Program-made: the position numbers and the translations under genes | Shown here: piece after piece, positions 1 to 64,000 of the stretch | Numbering within the stretch: the stretch's first letter is position 1 | Layout of the letters: every line of letters starts with the position of its first letter | NCBI RefSeq assembly: GCF_000463015.1 | Contig: NC_022247.1 | Coordinates: 930,001 to 994,000 of the forward strand | Length of the DNA stretch: 64,000 bases | Source: Variovorax paradoxus B4 | Lineage (GTDB): Bacteria > Pseudomonadota > Gammaproteobacteria > Burkholderiales > Burkholderiaceae_C | Direction: 5' to 3' | Notes under the pieces: generated by a model | The model's input: only the letters and a program-made list of their open reading frames with translations | Database searches by the model: none | Told to the model about the DNA's origin: nothing

Positions 1-152
1 GTGATCTGCTGCAACCGCTCCAATACCCGGATGTCGCTGTTGCCCAGATTGTCGAGAATCACCGGTGTGTATCCGGCGGTGGCCAGCGCGACGCAGGTGT
101 GGCTGCCAATGAAACCTGCACCACCCGTCACCAGAACGCTTTTTGGGGCCAT
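1..152 (-). CDS. galE: UDP-glucose 4-epimerase, N-terminal fragment (cut by window start)
   Basis: The first 50 codons read from the ATG at 152 toward the window edge. They begin [19 protein letters not shown], the Rossmann GxxGxxG nucleotide-binding motif of the extended SDR epimerases, followed by [17 protein letters not shown], which matches the GalE segment after the second beta strand. GalE interconverts UDP-glucose and UDP-galactose with bound NAD, supplying exopolysaccharide and LPS precursors in the cytoplasm. The rest of the gene lies outside the window. It diverges from slmA. A related nucleotide-sugar epimerase is possible, but the DNLGNS segment favours GalE. Confidence 0.85.
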
Positions 153-240
153 GAGAACTCTTGCTTGGTTGAATGAGCCGATTCTGTACGAGCTTTCCCG
201 GGGCTGGTTTGCGCGCGCTCACTGCGCGGCCCTGTGCGAG

Positions 241-252
241 AATCAATTGATT
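241..252. promoter_or_regulatory. 12-bp perfect palindrome between galE and slmA
   Basis: AATCAATTGATT is a perfect palindrome ending 20 nt before the chosen slmA start, in the galE-slmA divergent region. Its place fits an operator for one of the two genes. The regulator is unknown, and the site does not resemble the GTGAGTACTCAC site bound by SlmA. Confidence 0.3.
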
Positions 253-272
253 ACATCTTTGCACGCGCTTCC

Positions 273-926
273 ATGCAGAACGAAGAGACAAGCTATCCCG
301 GCATAGAAACCCAGACCGAGACGCTGACACCCGTCGCGCCGGTCCGAAAACGCCCCAAGCCCGGGGAGCGGCGCGTGCAGATCCTGCAGGCGCTGGCCGC
401 CATGCTCGAGCAGCCCGGCGCCGAGCGGGTAACGACCGCGGCACTGGCTGCGCGGCTCGACGTCAGCGAAGCCGCGCTCTACCGCCACTTCGCGAGCAAG
501 GCCCAGATGTTCGAGGGCCTGATCGACTTCATCGAGCAGAGCGTCTTCACGCTGGTCAACCAGATTCTCGAGCGCGAAGGCGCGACGGGGGCCCAGCAGG
601 CCGCAAAAATTCTCACGCTGCTCGTGCAGTTTGCCGAGCGCAACCCCGGCATGACGCGCGTCATGGTGGGCGACGCGCTGGTGTTCGAGAACGAGCGGCT
701 CCAGCAGCGCATGAACCAGTTCTTCGACAAGATCGAAGCCACCCTGCGCCAGGTGCTGCGCGGGGCGGCCGCCGCGGACGGCTCGGCCACCCCGAGCGTG
801 GATGCGCAGGTGCGCGCCGCCGCGCTCACGGCCTTCGTGGTCGGGCAGCTGCAGCGCTTCACGCGCTCGGGCTTCCGCCGGGCGCCGTCGGAACACCTCG
901 AAGCCACGATCGCGCTGATCGTCTAG
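273..926 (+). CDS. slmA: Nucleoid occlusion factor SlmA (TetR family)
   Basis: A 217-residue TetR-fold protein. After a charged leader of about 30 residues come RRVQILQALAAMLEQPGAE, the helix-turn-helix DVSEAALYRHFASKAQMF (about residues 60-77) and FIEQSVFTLVNQI; this order and wording match E. coli SlmA (SEAALYRHFPSK.RMF, FIEDS, ERNPG, FERIEAQLRQVLR). SlmA binds chromosomal sites and blocks FtsZ assembly over the nucleoid. An in-frame GTG at 234 gives 13 more residues, but that frame runs through a palindrome and the ATG at 273 gives the usual N-terminus. The gene stands alone, diverging from galE. Confidence 0.88.
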   Translation: MQNEETSYPGIETQTETLTPVAPVRKRPKPGERRVQILQALAAMLEQPGAERVTTAALAARLDVSEAALYRHFASKAQMFEGLIDFIEQSVFTLVNQILEREGATGAQQAAKILTLLVQFAERNPGMTRVMVGDALVFENERLQQRMNQFFDKIEATLRQVLRGAAAADGSATPSVDAQVRAAALTAFVVGQLQRFTRSGFRRAPSEHLEATIALIV

Positions 927-939
927 GGCGGCAGGACAT

Positions 940-955
940 CACCGACCGTTCGGTG
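940..955. promoter_or_regulatory. Short dyad after slmA
   Basis: CACCGA and TCGGTG form a 6-bp inverted repeat around CCGT, 14 nt after the slmA stop. No T-run follows, so it is a poor intrinsic terminator; an operator of the kind TetR proteins bind is equally possible. SlmA itself is not known to bind such a site. Confidence 0.25.
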
Positions 956-1024
956 AGCCACTTCCGCCAGACCGATGCCGACTACGGCGCACGACGCAAG
1001 CCGCAGCTGATCCGCGGCGGCAAT

Positions 1025-1043
1025 GGGGTACCCAGGGTACCCC
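1025..1043. promoter_or_regulatory. Perfect 9+1+9 palindrome upstream of the DUF1326 gene
   Basis: GGGGTACCC and GGGTACCCC are exact reverse complements around a single A. The centre is about 52 nt upstream of the -10-like hexamer at 1086, a position typical of an activator site. No local gene is an obvious regulator for it. Confidence 0.45.
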
Positions 1044-1062
1044 ACGGGGCCGGGCAACGCAC

Positions 1063-1091
1063 TCGACTTGCCCGGTTGCGAAGCGTAGGAT
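1063..1091 (+). promoter_or_regulatory. Possible sigma-70 promoter of the DUF1326 operon
   Basis: TCGACT (4 of 6 to TTGACA) and TAGGAT (4 of 6 to TATAAT) are 17 bp apart, 70 nt before the start codon at 1161. Both boxes are weak, which would suit a promoter needing the palindrome at 1025-1043. Confidence 0.3.
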
Positions 1092-1160
1092 CAGCGCCCC
1101 CTTGCCGCCAAGTCGCGGCGACAAGTTCCGTGTTCGTGTGGCTTCTGAACGGAGGTTCGT

Positions 1161-1763
1161 ATGAGCTATCACCTGGAAGGTCGCCTGCTCGAGGTATGCA
1201 ACTGCAACGTCCTGTGTCCCTGCTGGATCGGCGAGGACCCTGACAACGGCACCTGCGACACCATCGTCGCGTGGCGCATCGACAAGGGAACCATCGACGG
1301 CGTCGACGTCGGCGGCAACACCATCGCGGCCGTGGCGCATGTGCCCGGAAACATCCTCGAAGGCAACTGGACGGCGGCGATCTTCGTCGACGACAACGCC
1401 TCCAAGGCGCAGGAAGAGGCGCTGCTCAAGGTCTACACCGGGAAGGCCGGCGGGCCGATCGCCGATCTGGCCGCTCTCATCGGCCAGGTGGTGTCGGTCG
1501 AGCGGGCGCCCATCCGCTTCACCGTGAACGAAGGCAAGGGCGAGTTGGAAATCGGCAAGGACTACTACGCCGAACTCGAACCCTACCGCGGCGCGACCGG
1601 CGGCCAGACCACGCTGTCGGACACCGTGTTCTCGACGGTTCCGGGCGCGCCGGTGTTCGTCGGCAAGGCCCCCACCTACCGGTCGAAGAACCCCGCCCTC
1701 GGTATCGATCTCGACATCAAGAACCACAACGCCCTGCAGAGCACCTTCGTCTTCGACGCATGA
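1161..1763 (+). CDS. DUF1326 domain-containing protein
   Basis: A 200-residue soluble protein of the DUF1326 family, whose function is not established. The N-terminus carries EVCNCNVLCPCW with Cys at residues 13, 15, 19 and 21, the hallmark of the family and a plausible metal or redox site; there is no signal peptide. A good ribosome site (GGAGG) lies upstream of the ATG. The stop overlaps the ATG of the DUF2182 membrane protein by 4 nt, so the two are translationally coupled, and this pairing recurs in proteobacteria. I infer that they work as one metal- or thiol-handling unit, but the substrate cannot be read from sequence. Confidence 0.8.
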   Translation: MSYHLEGRLLEVCNCNVLCPCWIGEDPDNGTCDTIVAWRIDKGTIDGVDVGGNTIAAVAHVPGNILEGNWTAAIFVDDNASKAQEEALLKVYTGKAGGPIADLAALIGQVVSVERAPIRFTVNEGKGELEIGKDYYAELEPYRGATGGQTTLSDTVFSTVPGAPVFVGKAPTYRSKNPALGIDLDIKNHNALQSTFVFDA

Positions 1764-2575
1764 ACCCGACGGCCGGCTCGCCGCCGCGCAATGTCACCCG
1801 CCACCGCCGCGTGTTCCTGCCGGTTCTCGTCGCGCTGGTCACGCTCGCGTGGCTGGCGTTGTGGGCCTGGGCGCGCAGCCCTTATGGACGCTATCTCGAG
1901 CACGGCGACTGGACCGTCTCGGGGCCGGCCGCGTTCCTGTGCCAGGCCATTCCCGCCGGCGGCGTGATCGTGCCCGCGGTCCTCTATGCGGTGGCGTGGA
2001 TCCTCATGACAATGGCCATGATGCTGCCGACCACGCTGCCGCTGTTCAACGCCTTCGACCGCCTGACCGCGGGGCGGCCGGACCATGCGCGCCTGCTCGT
2101 GCTGCTGGGGCTCGGCTATGTGGCCGTGTGGGGTGCCTTCGGGCTGCTGGCGCACGGCCTCCACAGCGCGGTGCTGGCGCTGCTCGCCAGCGCGCCCACG
2201 CTGGCCTGGCACGGCTGGGTGATCGGCGCCGCGACCATTGCGCTGGCCGGCGCCTTCCAGTTCAGCCGCCTCAAGCACCGCTGCCTGGAAAAGTGCCGCA
2301 CGCCGCTCAGCTTTGTCATCGAGCACTGGCGGGGCCACGCGCAAGCCCGCCATGCGTTCGCGCTGGGCACGCACCACGGCCTGTTCTGCGTCGGCTGCTG
2401 CTGGGCGCTGATGCTGCTGATGTTCGCGCTCGGCACCGGCAGCCTCGGCTGGATGCTTCTGCTGGCCGCCGTCATGGCGCTGGAAAAGAACGTTCCCTGG
2501 GGCCACCGCCTGAGCGCACCGCTCGGGTTCGCGCTGCTGGGCTGGGCCGTCTTCATGGTGGCAACGCATGTCTGA
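1760..2575 (+). CDS. DUF2182 domain-containing integral membrane protein
   Basis: A 271-residue protein with about six membrane helices (for example VFLPVLVALVTLAWLALWAW and LLVLLGLGYVAVWGAFGLLAH). Family hallmarks are the MAMMLPTTLPLF helix, CLEKCRTP (Cys175, Cys179) and GLFCVGCCWALM (Cys210, Cys213, Cys214). DUF2182 proteins are described as predicted metal-binding membrane proteins, without a proven activity. The ATG overlaps the stop of the DUF1326 gene, and its end overlaps the next start by 8 nt. Cysteine pairs in both partners suggest that they hand on a metal ion or electrons. Confidence 0.8.
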   Translation: MNPTAGSPPRNVTRHRRVFLPVLVALVTLAWLALWAWARSPYGRYLEHGDWTVSGPAAFLCQAIPAGGVIVPAVLYAVAWILMTMAMMLPTTLPLFNAFDRLTAGRPDHARLLVLLGLGYVAVWGAFGLLAHGLHSAVLALLASAPTLAWHGWVIGAATIALAGAFQFSRLKHRCLEKCRTPLSFVIEHWRGHAQARHAFALGTHHGLFCVGCCWALMLLMFALGTGSLGWMLLLAAVMALEKNVPWGHRLSAPLGFALLGWAVFMVATHV

Positions 2576-3455
2576 AGCCATTTCCGAAGCGCGCCGCGCG
2601 CCGTCCACCCTGCAGACCGTGGCCCTCACCGCGGTGGCCATGGTCGCGTTCGCGGCCAATTCGCTGCTGTGCCGGCTGGCGTTGCAGCAGCGGGGCATCG
2701 ATCCGGCCAGTTTCGGCAGCATCCGGCTGGTTTCCGGTGCGCTCACGCTCGCGCTGGTCGTGCAGTTCCGGGCACGGCCTGCTTTGCCCGGCCATGCCGA
2801 CTGGCTCGCGGCGGCCATGCTGTTCGCCTACGTGGCCTTCTTTTCCTTCGCGTACCTCAGCCTCTCCGCGGGCACGGGCGCGCTGATCCTGTTCGGCGCG
2901 GTGCAGCTCACGATGCTGGGCGCAGGCCTGGGCTCCGGCGAGCGCTTCGGGCCCGTGGCATGGCTCGGCTTCGTGCTGGCGGCCGGCGGGCTCGTCTACC
3001 TGGTGCTGCCGGGCGTCGCGGCGCCGCCGCTGCTCGGCGCCGTGCTGATGGCCATCGCCGGCGTGGCGTGGGGCGTGTATTCGCTGCGCGGCCGTGGCGT
3101 GCCCGATCCGCTGGCCGCCACGGGCCGCAACTTCGCGCGGGCCGTGCCGCTGGCCCTGGCGCTGAGCCTTGCCTTCGTGATGCGCGCCCATGCGGATGCG
3201 ACCGGCGTCGCGCTGGCCGTGGCTTCCGGCGCATTGACCTCGGGCCTGGGCTATGTCGTCTGGTATGCGGCGCTGGCCCGTCTTTCGGCGATGCAGGCGG
3301 CCACCGTGCAGCTGTCGGTGCCGCTCCTGGCTGCGTTCGGCGGCGTGCTGCTGCTGTCGGAGGCGATCACGCCGCGGCTGGCCGCCGCCTCGGTGGCCAT
3401 TCTGGGCGGCATTGCGATCGTGCTGAGCCAGAAGTCGCGCAACGCGCGCCGCTAG
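2568..3455 (+). CDS. EamA/DMT-family transporter
   Basis: A 295-residue inner-membrane protein with about ten hydrophobic helices in two EamA repeats: the first starts VALTAVAMVAFAANSLLCRLAL, the second LGAVLMAIAGVAWGVYSLRGRG. The C-terminal stretch SVPLLAAFGGVLLLSEAITPRLAAASVAILGGI (read in two parts) is the typical repeat-2 ending. Such proteins export metabolites or amino acids; no substrate can be assigned. The start lies inside the DUF2182 gene, so it is the third gene of that operon. It converges with the Ldh_2 gene, with only 12 nt between stops. Confidence 0.82.
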   Translation: MSEAISEARRAPSTLQTVALTAVAMVAFAANSLLCRLALQQRGIDPASFGSIRLVSGALTLALVVQFRARPALPGHADWLAAAMLFAYVAFFSFAYLSLSAGTGALILFGAVQLTMLGAGLGSGERFGPVAWLGFVLAAGGLVYLVLPGVAAPPLLGAVLMAIAGVAWGVYSLRGRGVPDPLAATGRNFARAVPLALALSLAFVMRAHADATGVALAVASGALTSGLGYVVWYAALARLSAMQAATVQLSVPLLAAFGGVLLLSEAITPRLAAASVAILGGIAIVLSQKSRNARR

Positions 3456-3467
3456 AAGCGCCGGCCT

Positions 3468-4532
3468 TTACGCGACGGCAACAGCCACGCCCACCTTCGT
3501 TCCGGCCGCGACGATCTCGCCCCAGGTCGCATCGTCCAGCCAGATGCCGTCGCGCTCGCGCGCCGCGCGTGCAGCGCGCTCCGGTTCGCCGGCGATCTGC
3601 ACCCGGTCGAAGCCGGCGCCCGGTGGGCTTTGGCGCAGCCAGTCGACGAAGGCGGTCGCTTCCCGGGCGAAGCTGTCCTGGGTTCCCAGTTTGGCGGGGT
3701 CGATCAGGATGGTCAGCATGCCGTTGAGCACCGTGCGGGCGGTGTCGGCCGGGCGGTGCCAGGTCCCGCCGCCGGTGAGCGCGCCGCCCAGCAGCTCGCA
3801 GGCCATCGCCATGCCATAGCCCTTGTGCTCGCCGAAGGTCATGAGCGCGCCGAACAGGCCGTTGGCCTGCGGCACCACCACCACGCCCGGGTCGTTGGTG
3901 GGCGCGCCGCGCTCGTCGATCAGGTAGCCGTCGGGCACCCGCTCGCCCTTGTTGTGGGCGACGCGCATCTTGCCCTGGGCCACGCGGCTGGTCGCGAAAT
4001 CGAGCAGGAAAGGCTCGGCCCCCGCCAGCGGAATGCCGATGCAGCACGGGTTGGTGCCGAAGCGCCCGTCGCCGCCGCCCCACGGCGCCACCACGGGCCG
4101 CGACAGCACGTTGACGAAGTGCATCGAGACCAGGCCTTCGGCCGTCGCCATCTCGGCGAAGTGCCCGATGCGGCCCAGGTGGTGCGCATTCGCGAGCGTG
4201 AAGATGCAGCTGCCGTGCTGCTTCGCCCGCTCGATGCCGAGCGCCATGGCCTGCACGCCGACGATCTGGCCATAGCCATGCTGGCCGTCGAGCGCGAGCA
4301 GCGTGCCGATGTCGGCATTGACCTTGACCGACGCATTGGGCACGAGGCCGCCCTCGGCCACCGCATCGACATAGCGCGGCAGCATGCCCACGCCGTGCGA
4401 GTCATGGCCGCTCAGGTTGGCCAGCACCAGGTTGGCGGCCACCTGCGCGGCCTCGGCCGGCGTGCTGCCGGCGGCTTCGAGGATGCGGGCGCATTGCGAT
4501 CGCAGAACGGAGGAGGAAAGGGTTTGGGGCAT
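3468..4532 (-). CDS. Ldh_2 family NAD(P)-dependent oxidoreductase
   Basis: A 354-residue protein of the malate/L-lactate dehydrogenase (YlbC/YiaK/ComC) family, with LSGHDSHGVGMLPRYVD near the N-terminus (catalytic-type His46 in the SHG motif), GTNPCCIGIPLAG and a glycine-rich GEHKGYGMAMACELLGGALTGGG segment. Family members reduce or oxidise 2-oxo/2-hydroxy acids, including 2,3-diketogulonate and ureidoglycolate. It is the last gene of the minus-strand sugar-acid operon, 7 nt after the UxaA-like gene, so a role in oxidising or reducing the same sugar acid is likely. The substrate is unknown. Confidence 0.82.
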   Translation of the reverse strand: MPQTLSSSVLRSQCARILEAAGSTPAEAAQVAANLVLANLSGHDSHGVGMLPRYVDAVAEGGLVPNASVKVNADIGTLLALDGQHGYGQIVGVQAMALGIERAKQHGSCIFTLANAHHLGRIGHFAEMATAEGLVSMHFVNVLSRPVVAPWGGGDGRFGTNPCCIGIPLAGAEPFLLDFATSRVAQGKMRVAHNKGERVPDGYLIDERGAPTNDPGVVVVPQANGLFGALMTFGEHKGYGMAMACELLGGALTGGGTWHRPADTARTVLNGMLTILIDPAKLGTQDSFAREATAFVDWLRQSPPGAGFDRVQIAGEPERAARAARERDGIWLDDATWGEIVAAGTKVGVAVAVA

Positions 4533-4539
4533 AGGTTCC

Positions 4540-6066
4540 TTACATCACCGCGCCGACTTGCCACGGCACGAATTCGTTCTGGCCGTAGCCATGCTTTTCG
4601 CTCTTCGACGGCTCGCCCGACGCGGTGGCCAGCACCAGCTCGAAGATGCGCTGGCCCATCTCCTGGATCGACGACGTGCCGTCCACGATCGCTCCGCAGT
4701 TGATGTCCATGTCCTCTTCCTGCCGCTGCCACAGCGCCGAGTTGGTCGCGAGCTTGAGCGAAGGAGAGGGCGCGCAGCCGTAGGCCGAGCCGCGCCCGGT
4801 CGTGAAGCAGATGACGTTCGCGCCGCCCGCGACCTGCCCGGTGGCGCTCACCGGGTCGTAGCCCGGCGTGTCCATGTAGACGAAGCCGTGCGCCGTGACC
4901 GGCTCGGCGTATTCGTACACCGCCTCGAGGTTGCTGGTGCCGCCCTTGGCCACCGCGCCGAGCGACTTTTCGAGGATGGTCGTCAGGCCGCCCGCCTTGT
5001 TGCCCGGCGAGGGGTTGTTGTTCATCTCGCCTTCGTTGATCTCGGTGTAGTGCTCCCACCACTTGATGCGGTCCACCAGCTTCTGGCCGACCTCGCGCCT
5101 GACGGCGCGGCGCGTGAGCAGATGCTCGGCGCCATAGACCTCGGGCGTCTCGCTCAGGATGGCTGTGCCGCCGTGCGCCACCAGCAGGTCGACTGCTGCA
5201 CCGAGGGCAGGGTTGGCGCTGATGCCGGAGTACCCGTCCGAGCCGCCGCACTGCAGCCCGATCGTGATGTGCGCCGCGCTGCACGGCTCGCGCTTGACCG
5301 CATTGGCGCGCGGCAGCATCTCGTTGATCAGCGCAATGCCTTTCTCCACCGTCTTGCGCGTGCCGCCGGTGTCCTGGATGTTGAAGGTGCGGAAGTTCTC
5401 GCCCTCGGCCAGGTGGCCGGTCGCGAGCCAGGCGTTGATCTGGTTCGCCTCGCAGCCCAGGCCCACCACCAGCACGCCCGCGAAGTTCGGGTGCGTGGCA
5501 TAGCCCGTGAGCGTGCGCTCCAGGATCTGCATGCCCATGCCCTGCGTGTCCATGCCGCAGCCCGTGCCATGGGTGAGAGCGACGATGCCGTCGACGTTCG
5601 GGTAGTCGGCCAGCGCCGACGGATTGGTCTTGCGCGAGAAGTGGTCGGCAATGGCGCGCGCCGCGGTGGCCGAGCAGTTCACGCTCGTGAGCACGCCGAT
5701 GTAGTTGCGCGTGGCCACGCGGCCGTCGGCCCGCCTGATGCCCATGAACGTGGCCTCGCGCTTCGCGGGCGCCGGCTTCACGTCGGCGCCGAAGGCGTAG
5801 TCGCGTTCGAAGTCGCCCTTGTCGGGGCCCATGTCGAGGTTGTGCGTGTGCACGTGCTCGCCGGCCGCAATGGGCTTGCTCGCGAAGCCGATGATCTGGT
5901 TGTAGCGGCGCACCGGTTCGCCGACGGCAATGGCGTGCGTCGCCACCTTGTGCCCGGCGGGAATCAGGCCGCGCACGGCGAAGTCTTCGACCTTGGCGCC
6001 GCCGACCAGCTGGCTGCGCGCGATCACGACGTCGTCGGCCGGATGCAGGCGAATGAAGGGATTCAT
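4540..6066 (-). CDS. uxaA: UxaA/GarD-type sugar-acid dehydratase (altronate dehydratase family)
   Basis: A 508-residue protein with an N-terminal SAF domain (about residues 1-85, PADDVVIARSQLVGG) and the large UxaA catalytic domain, marked by NYIGVLTSVNCSATAARAI, HGTGCGMDTQGMG, VVGLGCEANQINAW and LQCGGSDGYSGISANPALG. Enzymes of this family remove water from sugar acids such as D-altronate or D-galactarate, giving 2-keto-3-deoxy acids, and need a divalent metal. Neighbouring TRAP genes, SDR enzymes and an FAH-type hydrolase fit such a product. True D-altronate activity is not implied: the usual uxaB/uxaC and kdgK/kdgA genes are absent, so a pentonate or a deoxy-sugar acid is as likely. Confidence 0.85.
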   Translation of the reverse strand: MNPFIRLHPADDVVIARSQLVGGAKVEDFAVRGLIPAGHKVATHAIAVGEPVRRYNQIIGFASKPIAAGEHVHTHNLDMGPDKGDFERDYAFGADVKPAPAKREATFMGIRRADGRVATRNYIGVLTSVNCSATAARAIADHFSRKTNPSALADYPNVDGIVALTHGTGCGMDTQGMGMQILERTLTGYATHPNFAGVLVVGLGCEANQINAWLATGHLAEGENFRTFNIQDTGGTRKTVEKGIALINEMLPRANAVKREPCSAAHITIGLQCGGSDGYSGISANPALGAAVDLLVAHGGTAILSETPEVYGAEHLLTRRAVRREVGQKLVDRIKWWEHYTEINEGEMNNNPSPGNKAGGLTTILEKSLGAVAKGGTSNLEAVYEYAEPVTAHGFVYMDTPGYDPVSATGQVAGGANVICFTTGRGSAYGCAPSPSLKLATNSALWQRQEEDMDINCGAIVDGTSSIQEMGQRIFELVLATASGEPSKSEKHGYGQNEFVPWQVGAVM

Positions 6067-6090
6067 CGTGGAACTCGTGTTGTGTTGGGA

Positions 6091-7485
6091 TCAGAAGAAC
6101 ATTTTCGGGAGCCAGAGTACCAATGAAGGTACATAGGTGATCACGACCAGCGCCAGCAGCAGCGGAATGAGCCACGGCAGGATCGCCATCGTCGTGCGCT
6201 CGAAACTCAGGCCCGCCACGCGCGCCAGCACGAACAGCACCATGCCCATCGGCGGATGCAGCAGGCCGATCATCAGGTTCAGCACCATCACCAGGCCGAA
6301 GTGGATCGGGTTCACGCCCAGCTGCGTGGCAATCGGCAGCAGGATCGGCACCAGGATGGTGATGGCGGCCGTGGGCTCCAGGAAGCAACCCACGAACAGC
6401 ATCAGCAGGTTGGCCAGCAGCAGGAACACCCAGGCTTCCTTGGTGAAGCCCAGCACCCAGCTCGCGATGTCGGTGGTCACGCCGGTGGCGGTGAGCATCC
6501 AGCCGAAGATCGACGCGGCTGCCACGATGAACAGCACGGTGGACGTGGTCTCGATGGTGTCGAGGCAGACCTTGACGAACATTTTCCACGACAGCGTCTT
6601 GTACCAGCCGAAGCCCAGGATCATCGCCCACACGCAGGCGGCAATCGCGCCCTCGGTGGGTGTGAACAGGCCCGTGCTCATGCCGCCGATCAGCAGCACC
6701 GGCGTCATGATCGGCAGCAGCGCTTCGAACTTGAAGATCCTGTCCAGCACGAACAGCGACGCCAGCCCCGCAAACACCGTGAGTTGCGGCGGCGCGCCCA
6801 GCTTCGAAACCAGCAGCCACAGCATGAGCGGCCAGCCGATCACCACGGCAAGCTCGCACATGGCCTTGAAGAAGCGCGTGCTCGAGAACTTGACGTCGCC
6901 GCCCCAGCCGTTGCGATGCGCGAAGTAGGCCACCGTGAGCATCATCAGGATGGCCAGCAGCGCGCCAGGCAGGATGCCCGCGAGGAACAGCGCCCCCACC
7001 GACACGTTGGCCATCATCCCGTAGATCACGAAGGGCAGGCTGGGCGGAATGATCGGGCCCAGCGTGGCCGACGCAGCCGTCACGCCCACGGCAAACTCGG
7101 TCGAATAGCCGTGCTCCTTCATCGCCTTGATCTCGATGGTGCCCAGGCCCGCGGCATCGGCAATGGCGGTGCCGCTCATGCCCGCGAAGATCACCGAGCC
7201 GAGCACGTTCACATGGCCCAGCCCGCCCTTGAGCCAGCCCACCAGCGCGAGCGCGAAGTTGTAGATGCGGGTGGTGATGCCCGCGTTGTTCATCAGGTTG
7301 CCGGCCAGGATGAAGAAGGGCACCGCCAGCAGCGGAAAGCTGTCGATGCCGCTCACCATGCGGTGGATCACGACGAAGGGCGGCAGGCTGCCGCTCACCA
7401 CGATGTAGGCCAGCGAGGCGCCGGCCATGGCCACGGCCACCGGAATGCCGCCGGCCATGAAGACAAGGAAGAATATTTTCAGCAT
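6091..7485 (-). CDS. dctM: TRAP transporter large permease (DctM family)
   Basis: A 464-residue membrane protein with about 12 helices. Family features include MLKIFFLVFMAGGIPVAVAMAG at the N-terminus, AGNLMNNAGITTRIYNFA, GSVIFAGMSGTAIADAAGLG and GPIIPPSLPFVIYGM, the loops that form the sodium-coupled substrate path. It works with the DctQ subunit encoded 22 nt upstream and the DctP binding protein to import a carboxylated solute. The gene sits 24 nt before the UxaA-like dehydratase, which suggests that the solute is the sugar acid dehydrated by that enzyme. Confidence 0.92.
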   Translation of the reverse strand: MLKIFFLVFMAGGIPVAVAMAGASLAYIVVSGSLPPFVVIHRMVSGIDSFPLLAVPFFILAGNLMNNAGITTRIYNFALALVGWLKGGLGHVNVLGSVIFAGMSGTAIADAAGLGTIEIKAMKEHGYSTEFAVGVTAASATLGPIIPPSLPFVIYGMMANVSVGALFLAGILPGALLAILMMLTVAYFAHRNGWGGDVKFSSTRFFKAMCELAVVIGWPLMLWLLVSKLGAPPQLTVFAGLASLFVLDRIFKFEALLPIMTPVLLIGGMSTGLFTPTEGAIAACVWAMILGFGWYKTLSWKMFVKVCLDTIETTSTVLFIVAAASIFGWMLTATGVTTDIASWVLGFTKEAWVFLLLANLLMLFVGCFLEPTAAITILVPILLPIATQLGVNPIHFGLVMVLNLMIGLLHPPMGMVLFVLARVAGLSFERTTMAILPWLIPLLLALVVITYVPSLVLWLPKMFF

Positions 7486-7507
7486 GCAGTTGTTCTCTTC
7501 GGGCTCA

Positions 7508-8065
7508 TCAGCGGTCGGCCAGCGTGGACTCGGGACGTTCGAGCACGCTGTAGCCGCGCTTCCAGTGGATGCGCGCCACCTGGACCGAGCGCCAGGTCAT
7601 CGCGATGAAGCCGAACAGGCACAGGCCGTAGACGATGTTCATCGGCGCATCGACGATGGTCATGCGCGTGGTGTTGCCGATCTTCAGCATCATCTGCACC
7701 GTCATGACCACGGCCGCGGCAAAGAACACGGTGCGCAGCACGTCGACCGCGCGCGACATCCAGCGGCCCATGGCCGCCGGCATGTGGCGATAGAAGAAGT
7801 CGACCTGGATCTGGTTGTTCTTCGCGACCCCGATGGCGGCGCCGATGAAGACCACCGCGATCAGCATGTAGCGCGCCACCTCCTCGGTCCACGCGGCCGA
7901 GTCGTTCATCACGTAGCGCGTGACGAACTGGTAGAACACCGTGAGCGCGAGCATCCAGAAGATCGCGAGCGCGATCCAGCCTTCGGCGATGGTGTGGGAA
8001 AGGTCGACGACCTCGTCTTCCGCGTGGAAATGCCCTTCGTCGTCGATGATCTTCGGTTCAGTCAT
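7508..8065 (-). CDS. dctQ: TRAP transporter small permease (DctQ family)
   Basis: A 185-residue protein with four hydrophobic segments (about WIALAIFWMLALTVFYQFVT, YMLIAVVFIGAAIGVA, VFFAAAVVMTVQMML and NIVYGLCLFGFIAMTW), and the conserved DctQ wording FVTRYVMNDSAAWTEEVARY and NNQIQVDFFYRHMP. I start at the ATG at 8065 (MTEPKIID); an upstream ATG at 8095 overlaps nothing conserved. It forms the membrane complex with DctM. It lies 16 nt after dctP in the same operon. Confidence 0.88.
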   Translation of the reverse strand: MTEPKIIDDEGHFHAEDEVVDLSHTIAEGWIALAIFWMLALTVFYQFVTRYVMNDSAAWTEEVARYMLIAVVFIGAAIGVAKNNQIQVDFFYRHMPAAMGRWMSRAVDVLRTVFFAAAVVMTVQMMLKIGNTTRMTIVDAPMNIVYGLCLFGFIAMTWRSVQVARIHWKRGYSVLERPESTLADR

Positions 8066-8081
8066 GCCGGCGCCTGGGGGG

Positions 8082-9077
8082 TTACTTGATCGCAACGATG
8101 CGGTCGTAGTCCTGCTGGCGGTAGCCGTGGTCCGTGGGCTTGGTGTTCTTCAGCACAGCTTCGCGGAACGCGGTCTTGTCCACGGTGATCACGTTGTTGC
8201 CGCGCTTCTTGAACTCCTCGGTCAGGCGGATTTCCGAGGCGATGATGTCGCGGCCGGTCTTTTCGGCGGCCTCCTGCATCACGTCGGCGAAGATCTTCTT
8301 CTCGTCGGCCGAGAGCTTGCCCCACAGCTGGCCGGAGACCACGGTCAGCAGCGAGTCGACGATGTGGCCCGTGAGCGAGATGTTCTTCTGCACCTCGAAG
8401 AACTTCTTGGCCTCGATGGTGGGCAGCGGATTCTCCTGCGCATCGACCGTGTTGTTCTGCAGCGCAAGATAGACCTCGGCGAACGCGATGGGCGTGGCGT
8501 TGGCGCCCAGGGCCTTGGGGAAGGCCAGGTACGCTGGTGCGTCGGGCACGCGGATCTTCAGGCCTTTCATGTCTTCGGGCTTGGTCACCGGCCTGGCGGC
8601 GCTCGATGTGACATGGCGCGCGCCGTAGTAGTTGAGCGCGGTGATGTGGTTACCGCTCTTTTCGTCGTAGCCCTTGGCAAGCTCCTGGAAGACGTCGCTC
8701 TTGGCGTACTTCAGCAGATGCTCCGCATCGCGGAAGATGAACGGAAAGTAGGTCACGGCCAGCGGCTTGTAGGTGTTGCCTGCAAAGCTGGCGCCGGTCA
8801 GGACGATGTCGACCGTGCCGAGCGTCAGGCCCTGGTTGATGTCCGACTCCTTGCCCAGGCTGGAGGCCGGGAACACCTGGATGTCGTACTTGCCGTTGGT
8901 GCGCTTCTTGATTTCTTCCGCAGCCCACACCGAGTACTTGTGGAACGGCTCGGAGGTTTCGTAGACGTGCGCCCACTTGAGCTTGGTCTGCGCGCCGGCG
9001 ATGCCAGCCGTGCCCAGCGCGGTGGCCGTCAGGGCGCAGGCGGCGATGGCTTTGAGGATATGGCGTTTGCTGTTCAT
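8082..9077 (-). CDS. dctP: TRAP transporter periplasmic binding protein (DctP family)
   Basis: A 331-residue exported protein. The start at 9077 gives MNSKRHILKAIAACALTATA and a signal peptide ending near GIAGAQT; a longer open frame upstream has no signal-like N-terminus. DctP features are KWAHVYETSEPFHKYSVWAA, the PASSLGKESDINQGLTLGTVD segment and LKIRVPDAPAYLAFPKALGANATP, where the Arg contacts a substrate carboxylate in known DctP structures. It is the first gene of the minus-strand operon (dctP-dctQ-dctM-uxaA-ldh), 46 nt downstream of the GntR gene, and should select the sugar acid that the operon degrades. Confidence 0.9.
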   Translation of the reverse strand: MNSKRHILKAIAACALTATALGTAGIAGAQTKLKWAHVYETSEPFHKYSVWAAEEIKKRTNGKYDIQVFPASSLGKESDINQGLTLGTVDIVLTGASFAGNTYKPLAVTYFPFIFRDAEHLLKYAKSDVFQELAKGYDEKSGNHITALNYYGARHVTSSAARPVTKPEDMKGLKIRVPDAPAYLAFPKALGANATPIAFAEVYLALQNNTVDAQENPLPTIEAKKFFEVQKNISLTGHIVDSLLTVVSGQLWGKLSADEKKIFADVMQEAAEKTGRDIIASEIRLTEEFKKRGNNVITVDKTAFREAVLKNTKPTDHGYRQQDYDRIVAIK

Positions 9078-9123
9078 CGGTTTGTCTCCGTTGTAGTGAT
9101 GGGGTGAAGAAGTCGCTGGCGGT

Positions 9124-9837
9124 TCAGGACGAGGCTTTTTTCGCGCGGCGCCAGCTCGCGCTGAATCGTTGGTGCGAGTTGTCCATGTGGGCGTGCATGG
9201 CGGCGCGCGCGGCCTCGGCATCGCGCGCCGCCACGGCGTCGCGGATGGCCTCGTGCTCGGCGATGGCCGAGCGCCAGGAGGCCACCGTTTCGAAGTAGCC
9301 GCCCAGGCGCGTGAAGATCGGTCCGTTGCGGGAATCCCAGAAGTTCTGCACCGTTTCCACCAGCACGGCGTTGCCGCCGGCGTTGACGATGGCCACGTGG
9401 AATTCGCGGTCGCCTTCGAGCGGCAGTATTTCGCGGTCGGCGAGCCCGCGCATCGTTTCGATGGCGCGGCTCATGGCGTCGATGTCCTTGCGCTTGCCCA
9501 CGGTGGCCGCGATGGCCGCGGTTTCGCCCTCGATCACGCGGCGTGCGCGAATCAGTTCCAGCGGGCCCCATTCGGTAGGCGCCACCGGCTTGCTCGCGCG
9601 ATGCGACCGGTCGAGCACATACACGCCCGAGCCCGTGCGAACCTCGACCCAGCCCTCGACCTCGAGCGCGATCAGCGCCTCGCGCACCGAGGGCCGGCTC
9701 ACGCCGAGCTGCTTGGCCAGGTCGCGCTCGGCCGGCAGCCGCGCGCCGACCGCGAACTCGCCCTTGCGGATCAGCCCTCGGAGCTGGTCGGCAATCTGGC
9801 GGTACAGGCGCTGGGGTTCGACGGTCTGGAGCGGCAC
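9124..9837 (-). CDS. FadR-type GntR transcriptional regulator
   Basis: A 237-residue regulator from the GTG at 9837. The N-terminal winged helix reads LYRQIADQLRGLIRKGEF, LPAERDLAKQLGVSRPSVREAL and VRTGSGVYVL; the C-terminal FCD domain has the RRVIEGETAAIAA helix, the DREFHVAIVNAGGN metal/ligand motif and EHEAIRDAVAARDAEAARAAMHAHM. An open frame reaches to 9948 but would run through the operator-like dyads at 9856-9889, so the shorter form is preferred; no clear ribosome site is visible for either. FadR-type regulators usually repress sugar-acid genes until a pathway intermediate binds. It lies between the dctP operon and the diverging SDR operon and probably controls both. Confidence 0.85.
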   Translation of the reverse strand: MPLQTVEPQRLYRQIADQLRGLIRKGEFAVGARLPAERDLAKQLGVSRPSVREALIALEVEGWVEVRTGSGVYVLDRSHRASKPVAPTEWGPLELIRARRVIEGETAAIAATVGKRKDIDAMSRAIETMRGLADREILPLEGDREFHVAIVNAGGNAVLVETVQNFWDSRNGPIFTRLGGYFETVASWRSAIAEHEAIRDAVAARDAEAARAAMHAHMDNSHQRFSASWRRAKKASS

Positions 9838-9855
9838 GATGGCGATGGTTAAGGG

Positions 9856-9889
9856 TTGTCCTGAATTGGACAAGTGGTAAGGCCAATTC
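9856..9889. promoter_or_regulatory. Overlapping dyads: likely operator of the GntR regulator
   Basis: TTGTCC and GGACAA (9856-9861, 9868-9873) form one 6-bp inverted repeat. GAATTGG and CCAATTC (9863-9869, 9883-9889) form a second, overlapping one. TGGTAAGGCCA inside the second resembles the TGGTnnnACCA pattern bound by FadR-type regulators. The site lies in the divergent region between the GntR gene and the SDR operon, so one bound regulator could shut off both. Confidence 0.5.
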
Positions 9890-9965
9890 AGAATACGATC
9901 CGTACCGCGCCGTCGCCATCGGGCCAAACCCTGAACGGCCGCTTCCATCTTTCAAGGAGACATGC

Positions 9966-10700
9966 ATGAGACTCAAGGGCAAGACCGTGCTCGTGACGGC
10001 CGCCGGACAAGGCATCGGCCACGCGAGCGTGCTCGCCATGGCCGCCGAAGGCGCGCAGGTGTGGGCGACCGACGTGAACGAGAAGCTGCTCGAGCGCTAC
10101 GCCGGCGTCGCCAACGTGCGCACGGCGAAGCTCGACGTGCTCGACAAGGAAGCGATCGGCGCCTTCTTCAAGAGTCTTCCCGCGCTCGACGTACTGTTCA
10201 ACTGCGCCGGCGTGGTGCACAACGGCACCGCACTCGACGCCACGGACAAGGATCTGGAGTTCGCGTTCAACCTGAACGTGCGCGCGCAGTTCTGGACTAT
10301 CCAGGCTGCGCTGCCCGGCATGCTGGCCGCAGGAAGCGGCAGCATCATCAACATGGCGAGCGTGTGCTCGAGCATGAAGGGCCTGCCCAACCGCTTCGTC
10401 TACGGCACCACCAAGGCCGCGGTGCTGGGCCTGACCAAGAGCGTGGCGGCCGACTTCGTGGCGCGCGGCATCCGCTGCAATGCCGTCTGCCCGGGCACGG
10501 TCGACACGCCTTCGCTCGGCGAGCGCATCAACGCCAACGAGGACCCTGACGCAGCGCGCAAGGCCTTCATTGCGCGCCAGCCCATGGGCCGGCTCGCGCA
10601 AGCCGAGGAAATCGCGCCCGTGGTGGTGTTCCTGGCCAGCGACGAATCGGTGTTCGCCACCGGCCAGGCCTTCACGGTCGACGGCGGCATCACCATATGA
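9966..10700 (+). CDS. SDR oxidoreductase, probably a 2-keto-3-deoxy sugar-acid 4-dehydrogenase
   Basis: A 244-residue classical SDR with TAAGQGIGHASV (cofactor glycines), NCAGVV, the active-site Ser in ASVCSS and YGTTK (Tyr and Lys). The wording (VDGGITI end, SDF/ADFVARGIRCNAVCPGTVDTPSL) resembles BDH2/DHRS6-like enzymes and the bacterial L-2-keto-3-deoxyfuconate or -rhamnonate 4-dehydrogenases. An FAH-family hydrolase two genes on supports the second view: the 2,4-diketo product is what such hydrolases cleave. It leads the plus-strand operon facing the GntR gene. The exact sugar acid is inferred only. Confidence 0.75.
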   Translation: MRLKGKTVLVTAAGQGIGHASVLAMAAEGAQVWATDVNEKLLERYAGVANVRTAKLDVLDKEAIGAFFKSLPALDVLFNCAGVVHNGTALDATDKDLEFAFNLNVRAQFWTIQAALPGMLAAGSGSIINMASVCSSMKGLPNRFVYGTTKAAVLGLTKSVAADFVARGIRCNAVCPGTVDTPSLGERINANEDPDAARKAFIARQPMGRLAQAEEIAPVVVFLASDESVFATGQAFTVDGGITI

Positions 10701-11443
10701 ACCAGCTCGACTTCGCGGGCCGCCATGCGGTGGTGACCGGCGGCGCGGCGGGACTGGGCTACGGCATCGCCGGGCGGCTGATCGCCTCGGGCGGCAGCGT
10801 CACCCTGTGGGACCGCGACGAGGCCGCGGCCGCCAAGGCCGCAGCGTCGCTCGGCCCCAAGGCCTTCGCGGTGAAGGTCAACGTGGCGCAGCAGTCTTCC
10901 GTGGCCGCGGCCGTGGCGGCCACGCTGGCGCATTCGCCGCGCATCGATGCGCTGGTCAACAGCGCGGGCATCACCGGCCCCAACACCAAGCTGTGGGATT
11001 ACCCGGTGGACGATTGGCGGCAGGTGATGGACGTCAACATCAACGGCGTGTTCCTGTGCTGCCGCGAAGTGGTGGTGCAGATGCGAACACAAGGCTACGG
11101 CCGCATCGTGAACATCGCTTCCGTGGCCGGAAAAGAGGGCAACCCGAACGCCAGCGCCTACAGTGCGAGCAAGGCCGCGGTGATCGCGCTCACCAAGTCG
11201 CTGGGCAAGGAACTGGCCGACACCGGCATCCGCGTCAACTGCGTGACGCCCGCGGCGGTGAAGACCGCCATCTTCGACCAGATGACACCGGAGCACATCG
11301 CGTTCATGCTCTCAAAAATCCCGATGGGCCGCTTCGGCACGGTGGAGGAGGTGGCCGCGATGGTCGGCTGGCTCTGCACCGAAGATTGCTCGTTCTCCAC
11401 CGGCGCCGTGTTCGACCTCTCCGGCGGCCGCTCCACCTATTAA
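10697..11443 (+). CDS. SDR oxidoreductase, probable sugar or sugar-acid dehydrogenase
   Basis: A 248-residue classical SDR with VVTGGAAGLGYGIAGRL, DRDEAAA after strand 2 (an acidic residue favouring NAD), NSAGITGPN, the IASVAGKEG serine region and YSASKAAV (catalytic Tyr and Lys). Its ATG overlaps the stop of the preceding SDR by 4 nt. In this setting it most likely carries out an oxidation step at the sugar or sugar-acid level, upstream of the dehydratase, but the substrate cannot be read from the sequence. Confidence 0.78.
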   Translation: MNQLDFAGRHAVVTGGAAGLGYGIAGRLIASGGSVTLWDRDEAAAAKAAASLGPKAFAVKVNVAQQSSVAAAVAATLAHSPRIDALVNSAGITGPNTKLWDYPVDDWRQVMDVNINGVFLCCREVVVQMRTQGYGRIVNIASVAGKEGNPNASAYSASKAAVIALTKSLGKELADTGIRVNCVTPAAVKTAIFDQMTPEHIAFMLSKIPMGRFGTVEEVAAMVGWLCTEDCSFSTGAVFDLSGGRSTY

Positions 11444-11467
11444 TCAGTCTCCCAAAGAAAGGATCAC

Positions 11468-12316
11468 ATGAAACTCGTTCGCTATGGCAATCCCGGCAAG
11501 GAAAAGCCCGGCCTCATCGACGACAACGGCCAGCTGCGCGACCTGAGCGCGCTGGTCAAGGACATCGGGCCCGAGCAGCTCGGCGACGCCGCGCTTGCCA
11601 AGCTGCGCAAGCACAAGGTCGACAAGCTGCCGCTGGTCAAGGGCAAGCCGCGCTTCGGCAGCCCGGTGGCCAACGTCGGCAAGTTCATTGCCATCGGCCT
11701 GAACTACGCCGACCATGCGGCCGAGTCCGGCCTGCCGATTCCGAAGGAGCCGGTGGTCTTCATGAAGGCCACCAGCTGCATCCAGGGCCCGAACGATCCG
11801 GTCATGCTGCCCAAGAACTCGGTCAAGAGCGACTGGGAAGTCGAGCTCGGCGTGGTCATCGGCGCGCGCGCGCGCTACGTCTCGCAGAAGGATGCGCTCA
11901 ACTTCGTGGCCGGCTACTGCACCATCAACGACGTGAGCGAGCGCGAGTTCCAGATCGAGCGCGGCGGCACCTGGGACAAGGGCAAGGGATGCGACACCTT
12001 CGGGCCCATCGGCCCCTGGCTCGTGACGCGCGACGAAGTGCCCAACCCGCAGAAGCTGTCGATGTGGCTTGACCTCAACGGCAAGCGCATGCAGACCGGC
12101 AGCACCAGGACCATGATCTTCAGCATCGCCAAGATCGTGAGCTACCTGAGCCAGTTCATGACGCTTCTGCCCGGCGACGTCATCACCACCGGCACGCCGC
12201 CCGGCGTGGGCCTGGGCATGAAGCCGCCGCTCTACCTGAAGAAGGGCGACGTGATGACGCTGGGCATCGAAGGCCTGGGCGATCAGCGGCAGGAAGTGAT
12301 TCCGTTCAAGCTGTAA
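11468..12316 (+). CDS. FAH-family hydrolase, probable 2,4-diketo-3-deoxy sugar-acid hydrolase
   Basis: A 282-residue protein with the short N-terminal domain MKLVRYGNPGKEKPGL and the fumarylacetoacetase C-terminal fold: IGLNYADHAAESG (catalytic His region), the metal ligands in SDWEVELGVVIG, GYCTINDVSERE, and the TTGTPPGVGLGMKPP loop. This wording matches enzymes annotated as ureidoglycolate lyase or 2,4-diketo-3-deoxy-L-fuconate hydrolase; the latter splits the diketo acid to pyruvate plus a short hydroxy acid. With the SDR two genes upstream it would complete a non-phosphorylative route. A strong hairpin terminator follows at 12339. Confidence 0.8.
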   Translation: MKLVRYGNPGKEKPGLIDDNGQLRDLSALVKDIGPEQLGDAALAKLRKHKVDKLPLVKGKPRFGSPVANVGKFIAIGLNYADHAAESGLPIPKEPVVFMKATSCIQGPNDPVMLPKNSVKSDWEVELGVVIGARARYVSQKDALNFVAGYCTINDVSEREFQIERGGTWDKGKGCDTFGPIGPWLVTRDEVPNPQKLSMWLDLNGKRMQTGSTRTMIFSIAKIVSYLSQFMTLLPGDVITTGTPPGVGLGMKPPLYLKKGDVMTLGIEGLGDQRQEVIPFKL

Positions 12317-12338
12317 GCCAACAAGCGAACAGCCAGGA

Positions 12339-12377
12339 AACGGCGCGGCGGGCGATGTCCCGGCGCGCCGTTCTTGT
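12339..12377 (+). terminator. Intrinsic terminator of the SDR/FAH operon
   Basis: Arms 12339-12352 and 12359-12372 pair over 14 positions with one mismatch around a 6-nt loop (CGATGT). The T-rich stretch TTCTTGTTT follows at once. It separates the sugar-acid operon from the HutC-led operon. Confidence 0.8.
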
Positions 12378-12393
12378 TTGTGCGGCGTCGGTT

Positions 12394-12421
12394 TTAAATG
12401 TCCCATTGACAGAACATTGAA
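12394..12421. promoter_or_regulatory. Operator-like dyad at the HutC-type regulator gene
   Basis: TTAAATGT (12394-12401) and ACATTGAA (12414-12421) are inverted with 7 of 8 positions matching. A TTGACA at 12406-12411, a possible -35 box, lies between the arms. The dyad ends 20 nt before the regulator start codon, which suits autoregulation. Confidence 0.4.
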
Positions 12422-12441
12422 ACTGCAAAAACATCAAAGGC

Positions 12442-13233
12442 ATGTCGCAGATGCCTTTGCCGAAGTACCACCAGATCTACCTGGTCCTGCGTGAGCAGTT
12501 GCACGAAGGCCGTTTCGCGGAGGGGCTGCCCGGCGAGCTCGCGCTCATGGCGCAGTTCAACGTGGCGCGCGTCACGGTGCGGCGCGCGCTCGAGCAGCTG
12601 TCTTCCGAAGGCCTGATCGCGCGCAACCCGGGGCGCCGCACGCGCGCGCTGCCGCCCGTGCTCGCGGGCGAAGCGAACAACGGCAACAGCATGGAGCGCG
12701 CCAATCTGCGCGGCCTGCTCGAGAACCTGGTGACGATGGGCCTGCACACCTCGGTGAAAGTGATCGAGGTGGCCACCATCACGGCCTCCACCCAGGTGGC
12801 CGAGGCGCTGCAGCTGCAGCTGGGCGACCCGGTGCAGAAGGCGGTGCGCGTGCGCTCCACCAAGGAAGGTCCGCTCTCGCACATCACCACCTACGTGCCC
12901 GACACGATCGCGCGCCGCTTCGGCCGCCGCGAGCTGTCGAAGAAGCCCATCCTCGTGCTGCTCGAGGAATCGGGCGTCAAGGTGGGGCGTGCGCACCAGA
13001 CCATCTCCGCGCGCCTGGCCGACAACCTGATCGCGCAGCACCTCGACGTGTCGGTCGGCTCGGCCCTGCTTGCGGTGCGCCGCCTGATCTACGACGAGGA
13101 CGAGCGGCCCGTGCAGTGGCTGCACGGCCTCTACCGCCCCGACCGCTACACCTACGAAATGCAGCTCTCCCGCGTGGGCGGCATCGACGCGAAGGTGTGG
13201 GTCAGCAAAGACGTGTCAGCCAAGTTCAACTGA
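12442..13233 (+). CDS. HutC-subfamily GntR regulator (UTRA domain)
   Basis: A 263-residue regulator: winged helix in residues about 5-70 (YHQIYLVLREQLHEGRFAEG, FNVARVTVRRALEQLSSEGL), then a UTRA effector domain with SKKPILVLLEESGVKVGRA and LLAVRRLIYDEDERPVQWL. UTRA domains bind small metabolites, often an intermediate of the pathway controlled. It is the first gene of the long plus-strand operon, 17 nt before the ABC binding-protein gene, and is the natural local regulator of the whole cluster to 29.5 kb. Confidence 0.88.
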   Translation: MSQMPLPKYHQIYLVLREQLHEGRFAEGLPGELALMAQFNVARVTVRRALEQLSSEGLIARNPGRRTRALPPVLAGEANNGNSMERANLRGLLENLVTMGLHTSVKVIEVATITASTQVAEALQLQLGDPVQKAVRVRSTKEGPLSHITTYVPDTIARRFGRRELSKKPILVLLEESGVKVGRAHQTISARLADNLIAQHLDVSVGSALLAVRRLIYDEDERPVQWLHGLYRPDRYTYEMQLSRVGGIDAKVWVSKDVSAKFN

Positions 13234-13250
13234 AGAAAAAGGAAAGCCCC

Positions 13251-14456
13251 ATGCAGAACCGCCGCAGTTTCGTGTCGCAGTCCGCCGCCCTGGCCACCGC
13301 CGTCGCCTTCCCGCTCGTGGCCGGCGCGCAGCCCAAGACCGTCAAGGTCGGCGTGCTGCATCCGGTCACCGGGGCGCTGGCCTATTCGGGCCAGCAATGC
13401 CGCCTCGGCGCGCTGATGGCCATCGAAGACATCAACGCCGCCGGCGGCATCAAGGCGCTCGGCGGTGCGAAGCTCGAGGCCCTGCTGGGCGACGCGCAAT
13501 CGCAGCCGCAGGCCGGCGCGGCCGAGGTCGAGAAGATGAACGAGGCCGGCGTGTCCGCCATCGTGGGCGCCTACGCCTCGGCCATCTGCCTGGCGACCAC
13601 GCAGGCGGCGGCCAAGTACAACCTGCCGCACGTGGTCGACGTGGGCGTGGCCGACCAGATCGTCGAGCGCGGCCTGAAGAACACTTTCCGCTTCGGCCCC
13701 GGCTACAAGAAGTCGACCGAGGTGGCCATGGCCAACCTGCTGGTGCTCAACAAGGCCGCAGGCAACCCGGCCAAGACCGTGATGATCATTCACGAAGAGT
13801 CGCTGTTCGGCGCCGGCACCGCGCAGCTGCTCTCGCGCGAGCTGCCGGGCTACGGCTTCGAGGTGAAGGAGGTGGTGAAGCACGCCAACCCGACGCGCGA
13901 CTTCAACAACATCGTGCTGCGCATGAAGTCGATCAACCCGGACATCGTGATCCCGGCCAACTACTACAACGAATACGCGCTGCTGGTGCGCACCATGCAG
14001 CAGCAGAAGGTGGTGCCCAAGGCGATCTTCTCGGTGCTGGGCGGCGCCGCATCGAGCTACAAGTTCGTGAAGGAGTTCCCGGACGCGGCCAACGGCATCA
14101 TCGACTGCAACCACTGGTTCAACCCGAAGGACAAGCGCTCGCAGGAGCTGCGCAAGCGCGTGGAGGCCAAGGGCCAGTTCTTCAGCTACGAGGTCTTCAT
14201 GACCTACACCTCGATGTGGCTGCTGGCCGATGCGCTGGAACGCGCGAAGTCGGCCGGGCGCGCCGCGATCATCGATGCGCTGGAGAAGAGCACCTTCTCG
14301 AATCACATCATGCCGTACGGCCCCACGAAATTCGTCAATGGGCAGAACGAGGGGGCGCAGCCGCTGATGACTCAGGTGGTGAAGAACGACATCAAGGTGA
14401 TCATTCCGCGCGACTACCGCGAGGTCGATCCCGTGTTCCCGCTGCGCGCAGCCTGA
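13251..14456 (+). CDS. Liv-type ABC transporter periplasmic binding protein
   Basis: A 401-residue exported protein. MQNRRSFVSQSAALATAVAF leads a signal peptide ending near VAGAQP, possibly a Tat type because of NRRSFV. The mature part is a type-I periplasmic binding fold: VKVGVLHPVTGALAYSGQQ, GDAQSQPQAGAAEVEKM and IVGAYASAICLATTQAAAKYN. It delivers a ligand to the LivHMGF complex encoded directly downstream. Binding proteins of this group take branched-chain amino acids, amides, urea or aromatic acids; the HyuAB-containing operon argues against an ordinary amino acid. Confidence 0.88.
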   Translation: MQNRRSFVSQSAALATAVAFPLVAGAQPKTVKVGVLHPVTGALAYSGQQCRLGALMAIEDINAAGGIKALGGAKLEALLGDAQSQPQAGAAEVEKMNEAGVSAIVGAYASAICLATTQAAAKYNLPHVVDVGVADQIVERGLKNTFRFGPGYKKSTEVAMANLLVLNKAAGNPAKTVMIIHEESLFGAGTAQLLSRELPGYGFEVKEVVKHANPTRDFNNIVLRMKSINPDIVIPANYYNEYALLVRTMQQQKVVPKAIFSVLGGAASSYKFVKEFPDAANGIIDCNHWFNPKDKRSQELRKRVEAKGQFFSYEVFMTYTSMWLLADALERAKSAGRAAIIDALEKSTFSNHIMPYGPTKFVNGQNEGAQPLMTQVVKNDIKVIIPRDYREVDPVFPLRAA

Positions 14457-14469
14457 AACGGAAGGCGGG

Positions 14470-15342
14470 ATGTTCGATTTCGGCATTCTTTTCCCGTCGG
14501 TCCTGAACGGGCTGACGACGGGCGCGGTGTACGCACTGATCGCACTGGGGCTCACGCTGATCTACGGCGTCCTGCACATCATCAACTTCGCGCACGGCGC
14601 CAGCCTGATGCTGGCGCTGTATGCGGTGTACTTCCTCAAGGAGCGGCTGGGCATCGACCCGTACCTCGCACTGCCCATCGTCGTGCTCGGCATGTTCGCG
14701 CTCGGCTATGCGCTGCAGCGCAGCGTCATCAACCGCGCGGGCCACGGCAAGGACGAGAACATCCTGCTCGCCACGCTCGGCATCGCCATCGTCATGGAGA
14801 ACCTCGCGCTGCTGTTCTTCAAGTCGGACACGCGCAACATCGACACCGCCTATTCGCTCAGCACCGTCGCCATCGGCCCCGCGATGATCGCCGTGCCCAA
14901 GCTCGTGGCCTTCGCGGGGGCGCTGGTGGTGTCTGGCATCCTGTTCTGGATCATGGGCCGCACCGACCTCGGCCGCGCCATCCGCGCCGTCGCCAAGGAG
15001 AAGGAAGGCGCCAAGCTCATGGGCATCGACGTCGACCACGTCTACGCCATGAGCTTCGGCATCGGCCTGGCCTGTCTCGGCGCAGCCGCCTGCTTCCTGC
15101 TGCCGGCCTACTACGTCAACCCGCAGGTGGGCGGCGGCTTCGTGCTCGTGGCCTTCACCATCGTCGTGCTCGGCGGCATGGGCAGCTTCGTCGGCGCGCT
15201 CATCGGCGGCCTCCTGGTCGGCGTGGTCGAGTCGCTCGGCGGACTTTATCTTGGCGAGTCGCTGGGGCAGATCGGCATCTTCGCGATCTTCATCGGCGTG
15301 GTGCTCTTTCGTCCGCAAGGCATGTTCGGAGCCAAGGCATGA
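14470..15342 (+). CDS. livH: Liv-type ABC transporter permease (LivH family)
   Basis: A 290-residue permease with about eight membrane helices. Family features are LNGLTTGAVYALIALGLTLIYGVLHIINFAHG near the start (here read in short parts), ATLGIAIVMENLALLFF and VLGGMGSFVGALIGGLLVGVVES. It pairs with LivM to form the membrane channel. The start is 13 nt after the binding-protein gene and the stop overlaps livM by 4 nt. Confidence 0.9.
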   Translation: MFDFGILFPSVLNGLTTGAVYALIALGLTLIYGVLHIINFAHGASLMLALYAVYFLKERLGIDPYLALPIVVLGMFALGYALQRSVINRAGHGKDENILLATLGIAIVMENLALLFFKSDTRNIDTAYSLSTVAIGPAMIAVPKLVAFAGALVVSGILFWIMGRTDLGRAIRAVAKEKEGAKLMGIDVDHVYAMSFGIGLACLGAAACFLLPAYYVNPQVGGGFVLVAFTIVVLGGMGSFVGALIGGLLVGVVESLGGLYLGESLGQIGIFAIFIGVVLFRPQGMFGAKA

Positions 15343-16322
15343 GCGCGGGCAACAGGCAACTCGCCGGCATTGCGCTCTTTGCCGTGCTGGTCGGCTGCGT
15401 GCCGCTCGTCACGAAGTCGGGCGTGACGCTGAACTTCGTGATGATGGCGCTCTACGCCACGCTCATCGCGCAGGCCTGGAACATCCTCGGCGGCTTCGGC
15501 GGGCAGTTCTCGTTCGGGCATGCGCTGTTCTTCGGCACGGGCGCCTACGTCCAGGCCATCGCCCAGCTGCAGGGCGGCATCAACGCCTGGGTGGCGCTGC
15601 CGCTGGCCGTGGCCGGCGCTGCGCTGGTCGGTCTCTTCGTGGGCGCGCTCAGCTTCCGCTATGGCCTCAAGGGCTCCTACTTCGCGCTCGTCACGCTGGC
15701 CTTCGCGGAGGTGTTCCGCATCCTCGCGCTGTCGGTGAACTTCACGGGTGGCGGCGTCGGGCTGATGGTGCCGCTGCGCGAATCGGTGGCCAACCTGCAG
15801 TTCGCCTCGCGCGCCGGCTACCTGTGGGTGGTGCTGGCCATGGTGGTGCTGGCGCTGCTCGTGACCTGGTGGCTGCGCAACGGCCGCTTCGGTGCCTACC
15901 TCCAGGCCGTGCGCGACAACGAGGATGCGGCGCGCGCCGTGGGCGTGAACCCATTTCGCATCAAGCTCGCGGCCATCGGCCTCTCGGCCGCCTTCATGGG
16001 CGCGGCCGGTGCCTTCTACGTGCAGGTGTTCCAGTACATCGACGCCGGCATCGCCTACGGCCCGGCCGTGTCGGTCGAAGCCCTGGTGGCCGCCATCGTG
16101 GGCGGCATGGGCACGCTGTGGGGCCCGGTGCTGGGTGCGGTCGTGCTGCACCTGCTGTCGGACCTCACGCGCAACCTGTTCGGCGAGCTGCCGGGCATCA
16201 ACATGGTGATCTACGGCACGGTGCTGGTCGTGATCGTGATCTTCCTGCCGCGCGGCGTCGCCGGGCTGGGGCTGTCGGTGCGGCAGCTGTGGAATGCGAA
16301 GCAGGGAGGCCGCCATGACTGA
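15339..16322 (+). CDS. livM: Liv-type ABC transporter permease (LivM family)
   Basis: A 327-residue permease with about nine helices. It has QAWNILGGFGGQFSFGHALFFGTGAY, the G-Q-F/S-x-GHA motif typical of LivM, and VGGMGTLWGPVLGAVVL, the ATPase coupling and last-helix region. It completes the channel with LivH. The start overlaps the livH stop and its own stop overlaps livG by 8 nt. Confidence 0.9.
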   Translation: MSAGNRQLAGIALFAVLVGCVPLVTKSGVTLNFVMMALYATLIAQAWNILGGFGGQFSFGHALFFGTGAYVQAIAQLQGGINAWVALPLAVAGAALVGLFVGALSFRYGLKGSYFALVTLAFAEVFRILALSVNFTGGGVGLMVPLRESVANLQFASRAGYLWVVLAMVVLALLVTWWLRNGRFGAYLQAVRDNEDAARAVGVNPFRIKLAAIGLSAAFMGAAGAFYVQVFQYIDAGIAYGPAVSVEALVAAIVGGMGTLWGPVLGAVVLHLLSDLTRNLFGELPGINMVIYGTVLVVIVIFLPRGVAGLGLSVRQLWNAKQGGRHD

Positions 16323-17076
16323 GGCGCTGCTGGCCGTGGGCGGACTCTCGCGTTCCTTCGGCGGACTGAAGGCCGTGCAGGACGTCAGCCTGTCGGTGAA
16401 GGAGGGCAGCCTGAGCGCGCTGATCGGCCCCAACGGTGCCGGCAAGACCACGCTCTTCGCGCTGATGTCGGGCTTCCTCAAGCCCGACAGCGGCACCGTG
16501 CGCTTCGCGGGCCAGGACATCACGGGCCGCGAGCCGCACCGCAATGCGCTGCTCGGCATGACGCGCACCTTCCAGATCGTCAAGCCCTTTGCGGCGCAGA
16601 CGGTGCGCGAGAACATCGCGGTCGGTGCGCACCTGCACCTGCGCGGCCGCCGCGAGGCGCTGGCGCATGCCGAGGCCATCGCGCTGCGCGTGGGCCTCGT
16701 GCCCCAGCTCGACAAACCCGCGTCGGACCTCACGGTGGCCGGCCGCAAGCGGCTCGAACTGGCGCGTGCTCTGGCCACGCGCCCGCGCCTGCTGCTGCTC
16801 GACGAAGTGCTTGCCGGCCTCAACCCGCAGGAGATCGCCGAGATGATGCCGGTGGTGCGCGGCATTGCCGACGGCGGCGTCACGGTGCTGATGATCGAGC
16901 ACGTGATGCAGGCGGTGATGCACCTGGCCGAGCATGTGTGGGTGCTGGCGCAGGGCCAGCTGATTGCCGAAGGCAGCCCGGCGCAAGTGACCTCCGACGA
17001 CAAGGTCGTCGAGGCCTACCTGGGCCACGGCACCGCGGCGCGGCTGCGCAAGGCCGCATCGGGAGCCACGGCATGA
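16315..17076 (+). CDS. livG: Liv-type ABC transporter ATP-binding protein (LivG family)
   Basis: A 253-residue ATPase from the ATG at 16315. Walker A is GPNGAGKTT, the Q-loop region is MTRTFQIVKPF and Walker B is LLLLDEVLAGLNPQE, with the H-loop in MIEHVMQAVM. The signature is TVAGRKRLELARALA instead of LSGGQ, a variant common among LivG proteins of soil proteobacteria. It drives the LivHM channel together with LivF, whose start overlaps its stop. Confidence 0.9.
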   Translation: MTEALLAVGGLSRSFGGLKAVQDVSLSVKEGSLSALIGPNGAGKTTLFALMSGFLKPDSGTVRFAGQDITGREPHRNALLGMTRTFQIVKPFAAQTVRENIAVGAHLHLRGRREALAHAEAIALRVGLVPQLDKPASDLTVAGRKRLELARALATRPRLLLLDEVLAGLNPQEIAEMMPVVRGIADGGVTVLMIEHVMQAVMHLAEHVWVLAQGQLIAEGSPAQVTSDDKVVEAYLGHGTAARLRKAASGATA

Positions 17077-17783
17077 CCGCGCTTCTGGAGATTCAAGGCC
17101 TGCGCGGCGGCTACGGCCGCGTCGAGGTGCTGCGCGGCGTCGACCTGCAGGTGAACGCCGGCGAAATGGTCGCGCTGCTCGGCAGCAACGGCGCGGGCAA
17201 GTCCACCCTCAACAAGATGGTCTGCGGCCTGTGCCCCGCCTGGAGCGGCAGTGTGCGCTTCGACGGCAAGGACCTGAGTGGCGCGCACTACCGCGACGTG
17301 GTGAAGGCCGGCCTGATCCAGGTGCCCGAGGGCCGCAAGGTGTTTCCCAACCTCAGCGTGCTGGAGAACCTGGAGCTCGGCTCCTTCACGCGGGCGCGCG
17401 AGCGCCGCGCGGCCAACGTCGAGAAGATGTTCCACATCTTCCCGCGGCTCAGGGAACGCATGGCGCAGCACGCCGGCACCATGAGCGGCGGCGAGCAGCA
17501 GATGCTGGCCATCGCGCGCGGGCTCATGGCCGAGCCCGTGCTGCTGATCCTCGACGAGCCCTCGCTCGGGCTTTCGCCGCGGCTGGTGGAAGAGATGTTC
17601 ACGCTGATCCGCGAACTGCGCGACGGCGGCCTCGCGGTGCTGCTGGTGGAGCAGAACGTGGGCCAGTCGCTCGAGATCGCCGACCGCGCCTACGTGCTGG
17701 AGAACGGCAGCGTTCGCTTTTCGGGCCTGCCCGGCGAACTGCTCGGCAGCGACGAACTGCGGCGTGCCTACCTGGGGCTCTGA
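17073..17783 (+). CDS. livF: Liv-type ABC transporter ATP-binding protein (LivF family)
   Basis: A 236-residue ATPase starting at 17073 (MTALLEIQGLRGGYGRVEVL). Walker A is LLGSNGAGKST, followed by KAGLIQVPEGRKVFPNLSVLENLELG, which is diagnostic of LivF. The signature is MSGGEQQML, Walker B LLILDEPSLGLSP and the H-loop region LVEQNVGQSLEIADR. It is the second ATPase of the transporter; a 49-nt gap separates it from the first Bug receptor gene. Confidence 0.92.
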   Translation: MTALLEIQGLRGGYGRVEVLRGVDLQVNAGEMVALLGSNGAGKSTLNKMVCGLCPAWSGSVRFDGKDLSGAHYRDVVKAGLIQVPEGRKVFPNLSVLENLELGSFTRARERRAANVEKMFHIFPRLRERMAQHAGTMSGGEQQMLAIARGLMAEPVLLILDEPSLGLSPRLVEEMFTLIRELRDGGLAVLLVEQNVGQSLEIADRAYVLENGSVRFSGLPGELLGSDELRRAYLGL

Positions 17784-17832
17784 AGCCCGCATACCCATTG
17801 GGATACCCCCGATTTCCCCGGAGACAAGACAT

Positions 17833-18789
17833 ATGAAGAGACGCGACACCCTTCTTTTCCCACTGGCCGCCGCCTGGGCCGGCAGCGCCTTCGCGCAGAT
17901 CGGCAATGCGCCGGTGCGCATCCTCGTCGGTGCGCCCGCGGGCGGCTCGACCGACACGCTGGCCCGTTCGCTGGCCGTCAGCATGGGTCCGGCGCTCGGC
18001 CGCACCGTGATTGTCGAGAACCGGCCCGGCGCGGGCGGCAACATCGCGGCCGATGCCGTGGCCAAGGCCGCACCCGACGGCAACACGCTGCTGATGAGCT
18101 TCACCAGCCATGCGATCAATGCCACGCTCTACCCGGCGCTGCCTTTCGATCCGGTGAAGGATTTCACCGCGCTCACCTGCGTGGCGACGTCGCCCTCGAT
18201 TCTCGTCGCGCATCCGTCGGTGCCCGCGAAGGACGTGCGCGAACTCATCGCACTCGCCAAGGCGAAGCCGGGCCAGCTCAACTTCGCGATCGGCGCGGTG
18301 GGCTCGTCGCTGCACATGGCGGGCGAAGCCTTCAAGATGCAGTCGGGCGTCGACATCGTGAACATCCCCTACAAGGGCACCTCGCCCGCCGTGCAGGACG
18401 TGCTCGCCGGCCAGGTGCAGCTGATGTTCGCGGCCGTGGGCAACGTCAAGGCGCACATCCAGGCCGGCAAGCTCGGGGCGCTGGGCGTGACCACGGCCAG
18501 GCGGCTGCCGGCCTTTCCCGAGGTGCCGGCCATTGCCGAGGCGCTGCCGGGCTACGAGTCGAGCGCATGGTTCGGCCTCTTCGGCCCGGCCCGCATGCCG
18601 GCCGAGCGCGTGAAGCAGATCGGCGATGCCGCGCGCCATGCGCTGCAGCAGGCCGACATGCGCCAGCGCCTCGACACCGAGGGTGCGATCCCGGTGGGCA
18701 ATTCGTCCGAACAGTTCGCCGCCTTCGTGCAGAGCGAGATCACGCGCTGGGCCAAGGTCGTCAAGTTCTCGGGAGCCAAGCCGGAATGA
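17833..18789 (+). CDS. Bug/TctC-family periplasmic binding protein
   Basis: A 318-residue exported protein starting MKRRDTLLFPLAAAWAGSAFA. TctC features are RILVGAPAGGSTDTLARSLA, IVENRPGAGGNIAADAVAKAAPDGNTLL and VNIPYKGTSPAVQDVLAGQVQLMF. Such proteins bind carboxylates and normally feed TctAB permeases, but none is encoded here, as is common for the large Bug families of Burkholderiales. It may serve a distant permease or act as a sensor receptor. Its stop overlaps the LeuC-like gene by 4 nt, tying it to the catabolic genes. Confidence 0.9.
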   Translation: MKRRDTLLFPLAAAWAGSAFAQIGNAPVRILVGAPAGGSTDTLARSLAVSMGPALGRTVIVENRPGAGGNIAADAVAKAAPDGNTLLMSFTSHAINATLYPALPFDPVKDFTALTCVATSPSILVAHPSVPAKDVRELIALAKAKPGQLNFAIGAVGSSLHMAGEAFKMQSGVDIVNIPYKGTSPAVQDVLAGQVQLMFAAVGNVKAHIQAGKLGALGVTTARRLPAFPEVPAIAEALPGYESSAWFGLFGPARMPAERVKQIGDAARHALQQADMRQRLDTEGAIPVGNSSEQFAAFVQSEITRWAKVVKFSGAKPE

Positions 18790-20072
18790 CCTCCAACGCT
18801 CCAGACCGCGCGCCGGCGCAGACGCTGGCGCAGAAGCTCATCGCGCGCGCCAGCGGCCGCGCGCAGGTGGCGGTGGGCGAGATCGTGACCTGCGGCGTCG
18901 ACATGGCCATGTTCCACGACTCCTCCGGTCCGCGCCGGCTGCAGCCGATGCTCGAGGAGCTCGGCGCGCAGATCTGGGACCGCTCCCGCGTGGTGCTCGT
19001 CATGGACCACTACGTGCCCGAGCGTGACGACGACTCGCGCCGCATCGTGCGCATTGCGCGCGACTGGGCGCGCGACCAGCAGCTGCCACACGTGTACGAC
19101 AGCCAGGGCATCTGCCACGTGGTGGTGCCGCAGCACGGCCACATCCGCCCCGGCATGCTGTGCGTGGGTGGCGATTCGCATTCGCCCACGGGCGGCGCAT
19201 TCGGCGCCTACATGTTCGGCATCGGCAGCACCGAGATGCTGGGCGTGATGGTCACCGGCGAGATCTGGCTGCGCGTGCCGGAAACCATCCGCATGTGGTG
19301 GGACGGCGCGCTGCCCGCCGGCGTGACCGCCAAGGACATGATGCTTCACATGGTCGGCCGCTTCGGCATGAACGGCGGGCGCTACCAGGCGGTGGAGTTC
19401 GCCGGCCCGGCCGTCACCGCGCTGTCGATGCAGGAGCGCATGACGCTCTCCAACATGAGCGCCGAGCTGGGTGCGCAGGCCGGCCTGATCGCACCCGACG
19501 CCACCACCGCCGCGTTCCTCGCACAAGCCGGCGCCCCGCAGGTCGACATGGCACCCTGGTTCACCGACGAAGGCACCGTGCTCACGCACCACTGCTTCGA
19601 CGCCGCCACGCTCGAGCCCTACGTCGCCGCGCCGCACAGCCCGGCCAACGCGCACGGCGTGAGCCGGTACCTGGGCACGCATGTCGACGTGGCCTACATC
19701 GGCGCCTGCACCGGCGCCAAGCTCGACGACCTGCGCGCCGCGGCCCAGGTGCTGCGCGGCCACAAGGTGGCGGCGGGCATCCGCCTGATCGTGGCGCCGG
19801 CCAGCCTGCACGACCAGGAGCGGGCGCGCGAAGAGGGCGTGCTGCAGGTGCTGATGGACGCCGGCGCCGAACTCTTCCCGACCGCCTGCGGCGCCTGCTC
19901 GGGCTACGGCGATCCGATGGGCGACGACATCACGGTGATCTCGACCACGGCACGCAACTTCAAGGGCCGCATGGGCTCGCCGACCGCGCAGGTGTACCTG
20001 GGCTCGCCCTACACGGTGGCGGCGGCCGCACTGCGCGGCTGCGTGACCGACCCGCGCGAGGTGCTCGCATGA
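18786..20072 (+). CDS. Aconitase-superfamily hydratase, large subunit (LeuC/DmdA-like)
   Basis: A 428-residue protein of the split aconitase/isopropylmalate-isomerase type. GGDSHSPTGGAFG (Asp130-Ser131-His132) and the 4Fe-4S ligands Cys308 (IGACTGAKL) with Cys368 and Cys371 (TACGACSGY) are all present, so the cluster should assemble. It works with the small subunit encoded next, overlapping by 4 nt. The family adds or removes water at alkylated maleates or malates: isopropylmalate, homoaconitate, citraconate, dimethylmaleate. No leuB or leuA accompanies it, so leucine synthesis is unlikely; the lyase at 28678 makes an alkylmalate substrate plausible, by analogy with dimethylmaleate hydratase of nicotinate fermenters. 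Confidence 0.85.
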   Translation: MTSNAPDRAPAQTLAQKLIARASGRAQVAVGEIVTCGVDMAMFHDSSGPRRLQPMLEELGAQIWDRSRVVLVMDHYVPERDDDSRRIVRIARDWARDQQLPHVYDSQGICHVVVPQHGHIRPGMLCVGGDSHSPTGGAFGAYMFGIGSTEMLGVMVTGEIWLRVPETIRMWWDGALPAGVTAKDMMLHMVGRFGMNGGRYQAVEFAGPAVTALSMQERMTLSNMSAELGAQAGLIAPDATTAAFLAQAGAPQVDMAPWFTDEGTVLTHHCFDAATLEPYVAAPHSPANAHGVSRYLGTHVDVAYIGACTGAKLDDLRAAAQVLRGHKVAAGIRLIVAPASLHDQERAREEGVLQVLMDAGAELFPTACGACSGYGDPMGDDITVISTTARNFKGRMGSPTAQVYLGSPYTVAAAALRGCVTDPREVLA

Positions 20073-20593
20073 CTGCCGATACCCTGCACCGCCCGCACCG
20101 GGTGTGGCGCCTGGGCGCCGACATCGACACCGATGCGCTCGCGCCCGGCCATGCGATGAAGCACGGCATCGACGTCATCGCGAAGCATTGCCTCGAAGCC
20201 ATCCGCCCCGATTTCGCGCGCGACGTGCGCCCCGGCGACGTGATCGCGGCCGGCCCGAACTTCGGCATCGGCTCGTCGCGCGAGCAGGCCGCGGCCGTGC
20301 TCGTGCAGCTGGGCGTGGCCGCGGTGATCGCGCCTTCGTACAGCGGCCTGTATTTTCGCAATGCCTTCAACGTGGGCCTGCTGCTCTTGACCTGCGCCGA
20401 AGCCGAGTCGTTGCAGGACGGCGAACGCATTGCGCTCGACACCCGCACGCCCGCGGTGCGCACCGCCGGCGCGCGCACGCTCGCCTGCGAGCCCGTGCCG
20501 GGCTTCCTGATGGAAATGGTCGATGCCGGCGGCCTGCTGCGACTGCTGCGCCAGCGCATGGCCGCGAAGAAGGAAGCCGATGCACAGCACTGA
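20069..20593 (+). CDS. Aconitase-superfamily hydratase, small subunit (LeuD/DmdB-like)
   Basis: A 174-residue swivel-domain protein. VWRLGADIDTDALAPG and the phosphate/carboxylate loop GPNFGIGSSREQA match LeuD-type small subunits, followed by AVIAPSYSGLYFRNAFNVGL. It supplies the substrate-specificity loop to the large subunit, whose gene overlaps its start. The stop lies 14 nt inside the MmgE/PrpD gene, a strong sign of coupled translation. Specificity cannot be predicted with confidence by eye. Confidence 0.85.
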   Translation: MTADTLHRPHRVWRLGADIDTDALAPGHAMKHGIDVIAKHCLEAIRPDFARDVRPGDVIAAGPNFGIGSSREQAAAVLVQLGVAAVIAPSYSGLYFRNAFNVGLLLLTCAEAESLQDGERIALDTRTPAVRTAGARTLACEPVPGFLMEMVDAGGLLRLLRQRMAAKKEADAQH

Positions 20594-21917
20594 ACGCGAT
20601 CCGCAACGCGCCGTGCTGCAGGCCACGGTGGCGCTGCACGCGGCGCAGCCGGCCACCGCCGAGGCCGCCTTGCAGGCGCGGCGCCTGTTGGTCGACACGG
20701 CCGGCTGCGCGCTCGCGGGCCGGCATGCGAGCGAAGTGCAGCGCCTCGAAGCCGCGCTTGCGGCCTGCGAACCCGGCGACTTTTCCTTTCCCGGCGGCCC
20801 GCCGATGGCGGTGCAGGCCGCCGCGCAGGTGCTGGCCATGGCCGCGACCTGGGACGAGGCCTGCGAAGGCCATGCCCTCGCGCACGGCCGGCCCGGCGTG
20901 CCGCTGGTGGCGGCGCTGCTGCCGCTCGCACTGCGGCGCGGTGCCAGCTTTGGCGAGTTCATCGATGCCTTCGTGCTCGGCTACGAGGTCGGCGCGCGCT
21001 GCGGCGCCTGGCTGCGCATCAGGCCCGGCATGCATGTCGATGCGAACTGGCCCGCGCTGGGCGTGGCGGCCGGCGTGGCGCGCCTGCTCGCGCTGCCGCC
21101 GGCGGGCATCGTGCAGGCCATCGACATCGCGGCCTGCCAGCTCGCGACCAGCCTCTACCTGCCGGTGCAGCAGGGCCGCACCGCGCGCAACACCTACCTC
21201 GGCCACAGCGCATCGCTGGGGCTGCAGGCGGCCTTTGCCAGCGCAGCGGGCATCGACGCGCCGGACGGTGCGCTGGCTCACTACGCGCACACGCAGTCGG
21301 CCGCGACCGCGCAGCCGCTGCCCGATGCGGCGACCTTGCTGCTGCGCGATGCCTACCTCAAGCCCCTCGCGGCCGTGCGCCACGTGCACTACGGCGCCAC
21401 TGCCGCGCGCCGGATCCGCGAGCAGCTGGCCCAGGACACCACCGGCATCCAGGGCGTCGTGCTCAAGATATACGAAGAGGCGGTCGTCTACTGCGGCAAC
21501 CGCGCGCCGCGCACGCCGATCCAGGCGCAGTTCAGCCTGTCTTTCGGCGTCGCGGCGATGCTGCGCTTCGGCGATGTCGATCCCTCGGCCTATGCCGCGC
21601 CGCGTTTCGACGATGCCGAGCTGCGGCGGCTCGAAGCCCTGGTCGTGCTCGAAACCGATGCCGGCCTGACGGCGCGCAGGCAGCGCGGCGCCACGCTCCA
21701 GGTGTCCCACGCGGGTGGCACGCTCGAGGAAACCGTCGGCACCATCGCCGGCGATGCCGCCCACCCGCTCGACCGCGCGGCGCTCGTCGCCAAGTTCGCG
21801 CACTACGCCGCGCACAGCGTGCCGGGCCCGAAGGCCGTGCGCTTCTGCGAGGGCGTGCTGGACGCGCCCGCCGGCATCAGCCTCCGCGCGCTGTGGCAGC
21901 AGCTTGCCGCCGCCTGA
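20580..21917 (+). CDS. MmgE/PrpD family protein
   Basis: A 445-residue protein with the helical PrpD domain (VDTAGCALAGRHASEV, AATWDEACEGHALAHGRPG, FVLGYEVGARCGAWL) and the C-terminal alpha/beta domain. Relatives include 2-methylcitrate dehydratase, cis-aconitate decarboxylase and iminodisuccinate epimerase, enzymes acting on tricarboxylates or branched dicarboxylates. The usual HxxG-type active-site region is represented by HVDANWPALG. No prpC gene lies nearby, so the classical methylcitrate cycle is not encoded. Next to a LeuCD-like hydratase and a methylisocitrate-lyase-like enzyme it probably dehydrates, isomerises or decarboxylates a branched acid. Confidence 0.8.
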   Translation: MHSTERDPQRAVLQATVALHAAQPATAEAALQARRLLVDTAGCALAGRHASEVQRLEAALAACEPGDFSFPGGPPMAVQAAAQVLAMAATWDEACEGHALAHGRPGVPLVAALLPLALRRGASFGEFIDAFVLGYEVGARCGAWLRIRPGMHVDANWPALGVAAGVARLLALPPAGIVQAIDIAACQLATSLYLPVQQGRTARNTYLGHSASLGLQAAFASAAGIDAPDGALAHYAHTQSAATAQPLPDAATLLLRDAYLKPLAAVRHVHYGATAARRIREQLAQDTTGIQGVVLKIYEEAVVYCGNRAPRTPIQAQFSLSFGVAAMLRFGDVDPSAYAAPRFDDAELRRLEALVVLETDAGLTARRQRGATLQVSHAGGTLEETVGTIAGDAAHPLDRAALVAKFAHYAAHSVPGPKAVRFCEGVLDAPAGISLRALWQQLAAA

Positions 21918-21947
21918 ACCATCCATCACTCTCACCACCTACCCACC

Positions 21948-22916
21948 ATGAAACTCCTGCGCCATCTCGCGAGCACGCTCCTCGTCTGCCTGCCGCTGGT
22001 CGCCGCCGCGCAGGCGGGCGACTTTCCGAACAAGGCGATCCGCATCGTCGTGCCGTTCCCGCCGGGCGGCGCCACCGATGCGGCGGCGCGGCTGGTCGCC
22101 GTGAAGATGGGCGAGCACTGGGGCCAGCCGGTGGTGGTCGACAACCGCGCGGGCGCGGGCGGCAACGTCGGCTCCGACCTCGTCGCCAAGGCGCCGGCCG
22201 ACGGCTACACGCTGGTGATGGGCGTGACCGGCTCGCATGCGATCAACACCTCGCTCTACAGCAAGATGCCCTACGACCCGGTGGCCGACTTCGTCGCCAT
22301 CAGCCAGGTGGCGGTGGTGCCCAACGTGCTGGTGGTGCATCCCTCGGTGCCCGCGAAGAACCTGGCCGAGCTCGTGGCGCTCGCGAAGAAGGAGCCCGGC
22401 AAGCTCAACTACGCCTCGCTCGGCAACGGCACGGCCGCGCACCTGGGCATGGAAATGCTCAAGTCCGAGGCCGGCGTCGACATCGCGCACGTGCCCTACA
22501 AGGGCAGCGCGCCGGCGGTGTCGGACCTGCTCGCAGGGCAGGTGCAGATGATGGTCGACGGCCTGCCTTCGGCGCTGCCGCACGTCAAGGCCGGCAAGCT
22601 GCGCGCCATCGCGCTCACCAGCCTGCGCCGCGCGCCGTCGCTGCCCGACTTGCCGACCATCGCAGAGACCTACCCGGGCTTCTACGCCGATGCATGGTCG
22701 GGCCTGTTCGCGCCCAGGGGCACGCCGCAGCCCGTGGTGGACAAGCTCTCGGCCGAGGTGCAGCGCATCCTGAAGCTGCCCGACGTGCGCGAGAAGCTCA
22801 CGGCGCTGGGCGCCGAGCCCGTGGGCTCCACCCAGGCGGAATTCGCCGCGCACGTGAAGCGCGAGATCGACAAATGGGCCAAGGTCGTCAAGACCAGCGG
22901 CGCGAAAGTGGACTGA
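21948..22916 (+). CDS. Bug/TctC-family periplasmic binding protein
   Basis: A 322-residue exported protein with signal MKLLRHLASTLLVCLPLVAAA. It shows IRIVVPFPPGGATDAAARLVA, VVDNRAGAGGNVGSDLVAKAPADGYTL and AHVPYKGSAPAVSDLLAGQ, the defining Bug-protein segments. This is the second such receptor in the operon; the two differ clearly and are not a recent duplication. No TctAB permease is present. The gene sits 30 nt after the PrpD gene and 2 nt before hyuB. Confidence 0.9.
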   Translation: MKLLRHLASTLLVCLPLVAAAQAGDFPNKAIRIVVPFPPGGATDAAARLVAVKMGEHWGQPVVVDNRAGAGGNVGSDLVAKAPADGYTLVMGVTGSHAINTSLYSKMPYDPVADFVAISQVAVVPNVLVVHPSVPAKNLAELVALAKKEPGKLNYASLGNGTAAHLGMEMLKSEAGVDIAHVPYKGSAPAVSDLLAGQVQMMVDGLPSALPHVKAGKLRAIALTSLRRAPSLPDLPTIAETYPGFYADAWSGLFAPRGTPQPVVDKLSAEVQRILKLPDVREKLTALGAEPVGSTQAEFAAHVKREIDKWAKVVKTSGAKVD

Positions 22917-22918
22917 AC

Positions 22919-24607
22919 ATGAACGACACCCTCGACCCCGTCACGCTCGCCGTGCTGCGCGGCCGCCTCGAACAGGTGGCCGACGAGATGGACGCGACGC
23001 TCTACCGCAGCGCGTTCAATCCCATCATTGCCGAGGCGCACGACGCCTGCCACGGCCTGTACGACGCCACGACCGGTGACACGCTGGTGCAGGGCAAGTC
23101 GGGCCTGCCGGTGTTCGTGGGCGCCATGGCCTTCGCGGTGCGCGCCACCGCCAAGGCGGCCACGCCGCGCGGCGGCATGAAGGAAGGCGACATCTGGATC
23201 AGCAACGACGCCTACGACGGCGGCACGCACGCCAACGACTTCAAGCTGGTCAAGCCCTTCTTCCGCAATGGCAGGCTCTACTGCTACATGGCCTCGGCCG
23301 CGCATTGGCACGACGTGGGCGGCGCGGTGCCCGGCAACTACAACCCCGCGGCCACCGAGTGCTGGCAGGAAGCGGTGCAGATTCCGCCCGTGCGCATCGT
23401 GCAGGGCGGCGTGCTCGATGCCGACGTGCTCGCCATCCTGCAGGCCAACACGCGCCTGCCCGACAGCCTCTGGGGCGACCTCAACGGCCAGCTCGCCGCG
23501 CTGGAGCTCGGTGCGAAGCGCCTGCACGGCCTGCTCGACGAATACGGCGACGACCTGGTGCTGAATGCACTCGGTGAGCTGCGCGGCCGCGCGCTGCGCC
23601 TCATGCGCTCGCACATCGCCTCGCTGCCCGACGGCCGCTACAGCTTCGAGGACGTGCTCGACAACGACGGCATCGTCAACCGGCCGCTCACCATCGCGCT
23701 CGACATGACGGTGGCCGGCGACCGGCTCTCGCTCGACTTCTCGCGCACCTCGCCGCAATGCGCCGGCCCGGTGAACATCTCGCGCGCCACGGCGGTCGCA
23801 GCCTGCTACGTCGCGCTCAAGCACCTGTTCCCCGATGTGCCCGCGAACGCCGGCGTGCTCGACGCGGTCGACTTCGTCATTCCCGACAAGCTGGTGATCA
23901 GCGCCGAGCGCCCGCGCCCGGTCGGCGGCTACACCGAGACCATCCTGCGCATGATCGACGTGATCTTCAGCGCCGCCGCGCAGGCCGACCCCACGCGCGC
24001 CGTGGCGCAGGCCTACGGCACCATCAACGCGCTGTCGATCGCGGGCCACCGCAGCGACAAGGGCCGCGAAGGCCAGCGCTGGGTGATGTTCAGCTTCTTC
24101 GGCGGCGGGCACGGCGGCCATTCGGGCGGCGACGGCCTGTCGCACGGCAACGCGCCGATCTCGACCGCGACGATCCCGCCGCTCGAAATCCTCGAGGCCG
24201 CGTACCCCGTGCGCTTCACCGAGTGGTCGCTGCGCGCCGATTCGGGCGGCGACGGGCGGCATCGCGGCGGTCTGGGCGCCGTCTACGAGATCGAACTGCT
24301 CGAGAAGGACGCCGAGGTGTTCGTCTTCGGCGAGCGCGGCACCTCGCCGCCCAAGGGCATCGCGGGCGGCGGTTCGGGCGCCCTCAACGTGTTCCGCTAC
24401 GAGAACGCGGGCGAGTGGCACACGCCGCCCATGGTGTCGAAGATGCGCGGCATCCAGCTCGCGCGCGGCGAGCGCGTGCGGCTCGAAACGCCCGGCGGCG
24501 GCGGCTGGGGCCGTGCCGGCGAGCGTCCCGCTTCGCAGCGCGAAGCCGATGCCGCGATGGGCTACGTCACGGCCGCTACCGGCAGCAAGCAGAAAGCATC
24601 CGAATGA
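22919..24607 (+). CDS. Hydantoinase B / oxoprolinase B-family subunit
   Basis: A 562-residue HyuB-type subunit: LDPVTLAVLRGRLEQVADEM at the N-terminus, DACHGLYDATTGDTLVQG, the conserved EGDIWISNDAYDGGTHANDF region with HWHDVGGAVPGNY, and a glycine-rich C-terminus (LETPGGGGWGR). HyuB pairs with HyuA to open cyclic amides in an ATP-dependent way (N-methylhydantoin, 5-oxoproline), and related complexes carboxylate acetone or acetophenone. The absence of a third (gamma) subunit argues against acetone carboxylase. The start is 2 nt after the Bug gene and the stop overlaps hyuA by 4 nt. Confidence 0.88.
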   Translation: MNDTLDPVTLAVLRGRLEQVADEMDATLYRSAFNPIIAEAHDACHGLYDATTGDTLVQGKSGLPVFVGAMAFAVRATAKAATPRGGMKEGDIWISNDAYDGGTHANDFKLVKPFFRNGRLYCYMASAAHWHDVGGAVPGNYNPAATECWQEAVQIPPVRIVQGGVLDADVLAILQANTRLPDSLWGDLNGQLAALELGAKRLHGLLDEYGDDLVLNALGELRGRALRLMRSHIASLPDGRYSFEDVLDNDGIVNRPLTIALDMTVAGDRLSLDFSRTSPQCAGPVNISRATAVAACYVALKHLFPDVPANAGVLDAVDFVIPDKLVISAERPRPVGGYTETILRMIDVIFSAAAQADPTRAVAQAYGTINALSIAGHRSDKGREGQRWVMFSFFGGGHGGHSGGDGLSHGNAPISTATIPPLEILEAAYPVRFTEWSLRADSGGDGRHRGGLGAVYEIELLEKDAEVFVFGERGTSPPKGIAGGGSGALNVFRYENAGEWHTPPMVSKMRGIQLARGERVRLETPGGGGWGRAGERPASQREADAAMGYVTAATGSKQKASE

Positions 24608-26658
24608 GCTCCACAAGCAAATCCCTGGTCGTCGGCGTCGATGTCGGCGGCACCTTCACCGACCTGTTCGTGCTCGACGAGGCCCATGGCAGCGCACGCA
24701 TCGTCAAGGTGCCCTCCACGCGCGGCGAGGAAGCGCGCGGCTTCATGAACGGCGTGGCGCGCGTGGCCGATTCGGCCGCGGCCATCGCCACCATCGTGCA
24801 CGGCACCACCGTCGGCACCAACGCGCTGCTCGAACGCAAGGTGGCGCGCACCGGCATCATCACCACGCGCGGCTTTCGCGACGTGCTCGAGATGCGCCGC
24901 CGTGACCGGCCCCAGACCTGGGGCCTGCGCGGCAGCTTCGTGCCCGTGGTGCCGCGCGACCTGCGCCGCGAAGTCGACGAGCGCGTGCTGGCCGACGGCA
25001 CGCTGCACACGCCGGTCGACCTGGACCAGGTGCGCGCCGAGGCGCGCTCGCTGCTCGAAGCGGGCTGCGAAGCGGTGTGCGTGTTCTTCATCAACACCTA
25101 CGCCAACCCAGAGAACGAACGGCTCGCCGCGGCGGCCGTGCGCGAACTCTGGCCCAACCCGCACGTCACCTCGGCCAGCGAGGTGCTGCCCGAGATCCGC
25201 GAGTTCGAGCGCTGCTCGACGGCCACGCTCAATGCGGCGCTGCAGCCGGTGGTCGGCAGCTACCTCGGCCGCCTCGAAGCCGACCTGCGCGCGCAGGGCT
25301 TCGCGGGCGAGCTGCTGGTGGTGCAGAGCAACGGCGGCGTGATGTCGCGCCAGACCGCGAGCGACCTGCCGGTGCGCACCGCGCTCTCGGGCCCCGCGGC
25401 CGGCGTGATCGCCTGCGCAGCCATTGCACGCGCGGCGGGTTTCCCGAACGCGATCACCGGCGACATGGGCGGCACCTCGTTCGACGTGTCGCTGGTGGCC
25501 AACGGCGAGGCCGCGCTGGCCGCGCAGACCGCCATCGAGTTCGGCATGGTGATCCGCTCGCCGATGATCCAGATCGAGACCATCGGCGCCGGTGGCGGCT
25601 CCATCGCTTCCGTGGATGCGAGCGGCATGCTGCAGGTCGGCCCCGAGTCCGCCGGCAGCGTGCCGGGACCGGCGTGCTACGGGCGCGGCAACATGCGCCC
25701 GACCGTGACGGATGCGAACGTGCTGCTCGGCCGCATCGCCGCCGATCGTCCGCTGGGCGGCGGGCTGCTTGCGGCGTTGGACGCAGAGAAGTCGCGACAG
25801 GCCATCGAAGAACACGTTGCACGCCCGCTCGGTCTCGACGTGCATGCGGCTGCGGAAGCCATTCTCACGGTGGCCAATGCGCGCATGGCGGGCGCGATCC
25901 GCCTCGTGTCGATCGAACGCGGGCACGATCCGCGCCGCTTCGCCTACATGCCCTTCGGCGGCGGCGGTGCGCTGCATGTGTGCGCGATGATGCGCGAGGT
26001 GGGCGTGGCCACCGGCATCGTGCCGCGCTATCCCGGCGTGACCTCCGCCCTCGGCTGCGTGATCGCCGACATGCGCCACGACGCGGTGCAGACCCTCAAC
26101 AGGCCGCTCGCCGAACTCGACGTGGCCGACCTGCAGCGCCGCATCGACGAACTCTCGGCGGCTTGCCAGCAGCGCCTCGACTCCTCGGGCGTGCGCTTCG
26201 ACGACGTGCGCGAGGTGATCGCGCTCGACATGCTCTATGCCGGCCAGACGCACACGCTGCCCGTGGTGCTGGCCGATGCGGGCAAGGCGCCGATCACGGC
26301 CGCATCGATCCGCGCCGCGTTCGAGGCCGCCTACACGGCCGCCTTCGGCCGCGTGCTCGACGGCATCCCCATCCGCGTGATGAACCTGCGCTATGCGCGC
26401 ATCGGCGTGCGGCCCAAGTTCGACCTGAAGGTGCTGGCACCCGAAGGGCAGGGCAGCACCGCGCCGCTGGGCACGCAGCGCGTGTTCCACCACGGCCAGT
26501 GGCACGAGGCTGTGCGCTACGCACGGCTCGAGCTGCCGGTGGCCGCGCGCATCGAAGGGCCTGCGATCCTCGAGCAGGCCGACACCACCGTGTGGCTCGA
26601 ACCCGGCTTCCACGCCGAGGTCGACGCGCACGGCAACCTGCTGGTGAGGCTGTCATGA
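24604..26658 (+). CDS. Hydantoinase A / oxoprolinase A-family subunit
   Basis: A 684-residue HyuA-type ATPase subunit. GVDVGGTFTDLFVLD (residues 11-25) is the phosphate-binding loop of the ASKHA fold; HGTTVGTNALLERKVARTG and GDMGGTSFDVSL are further nucleotide-site motifs, and SIERGHDPRRFAYMPFGGGG is typical of the family. With HyuB it forms an ATP-dependent amidohydrolase of lactam or imide rings, or a related carboxylase. The substrate is not readable, but the overlap with the next gene shows that it is part of the same pathway. Confidence 0.88.
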   Translation: MSSTSKSLVVGVDVGGTFTDLFVLDEAHGSARIVKVPSTRGEEARGFMNGVARVADSAAAIATIVHGTTVGTNALLERKVARTGIITTRGFRDVLEMRRRDRPQTWGLRGSFVPVVPRDLRREVDERVLADGTLHTPVDLDQVRAEARSLLEAGCEAVCVFFINTYANPENERLAAAAVRELWPNPHVTSASEVLPEIREFERCSTATLNAALQPVVGSYLGRLEADLRAQGFAGELLVVQSNGGVMSRQTASDLPVRTALSGPAAGVIACAAIARAAGFPNAITGDMGGTSFDVSLVANGEAALAAQTAIEFGMVIRSPMIQIETIGAGGGSIASVDASGMLQVGPESAGSVPGPACYGRGNMRPTVTDANVLLGRIAADRPLGGGLLAALDAEKSRQAIEEHVARPLGLDVHAAAEAILTVANARMAGAIRLVSIERGHDPRRFAYMPFGGGGALHVCAMMREVGVATGIVPRYPGVTSALGCVIADMRHDAVQTLNRPLAELDVADLQRRIDELSAACQQRLDSSGVRFDDVREVIALDMLYAGQTHTLPVVLADAGKAPITAASIRAAFEAAYTAAFGRVLDGIPIRVMNLRYARIGVRPKFDLKVLAPEGQGSTAPLGTQRVFHHGQWHEAVRYARLELPVAARIEGPAILEQADTTVWLEPGFHAEVDAHGNLLVRLS

Positions 26659-27269
26659 GCGCGGAAACGAAGCCTGTCGCGGCGAAGACGGCGCTGGTCA
26701 TCATCGACCTGCAGAACGACTTTCTCGATGCCAAGGGCGCCTATGCGCGCGGCGGCGACACCAACCCGCCCGCGCTGCTGCTGCCGGCGCGCGTGGCCGG
26801 GGTGGCGCGCGCGCTCAAGGCCGCGGGCGGCCTCGTGGTCGCCAGCCAATTCACGCTGTGGCCCGATGCGGCCGGCGAGCCGATGGTGTCGCCGCACCTC
26901 AAGGCGCTGCGCCCCTACCTGAAGAAGGGCGACTTCGCGCCCGGCAGCTGGGGCCAGGCCAACGTCGATGCGCTGGCGGGGCTTGTCGACGTGACGGTCA
27001 GCAAGGTTGCCTATTCGGCCTTCTTCAACACCCAGCTCGACTGGGTGCTGCGCCGTGCGGGCATCGACACCGTGGCCGTGTGCGGCATCGTGACCAACGG
27101 CGGCGTGGCCAGCACCGTGCGCGATGCCCACATGCGCGACTACCGCACGCTGGTGCTGGCCGACGGCTGCGCGGCCTTCGGCGAAGAGCGCCACCAGACC
27201 TCGCTGGCCGACATGCGCAACGTGGCCGAGGTGACCGACTGCGCGGCCTTCATCGCGTCGCTCGCATGA
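26655..27269 (+). CDS. Isochorismatase-fold hydrolase lacking the usual catalytic Cys
   Basis: A 204-residue protein of the isochorismatase superfamily. Asp18 in LVIIDLQNDF and Lys117 in TVSKVAYSAF are in place. The nucleophile position, normally TN-x-CV in amidases such as RutB and nicotinamidase, reads TNGGVAST, so Gly150 replaces Cys; the nearest Cys (143) is seven residues earlier. True isochorismatases (EntB, PhzD) also have Gly there and hydrolyse a vinyl ether, not an amide. The name cysteine hydrolase would therefore be misleading. The start overlaps hyuA and the stop overlaps the flavoprotein gene by 4 nt each. Confidence 0.82.
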   Translation: MSAETKPVAAKTALVIIDLQNDFLDAKGAYARGGDTNPPALLLPARVAGVARALKAAGGLVVASQFTLWPDAAGEPMVSPHLKALRPYLKKGDFAPGSWGQANVDALAGLVDVTVSKVAYSAFFNTQLDWVLRRAGIDTVAVCGIVTNGGVASTVRDAHMRDYRTLVLADGCAAFGEERHQTSLADMRNVAEVTDCAAFIASLA

Positions 27270-28681
27270 CGGCAAGCCCTTTGCGCCTCATCCGCCGCGC
27301 GGCATCGGTCGAGGCCGAGGTGCACGTGCCGGTGGCGATCGTCGGCGGCGGCGCCTGCGGGCTCACGGCCGCGTTGATGCTCAGCGACGCGGGCGTGGAC
27401 TGCGCAGTGCTCGAGCGCGACGCGCTGCCCAGCGGCTCGACTGCGCTGTCCTCGGGCTTCATCCCCGCACCCGGCACCCGCACGCAGCGGGCGCATGGCG
27501 TGCAGGGCGACAGCGCCGAGCGCTTCGCCGCCGACATCCAGGCCAAGGCCCACGGCCGTGCGGCGCCTGCGCTGGTCGAGGCCTATGCGGCTTCCATCGG
27601 CCCGGCGCTCGATGCGCTGCAGGAACGGCATGGGCTGCAGTGGATGCTGCTCGACGGCTTTCTCTATCCGGGGCACAGCGTGCATCGCATGCATTCGCTG
27701 CCGCAGAGAACAGGCGCGTCGCTGATGGCTGCCTTGCAGGCCGCCGTCGAGGCGGCGGGCATTCCCGTGCTGACACAAGCGTTGGTCGACACGCTGGTGC
27801 TCGATGCCGAAGACCGCGTGATCGGCGTCGATTACTTGCGCCCCGACGGCAGCAGCGAAACGCTGGGCTGCGACGCACTGCTGCTCGCCTGCAACGGCTT
27901 CGGCGGAAATTCGGAAATGGTGCGCACGCTGCTGCCCGAGATGGCCGAAGCCACCTTCGGCGGCCACGCCGGCAACGACGGCAGCGCGATCCTCTGGGGC
28001 GAAGCGCTGGGCGCACGCCTGCGCGACCTCGGCGGCTACCAGGGCCACGGCTCGTGGGTCACGCCGCAAGGCGCGCTGATGTCGTGGGCCGTGATGATGG
28101 AAGGCGGCGTGCAGCTCGACTGCGAGGGCCGGCGCTTTCACGACGAGACGCAGGGCTATTCGGAAGCTGCCGTGCACGTGCTCGCGCAACCGGGCGGCAT
28201 TGCGTGGAACGTGTTCGACGCGCCACTGCTTGCACTGGCGCGGGGCTTTCCCGACTTCTGCGAGGCCGAAGCGGCAGGTGCGTTGCGCCGCTGCGAATCG
28301 GTGGCTGCGCTGGCGGACTGCATCGGCTGCGAGCCTTCCGTGCTGCAAGGCACGCTCGACGCCATGCGCGCCGGCACGCCACCGCCCGATGGCCGCGTGT
28401 TCGCACGCGCACTCGAAGCGCCGTACTTCGCAGTGAAGGTCACGGGTGCGTTGTTCCACACCCAAGGCGGCCTCGACACCGCGCCCGACATGCGTGTGCT
28501 GCGGCACGACGGCACGCCCTTCGCCAACCTGCTCGCCGCCGGTGGCGCGGCCGGCGGCGTCTCGGGCGATGCGGTGTGGGGCTATCTTTCCGGCAACGGC
28601 CTGCTGAGCGCCGTGGCCGGCGGCTACATCGCGGCGCGCACGGCCGCTGCACTGATCCATTCGACGAAAGCGTCCGCATGA
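27266..28681 (+). CDS. FAD-dependent oxidoreductase, fumarate-reductase flavoprotein type
   Basis: A 471-residue flavoprotein with the dinucleotide motif VAIVGGGACGLTAAL (Gly27-Gly32), VLERDALPSGSTALSSGF and a C-terminal GAAGGVSGDAVWGYLSGNGLLSAV FAD segment (in two parts). This arrangement is that of the fumarate reductase/succinate dehydrogenase flavoprotein and 3-ketosteroid dehydrogenase superfamily, including tricarballylate dehydrogenase TcuA. Such enzymes make or reduce a carbon-carbon double bond next to a carboxylate or ketone. In this operon it could turn an alkylsuccinate-type compound into the unsaturated acid that the LeuCD-like enzyme hydrates; this is inference. Confidence 0.8.
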   Translation: MTASPLRLIRRAASVEAEVHVPVAIVGGGACGLTAALMLSDAGVDCAVLERDALPSGSTALSSGFIPAPGTRTQRAHGVQGDSAERFAADIQAKAHGRAAPALVEAYAASIGPALDALQERHGLQWMLLDGFLYPGHSVHRMHSLPQRTGASLMAALQAAVEAAGIPVLTQALVDTLVLDAEDRVIGVDYLRPDGSSETLGCDALLLACNGFGGNSEMVRTLLPEMAEATFGGHAGNDGSAILWGEALGARLRDLGGYQGHGSWVTPQGALMSWAVMMEGGVQLDCEGRRFHDETQGYSEAAVHVLAQPGGIAWNVFDAPLLALARGFPDFCEAEAAGALRRCESVAALADCIGCEPSVLQGTLDAMRAGTPPPDGRVFARALEAPYFAVKVTGALFHTQGGLDTAPDMRVLRHDGTPFANLLAAGGAAGGVSGDAVWGYLSGNGLLSAVAGGYIAARTAAALIHSTKASA

Positions 28682-29541
28682 CGTATCCCTCCTTCAAGAC
28701 ACGGCTCGCGCGCAACGACATCGTGCTCGCGCCCGGCGTGTACGACGCGCTCAGCGCCCTCGTGGCCGAGCAGGCCGGCTTCGAGGCGCTGTACCTCTCG
28801 GGCGCCTCCATCGCCTACACGCGCCTGGGCCGCTCCGACGTCGGCCTCACCACCTTCACCGAGGTGGCCGACACGCTGGCGCGCATCACCGAACGCGTGA
28901 GCCTGCCGGTGATCGTCGATGCCGACACCGGCTTCGGCAACGCGCTCAACACGCAGCGCACCGTGCGCGGCTTCGAGCGCGCGGGCGCGGCGATGGTGCA
29001 GATCGAGGACCAGACCTTTCCCAAGCGCTGCGGCCATCTCGACGGCAAGGCCGTGGTGCCCGAGCGCGAGATGGTCGGCAAGCTCAAGGCCGCGCTGGAC
29101 GCGCGCACCTCGAGCGACACGCTGATCCTCGCGCGTACCGATGCGGTGGCGGTCGAAGGCCTGGAGGCCGCGCTCGACCGCGCCGAGGCCTACCTCGCCT
29201 GCGGCGTGGACGCGCTTTTCATCGAGGCGCTGCGCTCGCCCGAGCAGATGGATGCCGCCTGCCAACGCTTCGGCGACCGCGTGCCGCTGCTCGCCAACAT
29301 GGTCGAAGGCGGCAAGACGCCGATCCAGGATGCGGATGCGCTGCAGGCCCATGGCTTTCGCATCGCGATCTTTCCGGGCGGCACCGCGCGCGCCGTGGTG
29401 CACACGCTGCAGGGCTACTACGCGAGCCTGCACCGGCACCGCAGCACGCAGCCCTGGCGGCCGCAGATGCTGGACTTCGACGCGCTCAACGAGGTGATCG
29501 GCACGCCGGAGCTGATGCGCACCGGCCAGAAGTACGACTGA
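28678..29541 (+). CDS. Isocitrate lyase/PEP mutase-family lyase
   Basis: A 287-residue protein of the family that includes 2-methylisocitrate lyase, 2,3-dimethylmalate lyase, oxaloacetate decarboxylase and PEP mutase. It has LYLSGASIAYTRLGR, the metal-binding DADTGFGN (Asp81, Asp83), QIEDQTFPKRCGH with the lyase-type catalytic Cys118, and ARTDA. The KRCGH sequence marks the C-C bond lyases and argues against PEP mutase. It is the last gene of the operon and would cleave an alkylmalate to pyruvate or glyoxylate plus a short acid. It converges with a LysR gene after 21 nt. Confidence 0.83.
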   Translation: MTYPSFKTRLARNDIVLAPGVYDALSALVAEQAGFEALYLSGASIAYTRLGRSDVGLTTFTEVADTLARITERVSLPVIVDADTGFGNALNTQRTVRGFERAGAAMVQIEDQTFPKRCGHLDGKAVVPEREMVGKLKAALDARTSSDTLILARTDAVAVEGLEAALDRAEAYLACGVDALFIEALRSPEQMDAACQRFGDRVPLLANMVEGGKTPIQDADALQAHGFRIAIFPGGTARAVVHTLQGYYASLHRHRSTQPWRPQMLDFDALNEVIGTPELMRTGQKYD

Positions 29542-29562
29542 GGCATCGCGGGCGCGGCGTCC

Positions 29563-30447
29563 TCAGCGCAGCACCCGCACCAGCTCGTCGTACACCAGCC
29601 GCACGCGCGCCGGCACCGGCGCGCGCTGCGGGCGGTAGACGTGGATCGGCCAGGGCTCGGGCGCCTCGGCCTCCAGCACGGGCAGCATCGCGCCTGTGCG
29701 CAGCCACGGTTCGGCCAGCGGCCCGATCAATTGCCCGAAGCCCACGCCCGCGAGCACGGCGGCGCATTCGGCATCGATGCTGTCGGTCACGAAGGCGGGC
29801 GAGGACACCGTCACCACCCGCCGCCTGCTGAAGGCCCACGGCCAGGGGCGGCCCGAGCTGCGGTCGATCAGCGCAGTGAGCGGCAGCGCCGACAGCGCAT
29901 CGAGGCCCTGCGGCCGGCCCACTCTTTCGATGAGCGCCGGCGCCGCCACCACATGCAGCGCCATCTTGCCGACGGCGCGCGCCACGAAGCGCGCGTCGCG
30001 CATCGGCCCCACGCGCACGCCGATGTCGATCTGCTCGTCGACCACGTCGGCATGCTGCTCCGACAGGCGCAGGTCGAGCACCAGCCCGGGGTGCGCCGCC
30101 AGCAGCGGCGCCAGCGCCTGCGGGATGAGCCGGGCATACACGTGCGGCGCCGTGACCCGCACCGTGCCCGCATGCTGCGACAGCGCGCGCCGGTCGATCT
30201 GGTGGAACAGTTCGTCGACGCTGCCCACCGCCACGCGGGCGCGCTCGGCGAGCTGCCGGCCGAAGTCGGTGAGCTGCACGCCGCGCGTGCTGCGGTGGAA
30301 CAGCGGCTCGCCCAGTTCTTCTTCCAGCTCGCGCACCGCACGCGTCACGACCTGCGGCGAGACGGACAGGCGCGCGGCCGCCTCGCGGAAGTTGGCGGCA
30401 GCGGCGGCGGTGCAGAACACGCGCAGGGCTTCGAGACGGTTGGCCAT
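29563..30447 (-). CDS. LysR-family transcriptional regulator
   Basis: A 294-residue regulator. The N-terminal helix-turn-helix is MANRLEALRVFCTAAAAANF, REAAARLSVSPQVVTRAVRELEEELGEPLFHRSTRGV (in parts), and the remainder is the LysR effector domain (VRVTAPHVYARLIPQALAPLL). The ANFREAA and RGVQLTDFGR wording is of the CrgA/AaeR-like subgroup. It diverges from the SDR at 30580 with a 132-nt region holding two dyads, so that SDR is the likely target. The effector is unknown. Confidence 0.88.
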   Translation of the reverse strand: MANRLEALRVFCTAAAAANFREAAARLSVSPQVVTRAVRELEEELGEPLFHRSTRGVQLTDFGRQLAERARVAVGSVDELFHQIDRRALSQHAGTVRVTAPHVYARLIPQALAPLLAAHPGLVLDLRLSEQHADVVDEQIDIGVRVGPMRDARFVARAVGKMALHVVAAPALIERVGRPQGLDALSALPLTALIDRSSGRPWPWAFSRRRVVTVSSPAFVTDSIDAECAAVLAGVGFGQLIGPLAEPWLRTGAMLPVLEAEAPEPWPIHVYRPQRAPVPARVRLVYDELVRVLR

Positions 30448-30469
30448 GGGGTGCTTTCAAGAGGCGGTG

Positions 30470-30504
30470 TATTCCAGATTGAGGAATTCTGAACTCGCAA
30501 GAGT
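30470..30504. promoter_or_regulatory. Two inverted repeats between the LysR and SDR genes
   Basis: ATTCC and GGAAT (30470-30474, 30482-30486) are spaced by 7 nt and contain the T-N11-A geometry of LysR sites. AACTC and GAGTT (30491-30495, 30500-30504) follow with a 4-nt spacer. Both lie in the divergent region and probably bind the LysR protein. Confidence 0.4.
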
Positions 30505-30579
30505 TTCATTTACGGGAATGCGTGGATTTTCCACACTGCATGCACTTGTTCTTCTTCAACACACCCGAAAGGAATTCCC

Positions 30580-31338
30580 ATGACATCCGTTCAAGACAAC
30601 ATCAAAGGCAAGGTCGCCATCGTCACCGGCGCGAGCAGCGGGCTCGGCGAATCGACCGCGCGCCACCTGGCCGCGCGCGGCGCCAAGGTGGTGCTCGCGG
30701 CGCGCCGCACCGACAGGCTCGACAAGGTGGTCGCCGACATCCGCGAGGCCGGCGGCGAGGCCATTGCCGTGGCCACCGACGTGGCCAAGCGCGCCGATCT
30801 CGAGAAGCTCGCCGCAGCGACGGTCGAGGCCTTCGGCCGCATCGACGTGCTGGTCAACAACGCGGGCGTGATGCCGCTGTCGCCACTCGACCGGCTCTTG
30901 GTCGACGAGTGGGACCGCACCATCGACGTCAACATCAAGGGCGTGCTCTACGGCATTGCCGCGGTGCTGCCGCGCATGCAGGCGCAGGGCAGCGGCCACA
31001 TCGTCAACGTCGCGTCGATCGCGGGGCTCAAGGTGTTCACGCCGATCGGCACGGTCTACAGCGCAACCAAGCATGCGGTGCGCGCCATCTCCGAAGGGCT
31101 GCGCGTCGAAATGGGCAACAACGGCGTGCGCGTGACCATCGTCTCGCCCGGCGCGGTGGAGTCGGAGCTGAAGTTCGGCAGCACCGATGCCGAGAGCGCG
31201 GCCGGCGTGAAGGCGTTCTACGAGGCCAACCAGATCCCCGCCGATTCCGTGGCGCGCGCCGTGGTCTATGCCGTGGAGCAGCCCGCGGACGTGGACATCA
31301 ACGAGGTGGTGCTGCGGCCGGTCTCGCAGGAGTTCTGA
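30580..31338 (+). CDS. SDR family oxidoreductase
   Basis: A 252-residue classical SDR with VAIVTGASSGLGESTARHLA, ARRTDRL after strand 2 (an Arg pair favouring NADP), NNAGVMPLSPLDRL, the serine in VASIAGLKV and YSATKHAV (Tyr and Lys). The PLSPLDRL and YAVEQPADVDINEVVLRP segments are those of the YdfG/YdaD-like SDRs of broad carbonyl specificity. It stands alone between a diverging LysR gene and a TetR gene. The substrate is unknown. Confidence 0.85.
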   Translation: MTSVQDNIKGKVAIVTGASSGLGESTARHLAARGAKVVLAARRTDRLDKVVADIREAGGEAIAVATDVAKRADLEKLAAATVEAFGRIDVLVNNAGVMPLSPLDRLLVDEWDRTIDVNIKGVLYGIAAVLPRMQAQGSGHIVNVASIAGLKVFTPIGTVYSATKHAVRAISEGLRVEMGNNGVRVTIVSPGAVESELKFGSTDAESAAGVKAFYEANQIPADSVARAVVYAVEQPADVDINEVVLRPVSQEF

Positions 31339-31436
31339 TCCGGGAGGGCGGGCCATGGCGGTCCCGCTCCGCACCCATTAACCTTCAACCGCAGAAGGTC
31401 ATTGACAGCCAAAAGTGCAAAGCCCCTGCAAAATAG

Positions 31437-31450
31437 AACGACCGTTCGTT
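31437..31450. promoter_or_regulatory. TetR-type operator before the fatty-acid regulator
   Basis: AACGA and TCGTT flank CCGT, giving the AACGACCGTTCGTT pattern that many TetR/AcrR proteins bind. It ends 19 nt before the TetR start codon at 31470 and lies downstream of a TTGACA (31402-31407), so autorepression is likely. Confidence 0.55.
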
Positions 31451-31469
31451 TTATTCCGGAGCTTCCACC

Positions 31470-32168
31470 ATGTCTGTCAATGCCGTTCCCGCCAAGCCGG
31501 TCCGCGCCGCCCAGAAGGGCCAGCAGACCAAGGCCGTCATCGTCGACGCCGCCCTGGCGCTGGCGGCGCAGATCGGGCTCGAGGGCCTGTCGATCGGCGC
31601 CGTGGCCGAGCTCACCAGGATGAGCAAGTCGGGCGTGTTCGCCCACTTCGGCTCGCGTGAGGAGCTGCAGATTTCCGTGGTGCGCGAGTATCACGCGCGT
31701 TTCGAGCAGGAAGTGTTTTTTCCCGCGCTCGAGGCGCCGCGCGGCCTGCCGCGCCTGCGCGCCATGTTCGCCAACTGGATGAAGCGCACCTCGGCCGAGA
31801 TCGACTCGGGCTGCATCTACATCAGCGGCGCTTCCGAATTCGACGACCGTCCCGGCCCGGTGCGCGATGCGCTCGTGGAGTCGGTCAGCATCTGGCAGGC
31901 GGCCGTGCTGCGCGCCATCGTGCAGTCCAAGAGCGAAGGCCATCTGCGCGCCGATGCCGACGAGCGCCAGCTCGCCTTCGAGATCCACGGCCTGATCCTC
32001 GCGCTGCACTACGAAGCGCGCTTCCTGCAGGTGCCGGGCTCGATCGGCCGCGCCAACGTCGGCTTCGACAACATCCTTGCGCGCAGCGCCACGCCCGACG
32101 CGCCGCCCGCCGAAGCCGCGGCGGCGGCCAAGCCCGCCGCTTCCCGCCGGCTCAAGCCGGTGCGCTGA
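31470..32168 (+). CDS. TetR/AcrR-family regulator, probable control of beta-oxidation
   Basis: A 232-residue regulator with the TetR helix-turn-helix in residues about 25-70 (AALALAAQIGLEGLSIGAVA, ELTRMSKSGVFAHFGSREEL). The ligand domain follows, and an Ala/Pro-rich tail ends the protein. It lies 51 nt before the acyl-CoA dehydrogenase gene on the same strand, with a TetR-type operator in front. Beta-proteobacteria use a TetR regulator (FadP) for fatty-acid oxidation genes; this position suggests the same role, with acyl-CoA as the effector, but identity with FadP is not shown. Confidence 0.82.
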   Translation: MSVNAVPAKPVRAAQKGQQTKAVIVDAALALAAQIGLEGLSIGAVAELTRMSKSGVFAHFGSREELQISVVREYHARFEQEVFFPALEAPRGLPRLRAMFANWMKRTSAEIDSGCIYISGASEFDDRPGPVRDALVESVSIWQAAVLRAIVQSKSEGHLRADADERQLAFEIHGLILALHYEARFLQVPGSIGRANVGFDNILARSATPDAPPAEAAAAAKPAASRRLKPVR

Positions 32169-32219
32169 GCGGCCCCTTTTTTCTTTTTCCCTTTCAGTTT
32201 TCGACCAGGAGAGTCCCGG

Positions 32220-34016
32220 ATGCCTACCTACAACCCACCCGTACGCGACATGCAGTTCGTGCTGCACGAAGTGCTCAACGTCGCCGACGAACTCAAGGCG
32301 CTGCCGGCCCATGCCGAGACCGATGCCGACACGATCAACGCGGTGATCGAAGAAGCCGGCAAGTTCGCCGCCGAGGTGACTTTTCCGCTCAACATCAGCG
32401 GCGACGAAGAGGGCTGCACACTCGACAAGACCACGCACGAAGTCAAGACGCCCAAGGGCTTCAAGGACGCCTATGCCAGGTACGTCGAAGGCGGCTGGCC
32501 CGCGCTGTCGTGCGACCCGGCCTTCGGCGGCCAGGGCCTGCCCTTCGTGGTGAACCAGTGCCTGTTCGAAATGCTCAACAGCGCCAACCAGGCCTGGACC
32601 ATGTACCCCGGCCTCTCGCACGGCGCCTACGAGGCGCTGGTGGCCCACGGCACCGAAGAACAAAAGAAGACCTACCTGCCCAAGCTCACGAGCGGCGAAT
32701 GGACCGGCACCATGTGCCTGACCGAACCGCACTGCGGCACCGACCTGGGCCTCCTGCGCACCAAGGCCGAACCCCAGCCCGACGGCAGTTACCGCATCAC
32801 CGGCAGCAAGATCTTCATCTCGGCCGGCGAGCACGACATGACGGACAACATCATTCACCTGGTGCTGGCCCGCCTGCCCGATGCGCCCAAGGGCAGCAAG
32901 GGCATCAGCCTGTTCGTGGTGCCGAAGTACAAGGTCAAGGCCGACGGCTCGCTCGGCGAGCGCAACCCGATCTTCTGCGCCGGCCTCGAGCACAAGATGG
33001 GCATCCACGGCAACGCCACCGCGCAGATCGTGATCGAAGGCGCCATCGGCTCGCTGGTGGGCGAGCCCAACAAGGGCCTGCAGGCCATGTTCGTGATGAT
33101 GAATGCCGCGCGCCTGGGCGTGGGCAATCAGTCGCTCGGTCTGACCGAAGTGGCTTACCAGAATGCGCTGGCCTACGCCAAGGACCGCATCCAGATGCGT
33201 TCGCTCTCGGGCGTGAAGGCCAAGGACAAGGAAGCCGACCCCATCATCGTGCACCCCGACGTGCGCAAGATGCTGCTCACGGCCAAGGCGTACGCCGAAG
33301 GCGGCCGCGCGCTGCAGATCTTCTGCACGCTGCTGCTCGACAAGGAACACCACCACCCGGATGAGAAGGTGCGCAAGGACTCGGGCGAACTGGTGGCGCT
33401 GCTCACGCCCATCGTCAAGGCCTTCATCACCGACAACGGCCACATCGCGACCAACGCCTGCATGCAGGTGTTCGGCGGCCATGGCTTCATCAAGGAATGG
33501 GGCATGGAGCAGTTCGTGCGCGACAACCGCATCAACATGATCTACGAAGGCACCAACACCATCCAGTCGCTGGACCTGCTGGGCCGCAAGGTGCTGGGCA
33601 ACAACGGCGCGTCGCTCAAGAAGTTCGGCAAACTGGTTGCGAAGCTGGTGGAGGAAGAGGGCGTGAACGAGAAGATGGCCGAGTTCATCAACCCCATCGC
33701 GGGCCTGGGCGACCAGCTCACCAAGTTCACGACCGAGATCGGCTTCAAGGGCTTCCAGAACCCGGACGAAGTGGGCGCCGCCGCGGTCGACTACCTGCGC
33801 GTGGCCGGCCACTTCGTGTTCGGCTACCTGTTCGCCCGCATGGCGCAGGTCGCGCTGCGCGAGATCGCGAGCGGCAACACCGATCCGTTCTACGTCGCCA
33901 AGCTGCAGACCGCGCGCTTCTACTTCGCCAAGCTGTTCCCCGAGACCGCGACGCTGATGCGCACCGCACGTGCCGGCAGCAAGGTGCTGATGGATACCGA
34001 TGCGGCGCTGGCCTGA
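32220..34016 (+). CDS. Acyl-CoA dehydrogenase (FadE-like, with C-terminal extension)
   Basis: A 598-residue flavoenzyme, longer than the usual 380 residues because of an N-terminal extension and a C-terminal helical domain. Features are MCLTEPHCGTDLGLLRTKA and ITGSKIFISAGEHDM (FAD and substrate binding), QVFGGHGFIKEWGMEQF and the catalytic Glu in NMIYEGTNTIQSLDLLGRK. It introduces the alpha-beta double bond in fatty acyl-CoA and passes electrons to ETF. It heads the beta-oxidation set with the FadB-like and FadA genes downstream, under the TetR gene upstream. Confidence 0.92.
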   Translation: MPTYNPPVRDMQFVLHEVLNVADELKALPAHAETDADTINAVIEEAGKFAAEVTFPLNISGDEEGCTLDKTTHEVKTPKGFKDAYARYVEGGWPALSCDPAFGGQGLPFVVNQCLFEMLNSANQAWTMYPGLSHGAYEALVAHGTEEQKKTYLPKLTSGEWTGTMCLTEPHCGTDLGLLRTKAEPQPDGSYRITGSKIFISAGEHDMTDNIIHLVLARLPDAPKGSKGISLFVVPKYKVKADGSLGERNPIFCAGLEHKMGIHGNATAQIVIEGAIGSLVGEPNKGLQAMFVMMNAARLGVGNQSLGLTEVAYQNALAYAKDRIQMRSLSGVKAKDKEADPIIVHPDVRKMLLTAKAYAEGGRALQIFCTLLLDKEHHHPDEKVRKDSGELVALLTPIVKAFITDNGHIATNACMQVFGGHGFIKEWGMEQFVRDNRINMIYEGTNTIQSLDLLGRKVLGNNGASLKKFGKLVAKLVEEEGVNEKMAEFINPIAGLGDQLTKFTTEIGFKGFQNPDEVGAAAVDYLRVAGHFVFGYLFARMAQVALREIASGNTDPFYVAKLQTARFYFAKLFPETATLMRTARAGSKVLMDTDAALA

Positions 34017-34058
34017 GGCCGCTGTCCTTCTTCTTCACCGTCCAACCGGAAGCCGCCC

Positions 34059-34493
34059 ATGAAATCGACGCTTGCAGCCATCGTTCTCGCCGCCACCGCC
34101 GTCATGGCCACGGCCCAGACCACGCCGGTGGGGCTGTGGCGCAACGTCGACGACAAGACGGGCGAGGCCAAGGCCGAGATCCGCATCGGTGAAACCAACG
34201 GCGCGCTCATCGGCCGCATCGAGAAGTCGCTGAAGAAGGACGCCAAGCCCGATGCGATCTGCGACGAATGCAGCGATGACCGCAAGGGCAAGCCCATCAC
34301 CGGGCTCGACATCATCCGCGGCGGCAAGAAGGCCGAAGGCAAGGACGTCTGGGAAGGCGGCAAGATCCTCGACCCCGAGAACGGCAAGGAATACCGCGCG
34401 AGCTTCACGCCGATCGACGGTGGCAAGAAGCTCGAAGTGCGCGGCTACCTGGGCCCTTTCTGGCGCACCCAGACCTGGAATCGTGCCCAGTAG
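34059..34493 (+). CDS. DUF2147 domain-containing exported protein
   Basis: A 144-residue protein with signal peptide MKSTLAAIVLAATAVMATAQ and the DUF2147 domain (GLWRNVDDKTGEAKAEIRI, GGKILDPENGKEYRASF, GYLGPFWRTQTW). Cys residues in ICDECSDD are probably disulphide-bonded in the periplasm. The function of the family is not known; members are small exported beta-barrel-like proteins. It is placed between the acyl-CoA dehydrogenase and FadB-like genes, 42 and 36 nt away, so it is likely cotranscribed with them. A role in lipid uptake is guesswork. Confidence 0.85.
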   Translation: MKSTLAAIVLAATAVMATAQTTPVGLWRNVDDKTGEAKAEIRIGETNGALIGRIEKSLKKDAKPDAICDECSDDRKGKPITGLDIIRGGKKAEGKDVWEGGKILDPENGKEYRASFTPIDGGKKLEVRGYLGPFWRTQTWNRAQ

Positions 34494-34529
34494 ACCGCCG
34501 CGTTTTCAATCCAAGAAATACCAATCAAC

Positions 34530-36929
34530 ATGTCCCGATTCCAAGTGAAGAAAGTCGCCGTGCTCGGCGCCGGCGTGATGGGTGCGCAGATTGCGGCCCA
34601 CCTCGTCAACGTGCGCGTGCCTGTCGTGCTGTTCGACCTGGCGGCCAAGGAAGGGCCGAAGAACGGCATCGTCTCGCGCGCCATCGACAACCTCAAAAAG
34701 CTCAAGCCCGCGCCGCTCGGGGACGTGGCCGATGCGGTGCTCATCGAGCAAGCCAACTACGACGACGACCTCGCCAAACTCGGCGAGTGCGACCTCGTCA
34801 TCGAGGCCATTGCCGAGCGCATGGACTGGAAGCTCGATCTCTACAAGAAGATTGCGCCGCACGTGGCCAGGCATTCGATCCTGGCGTCGAACACCTCGGG
34901 CCTGTCGATCACCAAGCTGAGCGAGGCGTTGCCCGAAGCGCTGAAGCCGCGCTTCTGCGGCATTCACTTCTTCAACCCGCCGCGCTACATGTTCCTGGTG
35001 GAGCTGATCAACACGCCCACCACCGAGCCGCAGGTGCTCGACGATCTCGAGGCCTTCGTCACCAGCACGCTCGGCAAGGGCGTGGTGCGCGCGCACGACA
35101 CGCCCAACTTCATCGCCAACCGCGTCGGCATTGCCGGCATGCTGGCCACGCTGAAGGAAGTCGAAAAGTTCGGCCTCACGCCCGACGTGGTGGACGACCT
35201 CACCGGCAAGAAGCTGGGCCGCGCGAGCTCGGGCACCTTCCGCACCGCCGACGTGGTGGGCCTGGACACCATGGCGCACGTCGTGAAGACGCTGCAGGAC
35301 AACCTGAATGCAGAGACCGATCCGTTCTACGCCAACTTCGCGACGCCGCCGGTGCTCGCGAAGCTGCTCGAGATGGGCAACCTCGGCCAGAAGACCAAGG
35401 CCGGTTTCTTCAAGAAGGTCGGCCGCGACATCCTGCGCTTCGACCTGAAGAGCGGCGAGTACGTGCCCGCCGGCGCCAAGGCCGACGAGGTGTACGGCCG
35501 CATGTTGAAGAAGCCCGCGGGCGAGCGCCTGAAGCTCTTGCGCGAGAGCGAAGGGCCGCAAGGCCAGTTCCTCTGGGCGATCTTGCGCGACAGCTTCCAC
35601 TACGCGGCCGTGCACCTGGCGACCATTGCCGAAAGCGCGCGCGACGTGGATTTCGCGATGCGCTGGGGCTTCGGCATGAAGCAGGGTCCATTCGAACTCT
35701 GGCAGGAAGCCGGCTGGGCGCAGGTTGCCAAGTGGGTGCAGGAAGACATCGACGCCGGCAAGGCGTTGAGTACGGTGCCGCTGCCCAAGTGGGTGTTCGA
35801 GGGCGCCGTGGCCAAGGCCGGCGGCGTGCACACGCCTGAAGGTTCGTGGAGCGCGTCGCAAGGCCAGTTCGTTCCGCAGCGCAAGCTGCCGGTGCATGAG
35901 CGCCAGCTCTTCCCCGAGAGCGTGCTCGGCGCGGACGCGGCCGATGCCAACACCGCGGGCACGACGATCAGCGACGAAGGCGATGTGCGCGTGTGGACGC
36001 TCGATGGCGAGGTGCTCATCGCGAGCATCCATTCGAAGATGCATGCGATCAGCCCCGATGTGGCCGAAGCGCTGGGCGCCGCGGTCGACCTGGCCGAGGC
36101 TGAATACAAGGGCCTGGTGATCTGGTCGCCCGACGAGATGTTCTCGGTCGGCGCCGACCTGCAGGCAATGCTGCCGGCCTTCGTGGTCGCGGGCATCGGT
36201 GCGGTCGAAGGCGCGGAAGAAGAACTGCAGAACGTGATGCTCAAGATCCGCTACGCGAGCGTGCCGGTGGTTTCCGCCGTGCGCGGCATGGCGCTGGGCG
36301 GCGGCTGCGAGCTGGCTGTGCATTCGGCCAAGCGTGTCGCGGCAATGGAAAGCTACATCGGCCTGGTCGAAGTCGGCGTGGGCCTGATCCCTGGCGCGGG
36401 CGGCCTGACGTACATCGCTCGCCGCGCCGCGGAGAACGCAGCGGCCTCCACAGGCAGCGACCTGCTGCCTTTCCTGACGGAAGGCTTCACCGCCGCGGCG
36501 ATGGCCAAGGTCGGCACCGGCGCGCTCGATTCGAAGAAGCTCGGCTATCTGCAGGACAGCGACCTGATCGTGCCGAACAAGGACGAGCTGCTCTACGTGG
36601 CGCTGCAGCAGGCCAAGGCCATGGCCGACGCCGGCTACCGCCCGCCGCTGCGCCGCACATTCCGCGTGGCGGGTCGCAGCGGCGCCGCAACGATCAAGGG
36701 CCAGCTCGTGAACATGCGCGACGGCGGCCTCATCAGCGCGCACGACTTCCACATCGCGAGCCTGATCGCGAGCGTGGTGACCGGCGGCGACGTGGACGCG
36801 GGTTCGCTCGTGACCGAGGAATACCTGATGGCGCTGGAGCGCAAGGCGTTCTGCTCGCTCATCGTGCATCCCAAGACGCAGGAGCGGATCATGGGGATGC
36901 TGAGCACGGGGAAGCCGGTGCGCAACTGA
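34530..36929 (+). CDS. fadB: 3-hydroxyacyl-CoA dehydrogenase / enoyl-CoA hydratase fusion (FadB-like)
   Basis: A 799-residue bifunctional enzyme. The dehydrogenase half comes first: VAVLGAGVMGAQIAAHLVN (NAD site), LASNTSGLSI and GIHFFNPPRYMFLVELI with its catalytic His, then a second helical domain to about residue 400. The C-terminal hydratase half has AVRGMALGGGCELAVHS (oxyanion hole) and GLVEVGVGLIPGAGG (catalytic Glu). This is the reverse of E. coli FadB, whose hydratase is N-terminal, and matches a second class common in beta-proteobacteria. It converts enoyl-CoA to 3-ketoacyl-CoA for the thiolase downstream. Confidence 0.9.
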   Translation: MSRFQVKKVAVLGAGVMGAQIAAHLVNVRVPVVLFDLAAKEGPKNGIVSRAIDNLKKLKPAPLGDVADAVLIEQANYDDDLAKLGECDLVIEAIAERMDWKLDLYKKIAPHVARHSILASNTSGLSITKLSEALPEALKPRFCGIHFFNPPRYMFLVELINTPTTEPQVLDDLEAFVTSTLGKGVVRAHDTPNFIANRVGIAGMLATLKEVEKFGLTPDVVDDLTGKKLGRASSGTFRTADVVGLDTMAHVVKTLQDNLNAETDPFYANFATPPVLAKLLEMGNLGQKTKAGFFKKVGRDILRFDLKSGEYVPAGAKADEVYGRMLKKPAGERLKLLRESEGPQGQFLWAILRDSFHYAAVHLATIAESARDVDFAMRWGFGMKQGPFELWQEAGWAQVAKWVQEDIDAGKALSTVPLPKWVFEGAVAKAGGVHTPEGSWSASQGQFVPQRKLPVHERQLFPESVLGADAADANTAGTTISDEGDVRVWTLDGEVLIASIHSKMHAISPDVAEALGAAVDLAEAEYKGLVIWSPDEMFSVGADLQAMLPAFVVAGIGAVEGAEEELQNVMLKIRYASVPVVSAVRGMALGGGCELAVHSAKRVAAMESYIGLVEVGVGLIPGAGGLTYIARRAAENAAASTGSDLLPFLTEGFTAAAMAKVGTGALDSKKLGYLQDSDLIVPNKDELLYVALQQAKAMADAGYRPPLRRTFRVAGRSGAATIKGQLVNMRDGGLISAHDFHIASLIASVVTGGDVDAGSLVTEEYLMALERKAFCSLIVHPKTQERIMGMLSTGKPVRN

Positions 36930-36942
36930 CCAGGCCCAGAGC

Positions 36943-37392
36943 ATGAAAGAGGACGCCGGCATGTCTGGTCCCCTCTCCCGCGAGCGGGAGAGGGCTCGGG
37001 TGAGGGCGAGAGCATTGCGCGAAGCCCCCACAGACGCCGAGTCCCTCCTCCGGTACCACCTGCGCGACCGCCGCCTTGCCAATTTCAAGTTTCGTCGTCA
37101 ACGTCCGATCGGTCCGTACTTCGCAGACTTTGCATGCCTCGAAGCGAAGCTGGTCGTTGAACTGGACGGCGGGCAGCACGTGGAAGCTGCTGGCTGCGAC
37201 GAGAACCGGACTCGCTTCATCGAAGCCCAGGGCTACCGCGTCCTCCGGTTCTGGAACAACGAAGTGCTGACGCAGACGGATGCTGTTCGCGAACGGACTC
37301 TGCAGGCGCTGCAGGAAGACAACCCTCACCCCAGCCCTCTCCCGCAAGCGGGAGAGGGAGCAAGACAAGACACCAGGAATCTCAAGCCATGA
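36943..37392 (+). CDS. DUF559 domain-containing protein (VSR-like endonuclease fold) inside inverted repeats
   Basis: A protein of up to 149 residues. The core reads TDAESLLRYHLRDRRL, FKFRRQRPIGPYFADFAC, LVVELDGGQHVE and GYRVLRFWNNEVL, the DUF559 domain related to very-short-patch-repair endonucleases with the D-x-n-E-x-D-G metal-site pattern. The ends of the frame run through two copies of an inverted palindrome (36971-36994 and 37335-37358), so the N- and C-terminal tails are repeat-encoded. A GTG at 37000 follows the GGGAGAGGG arm at a ribosome-site distance and may be the real start. It interrupts the fadB-fadA pair and overlaps fadA by 4 nt. Confidence 0.78.
   Translation: MKEDAGMSGPLSRERERARVRARALREAPTDAESLLRYHLRDRRLANFKFRRQRPIGPYFADFACLEAKLVVELDGGQHVEAAGCDENRTRFIEAQGYRVLRFWNNEVLTQTDAVRERTLQALQEDNPHPSPLPQAGEGARQDTRNLKP
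36971..36994. repeat. REP-like palindrome, left copy
   Basis: CCCTCTCCCGC and GCGGGAGAGGG are perfect 11-bp arms around GA. The following bases, CTCGGGTGAGGGCG, match the reverse complement of the flank before the right copy, so the two copies form a larger inverted repeat of about 38 nt around the DUF559 core. Confidence 0.85.
37335..37358. repeat. REP-like palindrome, right copy
   Basis: CCCTCTCCCGC and GCGGGAGAGGG are perfect 11-bp arms around AA, preceded by CCTCACCCCAG. It is the inverted partner of the copy at 36971-36994. It ends about 30 nt before the fadA start. Confidence 0.85.
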
Positions 37393-38585
37393 AACAAGTC
37401 CAAGACGCCTACATCGTCTCCGCCACCCGCACCCCCATCGGCAAGTCGCACCGCGGCTACTTCCGCAACTACCGTCCCGACGACCTGCTCGCGACCACGC
37501 TGAAGGCCGCGCTCGCCGCCGTGCCGGGCCTCGACCCCAAGGCCATCGAGGACATCATCTGCGGCTGCGCGATCCCCGAATCGCAGCAGGGCCTGAACGT
37601 CGCGCGCATCGGCGCGGTGCTCGCGGGCCTGCCGACCAGCATCGGCGGCATCACCGTGAACCGCTTCTGCGCCTCGGGGCTTTCGGCCGTGCAGATGGCG
37701 GCGGACCGCATCCGCGTGGGCGAGGCCGACGTGATGATCGCGGCCGGCGTCGAGAGCATGAGCATGGTGCCCATGATGGGCAACTCGCCTTCGCTGTCGC
37801 CCTCCATCTTCGAACGCGAAGGCGATGTCGGCATTGCCTACGGCATGGGCCTCACGGCCGAGAAGGTCGCGCAGCAGTGGAAGGTGAGCCGCGAGGCGCA
37901 GGACGAATTCGCGCTCGCCTCGCACCAGAAGGCGCTGGCCGCGCAGAAGGCCGGCAAGTTCGCGGATGAGATCACGCCCATCGAGGTGACCGACCGCACG
38001 CCGGACCTCACCACCGGCGAATCGATTGCCAAGACCCGCACCGTCAACCTCGACGAAGGCGCGCGCCCCGACACCAGCCTCGAAGGCCTGGCGAAGCTGC
38101 GCACCGTGTTCGCCGCGCGCGGCACCGTCACGGCCGGCAACAGCTCGCAGACTTCCGACGGCGCGGGCGCGCTGATCCTCGCGAGCGAGAAGGCCGTGAA
38201 GCAATACGGCCTCACGCCGCTCGCACGCTTCGTGAGTTTCGCGAGCAAGGGCGTGCCGCCGCACATCATGGGCATCGGCCCGATCGAAGCCATTCCGGCC
38301 GCGCTGCGCTATGCAGGCCTCAAGCACGAGGACATCGACTGGTTCGAGCTCAACGAAGCCTTCGCCGCGCAGTCGCTCGCGGTGATCAACACGCTGGGGC
38401 TCGACCCGAGCAAGGTCAACCCGATGGGCGGCGCGATTGCGCTGGGTCATCCGCTCGGCGCGACGGGCGCGATCCGCGCGGCCACGGTGGTGCATGCGCT
38501 GCGTCGCGAGAACCTGAAGTACGGCATGGTCACGATGTGCGTAGGCATGGGGCAGGGCGCCGCAGGCATCTTCGAGCGCGTCTAG
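37389..38585 (+). CDS. fadA: Acetyl-CoA acyltransferase (thiolase)
   Basis: A 398-residue thiolase. The acyl-accepting Cys is in NRFCASGLSAVQMA, the second catalytic region is NEAFAAQSLAVI, and GGAIALGHPLGATGA and the CVGMGQGAAGIF ending complete the thiolase signatures. It cleaves 3-ketoacyl-CoA with CoA in the last step of beta-oxidation. It should form a complex with the FadB-like protein, whose gene is 459 nt upstream beyond the DUF559 insertion. A nested inverted repeat follows at 38632. Confidence 0.92.
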   Translation: MKQVQDAYIVSATRTPIGKSHRGYFRNYRPDDLLATTLKAALAAVPGLDPKAIEDIICGCAIPESQQGLNVARIGAVLAGLPTSIGGITVNRFCASGLSAVQMAADRIRVGEADVMIAAGVESMSMVPMMGNSPSLSPSIFEREGDVGIAYGMGLTAEKVAQQWKVSREAQDEFALASHQKALAAQKAGKFADEITPIEVTDRTPDLTTGESIAKTRTVNLDEGARPDTSLEGLAKLRTVFAARGTVTAGNSSQTSDGAGALILASEKAVKQYGLTPLARFVSFASKGVPPHIMGIGPIEAIPAALRYAGLKHEDIDWFELNEAFAAQSLAVINTLGLDPSKVNPMGGAIALGHPLGATGAIRAATVVHALRRENLKYGMVTMCVGMGQGAAGIFERV

Positions 38586-38631
38586 CGGCGCGGCTACTGC
38601 GCGGGCGATCTGCGGCGTTGCGGGGCCCGTC

Positions 38632-38670
38632 GGGAAACCCTCACGACCTTGAAGGTCGCTCCGGTTTCCC
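38632..38670. repeat. Nested inverted repeat after fadA
   Basis: Outer arms GGGAAACC and GGTTTCCC (38632-38639, 38663-38670) enclose inner arms CGACCTT and AAGGTCG (38644-38650, 38652-38658). No T-run follows. It may end transcription weakly, stabilise the fadA message, or be a small repeat. The 169 nt between fadA and the hydrolase hold nothing else that I recognise. Confidence 0.6.
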
Positions 38671-38754
38671 GCCACCCGCGCCTTGCATCTCATCCCGCTC
38701 GCTACGCCGGCAAGGTTGCGGTCGATGGTTCAAGAAAACGAAGGAGACAACTTC

Positions 38755-39651
38755 ATGCAGACGCAGCAGATCCCGGTCGACAACGGCGTGCAACTGGCGG
38801 TTCGCCGCTACGAGCCCGCCGGCGCACCGCGCGCCAGCATCGTGATCGGCGGCGCGATGGGCGTGCGCCAGTCGTTCTACGAACCCTTCGCGCAGTGGCT
38901 CGCGCAGCAGGGCCTGCGCGTCTGGACCTTCGACTACCGCGGCTCGGGCGATTCGCGCAACGGCGCCTCGCTGCGCGGCTTCGAGGCCGACCTGTTCGAC
39001 TGGGCGCGCGACTACGAAGCGGTGATCGACGCCGCCAAGGCCGCGCAGCCCGCGCAGCCGCTCTATCTCCTCGGCCACAGCCTGGGCGCACAGCTGCCGG
39101 GTTTCCTGCAGCGGCCCGAGCAGGTGGACGGCCTCGTCAGCATCGCAGCCGGCAGCGGCTACTGGCGCGAGAACGCGCCGAAGCTCCGGCGCAGCATCCT
39201 TTACTTCTGGTTCGTTCTCGTGCCGCTGGCCACGCGGCTGTGCGGCTACTTTCCGGGCCGCCGGCTGAAGAAGGTCGGCGACTTGCCGCGCGGCGTGATC
39301 CTGCAGTGGCGGCGCTGGTGCCTCCATCCGCGCTACAGCGTGGGTGCCGAAGGCGAAATCGCCCTGCAGAGCTACGGGCGCGTGCGCTTCCCGGTGCTCG
39401 CGCTGTCCATCACCGACGACGAACTCATGACGCTCGCCGGCACCGAAAGCCTGCTGAGCCTCTATGCCGGCGCGCCGCGCGCCGTGGAGCGCATTGCGCC
39501 CGCCGACGTGCAGGCGCGGCGCATCGGGCACTTCGGCTTCTTCCGAGAACAGTTCAGCCGGAGCCTGTGGCCGAGCACGGTCGACAAACTGCACCGGCTG
39601 GCCGCGCTTACCGCAGTGCAGCACGCCGACGTCCCGCACACGACTGCGTGA
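38755..39651 (+). CDS. Alpha/beta-fold hydrolase
   Basis: A 298-residue hydrolase starting MQTQQIPVDNGVQLAVRRYE behind a clear AAGGAG ribosome site. The nucleophile elbow is LLGHSLGAQLPGF (G-H-S-L-G), the oxyanion region GGAMGVRQSFYEPFA, and the late ADVQARRIGHFGFFREQF supplies the His; DDELMTLAGTES probably supplies the acid. This wording is of the YheT/serine aminopeptidase-like group with unknown substrates. The following genes are a thioesterase and an SDR, so lipid or CoA-ester chemistry is likely. Confidence 0.82.
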   Translation: MQTQQIPVDNGVQLAVRRYEPAGAPRASIVIGGAMGVRQSFYEPFAQWLAQQGLRVWTFDYRGSGDSRNGASLRGFEADLFDWARDYEAVIDAAKAAQPAQPLYLLGHSLGAQLPGFLQRPEQVDGLVSIAAGSGYWRENAPKLRRSILYFWFVLVPLATRLCGYFPGRRLKKVGDLPRGVILQWRRWCLHPRYSVGAEGEIALQSYGRVRFPVLALSITDDELMTLAGTESLLSLYAGAPRAVERIAPADVQARRIGHFGFFREQFSRSLWPSTVDKLHRLAALTAVQHADVPHTTA

Positions 39652-39682
39652 CGCCATCCTCCGGAGGCACACTGCAAGCACC

Positions 39683-40516
39683 ATGAGCACGCAACACCCC
39701 TTCGACAAAGCCCTGGCCCTGCACCACAGCGACATCCGCGTGGGCCACTTCACCGGTGCCACGAGCCCGGACTACTGGAACATGGTGGGCCCGTTCGGCG
39801 GCGCCACCGCAGCCATTGCACTGCAGTCGGTGATGCAGCATCCGGATGTGCTGGGCACGCCGATCGCGCTGACCGTCAACTTTGCGGCCGCGCTGGAGGC
39901 CGGCGCATTCGACGTGCAGGCCACGGCGGTACGCACCAACCGCTCGACGCAGCACTGGACCGTGCAGATCACGCAGCCTGGCGCAGGCGGCGCGCCGAAC
40001 ATGACCACCACTGCCACCGTGGTGACGGCCGCGCGCCGCGAGACCTGGAGCCAGAGCGACATGCCGATGCCCGAGGCGCCCAGGCCCGGGACGGTCGAGC
40101 GCCTGAGCGTCGGCCCGGCCGGCGTGGCCTGGCTCGACCAGTACGAGATGCGCCTGTTCGGCGGCAGCATTCCCGCGAAGTGGGACGCGAGCCTGCACCA
40201 CAGCGAAAGCCGGCTCTGGCTGCGCGACGCGCAGGCGCGGCCGCTCGACCTTGCTTCGCTGGCCGCCATGAGCGACGTGTTCTATCCACGCGTCTGGCTG
40301 CGGCGCGCCAAGCATGTGCCGGCGGGCACGGTGTCGATCACCACGTATTTCCATGCCGGCCCGGCGCAGTTGGCCGAGGTCGGCACGGGCTACCTGCTGG
40401 GCCGCGCGGTGGGGCAGCAGTTCTTCAACGGCTTCTTCGACCAGACGGCGCATCTGTGGAGCGAGCAGGGCGTGTTGCTCGCCACCTCGAACCAGATCGT
40501 CTACTACAAAGAATAG
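39683..40516 (+). CDS. Thioesterase family protein (double-hotdog, TesB-like)
   Basis: A 277-residue protein with two hotdog halves. The first has WNMVGPFGGATAAIALQSVM and TVNFAAALEAGAFDVQATAVRTNRST; the second has SDVFYPRVWLRRAKHVPAGTVSITTYFHA and QFFNGFFDQTAHLWSEQGVLLATSNQIVYYKE (short parts). This is the TesB-like acyl-CoA thioesterase arrangement, hydrolysing acyl-CoA to free acid and CoA. It lies 31 nt after the hydrolase and 6 nt before the SDR, probably in one transcript with the beta-oxidation extension. Confidence 0.82.
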   Translation: MSTQHPFDKALALHHSDIRVGHFTGATSPDYWNMVGPFGGATAAIALQSVMQHPDVLGTPIALTVNFAAALEAGAFDVQATAVRTNRSTQHWTVQITQPGAGGAPNMTTTATVVTAARRETWSQSDMPMPEAPRPGTVERLSVGPAGVAWLDQYEMRLFGGSIPAKWDASLHHSESRLWLRDAQARPLDLASLAAMSDVFYPRVWLRRAKHVPAGTVSITTYFHAGPAQLAEVGTGYLLGRAVGQQFFNGFFDQTAHLWSEQGVLLATSNQIVYYKE

Positions 40517-40522
40517 CGATCG

Positions 40523-41272
40523 ATGACTTCCATGCAAAAGACCGCACTCATCGTCGGCGCCGGCGACGCCACCGGCGGCGCCATCGCCCGCCGTTTCGCG
40601 CGCGAGGGCTATGCCGCCTGCGTCACGCGCCGCAGCCTCGACAAGCTGCAGCCACTGGTCGCGCAGATCGAGGCCACGGGCGGCCGCGCCCATGCCTTTG
40701 CCTGCGATGCGCGCAAGGAAGAGGAAGTGGTGGCGCTCGTCGAGCAGATCGAATCGACCATCGGGCCGATCGAGGTGATGGTGTTCAACATCGGTGCCAA
40801 CGTGCCCGAGAGCATCCTGGCCGAGACCGCGCGCAAGTACTTCAAGGTGTGGGAGATGGCCTGCTTCTCGGGCTTTCTCAACGGGCGCGAGGTGGCCAGG
40901 CGCATGGTAGCGCGCGAGATGCCGAAGAGCGGGCATCGCGGCACGATCATCTTCACGGGCGCCACGGCGTCGCTGCGCGGCGCGGCCAACTTCGGCGCGT
41001 TTTCGGGTGCCAAGATGGCGTTGCGCGCGCTGGCCCAGTCGATGGCGCGCGAGCTCGGGCCACAGGGCATTCACGTGGCGCACGTGGTGGTCGACGGCGC
41101 CATCGACACCGAGTTCATCCGCAGCAATTTCCCCGAGCGCTATGCGCTGAAGGACAGCGACGGCATCCTGAACCCCGAGCACATCGCCGACAGCTACTGG
41201 ATGCTGCACTCGCAGCCGCGCGACGCCTGGACGCATGAGCTCGATCTGCGGCCGTGGTCCGAGAAGTTCTGA
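40523..41272 (+). CDS. SDR-fold protein with altered catalytic residues
   Basis: A 249-residue SDR-fold protein. The cofactor loop is IVGAGDATGGAIA, a variant of TGxxxGIG, and the MVFNIGANV segment replaces NNAG. The usual YxxxK motif reads FSGAK: Phe160 stands at the catalytic Tyr position with Lys164 kept. Counting from this motif, the Ser position appears to be Ala147, with Thr148 and Ser150 close by. Such changes would prevent the normal proton relay, so it may use another acid or may not be a dehydrogenase at all. It follows the thioesterase by 6 nt. Confidence 0.78.
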   Translation: MTSMQKTALIVGAGDATGGAIARRFAREGYAACVTRRSLDKLQPLVAQIEATGGRAHAFACDARKEEEVVALVEQIESTIGPIEVMVFNIGANVPESILAETARKYFKVWEMACFSGFLNGREVARRMVAREMPKSGHRGTIIFTGATASLRGAANFGAFSGAKMALRALAQSMARELGPQGIHVAHVVVDGAIDTEFIRSNFPERYALKDSDGILNPEHIADSYWMLHSQPRDAWTHELDLRPWSEKF

Positions 41273-41318
41273 GATGACTTCGTACTGTTCTTCGATTCGT
41301 CGTGTGGTGCCTGCTGAT

Positions 41319-41489
41319 CCAGGGCGCGCTCCCGCCGACGGGGTACGCGGCGAAGCGAATGTCCTCCGGCTTGCGGCCTCCCCCTTGATTTCGCTGCGCA
41401 AGGCACCCCATCGACGGGCGCGTTGGACAGCGCGGTCGTTGATCGCAAGATCAATAGCAGCGTGCCCTGTGCACGCGCCCTGAACAACA
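41319..41489. repeat. Dispersed palindromic repeat, copy 1
   Basis: The stretch from CCAGGGCGCGC to GCGCGCCCTGAACAAC-like sequence at the other end has inverted termini, and its long arm matches the reverse complement of the block at 59363-59462 almost throughout. In one minus-strand frame it reads AQRNQGGGRKPEDIR, which recurs in the 59-kb copy, but no ribosome site or gene context supports a real protein. It fills most of the 253 nt between two catabolic genes. Confidence 0.7.
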
Positions 41490-41525
41490 GCGCCAAGAAC
41501 GACAGCACCCCATAAGGAGACCCCA

Positions 41526-42119
41526 ATGACAAAGACAGTCGAGTTCTATTTCGACTTCGGCAGCCCCGCCGCCTACCTCGCCGCCACGCAGTTGCCACAC
41601 GTGTGCGCCGACACCGGCGCCGAGCTGGTGTGGAAACCCATGCTGCTCGGCGGCGTGTTCCAGGCCACTGGCAACCGTTCGCCGGCCGAGGTCGTCCCCA
41701 AGGGCCCCTACATGACCATCGACCTGAAGCGCTTCGCCAGGCGCTACGGCGTGCCCTTTGTGCACAACCCGCACTTCCCCATCAACACGCTGCTGCTGAT
41801 GCGCGGTGCGACAGGCCTCCAGATGAAGGAGCCGGCGCGCCTCGGCGCGTATGTCGATGCAGTCTTCCACGCGATGTGGGTCGAGCCGAAGAACATGAAC
41901 GACCCGGCCACCGTGGCCGCCGTCTTGCAAAATGCGGGCTTCGACGCCACCGCCTTGCTCGCACTGGCCGGCACGCAGGAAGTGAAAGACCGGCTGAGGG
42001 CCGTCACGCAGGAAGCGGTGGCGCGCGGTGTGTTCGGCGCGCCCACCATGTTCGTCGGCGACCAGATGTTCTGGGGCCAGGACCGCCTGGATTTCGTGCG
42101 CGAAGCCCTCGACGCCTGA
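41526..42119 (+). CDS. 2-hydroxychromene-2-carboxylate isomerase / DsbA-family (kappa GST) protein
   Basis: A 197-residue protein of the DsbA-fold kappa-GST group. VEFYFDFGSPAAYLAATQLP has the S-P-A-A-Y glutathione-binding pattern in place of CxxC, and the C-terminus has VFGAPTMFVGDQMFWGQDRLDFV, both diagnostic of NahD-type isomerases. NahD-type enzymes need glutathione and act in naphthalene breakdown, but most homologues sit beside fatty-acid genes and have no proven substrate. Enoyl-CoA hydratase follows after 48 nt. The name therefore describes the family only. Confidence 0.85.
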   Translation: MTKTVEFYFDFGSPAAYLAATQLPHVCADTGAELVWKPMLLGGVFQATGNRSPAEVVPKGPYMTIDLKRFARRYGVPFVHNPHFPINTLLLMRGATGLQMKEPARLGAYVDAVFHAMWVEPKNMNDPATVAAVLQNAGFDATALLALAGTQEVKDRLRAVTQEAVARGVFGAPTMFVGDQMFWGQDRLDFVREALDA

Positions 42120-42167
42120 CTACTGCGCCGCCATCCAAATAAACCGTTTCATCCAAGGACCATTCCC

Positions 42168-42932
42168 ATGAGCGACATCCTCGTCCACACCGAAGCCGGT
42201 GTGATGACCCTCACCTTCAACCGCGTCGACAAGAAGAATTCGATCACCAGCGCCATGTACGGCGAGCTCGCCGATGCACTGGCCGCGGCCGAGGGCGATG
42301 CGGCCGTGCGCTGCGTGCTGATCCAGGGCGACCCCACCATCTTCAGCGCGGGCAACGACATCGGCGACTTCCTCAACGCGCCGCCCGCCGGCAAGGACTC
42401 GCCGGTGTTCCGCTTCCTGCGCGGCATCGCGACCTTTCCGAAGCCCGTCGTCGCAGCCGTCTGCGGCCCGGCCGTGGGCATCGGCACCACGATGCTGTTC
42501 CATTGCGACCTGGTCTACGCGGGCGACAACGCGGCGTTCTCGATGCCCTTCGTGAACCTGGGCCTGTGCCCCGAGGCGGCATCGAGCCTGCTGGTGCCGC
42601 AGATGCTGGGCTACCACCGCGCGGCCGAGGCGCTGCTGCTGGGCGAGCCCTTCATGGCCGAGGCCGCGCTCGAAGTGGGCTTGGTCAACCGCATCGTGCC
42701 GCCGACCGAAGCCAATGCCATCGCGCAGGTGCAGGCCCGCAAGCTCGCGGCCAAGCCGCTGAGCGCGCTGGTCGAGACCAAGCGCCTGCTGAAGAAGGCG
42801 CAGATGCCCGCGGTGCTCGAACGCATGGACGAAGAAGGCGCGAGCTTCGGCCGCATGCTGCGCGAACCCGCTGCGCGCGAGGCCTTCGGCGCCTTCATGG
42901 AGAAACGCAAGCCCGATTTCTCGAAGGTCTGA
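42168..42932 (+). CDS. Enoyl-CoA hydratase/isomerase family protein
   Basis: A 254-residue crotonase. The oxyanion loops are FSAGNDIGDF and AVCGPAVGIGTTML, followed by VNLGLCPEAASSLLVPQM, where the Glu of CPE-A-S is placed like the catalytic acid of hydratases that have only one of the two glutamates. It probably hydrates or isomerises a 2- or 3-enoyl-CoA. With the preceding genes it extends the fatty-acid oxidation block. The exact acyl substrate cannot be given. Confidence 0.87.
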   Translation: MSDILVHTEAGVMTLTFNRVDKKNSITSAMYGELADALAAAEGDAAVRCVLIQGDPTIFSAGNDIGDFLNAPPAGKDSPVFRFLRGIATFPKPVVAAVCGPAVGIGTTMLFHCDLVYAGDNAAFSMPFVNLGLCPEAASSLLVPQMLGYHRAAEALLLGEPFMAEAALEVGLVNRIVPPTEANAIAQVQARKLAAKPLSALVETKRLLKKAQMPAVLERMDEEGASFGRMLREPAAREAFGAFMEKRKPDFSKV

Positions 42933-43010
42933 GGCGCGCTGCACGCTTGCCCGCAGACGGTGCATGCGTACACTGCTGCCGTGCAAGTTTTCGAGACAAG
43001 ATCGCCGGCA

Positions 43011-44234
43011 ATGCCCACCCAGTGCGCGAATGATGCTACTGAAAAAGTAGCAATCGACGCGGCGCGCAGGCGTACTTTAGGCCTGCTTGCAGGCACTCTG
43101 GCCGCGCCTTCGCTGGCTTTTTCCCGTGTGCGGCCGCTGCGCATCGGCATCATCGGTTCCTGGTCCGGCCCCTATGCCGCCGGTGGGCGGCAGTTCGATG
43201 CCGGCATGTCGGTCTGGCTTGCCGCCCACAGCCAGCGCATCGCGGGGCGCCCGGTCGAGCTGCTGCGCCGCGACGTGCCCGGCAGCGCGCCCGAGCAGGC
43301 GCGCCGCCAGGCCCAGGACCTGGTGGAGGGCGAGCGCGTGGACCTGCTCGCGGGGCTGGACTTCAGCTCCAACGCCTATGCCGTGGGCGCCGTGGCCACG
43401 CAGGCCAAGGTGCCTCTCCTGGTGATGAATGCGGCTTCCTCGGGCATCACGGCGCGCTGCCCGTTCGCGGTGCGGGTGTCCTTCACCATCGCGCAGGTCA
43501 CGATGCCGCTGGCGCGCTGGGCGATCCAGCAAGGACTGCGCGATGTCTGCACGGTGGTGGCCGACTACGCCTCGGGCGTCGATGCCGAAAGCGCTTTCGT
43601 CTCGGCCATCACCGCAGGCGGTGGCCGCATCGGCGCGATGCTGCGCGTGCCGCTCAATACGCTGGACTATTCGGCCTACATGCTGCGGCTGCGCCAGCTC
43701 AGGCCGCAGGCGGTGTTCTTCTTCCTGCCTTCGGGCCAGATGCCGGCGACCTTCCTCAAGTTCTGGCGCGACCGCGGCATGGCCGACACCGGCATCCGCC
43801 TGCTCGCGACCGGCGACGCCACCGACGACCACTACCTCGAAGGCATCGGCGAGCTGGCCGATGGCCTGGTGACCAGCCACCACTACTCGTTTGCCCACGA
43901 GTCGGCGGCCAACCGCCGCTTCACCGGCGTCTTCGAGACCGAGTACGGCAGCCATCTGCGGCCCGGCTATTTCGCGGTGGCGGCGCACGATGCGCTCGCG
44001 GCCGCCGACGCCGCGATGAGTTCGCCGGCCGCGCGCGGCGGCGCGAGCGCAGAACAGCTGGTGAATGCTTTCCGGGGCCTCCGGCTCGAGAGTCCGCGCG
44101 GCCCGATCGAGATCGACGCCCACACCCGGGACATCGTGCAGGCCGTCTACATCCGCCGCACCGAAAGGCTCGACGGGCGCTGGATCAACCGCGAGTTCGA
44201 ACGCTTCGAGCGGGTGCGCGACCCGGCGCTGTGA
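43011..44234 (+). CDS. Orphan Liv/amide-type ABC periplasmic binding protein
   Basis: A 407-residue exported protein from the ATG at 43011; an ATG at 42960 would add 17 residues without a signal-like character. RRRTLGLLAGTLAAPSLAFS forms a signal peptide, preceded by an unusual 24-residue leader. The mature part is a type-I binding fold (IGIIGSWSGPYAAGGRQFDAG, LLAGLDFSSNAYAVGAVATQAKV). No permease or ATPase gene is adjacent, so it must share a transporter encoded elsewhere or serve as a sensor. It converges with the thioesterase gene, with 6 nt between stops. Confidence 0.83.
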   Translation: MPTQCANDATEKVAIDAARRRTLGLLAGTLAAPSLAFSRVRPLRIGIIGSWSGPYAAGGRQFDAGMSVWLAAHSQRIAGRPVELLRRDVPGSAPEQARRQAQDLVEGERVDLLAGLDFSSNAYAVGAVATQAKVPLLVMNAASSGITARCPFAVRVSFTIAQVTMPLARWAIQQGLRDVCTVVADYASGVDAESAFVSAITAGGGRIGAMLRVPLNTLDYSAYMLRLRQLRPQAVFFFLPSGQMPATFLKFWRDRGMADTGIRLLATGDATDDHYLEGIGELADGLVTSHHYSFAHESAANRRFTGVFETEYGSHLRPGYFAVAAHDALAAADAAMSSPAARGGASAEQLVNAFRGLRLESPRGPIEIDAHTRDIVQAVYIRRTERLDGRWINREFERFERVRDPAL

Positions 44235-44240
44235 GCGCGC

Positions 44241-44666
44241 TCAGGGCTGCTGCTCGATGGGCCGGGGCCGGCCGTTGTCGTCGATGGCCACGTAGGTGAA
44301 GGTGGCCTGCGTCACCTTGATGTATTCGCCCTGGGCCCGGAAGCGCTCGGCAAAGACCTCGACCGTGACCGTGACCGAGGTGCGGCCGATGCGCACCAGC
44401 TTCGAATAGAACGAGAGGATGTCGCCCAGCCGCACCGGCTGCTTGAAGATGAATTCGTTGACCGCCACGGTGGCCTGGCGGCCCTTGGCATAGCGCGCCG
44501 GAATGACCGAACCCGCCAGGTCGCACTGCGCCATGACCCAGCCGCCGAAGATGTCGCCATTGGCGTTGCAGTCGGCCGGCATCGGAATGACCTTGAGCAC
44601 CAGCTCCATGTCGGTGGGCAGGCTCTTGAGGGTTGCGGCAGCGGCGGTGCTGGAAATATCGGACAT
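44241..44666 (-). CDS. Acyl-CoA thioesterase (YciA-like, single hotdog)
   Basis: A 141-residue hotdog protein from the ATG at 44666 (MSDISS). LVLKVIPMPADCNANGDIFGGWVMAQCDLAG has the N-x-x-G-x-x-F-G-G-W motif of the YciA/BFIT acyl-CoA hydrolases, with the catalytic Asp in NGDIFGG. It hydrolyses acyl-CoA of varied chain length. It diverges from the ABC exporter gene with only 42 nt between starts, so their promoters overlap. Confidence 0.88.
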   Translation of the reverse strand: MSDISSTAAAATLKSLPTDMELVLKVIPMPADCNANGDIFGGWVMAQCDLAGSVIPARYAKGRQATVAVNEFIFKQPVRLGDILSFYSKLVRIGRTSVTVTVEVFAERFRAQGEYIKVTQATFTYVAIDDNGRPRPIEQQP

Positions 44667-44708
44667 GGGCACAATCTGGAACAAACAAAGCAACCACGAT
44701 TGTCCCTC

Positions 44709-46544
44709 ATGCGCCGCAGCGGCGAAGCCCTACCTCCCCCCTCCCACACCGCCACCGGCCATGCGCCGGCGCGCAGCGACCGCTCCGACTGGGCGACGCT
44801 GCGCCGCCTTTTTCCCTATCTCTGGCAGTACAAGTGGCGGGTGATCGCCGCGCTCGGCTTCATGGTGGGCGCCAAGGTGGCCAACGTGGGCGTGCCGGTG
44901 CTGCTCAAGAACCTGATCGACACGATGACGCCCAAGCCGGACATGGCCCAGGCGCTGCTGATCGTGCCCATCGGGCTCCTGCTGGCCTACGGGCTGCTGC
45001 GTTTTTCGACCGCGCTCTTCGGCGAGCTGCGCGAGCTGATCTTCGCCAAGGCCACCGAGGGCACGGCGCGGCAGATCGCGCTGGAGGTGTTCGGCCACCT
45101 GCATTCGCTGAGCCTGCGCTTCCACCTGGAGCGCCAGACCGGCGGCATGACGCGCGACATCGAGCGCGGCACGCGCGGCGTGCATTCGCTCATTTCGATG
45201 TCGCTCTACAGCATCGTGCCGACCATCATCGAGCTGGCGCTGGTGCTCACCATCCTGGGCGTGAAGTTCGATTCGCTGTTCGTCTGGATCACGGGCGTGG
45301 CGCTGGTGCTCTACATCACCTTCACGGTCACGGTGACCGAGTGGCGCACCCAGTTCCGCAAGACCATGAACGAGCTCGACTCGATGGCCCAGAGCCGCGC
45401 GGTCGACTCGCTGCTGAACTACGAAACCGTCAAGTACTTCAACAACGAGGAGTTCGAGGCGAAGCGCTACGACGCCAGCCTGGACCGCTACCGCAAGGCC
45501 GCCATCAAGAGCCAGCGCACGCTGAGCATGCTCAACACCGGCCAGCAGCTGATCATCGCAGCCAGCCTGGTGCTGATGCTCTGGCGCGCCACCTCGGGTG
45601 TGGTCGAGGGGCGCATGACGCTGGGCGACCTGGTGATGGTCAACGCCTTCATGATCCAGCTCTACATTCCGCTCAACTTCCTGGGCGTGATCTACCGCGA
45701 GATCAAGCAGAGCCTGACCGACCTCGACAAGATGTTCGTGCTGATGGAAAAGGAGCGCGAGGTGCGCGATGCGCCCGGGGCGCAGCCGCTCGCGGGCGTC
45801 GACTCCACGGTCCGCTTCGAGGACGTGAGCTTTGCCTACGAGCCCGACCGGCCCATCCTCAAGCACGTGAGCTTCGAGATCCCGGCCGGCAAGACGGTGG
45901 CCGTGGTCGGCCCCTCGGGTTCGGGCAAGTCGACGCTCGCGCGGCTGCTCTATCGCTTCTACGACATACAGCAGGGCCGCATCACCATCGGCGGCCAGGA
46001 CATCCGCGACGTGCAGCAGTCGAGCGTGCGCCGCGCGATCGGCATCGTGCCCCAGGACACGGTGCTGTTCAACGACACGGTCGAATACAACATTGCCTAC
46101 GGCCGCCCCGGTGCGACCCGCGAAGAGGTGGAAGGCGCGGCCCGCGCAGCGCGCATCCACGACTTCATCTCGGCCACGCCCAAGGGCTATGAAACCACCG
46201 TGGGCGAGCGCGGCCTCAAGTTGTCGGGTGGAGAGAAGCAGCGCGTGGCCATTGCACGCACGTTGCTCAAGAACCCGCCGATCGTGATCTTCGACGAGGC
46301 CACCTCGGCGCTCGACTCGGCCAACGAGCGCGCCATCCAGTCGGAGCTCAGGAGCGCCGCGCAGGACAAGACCACGCTGGTCATCGCGCACCGCCTGTCG
46401 ACGGTGGTCGACGCGCACGAGATCCTGGTGCTCGAAGCCGGCGTGATCGTCGAGCGCGGCACGCATGCCGAGCTGCTCGCCAAACAGGGCCGCTATGCGC
46501 AGATGTGGGCTTTGCAGAAGAGCGAAGCAACACCGCTGATGTAG
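44709..46544 (+). CDS. Atm1/HMT-type ABC exporter (membrane and ATPase domains fused)
   Basis: A 611-residue half-transporter that should work as a dimer. About six membrane helices occupy residues 30-310, with LLNYETVKYFNNEEFEAKRYD, the segment typical of Atm1/HMT1 exporters. The ATPase has Walker [11 protein letters not shown], signature LSGGEKQRVAIAR, Walker B IVIFDEATSALD and H-loop VIAHRLSTV. Relatives export glutathione-linked metal or sulphur species from the cytoplasm. A TTG at 44700 could give three more residues; the ATG is preferred. The substrate is inferred from family only. Confidence 0.87.
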   Translation: MRRSGEALPPPSHTATGHAPARSDRSDWATLRRLFPYLWQYKWRVIAALGFMVGAKVANVGVPVLLKNLIDTMTPKPDMAQALLIVPIGLLLAYGLLRFSTALFGELRELIFAKATEGTARQIALEVFGHLHSLSLRFHLERQTGGMTRDIERGTRGVHSLISMSLYSIVPTIIELALVLTILGVKFDSLFVWITGVALVLYITFTVTVTEWRTQFRKTMNELDSMAQSRAVDSLLNYETVKYFNNEEFEAKRYDASLDRYRKAAIKSQRTLSMLNTGQQLIIAASLVLMLWRATSGVVEGRMTLGDLVMVNAFMIQLYIPLNFLGVIYREIKQSLTDLDKMFVLMEKEREVRDAPGAQPLAGVDSTVRFEDVSFAYEPDRPILKHVSFEIPAGKTVAVVGPSGSGKSTLARLLYRFYDIQQGRITIGGQDIRDVQQSSVRRAIGIVPQDTVLFNDTVEYNIAYGRPGATREEVEGAARAARIHDFISATPKGYETTVGERGLKLSGGEKQRVAIARTLLKNPPIVIFDEATSALDSANERAIQSELRSAAQDKTTLVIAHRLSTVVDAHEILVLEAGVIVERGTHAELLAKQGRYAQMWALQKSEATPLM

Positions 46545-46585
46545 CTCGATCATTCATTTTTTCAATTCGATCCAGGAGTTCAGAC

Positions 46586-47524
46586 GTGTCGACCAAGATT
46601 CCCCTGCTGGTGCTCAACAGCCTTTCGAGCGCCCACCAGGCCCAGATTGCCGAGGTCTATGACATGACCTATGCCTTCGATCCCGCCGCGCGCGCCGCCG
46701 CCATTGCCGAGCACGGCCGGAAATTCCGCGCGGTGCTGACCATCGGCGTGATCGGCATCACGCCCGAAGAGATTGCGGCCATGCCGGCGCTCGAGCTGGT
46801 CTGCTGCATGGGCGCGGGCTACGAGGGCGTGCCGCTCGAAGTGACCCGTGCGCGCGGCATCGCCACCGCCAATGGCGCGGGCACCAACGACGACTGCGTG
46901 GCCGACCATGCCTTCGGCCTCCTGATCGGCATCGTTCGCGGCTTCCGCCAGCTCGACCGGCTGTGCCGCGAGGGCGTGTGGCGCGAGGAAATCCCGCAGC
47001 CGCCGAACGTGTCGGGCAAGAAGCTCGGCATCCTGGGGCTCGGCACCATCGGCCAGAAGATCGCCAAGCGCGCGGCCGCGTTCGACATGGAGATCGGCTA
47101 TCACAACCGCAAGCCGCGCGAAGGCGCAGCGCACCGCTACTTCGACGACCTGAAGCCGCTGGCCGCCTGGGCCGACTTCCTGGTGCTGGCCGCGCCGGGC
47201 GGGCCTGCCACGCGCCACCTCGTGAATGCCGAGGTACTCGACGCGCTCGGGCCGCAGGGCTATCTGGTCAGCATCGGGCGCGGCAGCGTGGTCGACACCG
47301 AGGCGCTGGCCGCAGCGCTGCGCGAGAACCGCATCGCGGGCGCGGGCCTCGACGTGTACGAGAGCGAGCCCAGGCGGCCCGAACCGCTGATCGGACTCGA
47401 CAACGTGCTGCTCACGCCGCACATGGCGGGCTGGTCGCCCGAGGCCACGCAGAAGTCGGTCGACCATTTCCTTGCGAATGCCGAAGGGCACTTTGCGGGG
47501 CGCGGCGTGGTGACACCGATCTGA
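46586..47524 (+). CDS. D-isomer-specific 2-hydroxyacid dehydrogenase
   Basis: A 312-residue NAD(P)-dependent oxidoreductase starting at the GTG at 46586, with AGGAG placed 8 nt upstream; the open frame starts further back at 46505 but overlaps the exporter end. The nucleotide motif is LGILGLGTIGQKIAKRA, the catalytic Arg lies in LVSIGRGSVVDTEAL, the Glu in LDVYESEPRRPE and the His in LLTPHMAGWSPE. It resembles glyoxylate/hydroxypyruvate reductases, turning 2-oxo acids into D-2-hydroxy acids. It ends at a hairpin shared with the amidase. Confidence 0.87.
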   Translation: MSTKIPLLVLNSLSSAHQAQIAEVYDMTYAFDPAARAAAIAEHGRKFRAVLTIGVIGITPEEIAAMPALELVCCMGAGYEGVPLEVTRARGIATANGAGTNDDCVADHAFGLLIGIVRGFRQLDRLCREGVWREEIPQPPNVSGKKLGILGLGTIGQKIAKRAAAFDMEIGYHNRKPREGAAHRYFDDLKPLAAWADFLVLAAPGGPATRHLVNAEVLDALGPQGYLVSIGRGSVVDTEALAAALRENRIAGAGLDVYESEPRRPEPLIGLDNVLLTPHMAGWSPEATQKSVDHFLANAEGHFAGRGVVTPI

Positions 47525-47525
47525 A

Positions 47526-47569
47526 GGTCTTGCTCCTCCCCCGGCAGGGGAGGGAGTCACACCAAGACC
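47526..47569. terminator. Bidirectional hairpin between convergent genes
   Basis: GGTCTTG (47526-47532) pairs with CAAGACC (47563-47569), and CTCCTCCCC pairs with GGGGAGGGAG inside it with one bulge. It lies between the ends of the dehydrogenase and the amidase and includes the last codons of the latter. No T-run is evident on either strand. Confidence 0.5.
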
Positions 47570-48999
47570 GAGGGGCGATGAGAGGCCCAGCCGCAGGCCT
47601 GGTCATAGGCATGCCCGAGCCGCAGCACGTCGAGGTCCGCATGGATCGGCCCGGCCAGTTGCAGGCCCATCGGCAGTCCACCCTCGCCGAAACCTGCGCG
47701 CACATTGAGCGTGGGCAACCCTGCCAGCGTGAACGGCGTGACGATCTCCATCCACCGGTGGTATGTGTCGCTCTGCACGCCGGCCACTTCGGCGGGCCAG
47801 TGCAGTTCGGCATCGAAGGGGAACACCTGCGCCGTCGGCGCCGCGACGAAATCGAAGTGCTCGAACAGCTTGAGGAACGCGCGGTACACGTTCGAGCGGT
47901 AGAGCGAGGCCTGGTAGAGCGACGCCGCATCGAGATGCCGGCTCTGCTCGATTTCCCACTGTGCTTCCGGCTTGAGCTGCGCGAACAGCTTGGGGTCGCT
48001 CAGATAGGCGCCGAGCTTGCCGCCGACCAGCAACTGGCGCAGCCGCAGCCAGGCGCTCCAGTTGTGCTCGCGCGGCACGTCGAGCGTGCAGGGCTCGACC
48101 TCGCAGCCGATGGCGCGGAAGGTGTCCAGCGCGCGTTCGCCCAGTTCGCGGATGCCGGGCGCCAGCGGCAGCTCGGGCCAGATGCTGCCGAGCCAGCCGA
48201 TGCGAAGGCCCTGCACATCGCCCTCGAGCTGCAGCGCATCGGGCGATGGCAGCGCCTGCGGCGACGACAGCGGCACACGCGCATCGAAGCCCGCCTGCAC
48301 CGCGAGCAGCCGCGCGGTGTCTTCCACCGTGCGGCCCATCGGGCCTTCGGTGCCCAGTTGCTGGAAGAAGAGCTCCTGCTCGGGATCGCCGGGCACGCGT
48401 CCGCGCGAGGGCCGCATGCCGATCACGTTGTTGAACGCGGCCGGGTTGCGCAGCGAACCCATCATGTCGCTGCCGTCGGCCACCGGCAGCATGCCCAGGG
48501 CCAGCGCCACGGCCGCGCCGCCGCTGCTGCCGCCCGCGCTGCGCCCGGGCGCATAGGCGTTGCGGGTGATGCCGAACACCGTGTTGTAGGTGTGCGAGCC
48601 CAGGCCGAATTCGGGCGTGTTGGTCTTGCCGATCACGATGGCGCCGGCTGCGCGCATGCGGGCGACATGGAGGCTGTCGGTGCGCGCCGGCGAGCGTGGC
48701 GACAGCGGCGAGCCCATGGAGGTCGGCAGGCCGGCGGCGTGGCTCAGGTCTTTCACAGCGAGCGGAAAACCATGCATCCAGCCGCGCCGTTCGCCGCGCG
48801 CCAGTTCGGCGTCGCGTTCGTCGGCTTCGGCCAGCAGCCGTTCGGGCTCCCGCAGCGAGACGATCGCGTTGAAGCGCGGGTTGAGCGCCTCGATGCGGGC
48901 CAGCGAGGCCTGCATCAGCTCGTGGCAGGACACGCTGCGGGACGCGATGCGGCGCGAGAGTTCGGTGGCGGTGAGGTCGAGCAATTCGGCTGAAGCCAT
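47557..48999 (-). CDS. Amidase signature-family enzyme
   Basis: A 480-residue amidase from the ATG at 48999. The Ser-cisSer-Lys machinery is present: Lys in FPLAVKDLSHAAG, and the Gly/Ser-rich GRSAGGSSGGAAVALALG holding both serines; VADGSDMMGSLRNPAAFNNV is a further signature part. It hydrolyses a carboxamide, or possibly the ester or Gln-tRNA-like substrates of the family; no gatB/gatC is nearby, so tRNA amidation is unlikely. It diverges from the LysR gene by 61 nt, suggesting LysR control. Confidence 0.88.
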   Translation of the reverse strand: MASAELLDLTATELSRRIASRSVSCHELMQASLARIEALNPRFNAIVSLREPERLLAEADERDAELARGERRGWMHGFPLAVKDLSHAAGLPTSMGSPLSPRSPARTDSLHVARMRAAGAIVIGKTNTPEFGLGSHTYNTVFGITRNAYAPGRSAGGSSGGAAVALALGMLPVADGSDMMGSLRNPAAFNNVIGMRPSRGRVPGDPEQELFFQQLGTEGPMGRTVEDTARLLAVQAGFDARVPLSSPQALPSPDALQLEGDVQGLRIGWLGSIWPELPLAPGIRELGERALDTFRAIGCEVEPCTLDVPREHNWSAWLRLRQLLVGGKLGAYLSDPKLFAQLKPEAQWEIEQSRHLDAASLYQASLYRSNVYRAFLKLFEHFDFVAAPTAQVFPFDAELHWPAEVAGVQSDTYHRWMEIVTPFTLAGLPTLNVRAGFGEGGLPMGLQLAGPIHADLDVLRLGHAYDQACGWASHRPSVLV

Positions 49000-49060
49000 G
49001 GCGAATGCGGGTAAAGGAGGGGGAGCCCAGTATGGCGCGGCGCTCGCATAATCGCCGCGT

Positions 49061-50047
49061 ATGGAAACAAAGTGGCTAGAAGACTTCATCAGTTTGGCGG
49101 AGACCCGCAGCTTCAGCCGCTCGGCCCAGTTGAGGCACGTGACCCAGCCCGCGTTTTCCCGCCGCATCCAGGCGCTCGAAGGCTGGGCCGGCACCGACCT
49201 GGTCGACCGCAGCTCCTACCCCACGCGCCTCACGCCCGCGGGCCAGACGCTCTACAGCCAGGCCATCGAGATGCTGCAATCGCTGCAGAGCACCCGCGCC
49301 ATGCTGCGCGGCCATTCGGCCGCCGGGCAGGACGTGATCGAGATCGCGGTGCCGCATACGCTGGCCTTCACCTTCTTTCCCTCCTGGGTGACCAGCCTGC
49401 GCGAACACTTCGGCCCCATCAAGAGCCGGCTCATCGCGCTCAACGTGCATGACGCCGTGCTGCGCCTGGTCGAGGGCAGCTGCGACCTGCTGATCGCCTA
49501 CCACCATCCTTCCCAGCCGCTGCAGCTCGACGCCAACAAGTACGAGATGGTCAGCCTGGGCGAGGAAACGGTGGCGCCCTGGGTCAAGGCCGACGCCGAC
49601 GGCGCGCCGCGTTTCCGGCTGCCCGGCCGGCCGGGCCAGCCGCTGCCGTACCTGGGCTACGCGCCAGGTGCCTACCTGGGGCGGGTGGTCGACCAGCTGC
49701 TGAAGGAGTCGGGCACCGCCATCCACCTCGACCGGGTCTATGAAACCGACATGGCCGAAGGCCTGAAGGTCATGGCGCTCGAAGGCCACGGCATCGCCTT
49801 TCTGCCGCAGAGCGCGGTGCGCAAGGAGATCAAGGCGCGCAAGCTCGTGAGCGCGCTGCCGCCCGAGATCGACAGCCTGGAGGCGACGATGGAGATCCGC
49901 GCCTACCGCGAGCGGCCCGGCGCGCCCGCGCCGGTGAAGACCGGCACAGGCCGCGCCGCGAAGGCTGCGGCCTCCGAGGGCCTGCAGCCCAAGCGCACCG
50001 CTGATGCGCTGTGGTCGTATCTGGTCGGCGCCCAGCCCGGCCGCTGA
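49061..50047 (+). CDS. LysR-family regulator, HypT-like
   Basis: A 328-residue LysR protein. METKWLEDFISLAETRSFSR and VTQPAFSRRIQALEGWAG closely follow the E. coli HypT (YjiE) helix-turn-helix, which begins IETKWLYDF and has QPAFSRRI. HypT responds to hypochlorite through methionine oxidation and controls metabolism of Met, Cys and iron. The gene diverges from the amidase and precedes aspA in the same direction, with a dyad at 50072 between them. The last about 40 residues are Ala/Gly-rich and not part of the effector domain. Functional equivalence to HypT is not shown. Confidence 0.85.
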   Translation: METKWLEDFISLAETRSFSRSAQLRHVTQPAFSRRIQALEGWAGTDLVDRSSYPTRLTPAGQTLYSQAIEMLQSLQSTRAMLRGHSAAGQDVIEIAVPHTLAFTFFPSWVTSLREHFGPIKSRLIALNVHDAVLRLVEGSCDLLIAYHHPSQPLQLDANKYEMVSLGEETVAPWVKADADGAPRFRLPGRPGQPLPYLGYAPGAYLGRVVDQLLKESGTAIHLDRVYETDMAEGLKVMALEGHGIAFLPQSAVRKEIKARKLVSALPPEIDSLEATMEIRAYRERPGAPAPVKTGTGRAAKAAASEGLQPKRTADALWSYLVGAQPGR

Positions 50048-50071
50048 CATCCATCGATTGACGCGCGGAAT

Positions 50072-50094
50072 TTGTGCGCTGCACAATCTATAAA
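50072..50094 (+). promoter_or_regulatory. Dyad and -10-like box upstream of aspA
   Basis: TTGTGC and GCACAA form a perfect 6+3+6 inverted repeat at 50072-50086, and TATAAA follows at 50089-50094. No -35 box lies at the normal 16-18 bp distance; the dyad occupies that place. The arrangement suits an activator- or repressor-dependent aspA promoter. Confidence 0.5.
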
Positions 50095-50236
50095 TGCCGC
50101 GCATAACACTCCCCGCAAACGGCATTGGCGCCACGGGCCGGGCGGCACTACAGTCGCGGCAGTTTTTTGCCGCTGTCACACAGCAATCTTTCCGGCACGC
50201 GCCATCCGCGTGCTTTTTTTTAGCCGAGGAACCTGT

Positions 50237-51688
50237 ATGAGCCCCAATTTCAGGACCGAACACGACTTTCTCGGCGAGAAGCAGATTCCTGCCATTGCCT
50301 ACTGGGGCGTGCACACGGCGCGCGCGGTCGAGAACTTCGCCATCTCCGGCACCCGGGTGTCGGCCATGCCCGACCTGGTCCGCGCGCTGGCCTTCGTGAA
50401 GAAGGCCGCCACCCGCGCCAATGCCGACCTCGGCGCCATCGACCGCGACCGCGCGGCCGCCATCATCCTGGCCTGCGAGGATCTCATCGAGGGCAAATTG
50501 CTCGACGAGTTCGTGGTCGACGTGATCCAGGGCGGTGCCGGCACCTCCACCAACATGAACGCCAACGAGGTGATCTGCAACCTCGCGCTCGAGAAGCTCG
50601 GGCATGAAAAGGGCCGCTACGACGTTCTGCATCCCAACGACCACGTCAACGCCTCGCAAAGCACCAACGACGTCTATCCGACGGCGGTGCGGCTGGCGCT
50701 GTGGTTCGCCATCGGCCGGCTGCTCGAATCCATGGCCGCGCTGCGGCGCAGCTTCGAGGCCAAGGCGCTCGAGTTCAAGGACATCCTGAAGATCGGCCGC
50801 ACCCAGCTGCAGGACGCCGTGCCCATGACGCTGGGCCAGGAGTTCCTGACCTACGCCATCATGATCGGCGAAGACGAGGCCCGGCTCGGCGAGGCGCGCG
50901 CACTCATCGAGGAAATCAACCTGGGCGCCACCGCCATCGGCACCGGTATCAACGCGCCGCACGGCTATGCCAACCTGGCCTGCCAGTACCTGGCCGAGCA
51001 GACCGGCGTGCCGCTCAAGCAGTCGGCCAACCTCATCGAGGCCACGCAGGACACCGGCGCCTTCGTGCAGCTGTCGGGCGTGCTCAAGCGCGTGGCGACC
51101 AAGCTCAGCAAGACCTGCAACGACCTGCGCCTGCTCTCCAGCGGCCCGCAGGCCGGCTTCGGCGAGATCCGGCTGCCGGCGCGGCAGGCCGGCTCGTCGA
51201 TCATGCCGGGCAAGGTCAACCCCGTGATTCCGGAAGTCATGAACCAGGTGGCCTTCGAGGTCATCGGCAACGACATCACGGTCACGATGGCCTCGGAGGC
51301 CGGCCAGCTGCAGCTGAATGCTTTCGAACCGATCATGGGCTGGAGCCTGTTCAAGAGCATCAAGCACCTGAGCAACGCCTGCAACACGCTGCAGCACAAC
51401 TGCGTCGAAGGCATCGAGGCGAACCGCGAGTTCCTGGCCAAGCGGGTGCGCGAATCGGTCACGCTGGTCACCGCGCTCAATCCGCTGATTGGCTATGAAA
51501 AGGCAGCGCTGATCGCCAAGACCGCGCTGGCCACCGGCGGGCCCATCGACCTGGTGGCCGAATCGCTCGGCATCATGACGCGCGCCGAGATGGAGGCGCT
51601 GCTCGTGCCCGAGAACCTGACCCAGCCCGTGCGCCTGTCCGCGCCGGTGCCGCCGGCTGCCGAGCCCTCGGGCACAAAGGCTGCTTAG
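50237..51688 (+). CDS. aspA: Aspartate ammonia-lyase
   Basis: A 483-residue lyase of the fumarase/aspartase family, 10-15 residues longer than typical because of a Pro/Ala tail. FRTEHDFLGEKQIPAIAYWG, GGAGTSTNMNANEV and HPNDHVNASQSTNDVYPTA match aspartase, and the catalytic loop GSSIMPGKVNP starts at Gly319. It splits L-aspartate to fumarate and ammonia. The glutamate/aspartate transporter genes follow, so this is an aspartate-use locus. Fumarase is less likely because the EKQIPA region and aspartase-type N-terminus are as in AspA. Confidence 0.9.
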   Translation: MSPNFRTEHDFLGEKQIPAIAYWGVHTARAVENFAISGTRVSAMPDLVRALAFVKKAATRANADLGAIDRDRAAAIILACEDLIEGKLLDEFVVDVIQGGAGTSTNMNANEVICNLALEKLGHEKGRYDVLHPNDHVNASQSTNDVYPTAVRLALWFAIGRLLESMAALRRSFEAKALEFKDILKIGRTQLQDAVPMTLGQEFLTYAIMIGEDEARLGEARALIEEINLGATAIGTGINAPHGYANLACQYLAEQTGVPLKQSANLIEATQDTGAFVQLSGVLKRVATKLSKTCNDLRLLSSGPQAGFGEIRLPARQAGSSIMPGKVNPVIPEVMNQVAFEVIGNDITVTMASEAGQLQLNAFEPIMGWSLFKSIKHLSNACNTLQHNCVEGIEANREFLAKRVRESVTLVTALNPLIGYEKAALIAKTALATGGPIDLVAESLGIMTRAEMEALLVPENLTQPVRLSAPVPPAAEPSGTKAA

Positions 51689-51860
51689 TGAAAGTCGGAC
51701 AATGCCAATGGTTTCACCTGCACCACCACAGCGCTCGAATGCGCGCGGCCGGTGCGGCTGTCATCGAGAATGCACCGGGTTGGCCCGGGTATTCCCCATG
51801 ACGTGAATGTCTAGAATTTCGTTGTATCTGTATCTTCCAGTCACCTCAGGAGTTTTCCGT

Positions 51861-52763
51861 ATGAACAAGCAAGTATTGGCATTGGCAATTGCAGCCCTGG
51901 CTGCCGGCGGCGCTTTTGCACAGGCCAATGACACCCTGGCCAAGATCAAGGCCTCGGGCAGCATCACCGAAGGCGTACGGGAATCTTCCGGCCTCTCGTA
52001 CACGCTGGGCAACGGCCAGTACACCGGTTTCCATTACGACGTCTGCGCCAACATCATCAAGGACATCCAGAAGAACCTGGGCCTTGCCAAGCTGGAAACC
52101 AAGTACCAGCCCGTGACCTCGCAGAACCGCGTGCCGCTGGTGCAGAACGGCACCGTCGACCTCGAGTGCGGCTCCACCACCAACAACGCCACGCGCCAGA
52201 AGGACGTTTCCTTCGCGGTGACCACCTACGTCGAGGAAGTGCGCATCGCGGTCAAGGCCAACTCGGGCATCAACGGCATCAAGGACCTCAACGGCAAGAC
52301 CGTGGCCACCACCACCGGCACCACCTCGGTGCAGACCCTGCGCAAGAACGAGCGCGCCGGCGGCATCGACTTCAAGGAACTCTACGGCAAGGACCACTCC
52401 GACAGCTTCCTGCTGCTCGAATCGGGCCGCGCCGACGCCTTCGTGATGGACGGCTCCATCCTGGCCTCGAACATCGCCAAGTCGAAGTCGCCTGCCGACT
52501 ACAAGATCGTCGGCGAAGTGCTCAGCGTCGAGCCCATCGCCATCATGATCCGCAAGGACGACGCCGCCTTCAAGAAGGTGGTGGACGACAGCATCAAGGC
52601 ACAGATCAAGAACGGCGACCTCGCCAAGCTCTGGGACAAGTGGTTCCTGAAGCCGATCCCGCCGGCAAACGTCACGGTGAACTTGCCGCTGTCCGAAGCC
52701 ACGAAGGCCGCCTGGGCCAACCCGAACGACAAGCCGATGGAAGACTACGCCGCCAAGAAGTAA
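51861..52763 (+). CDS. gltI: Glutamate/aspartate ABC transporter binding protein
   Basis: A 300-residue exported protein starting MNKQVLALAIAALAAGGAFA. The bilobed type-II binding fold shows SGSITEGVRESSGLSYTLG, QPVTSQNRVPLVQNGTVDLECGSTTNN and VATTTGTTSVQTLRKNE, as in GltI/DEBP. These residues bind the alpha-amino and side-chain carboxylates of Glu or Asp. It stands before a hairpin and then gltJKL. The 172 nt between aspA and gltI show no confident promoter. Confidence 0.92.
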   Translation: MNKQVLALAIAALAAGGAFAQANDTLAKIKASGSITEGVRESSGLSYTLGNGQYTGFHYDVCANIIKDIQKNLGLAKLETKYQPVTSQNRVPLVQNGTVDLECGSTTNNATRQKDVSFAVTTYVEEVRIAVKANSGINGIKDLNGKTVATTTGTTSVQTLRKNERAGGIDFKELYGKDHSDSFLLLESGRADAFVMDGSILASNIAKSKSPADYKIVGEVLSVEPIAIMIRKDDAAFKKVVDDSIKAQIKNGDLAKLWDKWFLKPIPPANVTVNLPLSEATKAAWANPNDKPMEDYAAKK

Positions 52764-52785
52764 ACACGGCAAGGTCATCTGCGCA

Positions 52786-52817
52786 ACGCCCGCCGCCCCC
52801 GGCGGGCGTTTGTTTTC
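52786..52817 (+). terminator. Hairpin between gltI and gltJ
   Basis: AACGCCCGCCG and CGGCGGGCGTT pair perfectly over 11 bp around CCCC (52786-52796, 52801-52811), followed by TGTTTT. This is a good intrinsic terminator, 22 nt after gltI, and probably lets only part of the transcription continue to gltJKL. Confidence 0.8.
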
Positions 52818-52891
52818 GCAAATGCGGCGCGTGGGCACGGCCTCTGCAAGCTAGCTAGCAGTCTGGAAATCTGAAAGAAGGAGAGTCCCCG

Positions 52892-53623
52892 ATGGGATCA
52901 AACTGGGATTGGCAGGTCTTCTTGCAAGACCCGGGCGGGAAGTACCCGACCTATTGGCAGTGGATGCTGTCCGCATGGGGCTGGACCGTGTCCGTGGCCC
53001 TGCTGGCGCTCGTCGTCGCGCTGGTGCTGGGTTCGCTGATCGGCATCATCCGCACCTTGCCCAACAGCCCGTGGCTCGTGCGCCTGGGCAATGCCTGGGT
53101 CGAGCTGTTCCGCAACATCCCCCTGCTGGTGCAGATCTTCCTCTGGTACCACGTCATTCCGGCGCTGGTGCCGGTCATGAAGAGCGTGCCGAGCTTCGTG
53201 CTGGTGGTGCTGGCGCTGGGCTTCTTCACCTCGGCGCGGATCGCCGAACAGGTGCGCTCGGGCATCCAGGCGCTGCCCAAGGGCCAGCGCTATGCGGGCA
53301 TGGCGGTGGGTTTCACCACGCCGCAGTACTACCGCTACGTCATTTTGCCGATGGCCTACCGCATCATCATTCCGCCGCTCACGAGCGAGACGATGAACAT
53401 CTTCAAGAACTCGTCGGTGGCGTTTGCCGTGTCGGTGACCGAACTCACGATGTTCGCCATGCAGGCGCAGGAAGAAACCTCGCGCGGCATCGAGGTGTAC
53501 CTGGCGGTGACGGGGCTCTACGTGATCTCGGCCTTTGCGATCAACCGCATCATGGCGTACATCGAGAAGAAGACGCGCGTGCCGGGCTTCATTGTCTCGG
53601 CCAGCGGCGGCGGGGGACACTGA
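52892..53623 (+). CDS. gltJ: Glutamate/aspartate ABC transporter permease
   Basis: A 243-residue HisM-type permease with about five helices. FRNIPLLVQIFLWYHVIPAL near the middle is the conserved GltJ/HisQ stretch, and GFTTPQYYRYVILPMAYRIIIPPLTSE is the EAA-like coupling loop (in parts). It forms the channel with GltK. The start has a GGAGAG ribosome site 7 nt ahead; the stop is 1 nt before gltK. Confidence 0.92.
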   Translation: MGSNWDWQVFLQDPGGKYPTYWQWMLSAWGWTVSVALLALVVALVLGSLIGIIRTLPNSPWLVRLGNAWVELFRNIPLLVQIFLWYHVIPALVPVMKSVPSFVLVVLALGFFTSARIAEQVRSGIQALPKGQRYAGMAVGFTTPQYYRYVILPMAYRIIIPPLTSETMNIFKNSSVAFAVSVTELTMFAMQAQEETSRGIEVYLAVTGLYVISAFAINRIMAYIEKKTRVPGFIVSASGGGGH

Positions 53624-53624
53624 C

Positions 53625-54314
53625 ATGATGAATCTCGACCTGTCGTTCTACAACTGGGACGTCATCAGCAACTTCGTCGTCAAGGGCTTCTACTTCAGCA
53701 TCATGCTGACGATCGTGGCCACCATCGGCGGCGTGCTCTTCGGCACCGTGCTGGCGCTCATGCGGCTGTCGGGCAAGAAGTGGCTCGACGCGCCCGCCGC
53801 CATCTACGTCAACGGCATGCGCAGCATTCCGCTGGTGATGGTGATCCTGTGGTTCTTCCTCTTGGTGCCGGCCTCGTTCTATGCGGCCTTCGGTTCCATC
53901 GGCTCGAACTACCGCTCGGAAATCTCGGCCGTGATCACCTTCATCGCGTTCGAGGCGGCCTACTTCAGCGAGATCATGCGCGCGGGCATCCAGTCGATCC
54001 CGCGCGGCCAGGTGCATGCGGGCCAGGCGGTCGGCATGACCTACGGCCAGAACATGCGCCTGGTGGTGCTGCCGCAGGCCTTCCGCAACATGCTGCCGGT
54101 GCTGCTCACGCAGACCATCATCCTGTTCCAGGACACCTCGCTGGTCTATGCGATCGGCGCCTACGACATGCTCAAGGGCTTCGAGACCGCGGGCAAGAAC
54201 TTCGGCCGCCCGATCGAGGCCTACCTGCTCGCGGCCGTCGTCTACTTCATCATGTGCTATGCCTTGTCGTGGCTCGTCAAGCGCCTCCACAAGAAGATTG
54301 CCATCATTCGCTGA
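53625..54314 (+). CDS. gltK: Glutamate/aspartate ABC transporter permease
   Basis: A 229-residue HisM-type permease with about five helices. YVNGMRSIPLVMVILWFFLL and GMTYGQNMRLVVLPQAFRNMLPVLLTQ are the conserved segments. An ATG at 53625 and the next one at 53628 are equally possible starts. It lies directly after gltJ and 21 nt before gltL, in the usual order for these operons. Confidence 0.92.
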   Translation: MMNLDLSFYNWDVISNFVVKGFYFSIMLTIVATIGGVLFGTVLALMRLSGKKWLDAPAAIYVNGMRSIPLVMVILWFFLLVPASFYAAFGSIGSNYRSEISAVITFIAFEAAYFSEIMRAGIQSIPRGQVHAGQAVGMTYGQNMRLVVLPQAFRNMLPVLLTQTIILFQDTSLVYAIGAYDMLKGFETAGKNFGRPIEAYLLAAVVYFIMCYALSWLVKRLHKKIAIIR

Positions 54315-54335
54315 GTGGCTGAACCGGAGAAAGAA

Positions 54336-55085
<750 letters not shown>

Positions 55086-55107
55086 TCCGCTGCGGCGCAA
55101 GGACAAG

Positions 55108-55140
55108 AGCCACGCTGTTTTGCAGCGTGGCTTTTTTTAT
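55108..55140. terminator. Intrinsic terminator after gltL
   Basis: AGCCACGCTG and CAGCGTGGCT pair over 10 bp (55108-55117, 55123-55132) around TTTTG, followed by eight T residues broken by one A. It lies between the end of gltL and the end of the convergent nucleoside hydrolase gene and could serve the plus strand strongly; the minus-strand direction lacks a good T-run. Confidence 0.88.
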
Positions 55141-55144
55141 TTGC

Positions 55145-56083
55145 CTACGGCAGCCGCGCGATGTGCTCCGTCAGCAGGTCGAAGAAGCCCTGCGCATCGC
55201 CATCGGCGATCCAGTTCACGTTGGCGGAGCGATTCAAACTGCCGTGCCAGTCGGCCGCCGTCTGGCCGAAGCCCATGCCCTCGCGGCTGTCGACCTCGAC
55301 GTGGATGCGCCTGCCCTGGAAGAGCGAGGGCCGCAGCAGGTAGGCTGTGACGGTGGCATCGTGCACCGGCCCGCCGGGCATTTGGTAGTGCTTCATCTCC
55401 TGCGGCGCATAGGCGTCGAGGATGTCGGCGACGATCACGCCGGCCCGGTTGCCGAGGCCGCGCAGCCGCGCGATGCGCTCGTCGCTCGTGAGGATCTTGT
55501 GCGTCACGTCGAGCGGCAGCATGGTGATCGGCACGCCGCACTTCAGCACGGCCTCGGCCGCATGCGGATCGGCGAACAGGTTGAACTCCGCCGTGGGCGT
55601 GATGTTGCCGCCGTTGAAGTGCGCGCCGGCCATGAGCACCAGTTCGCGCAGGCCGCGCACGATGTCGGGCGCCTGTTCAAGGGCGAGCGCCAGGTTGGTC
55701 TGCGGGCCGAGCATCGCGAGCGTCACGCTTTTTTCGGGTGCGGCGCGCAGCGTGCGGACCAGATAGTCGACCGCATGGCCTTCGGCCAGTGGTACCGCGG
55801 GTTCATGCACCTTCACGCCGGTGATGCCTTCGCTGCCGTGGATGTTGGCCGCGTAGATCGGCGTGCGTTGCAGGGGCCGGTCCGCGCCAGCGTACACCGG
55901 AATCTCCGGCCGGTCGGCCCATTCGCAGGCGAGGCGCGCGTTGCGCGAGGTCTTGGCCAGCGGCACGTTGCCGGCCACCGTGGTCAGCGCCTGGACCGCG
56001 AGAGATTCCGGCGCCGCCAGGGCGAACAGCAGCGCGATCACGTCGTCCGCGCCGGGGTCCGTGTCGATGATCAGGGTGTGCAT
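55145..56083 (-). CDS. Nucleoside hydrolase (inosine-uridine preferring family)
   Basis: A 312-residue hydrolase from the ATG at 56083. The calcium-binding motif IIDTDPGADDVIALLFAL is at the N-terminus, and MAGAHFNGGNITPTAEFNLFADPHAAEAVL and a late GGPVHDATVTAYLL (Asp, His) complete the ribose-binding and metal sites. It splits ribonucleosides to base and ribose. It lies 53 nt after dctP on the same strand. Transport of a nucleoside-like or sugar-acid solute by that TRAP system is possible but not shown. Confidence 0.9.
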   Translation of the reverse strand: MHTLIIDTDPGADDVIALLFALAAPESLAVQALTTVAGNVPLAKTSRNARLACEWADRPEIPVYAGADRPLQRTPIYAANIHGSEGITGVKVHEPAVPLAEGHAVDYLVRTLRAAPEKSVTLAMLGPQTNLALALEQAPDIVRGLRELVLMAGAHFNGGNITPTAEFNLFADPHAAEAVLKCGVPITMLPLDVTHKILTSDERIARLRGLGNRAGVIVADILDAYAPQEMKHYQMPGGPVHDATVTAYLLRPSLFQGRRIHVEVDSREGMGFGQTAADWHGSLNRSANVNWIADGDAQGFFDLLTEHIARLP

Positions 56084-56136
56084 GGCCGCATTGTCGCGGC
56101 CTCCACCCCGATCCACAGGGACGCGAGTAGCCAGCT

Positions 56137-57174
56137 TTACTTCTGGCGCGCTGCGATGGCCTTCTCGGCCTTGGCCACAAGGTCCGCGCCCACGGTCGAC
56201 TTCCACTTGTCGTACACCGGCCGCGTGGCCTTCACGAAGGCTTCGCGCTCTGCGGGCGTGAGCTGGGTCACGGTGACGCCCATGGCAGCAATCTCCTTGA
56301 GCACCGGCTTGTCGGCTTCCACCAGGCCCTTGCGCGCGAGGGCGATTTCCTGCTTGCCGGCATCGGCGGCGGCCTGGCGCACGATGGCCTGGTCGGCCGG
56401 CGTCCACGAGGCCCAGATTTCCTTGTTGACCACGAACACCAGCGGGTCGGCCACGTAGCCCCAGGTGGTCACGAACTTCTGGCCCACGTTCTGCATCTTG
56501 AGCACGGTGAACAGGAAGAGCGGGTTCTCCTGGCCGTCGACCGCACCGCTGGCGAGCGCGGGCTGGGCGTCGGCCCAGCTCATCTGCGTGGGGTTGGCGC
56601 CGAGCGCGGTGAACATGTCGGAATAGATCGGCGAACCGACCACGCGGATCTTCATGCCCTTCAGGTCGGCGGGCGACTTGATCGGCTTCTTCGAGTTGGT
56701 GATCTCACGGTAGCCGTTCTCGCCCCAGGCGAGCGGCACGACGCCGGCCTTGTCGAGGGTCTTGAACATTTCCTTGCCGACTTCGCCCTGGGTGAGGGCG
56801 TCAATGGCCGCATAGTCGGGCATCAGGAAAGGCATGGAAAAAAGGTTGAGCTGCTTGACCTGCGGCGACCAGTTGATGGTCGAGCCGACGGCCATGTCGA
56901 TCACGCCCTGGCGCAGCGCGCTGAATTCGCGCGTCTGGTCGCCCTGGATGAGCGACACGCCAGGGTACAGCTTGATGTTGATGCGGCCCTGGGTGCGCTC
57001 CTTGACGAGGTCGGCCCAGATCTTCCCGGCCTGGCCCCAGGGTGTGGGCGGGCCGAGCACCAGGGACATCTTGTATTCGGGCTTGTAGGCGGCCTGCGCC
57101 ATGGCGCCGGTCGAGAACATGCCCAGGGCGGTTGCTGCGGCGGCAAGGCCCAGCAGGGTGCGGCGGAATTTCAT
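56137..57174 (-). CDS. dctP: TRAP transporter periplasmic binding protein (DctP family), cut off from its permeases
   Basis: A 345-residue exported protein: signal MKFRRTLLGLAAAATALGMF to about AMAQA, then KMSLVLGPPTPWGQAGKIWAD, LYPGVSLIQGDQTREFSALRQG and MKIRVVGSPIYSDMFTALGANPTQMSW, the DctP ligand-binding parts. The DctM and DctQ genes of this system lie upstream on the same strand at 59507-61386, separated by a group II intron and a palindromic repeat. It is the TRAP component most affected by that insertion, which may have removed its normal promoter or coupling. Confidence 0.9.
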   Translation of the reverse strand: MKFRRTLLGLAAAATALGMFSTGAMAQAAYKPEYKMSLVLGPPTPWGQAGKIWADLVKERTQGRINIKLYPGVSLIQGDQTREFSALRQGVIDMAVGSTINWSPQVKQLNLFSMPFLMPDYAAIDALTQGEVGKEMFKTLDKAGVVPLAWGENGYREITNSKKPIKSPADLKGMKIRVVGSPIYSDMFTALGANPTQMSWADAQPALASGAVDGQENPLFLFTVLKMQNVGQKFVTTWGYVADPLVFVVNKEIWASWTPADQAIVRQAAADAGKQEIALARKGLVEADKPVLKEIAAMGVTVTQLTPAEREAFVKATRPVYDKWKSTVGADLVAKAEKAIAARQK

Positions 57175-57577
57175 GAGAGGTCTCCTGTGCGCCGGTCAAA
57201 GCCGGCGAGGTGTTGTGAATGAAAGAGTCATACGTTGAAGGCTTAGCCAGCTACGGCGGCCCCGAGTCATGCGTGCACATTCGTGAGGGTGTGGGCGAAG
57301 CGTTGACAGGGGTACGCGCGGGCCGGGTATCGAGCCGCGTAATACATGCCCCGCGGCGAGAGCTGCGGGTGGTCCGGGGTGCCGAGGCAGTAGGAGATTG
57401 CCGAAGGCCACACCGATGCTGCCGCTTTGGCGAGGTGGCATGGGACCCCGCGCGGTCAGAGACCCCGCGCACGCGCGGAAACACCTTGCACGGAAACCGG
57501 GAGATCCCGCGTCCTTCTGCAACGCGCTGGGAAGCGTCGAGTGCAGAGCGCATCGTGAAGCCCAAGGGCGTACGACG

Positions 57578-59086
57578 ATGAGCGATAGGAGCGGGAAGTC
57601 GGACTGCTGCGTAGTACCGAAGAAGCTGCCGAACAAGGCTGCGGGGGAAGCTCCTGCGGCGGCGGAGGCGGTGGAGGGAAGGCGGCAGGCCAAGGGAAAT
57701 GCCATCGCGGCGCGCATGTCCCGCAGATCGGTGCGGGTCTATGACATGGGAACCGCGCTCGATGGCATACGACAGACGGCAAAGGGCCGTCGTGGTGCGA
57801 GGTTCACTGGACTGCTGCACCACATCTACGCGGTCGAACGCCTTGAGGCGGCCTACCTTGCGCTCAAGCGCGACGCGGCCGCTGGGGTGGACGGCCAGAC
57901 CTGGCAGGCGTACGGGCAGGACCTGGAGGGCAACCTCCTGGATCTGTCCGAACGGTTGGCCCGAGGGGGCTACCGGCCCCAGCCTGTGAAGCGGGTGTAC
58001 ATCGACAAGGCCGACGGCAGCAAGCGCCCGCTGGGCGTGCCGGCGCTGGAGGACAAGCTCGTCCAGCGCGCCACGGTCGAAGTGTTGAACGCCATCTATG
58101 AGCAGGACTTCCTCGGGTTCAGCTACGGCTTCAGGCCCGGCAAGAGTGCGCACAACGCGCTGGATGCCGTGGCGGTAGGTGTGCACAGCAGACGAGTGAG
58201 CTGGATTCTCGATGCGGACATTGCCAAGTTCTTCGACACAATCGAAAGGGACTGGCTGGTGAAGTTCATCGAACACCGCGTGGCGGACACGCGCGTGGTG
58301 CGGCTGATCAAGAAATGGCTGCACGCGGGCGTGCTGGAAGAAGGCAGGCTGAGGCAAAGTGAGGTGGGTACGGTTCAGGGTGGGAGCATCAGTCCGCTGC
58401 TGGCCAACATCTACCTGCACTATGCGTTCGACCTGTGGGTGAAGCAGTGGAGGGGGCGCCATGCCCGAGGCGACGTGATCGTCGTGCGTTACGCCGACGA
58501 TTGGGTAGCCGGGTTCCAGTTCCGCGACGATGCCGAGCGCTTCCAGCGCGCGGTGGCCGAGCGGCTGGGCCAATTCGGGCTGAAGCTGCACCCCGAGAAG
58601 ACGCGGCTGATCGAGTTCGGGCGCTTCGCCCGGGAGAATCGACGCCGCCGAGGACAAGGCAAGCCGCAGACCTTCGACTTCCTGGGGTTCACGCATTGCT
58701 GCGGGACGACGAGGAAGGGCCACTTCATGGTCCTGCGGCTCACCAGTGCCAAACGCCTGCGAGCCAAACTGCAGGTGGTCAAGCTCGAACTCAGAAGGCG
58801 CATGCACCAACCCATCCCGGAGCAGGGCCAGTACCTGCGGGCGGTGGTGGCCGGGCATGCGCGCTACTTCGGCGTGCCGTGCAACGGCGCGCGGCTGAGG
58901 ACATTCCGCTTCCAGGTCGCCGGGCTGTGGCATCGCACGCTGTGCCGCCGCAGTCAGAGCCATGGCCTGACGTGGCGTCGAATGTATCGATTGATGGCGC
59001 ATTGGCTGCCTGTTGCGAACATCTGCCACCCGTACCCGAACCAGCGTCTGATCGTCATGACCCAAGGCAGGAGCCGTATGCGGTAG
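57578..59086 (+). CDS. ltrA: Group II intron reverse transcriptase/maturase
   Basis: A 502-residue intron-encoded protein. The start MSDRSGKSDCCVVPKKLPNK is the common opening of one proteobacterial intron-protein family. Reverse transcriptase blocks follow: AAGVDGQTWQAYG (RT-1), RVYIDKADGSKRPLGVPALEDK (RT-2a), GFSYGFRPGKSAHNALDA, QGGSISPLLANIYLHY and the active-site YADD at residues 305-308. LHPEKTRLIEFGRFA and the FDFLGFTH block come next, then a maturase/X domain to the end RLIVMTQGRSRMR. No HNH endonuclease motifs are visible, so it probably uses a replication-primed route. The protein looks intact and active. Confidence 0.92.
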   Translation: MSDRSGKSDCCVVPKKLPNKAAGEAPAAAEAVEGRRQAKGNAIAARMSRRSVRVYDMGTALDGIRQTAKGRRGARFTGLLHHIYAVERLEAAYLALKRDAAAGVDGQTWQAYGQDLEGNLLDLSERLARGGYRPQPVKRVYIDKADGSKRPLGVPALEDKLVQRATVEVLNAIYEQDFLGFSYGFRPGKSAHNALDAVAVGVHSRRVSWILDADIAKFFDTIERDWLVKFIEHRVADTRVVRLIKKWLHAGVLEEGRLRQSEVGTVQGGSISPLLANIYLHYAFDLWVKQWRGRHARGDVIVVRYADDWVAGFQFRDDAERFQRAVAERLGQFGLKLHPEKTRLIEFGRFARENRRRRGQGKPQTFDFLGFTHCCGTTRKGHFMVLRLTSAKRLRAKLQVVKLELRRRMHQPIPEQGQYLRAVVAGHARYFGVPCNGARLRTFRFQVAGLWHRTLCRRSQSHGLTWRRMYRLMAHWLPVANICHPYPNQRLIVMTQGRSRMR

Positions 59087-59104
59087 CTCCGCACGTACGG
59101 ATCT
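59071..59104 (+). ncRNA. Group II intron domain V
   Basis: GAGCCGTATGCGG folds on CCGCACGTACGGATC around a TAGCT loop. The AGC near the base and the two-base bulge are the catalytic features of bacterial domain V. The end overlaps the maturase stop codon, as in many bacterial introns. Confidence 0.85.
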
Positions 59105-59199
59105 GTGGAGGGGGTGCTGGGTGACTGGCATTCCTACTCCTACTGTTTTCTGAACACAACTGAGCGATGAATGTTTTTGGGAACGTTCGGGGCGATGCT

Positions 59200-59462
59200 G
59201 TTCAGGGCGCGTGCACAGGCCACCGGGTACTCCCCCTCCGCGAATGTCCCCCGGCCTGCGGCCTCCTCCTTGATTTCGCTGCGGGGAGCACCCGATGCCC
59301 TGTGCACTGGGCACGCTCGTGGTGTACCGCCGATCAACCAGCGCTCTGTCCAACGCTCTCGTCGATGGGGTGCCTTGCGCAGCGAAATCAAGGGGGAGGC
59401 CGAAGGCCGGAGGACATTCGTGGAGCAAGGTACCCTGTCGGCGGGAGCGCGCCCTGAACAAC
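59200..59462. repeat. Dispersed palindromic repeat, copy 2
   Basis: Left arm 59200-59297 and right arm 59363-59462 are inverted copies of one about 100-nt unit, with outer ends GTTCAGGGCGCG and CGCGCCCTGAAC, around a 65-nt centre. The right arm matches the reverse complement of the copy at 41319-41489. Along with 59144-59199 and 59463-59506, where I see nothing else, it fills the gap between the intron and dctM. Its size and inverted ends are like a MITE. Confidence 0.72.
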
Positions 59463-59506
59463 AAGCATTGAACACAACGCGACGCAAGCAGAAGCAGCGT
59501 TGCATT

Positions 59507-60805
59507 TCAGTACCCCAGCTTGCGCGGAAGCCACAGCGCAAGTTCCGGAAACGCGATCACCAGCACCATCACCAGGAACATCGAGAACAGCATCCAGCCG
59601 ACCCACTGAACGGTCTCTTCCATCCGCACCTTGGCGATGCGGCAGGACACCATGAGGTTGACCGCGAGCGGCGGCGTGAACTGGCCGAGCGCCACCTTGA
59701 GCGTGAGGATCACGCCGAACCACACCGGATCCCACTTGTAGTACTGCACGATGGGCAGCAGCAGCGGCACGAAGATCAGGAAGATCGACACGCCGTCCAG
59801 GAACATGCCCACCGTGATGAGCAACAGGATCAGCAACGCCAGGATGCCGTATTCGCCCAGGCCCGAATCCACGATGGCGCGCGTCACCGGGTCGATGATG
59901 CCGAGCGTCGAGAGCGAGTACGCGAAGATGCCCGCGAGCGACACCACGAGCAGGATCACGGCCGAGAGCTCGCCCGATTCGCGCAGGATGACGAACAGGT
60001 CGCGCACCTTGATGGTCCGGTGCACGCACATGCCCACGAAGAGGCCGTAGAACACCGCCACCACCGCGGCTTCGGTCGGCGTGAACCAGCCCGCGCGCAT
60101 GCCGCCCAGGATGAGCACCGGCGCCGCCAGGCCCCAGATCGCGTCGCGAAAGCTCTTCCAGAACGGCGGGCGCGGCAGCGTCGCTTCGAGCGCGCCCATC
60201 TTGTGCTGGCGGGCCAGCAGCACGGCCGGGATCATCAGCGCCAGGCCGGCCATCACGCCCGGAATCATGCCGGCCGCGAACAGCGCCGGCACCGAGGCGC
60301 CGGGCACCAGCACCGAGTAGACGATGAACGCGACCGAAGGCGGAATCAGGATGTCGGTGGCCGCCGCGGCACCCACCACGCTGGCCGAGAAGGCGGCCGG
60401 GTAGCCCGCGCGCGACATGGCGGCGATCATCACCGCGCCCACGGCGGCGGCATTGGCCGGTCCCGAGCCCGAGATGCCGCCGAGGAACATCGCCACCGCA
60501 ATCGCCACCAGCGGCAGCATGCCGGGCCCGCGCCCGACGATCGCCACCGCAAAGTTCACGAGCCGCAGCGCCACGCCCGAGCGGTCGAAGATGGAGCCCA
60601 CCAGCACGAACATCGGAATGGCCAGCAGCGGGTACTTGCCGAGGCCGGCATAGAAGTTCTGCGGCACGGCCAGCAGGCCGAACCACTGGGCGTCGCTGTT
60701 GGCCAGCGCGATGCAGGCGGCGCCGGCCAGGCCCAGCGCGGCGCCGATGGGCACGCCCACCAGCATCATCGCGACGAAGGCGACGAAGAGCAGGGTGGGG
60801 ATCAC
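59507..60805 (-). CDS. dctM: TRAP transporter large permease (DctM family)
   Basis: A 432-residue membrane protein starting at the GTG at 60805, which overlaps the dctQ stop by 4 nt (GTGA). About 12 helices are present, with AIPMFVLVGSIFDRSGVALRLVNF, AMFLGGISGSGPANAAAVGAVM, DILIPPSVAFIVYSVL and GQFTPPLAVNLMVSC as family landmarks. The PANAAAV and PPS loops bind sodium and substrate. It ends 45 nt before the repeat that separates it from dctP. The membrane part of the transporter appears intact. Confidence 0.92.
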   Translation of the reverse strand: MIPTLLFVAFVAMMLVGVPIGAALGLAGAACIALANSDAQWFGLLAVPQNFYAGLGKYPLLAIPMFVLVGSIFDRSGVALRLVNFAVAIVGRGPGMLPLVAIAVAMFLGGISGSGPANAAAVGAVMIAAMSRAGYPAAFSASVVGAAAATDILIPPSVAFIVYSVLVPGASVPALFAAGMIPGVMAGLALMIPAVLLARQHKMGALEATLPRPPFWKSFRDAIWGLAAPVLILGGMRAGWFTPTEAAVVAVFYGLFVGMCVHRTIKVRDLFVILRESGELSAVILLVVSLAGIFAYSLSTLGIIDPVTRAIVDSGLGEYGILALLILLLITVGMFLDGVSIFLIFVPLLLPIVQYYKWDPVWFGVILTLKVALGQFTPPLAVNLMVSCRIAKVRMEETVQWVGWMLFSMFLVMVLVIAFPELALWLPRKLGY

Positions 60806-61386
60806 GATGCGTCGCCCTTGCCGCTGCGGTTCTCGTTGCTGCCGCCGTATTCCTTGCGGCCGCGGCGGATCATCAGGCCCACGGCGCGCAGCGCGATGGC
60901 AAACGACACGATCGGCAGCCAGATCGAATACCACCACGCAGGCAGGCCGATGCCCGGCGTGGTCTCGTCGAAGCGGTAGTCGTCCCACACCATGCGGATG
61001 CTGAGCGCGCCGATCAGCGTGAACAGGATGGCGATCATGAGCGCGCCGAACTGCGCCAGCCGCTTGCGCCGCGCCATGGAGCCGCTCTCGGAAAAATATT
61101 CGATGCGGATGTGCCGGTCGCGCGCCACCGCGGCCGAGCCGGCCACCAGCGCCAGCATGATCATCAGGAAGACGGAGAACTCTTCCGTCCACGCGAACGA
61201 AGAGTCGGTGAAGTAGCGCACCAGCACGTTGGCGAAGGTGATGAGCGCCAGCGCGCCCATGATGATGACGGTGAGCCAGTCCTCGATGGCGAGCGGCACC
61301 CGGGTGGGCTCGTCGGCGGCTTCGATGTCTGGGGGGAGGGGGCTGGCGGCGTCCAGCATGGGGCCGGACTCGTTGGGAGTGGTCAT
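60802..61386 (-). CDS. dctQ: TRAP transporter small permease (DctQ family)
   Basis: A protein of 194 residues from the ATG at 61386 (MTTPNES); an ATG at 61434 adds 16, and neither has a clear ribosome site. Four helices are seen (LAIEDWLTVIIMGALALITFA and others), with the DctQ wording VLVRYFTDSSFAWTEEFSVF and RDRHIRIEYFSES. It pairs with the DctM encoded in overlap. A 114-nt gap with GC-rich sequence separates it from the TctC gene upstream. Confidence 0.87.
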   Translation of the reverse strand: MTTPNESGPMLDAASPLPPDIEAADEPTRVPLAIEDWLTVIIMGALALITFANVLVRYFTDSSFAWTEEFSVFLMIMLALVAGSAAVARDRHIRIEYFSESGSMARRKRLAQFGALMIAILFTLIGALSIRMVWDDYRFDETTPGIGLPAWWYSIWLPIVSFAIALRAVGLMIRRGRKEYGGSNENRSGKGDAS

Positions 61387-61500
61387 CGAGGGGGAAGGGG
61401 GAAGCAGCCATGGATGGTAACGATCCATGTCCATCCGTTCATCGGGGTTTTCCTAAGCTGCGGCCCTGTTCCGCGCCCCTCCCGGCCCTCTCGAAGCGGG

Positions 61501-62511
61501 CTACTCGAGCTTGGCGCCCGAATCCTTGATCAGGCGCTCCCAGACCGGGCTCTCCTTCTTGTAGACGGCGGCAAAGGCCTCGGGCGAGCTCTCCTTCAGG
61601 TCGAAGCCCATCGCCGCCACGCGCGCCTGCACGTCGGGCTGGCGCGAGGCCCTGCCCACTTCCTCGGCGATGCGCTGCACGATCGGCTTGGGCGTGCCGG
61701 CCGGCATGGCAATGGCGAGCCAGCCGGCCACGCGGTAGGCCTCGTCGTCCAGGCCCTGCTCGGCCAGCGTGGGCACGTTGGCGAGCGTGGCCATGCGGCG
61801 CTCGCCGCTCACGCCGATGGCCTTGAGCTTGCCGGCCTCGATGTGGGGCTTGGCCACCAGCGCGCTCGCAAAGGCCATCTGGATCTGGCCGCCGATCAGG
61901 TCCTGCAGCATCGGCGCCTCTCCCTTGTAGGCGACGTGGTTCATCTCGGCCTTCTGCGTGAGGCTCATGTGCGCGCCGGCCAGGTGCGGGTAGGCGCCCA
62001 CGCCGTACGAGCCGTAGGCCACCTTGCCCTTGTTGGCGGCCACGTACTTCAGCAGCTCGGGCCCGCTCTTCACCGGCACGCTGGGGTGCACCACCAGCAC
62101 CAGCGGCGCGGTGGCGATCTGGTAGACCAGCGTGAGGTCGCGCTGCGTGTCGTAGGGCAGCTTCTGGTAGAGGAACTGGTTGGTGAGAAGCGAATTGCTC
62201 AGCGCCAGCACCAGGGTGTAGCCGTCGGCCGGCGCCTTGGCCACCGCATCGGTGCCGATGATGCCGGCGGCGCCCGGCTTGTTGTCGACGATGACCGGCT
62301 GGCCCAGGCCCGCCGCCATCTTCTCGCCCACCACGCGGGCCAGCACATCGGTGGCGCCGCCCGCGGCAAAAGGCACCACCATGCGGATCGGTTTGCTCGG
62401 ATAGGCCTGCGCCCAGGCGGCCGTGGTGGTGGCCGCGAGCGCCAGCGAGGCAATGCCGCAGTGCAGGGCGCGGCGGGTGATTCCGCGGGTGGTAACGAAA
62501 GTTGCGCTCAT
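61501..62511 (-). CDS. Bug/TctC-family periplasmic binding protein
   Basis: A 336-residue exported protein from the ATG at 62511. The signal peptide runs to about AAWAQA after a GITRRALHCGIASLALA n- and h-region (RR pair, possibly Tat). Bug features are IRMVVPFAAGGATDVLARVVG, VIVDNKPGAAGIIGTDAVAKAPADGYTL and NHVAYKGEAPMLQDLIGGQIQ (in parts). It lies 55 nt after the acyl-CoA synthetase gene. No TctAB permease is nearby; the TRAP genes downstream have their own binding protein. Confidence 0.9.
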   Translation of the reverse strand: MSATFVTTRGITRRALHCGIASLALAATTTAAWAQAYPSKPIRMVVPFAAGGATDVLARVVGEKMAAGLGQPVIVDNKPGAAGIIGTDAVAKAPADGYTLVLALSNSLLTNQFLYQKLPYDTQRDLTLVYQIATAPLVLVVHPSVPVKSGPELLKYVAANKGKVAYGSYGVGAYPHLAGAHMSLTQKAEMNHVAYKGEAPMLQDLIGGQIQMAFASALVAKPHIEAGKLKAIGVSGERRMATLANVPTLAEQGLDDEAYRVAGWLAIAMPAGTPKPIVQRIAEEVGRASRQPDVQARVAAMGFDLKESSPEAFAAVYKKESPVWERLIKDSGAKLE

Positions 62512-62566
62512 GTCCGATGTCTCCGGCGGTCGTTGTTGTCTGTCGAAAAAAGAAACGGGCGCGCGG

Positions 62567-64000
62567 CTATTCGGCCAGGACCTGCGTCTTGAAGGGAAGC
62601 GCCTCGAGGGCCGTGCGGATCTGCGCCTGCAGCGGCGCCGCGAGCGCGCCTGCGGCCTCTGCATCGATGCGCACCTGCACCAGGTTTTCGCCCTCGCTGC
62701 GCACGCGCGGCCGGGCGGCCGGCGCTACGCCGAGCTCGCCGCAGACCCGCGCCACCGTGGCCGCCACCACGCGGCTCGCCGCCATGGCCCGAAGCTCGGG
62801 TTTGTAGATCTTGCCGACGTTGGTCATCGGCATGTGCTCGATGACGATCACCGACCGGGGCTTGGCGGGCGCCTCGTCGACGCGCGCGGCGGTGAAGACC
62901 AGCAGCTCGTCCTCGGTGGCCGAGGCGCCCGGCACCAGCGTCGCGAAGACCACCGGCAGCTCGCCCGCATACGCATCGGGCGCACCCACCGCGGCGCACA
63001 GCTGCACCGCGGGATGCGCACCCAGCGCATCCTCGATCACCTTGGGGTCGATGTTGTGGCCGCTGCGGATGATCAGGTCCTTCGAGCGGCCGCTGAGGTT
63101 GAGCCTGCCGTCGCCGTCGATCCAGCCCAGGTCGCCGGTGGCGAGCCAGCCGTCGGCGGTGAAGGCCTTGGCGTTGTCGGCCGGATCGACGAAGCCCGAG
63201 AACAGGTTGGGCGACTTGAACAGCACCATGCCCTGCTCGCCGCTCGGCAGGTCGCGGTTGCTGGCATTGCCGTTCTCGTCGAGCGCCACGATGCGCATCC
63301 GCATGTAGGGCAGCGGAAAACCGACGCAGCCCGCGGGCCCGTCCACGCCCGGCGGCGTGATGGTCGAGATGCCGGCCATCTCGGTCATGCCCAGGCTCTC
63401 GTGCACGTGCAGGCCGAACAGGCGCTCGAAGCGCGCGGCCAGTTCCGGCGAGAGCACGGCGGCGCCCGTGCGGCAGTAGCCGATCGACGAGATGTCGGCG
63501 CCGTTGAGCGGCACGTTCGCCAGCGCCGCCAGCACCGTGGGCACGGCCGAGAGCGAGGTCGGCCGGTATTTCTCGACCAGCTTCCAGTAGTTGGCCAGCA
63601 CCTCCTTGTTGCGCAGCAGCGAGGTCGTCGGAATGATCACTTCCATGCCCGCCGAGAGCGAGGCCAGCGAGGCCGGCAGCACGCCCGCCACGTGGAACAG
63701 CGGATAGCCGTTGATCGAGATGCCCTGTTCGTTCATGCCCGCGACCTGCACGCTGGCCCAGGCCGTGAACACCTGCGCGCCGTGGCTGTGGCGCGCCAGC
63801 TTCGGGGCGCCGGTGGTGCCGCCGGTGTGGAAGTAGGCGGCGATGTCGGTGGGCGCGATGTCGCGGCCGCTCACGAGGCGGTCGCTGGGTTGCGCGGCGC
63901 GCAGCGCGTCGAAGTCGGCCACGCCTCCAGGCAGGGCGCCGGCTGCGCCCGGTGCCTCGTCGTGCGGCGCCACGCGCAGCACGGTGGTGAGCGTGGGCAC
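62567..64000 (-). CDS. Acyl-CoA synthetase (AMP-binding enzyme), N-terminus outside the window
   Basis: The C-terminal 477 residues of an adenylate-forming enzyme. AAYFHTGGTTGAPKLARHSH is the ATP/phosphate loop, HESLGMTEMAG the adenine-site motif, GWLATGDLGWIDGDGRL the ribose Asp region and SGRSKDLIIRSGHNIDPKVIE the hinge. It turns a carboxylic acid into its CoA thioester. About 150 residues are missing if it has the roughly 630-residue length of its relatives. It is followed by a Bug receptor and TRAP genes, so the acid may be imported; the identity is unknown. Confidence 0.88.
   Translation of the reverse strand: MPTLTTVLRVAPHDEAPGAAGALPGGVADFDALRAAQPSDRLVSGRDIAPTDIAAYFHTGGTTGAPKLARHSHGAQVFTAWASVQVAGMNEQGISINGYPLFHVAGVLPASLASLSAGMEVIIPTTSLLRNKEVLANYWKLVEKYRPTSLSAVPTVLAALANVPLNGADISSIGYCRTGAAVLSPELAARFERLFGLHVHESLGMTEMAGISTITPPGVDGPAGCVGFPLPYMRMRIVALDENGNASNRDLPSGEQGMVLFKSPNLFSGFVDPADNAKAFTADGWLATGDLGWIDGDGRLNLSGRSKDLIIRSGHNIDPKVIEDALGAHPAVQLCAAVGAPDAYAGELPVVFATLVPGASATEDELLVFTAARVDEAPAKPRSVIVIEHMPMTNVGKIYKPELRAMAASRVVAATVARVCGELGVAPAARPRVRSEGENLVQVRIDAEAAGALAAPLQAQIRTALEALPFKTQVLAE

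Follow-up and report, generated by a model that had tools for sequence, protein, structure and literature searches.

Which compound is degraded by the sixteen plus-strand genes that run from the start of a HutC/GntR-UTRA regulator to the stop of a lyase, at positions 12442–29541 of the window (the whole 64,000-nucleotide stretch of DNA analysed here)? The gene names mislead, pointing to leucine synthesis, hydantoin use and a cysteine hydrolase, and a search of the open-access literature with narrow terms, which is weak evidence of absence, found no description of this gene set. We propose, with a probability of about one half, that the operon serves the uptake and breakdown of a small cyclic imide with a five-membered ring, namely a substituted maleimide or succinimide. 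The reactions and the substrate are what we infer from gene content, conservation, enzyme exchanges and active-site residues, all of which were observed directly.

Organisation of the operon

Successive genes are separated, from 5' to 3', by 17, 13, -4, -8, -4, 49, -4, -4, -14, 30, 2, -4, -4, -4 and -4 nt, so that 10 of the 15 junctions overlap by 4–14 nt, which bears out the first-pass annotation's description of sixteen same-strand genes, most of them overlapping. The family names given there agree with Pfam for all ten proteins scanned; the permeases of the Liv system, its two ATPases and both Bug proteins lie outside those ten and were assigned by reading (Table 1). The closest named relatives are Variovorax.

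Table 1. Genes of the operon, with positions in the window and the basis for each assignment
Gene product	Position	Strand	Basis
HutC-type GntR/UTRA regulator	12442..13233	+	PF00392 and PF07702 over cut-off; under every NCBIfam cut-off listed
Liv-type periplasmic substrate-binding protein (SBP)	13251..14456	+	PF13458
LivH-like permease	14470..15342	+	ORF; kept across related loci; family by reading
LivM-like permease	15339..16322	+	ORF; kept across related loci; family by reading
LivG-like ATPase	16315..17076	+	ORF and start; kept across related loci; family by reading
LivF-like ATPase	17073..17783	+	ORF and start; kept across related loci; family by reading
Bug-type receptor 1	17833..18789	+	Named by reading
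LeuC-like [4Fe-4S] hydro-lyase large subunit	18786..20072	+	PF00330; NF001614 subfamily
LeuD-like small subunit, TIGR02087 LeuD/DmdB subfamily	20069..20593	+	Pfam/NCBIfam profiles; loop APGHAMKHG (alignment)
MmgE/PrpD-family protein (epimerase/dehydratase type), accessory	20580..21917	+	PF03972 and PF19305
Bug-type receptor 2, accessory	21948..22916	+	Named by reading
HyuB, metal-site subunit of predicted ATP-dependent cyclic amidase	22919..24607	+	PF02538; metal-site residues
HyuA, ATP-binding subunit	24604..26658	+	PF05378, PF01968, PF19278
IsoC, isochorismatase-fold protein	26655..27269	+	D18, K117 kept; G150 at catalytic Cys position
FAD desaturase (predicted), flavocytochrome c / ketosteroid dehydrogenase superfamily	27266..28681	+	PF00890; predicted fold
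PEPM/ICL-superfamily C-C lyase, KRCGH motif	28678..29541	+	PF13714; alignment to methylisocitrate lyase

Conservation of the gene set

The operon genes are one real, conserved unit. A LeuC-like gene occurs in 33 genomes of a 299-genome sample of the family (the window's own included), and in many of these its neighbours and their order are retained, so the grouping exceeds chance. The order HutC-SBP-LivHMGF-LeuC-LeuD-PEPM-HyuB-HyuA-IsoC-FAD is also found at two loci (L129, L130) in genomes that share only their phylum with the window, and the unit occurs in Azospirillum, Roseomonas, Neorhizobium and Sulfitobacter, there with another LeuCD subfamily. It thus spans Alpha- and Betaproteobacteria, several of its hosts being plant-associated or marine. 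All nine plasmid loci examined, a subset of 30 records with HyuB at 58% identity or more, have a LeuC-type gene no more than 10 kb away from HyuB. In a comparison of five alphaproteobacterial plasmid loci, LeuC is 35–36% identical to that of the window and belongs to a different subfamily; it exceeds the leuC cut-offs in the one locus scanned. The conserved synteny of hyuBA with leuCD-like and KRCGH lyase genes that the first-pass annotation had suggested looking for is present in both classes; the prpD-like gene that it had grouped with them is dispensable. The Neorhizobium locus adds two genes of the Asp/Glu/hydantoin-racemase family.

Among 54 LeuC loci pooled from three overlapping samples (299, 300 and 398 genomes), HyuBA accompanies LeuCD in 13 and an alternative ring opener, AllB, in 10, while no locus has both. 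LivH is present at 19 of the 23 loci with a ring opener versus 3 of the 31 without (the Fisher tests ignore relatedness). Reduced modules consist of LeuCD and lyase with neither ring opener nor FAD gene (12/54) or of LeuCD, FAD protein and lyase with no ring opener (3/54; L086, L087 and L110), and 13/54 loci, some of them cut by contig ends, have LeuC with no ring opener, FAD gene or lyase nearby. Since the LeuCD-lyase modules can stand alone, this half of the operon would also serve diacids not derived from imides. There are exceptions to the set, as L102 and L124 lack a nearby FAD gene and lyase, L140 lacks the FAD gene and L137 lacks both; strict nesting of modules was rejected as proof of pathway order because these four loci break it.

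Exchange of two ring openers

HyuB residues D42, H104, D107 and H129 align with D41, H99, D102 and H124, the metal-site residues of CapB according to PMC8453981, giving an Asp-His-Asp-His metal site whose ligands are kept in all nine plasmid loci with HyuB. HyuBA is a predicted ATP-dependent cyclic amidase of the HyuAB/oxoprolinase family. With caprolactamase CapAB and N-methylhydantoinase it shares this metal site and the two-subunit make-up of the ATP-dependent family (PMC8453981), but its scores fall far short of the caprolactamase equivalog cut-offs (279 and 524 of 1000 bits), and no carbamoylase or amino-acid steps follow in the operon.

In ten loci the gene after LeuD encodes AllB, an allantoinase/dihydropyrimidinase-like cyclic amidohydrolase unrelated to HyuBA. 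Its H70, H72, K162, H222, H284 and D357, kept in 10/10 loci and assigned by motif rather than structure, correspond to the four His, carbamylated Lys and Asp of the binuclear site of cyclic amidohydrolases (PMC9863593), a family in which a dihydropyrimidinase hydrolyses phthalimide, itself an imide (PMC4437985). A search with a control found no HyuB match above 43% identity in the ten AllB genomes. Conversely, AllB is absent from the 19 genomes searched, five of which were covered by positive controls (all four controls matched, all five test genomes were empty) and the other 14 searched with none. The genomes of L086, L087 and L110 contain neither AllB nor a close HyuB (best matches none, 34% and 32%), with G433, the bearer of a Hyu locus, as positive control in the HyuB search of reduced-module genomes.

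By parsimony, a quick LeuC tree of 60 rows, 13 of them with no variant label, requires at least three switches between the Hyu and AllB variants; its starred branches force one change for AllB and four for Hyu versus all other groups. The tree leaves out L119, L120 and L080 (on the same contigs as L045, L046 and L038), L039 (fragmented hits), L036 and L079 (contig ends truncate the neighbourhood) and the distant L112, L114 and L115. A single origin for each variant was not kept, and the tree suggests repeated exchange of Hyu and AllB. That HyuBA plus IsoC is exchanged for AllB within one operon restricts the chemistry to cyclic amides or imides and brings the substrate within reach of a test on a small panel of compounds.

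Hydratase and lyase

LeuC scores below the leuC equivalog TIGR00170 (226.7 vs 560.25 bits) and above the NF001614 subfamily cut-off, and its cluster Cys motifs GACTGAK and CGAC are kept in nearly all rows. LeuD matches the TIGR02087 LeuD/DmdB subfamily model; in its loop, which sets specificity in relatives, Lys or Gln is nearly invariant at one position of the alignment. The lyase lies below the prpB equivalog cut-off (TIGR02317; 295.4 vs 354.4 bits) and has the KRCGH motif with catalytic Cys of the methylisocitrate/isocitrate lyase branch of the PEPM superfamily, varied to KKCGH in one plasmid locus and to KRCAQ in L114 and L115, whose lyases are distant. Its Phe, Ile and Pro align with what we take to be the functional residues F186, L234 and P236 of E. 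coli methylisocitrate lyase.

A LeuCD-type hydratase acting on dimethylmaleate also feeds a PEPM-superfamily lyase acting on dimethylmalate in nicotinate fermentation by Eubacterium barkeri. The likeness was judged by the LeuD/DmdB subfamily model rather than by the DmdAB and Dml sequences, and the operon differs in lacking the hydroxylase, mutase and methylitaconate isomerase and in having HyuBA to open the ring. The methylcitrate cycle (PrpD, aconitase, PrpB) likewise combines a dehydratase-family protein, a hydratase and a lyase with the same type of cleavage, but here there is no methylcitrate synthase, the lyase is below the prpB cut-off, and a PrpD-family gene is present in only 2 of the 13 Hyu loci and none of the 10 AllB loci.

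Nitrogen removal and the FAD protein

Aligning IsoC with RutB, YecD and 3kl2 located the catalytic Cys position, which holds Gly in 24/24 rows (22 distinct contigs), in 9/9 plasmid loci and in L135; D18, K117 and G150 are invariant in 12/12 orthologues. At G150 YecD has Gly, 3kl2 has Cys and the RutB chain shown has Ser, presumably a mutant, so that IsoC follows the YecD-like pattern of Cys-less isochorismatase-fold proteins, in which Asp and Lys are kept and Gly replaces Cys. IsoC is therefore no classical amidase, and the Cys amidases (RutB, N-carbamoylsarcosine amidase and maleamate amidase type), with their Asp-Lys-Cys triad, were rejected as models for it. Its best 120 of 7207 homologues are Variovorax proteins with generic names and no function given. 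IsoC is also missing from 10/10 AllB loci, and no orthologue was found in the ten AllB genomes (one 35% match), which rejects it as a step needed in every version. The earlier assignment of IsoC as the nitrogen-removing amidase is consequently not borne out as it stood, and the genes leave nitrogen removal unexplained; the operon encodes no other amidase. 2,3-Dialkylmaleamic acids hydrolyse by themselves through the neighbouring carboxyl group.

The FAD protein has Tyr at both positions aligned with FccA R402 and R544, which we take to be the substrate arginines of fumarate reductase and succinate dehydrogenase flavoproteins; the same holds in all conserved-locus rows covering the sites and in 7/7 plasmid loci, while a 38% relative in L135 differs at the first. 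Identity as such a flavoprotein was rejected on these residues. The fumarate-reductase-like step on a dicarboxylate in the first-pass annotation is likewise not borne out by L102 and L140, in which ring opener, LeuCD and Liv genes have no FAD gene adjoining. Conversely, the FAD gene is found with no ring opener in L086, L087 and L110, which counts against an imide as substrate.

Proposed route and alternatives

We propose that the Liv ABC system imports the imide and that HyuBA, going by its family mechanism and metal ligands, would open the ring with ATP to a half-amide, provided that HyuAB enzymes accept imides. The nitrogen may then be lost as ammonia, through thiol-free IsoC or spontaneous hydrolysis, and the FAD protein may form the C=C bond if the substrate is saturated. 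By their family mechanisms, LeuCD would hydrate the alkylmaleate to an alkylmalate, which the lyase would cleave into a carboxylic acid and a 2-oxo acid, the likeliest being pyruvate. HutC is probably a local repressor. Of the scheme first put forward, ring opening, hydration and lyase cleavage gain support from different enzymes filling the same roles at the ring-opening and hydratase positions; nitrogen removal by IsoC and desaturation of a dicarboxylate do not. Because enzymes of the hydratase and lyase families use substrates with a 1,4-diacid skeleton, the simplest substrate is a five-membered imide, and substituted maleimides would be the simplest class. Cyclic imide metabolism with an imidase/dihydropyrimidinase, and HxnM-HxnN of Aspergillus nidulans, convert an imide to a half-amide that is then de-amidated (PMC9304392, PMC4437985); the operon differs in its predicted ATP-dependent HyuBA, followed by hydratase and lyase, and in having neither a Cys amidase of the isochorismatase fold nor any other amidase.

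Maleimides derived from tetrapyrroles would fit as a source. It is rather doubtful that this is the missing path by which bacteria use pyrrole carbon from chlorophyll and haem, in which alkylmaleimides such as methylethylmaleimide and hematinic acid imide would be opened, lose ammonia, be hydrated and be split into butyrate or glutarate and pyruvate, the latter derived from the methyl-bearing carbon common to these rings. If alkylmaleimides are the substrates, the operon offers a genetic handle on the return of these rings to central metabolism.

Ordinary hydantoin, N-methylhydantoin or 5-oxoproline use by HyuBA and IsoC, with LeuCD and lyase forming a diacid route of their own that shares the regulator, appears improbable. 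It is suggested by the nearest solved relatives of HyuA (chains annotated N-methylhydantoinase and 5-oxoprolinase), by the allantoinase/hydantoinase-like AllB and by the Neorhizobium racemase-family genes, which would suit hydantoin too and so count against an imide. However, none of the IsoC orthologues read has the Cys of N-carbamoylsarcosine-type amidases, a LeuC-type gene stays close to HyuB in every plasmid locus examined, and hydratase and lyase would be useless for N-carbamoyl amino acids; with that Cys missing and these two enzymes idle, creatinine/N-methylhydantoin and 5-oxoproline use were rejected as the main reading. Known chemistry also includes a route from citrazinate to aconitate, and a six-membered imide or pyridone-derived ring might similarly yield a tricarboxylate, with LeuCD as aconitase and the lyase as isocitrate or methylisocitrate lyase. 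The resemblance of LeuCD and lyase to the last methylcitrate cycle steps, the PrpD-family gene and the loop Lys/Gln, which could bind an extra carboxylate, speak for this; yet aconitate would already be within reach of the housekeeping TCA enzymes, the lyase residues resemble methylisocitrate rather than isocitrate lyase, and the citrazinate route was not found in the open-access literature, so that we give it little credence.

In isochorismatases that hydrolyse enol ethers, Asp and Lys are present and Gly stands in place of Cys, the pattern that IsoC shares with YecD. An enelactam ring could thus be opened to an enamine, which IsoC or water would turn into an oxo acid ahead of hydratase and lyase, as enamidase does in nicotinate fermentation. 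That fermentation opens its ring hydrolytically and deaminates it at the same time (PMC9304392). The enelactam reading is very unlikely, as the operon has no mutase, isomerase or hydroxymethylglutarate genes to link the oxo acid to an alkylmaleate. A modular assembly, with parts acting on different diacids and cyclic amides and no single linear pathway, would account for the 12 loci with LeuCD and lyase only and the 13 with LeuC alone, but we consider it a slim prospect given the overlapping genes, the retention of the set across two proteobacterial classes and the fact that the two ring openers exclude each other.

Accessory genes and a candidate third ring opener

The PrpD-family protein and the Bug receptors, once counted in the pathway core, are accessories, which may widen stereochemistry or uptake. 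The PrpD gene and Bug receptor 2, which often adjoin each other, are missing even from a same-genus locus (L081), and Bug receptor 1, which also adjoins LeuCD in several reduced modules with no ring opener, is missing from L091, L106, L117, L129 and L130. No NCBIfam model was found for the PrpD-family protein, whose only solved relative found is a distant IDS-epimerase.

In three genomes that belong to a single genus (L126–L128), genes of the polysaccharide-deacetylase type adjoin LeuCD, and another lies about 7 kb from LeuD in L045. A polysaccharide-deacetylase-type imidase is a candidate third ring opener.

Organisation and conserved residues of the operon

The first-pass annotation described sixteen same-strand genes as one operon, and this was borne out, with overlaps of 4-14 nt at 10 of the 15 junctions and gaps of 2-49 nt at the remaining five. 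Its family names agreed with Pfam for the ten operon proteins scanned. None of the eight catabolic proteins passed an NCBIfam equivalog cut-off, so labels such as leucine synthesis, prpB, RutB or caprolactamase should not be taken over unchanged; subfamily cut-offs were passed by LeuC and LeuD. The host genome comprises 7.15 Mb in two contigs, and the PrpD gene of the operon has its nearest named relatives in Variovorax. What appears to be a separate sugar-acid unit lies upstream.

Features of the window and of loci fetched from other genomes and plasmids
Feature	Location	Coordinates	Strand	Content
Operon, 16 genes	window	12442-29541	+	HutC, SBP, LivH, LivM, LivG, LivF, Bug1, LeuC, LeuD, PrpD, Bug2, HyuB, HyuA, IsoC, FAD, PEPM (gene order)
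LysR-like gene	window	29563-30447	opposite to operon	just past operon
Sugar-acid-like unit	window	4540-12316		dehydratase-like, TRAP transporter, GntR regulator, two SDR enzymes, FAH-family-like gene (named by reading)
Lyase orthologue (72%)	L134 (genome G017)	8424-9278
Insert from LeuD to AllB	L089	6440-10381		thiolase-like, OB-fold-like, two CoA-transferase-like genes, Bug receptor (by reading)
Divergent group adjoining LeuCD	L126	5248-9061, 9166-11329
Tautomerase-SnoaL/DUF4440-like gene	L142 (Sulfitobacter)	10438-11004
Tautomerase-SnoaL/DUF4440-like gene	L144 (Neorhizobium)	16427-16918
Two Asp/Glu/hydantoin-racemase-family genes	L144 (Neorhizobium)	18317-19743		downstream of FAD

HyuB keeps all four metal ligands named for caprolactamase in an excerpt of PMC8453981. 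The cluster cysteines of LeuC are conserved in nearly all alignment rows, and IsoC keeps the Asp and Lys, with Gly replacing the nucleophilic Cys in all orthologues read. Lys or Gln is nearly invariant in the LeuD loop that determines specificity in related enzymes. The lyase retains the KRCGH motif, and its alignment with methylisocitrate lyase shows the F/I/P set of that enzyme as well. In the FAD protein, Tyr occupies both sites that correspond to FccA R402 and R544 in every row covering them (a 38% relative in locus L135 differs at the first). An AlphaFold model of this protein, built from an alignment of seven rows, has a mean pLDDT of 77.7, with values under 50 in several active-site loops. 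It resembles urocanate reductase, flavocytochrome c, cyclohexanone dehydrogenase and ketosteroid dehydrogenases equally well, and its fold therefore does not choose between an acid and a ring substrate.

Alternative ring openers at LeuC loci

At the thresholds used, LeuC relatives occurred in 33/299 family, 15/300 order and 11/398 phylum genomes, samples which overlap and which each include the window's own genome. Neighbours were scored at all listed matches outside that genome (54 loci, L080-L133). HyuBA was present at 13 of the 54 loci, 12 of which also carried IsoC, FAD, lyase and LivH. The exception, L124, combines LeuCD and HyuBA with a different ABC system, and its contig holds IsoC (57%) and a FAD relative (39%) about 27 kb away.

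At ten further loci HyuBA is replaced after LeuD by a single gene of about 1.5 kb (AllB) encoding an allantoinase/dihydropyrimidinase-like cyclic amidohydrolase, its metal set kept in all ten; no locus among the 54 has both openers. AllB sits between LeuD and FAD in nine of the ten (with five genes inserted in L089), the exception, L102, being without FAD; FAD and lyase each accompany it in 9/10 and IsoC in none. Genome-wide searches of the ten AllB genomes, with positive controls run, found no HyuB above 43% identity and no IsoC above 35%. A search of all of G017, the genome of L102, gave no FAD orthologue. L102 also has no adjoining lyase, an orthologue lying elsewhere in G017. The L089 insert suggests an extra CoA-dependent step in that genome.

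The remaining loci comprise LeuCD and lyase but neither FAD nor a ring opener (12), LeuCD with FAD and lyase (three), LeuC, mostly with LeuD, without ring opener, FAD or lyase (13, some ended by a contig edge), and L119, L114 and L115, which fall outside all groups. The last two are second, distant Bug-LeuC-LeuD-lyase loci (LeuC 42-43%, lyase 35% identity) in the AllB-type genomes G130 and G221, perhaps a parallel module for another diacid. LivH was found at 19 of the 23 loci that have a ring opener (of the four lacking it, three are shortened by contig ends) and at 3 of the 31 that have none (Fisher p 8e-8, relatedness ignored). L126, L127 and L128 carry a divergent group which in L126, where families were scanned, encodes an acyl-CoA dehydrogenase, a Cys-retaining isochorismatase-fold protein and two polysaccharide-deacetylase (PuuE-like) proteins, the latter a possible third ring-opening variant.

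Putative pathway and substrate

Substrates of the hydratase and lyase families share a 1,4-diacid skeleton, which would most simply arise from a five-membered imide by ring opening and nitrogen loss. The alternation of two unrelated openers at one operon position fits such a substrate, since imide hydrolases occur in AllB's superfamily; excerpts describe opening of phthalimide by a dihydropyrimidinase (PMC4437985) and a fungal route in which a PuuE-related imidase opens the imide before the amide is removed (PMC9304392). Imide opening by HyuAB is inferred from its opening of lactams and hydantoins. 2,3-Dialkylmaleamic acids release their amine assisted by their own carboxyl, and if these were the intermediates, nitrogen loss would not depend on the amidase Cys that IsoC lacks. 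FAD is absent beside the operon in L102 and L140 (within the fetched stretch for L140), so ring opening and hydration may run without the desaturase, as may be expected for an imide already unsaturated.

Hematinic acid and the related maleimides each carry a methyl group, and the methyl-bearing ring carbon would become pyruvate at the lyase step. Leaves contain hematinic acid according to an excerpt of PMC7318184, which also cites earlier reports of maleimides in senescent leaves and in lake sediments but detected none in its own work. Leaf and sediment maleimides would be a coherent, putative source. The first-pass scheme (open, remove nitrogen, desaturate, hydrate, cleave) keeps its outline, with the amidase, desaturase and accessory steps corrected, and the unit is a catabolic system with a putative imide substrate, assembled from known enzyme families.

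Plasmid-borne loci

A protein search found HyuB relatives of at least 58% in 30 plasmid records from Variovorax, Paraburkholderia, Azospirillum, Roseomonas, Tistrella, Sulfitobacter, Allorhizobium and Neorhizobium. All nine plasmid loci read contain HutC, IsoC and a LeuC-type gene, with lyase in eight, FAD in seven and a Liv system in six. LeuC at the eight alphaproteobacterial loci has just 35-39% identity to the LeuC of the window. The proteins from Roseomonas, Neorhizobium, Tistrella and Sulfitobacter share 64-70% identity with the one from Azospirillum oryzae, and in A. oryzae both LeuC and LeuD score above the leuC and leuD cut-offs, so a different LeuC subfamily fills the hydratase position there. 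L129 and L130, from genomes of the window's phylum, have LeuC of its own subfamily (62%).

A TRAP transporter replaces Liv at both Sulfitobacter loci, and the Tistrella locus has an acyl-CoA dehydrogenase and CoA-transferase, without FAD or lyase. The Neorhizobium locus encodes an additional old-yellow-enzyme family protein (NamA match and weaker N-ethylmaleimide reductase match, both below cut-off). In Sulfitobacter (next to HyuB) and in Neorhizobium (between IsoC and FAD), a gene encodes a small fusion of a tautomerase domain with a SnoaL/DUF4440-like domain, the DUF4440 match being below cut-off in Neorhizobium. The racemase-family pair at the Neorhizobium locus may resemble either maleate isomerase or hydantoin racemase.
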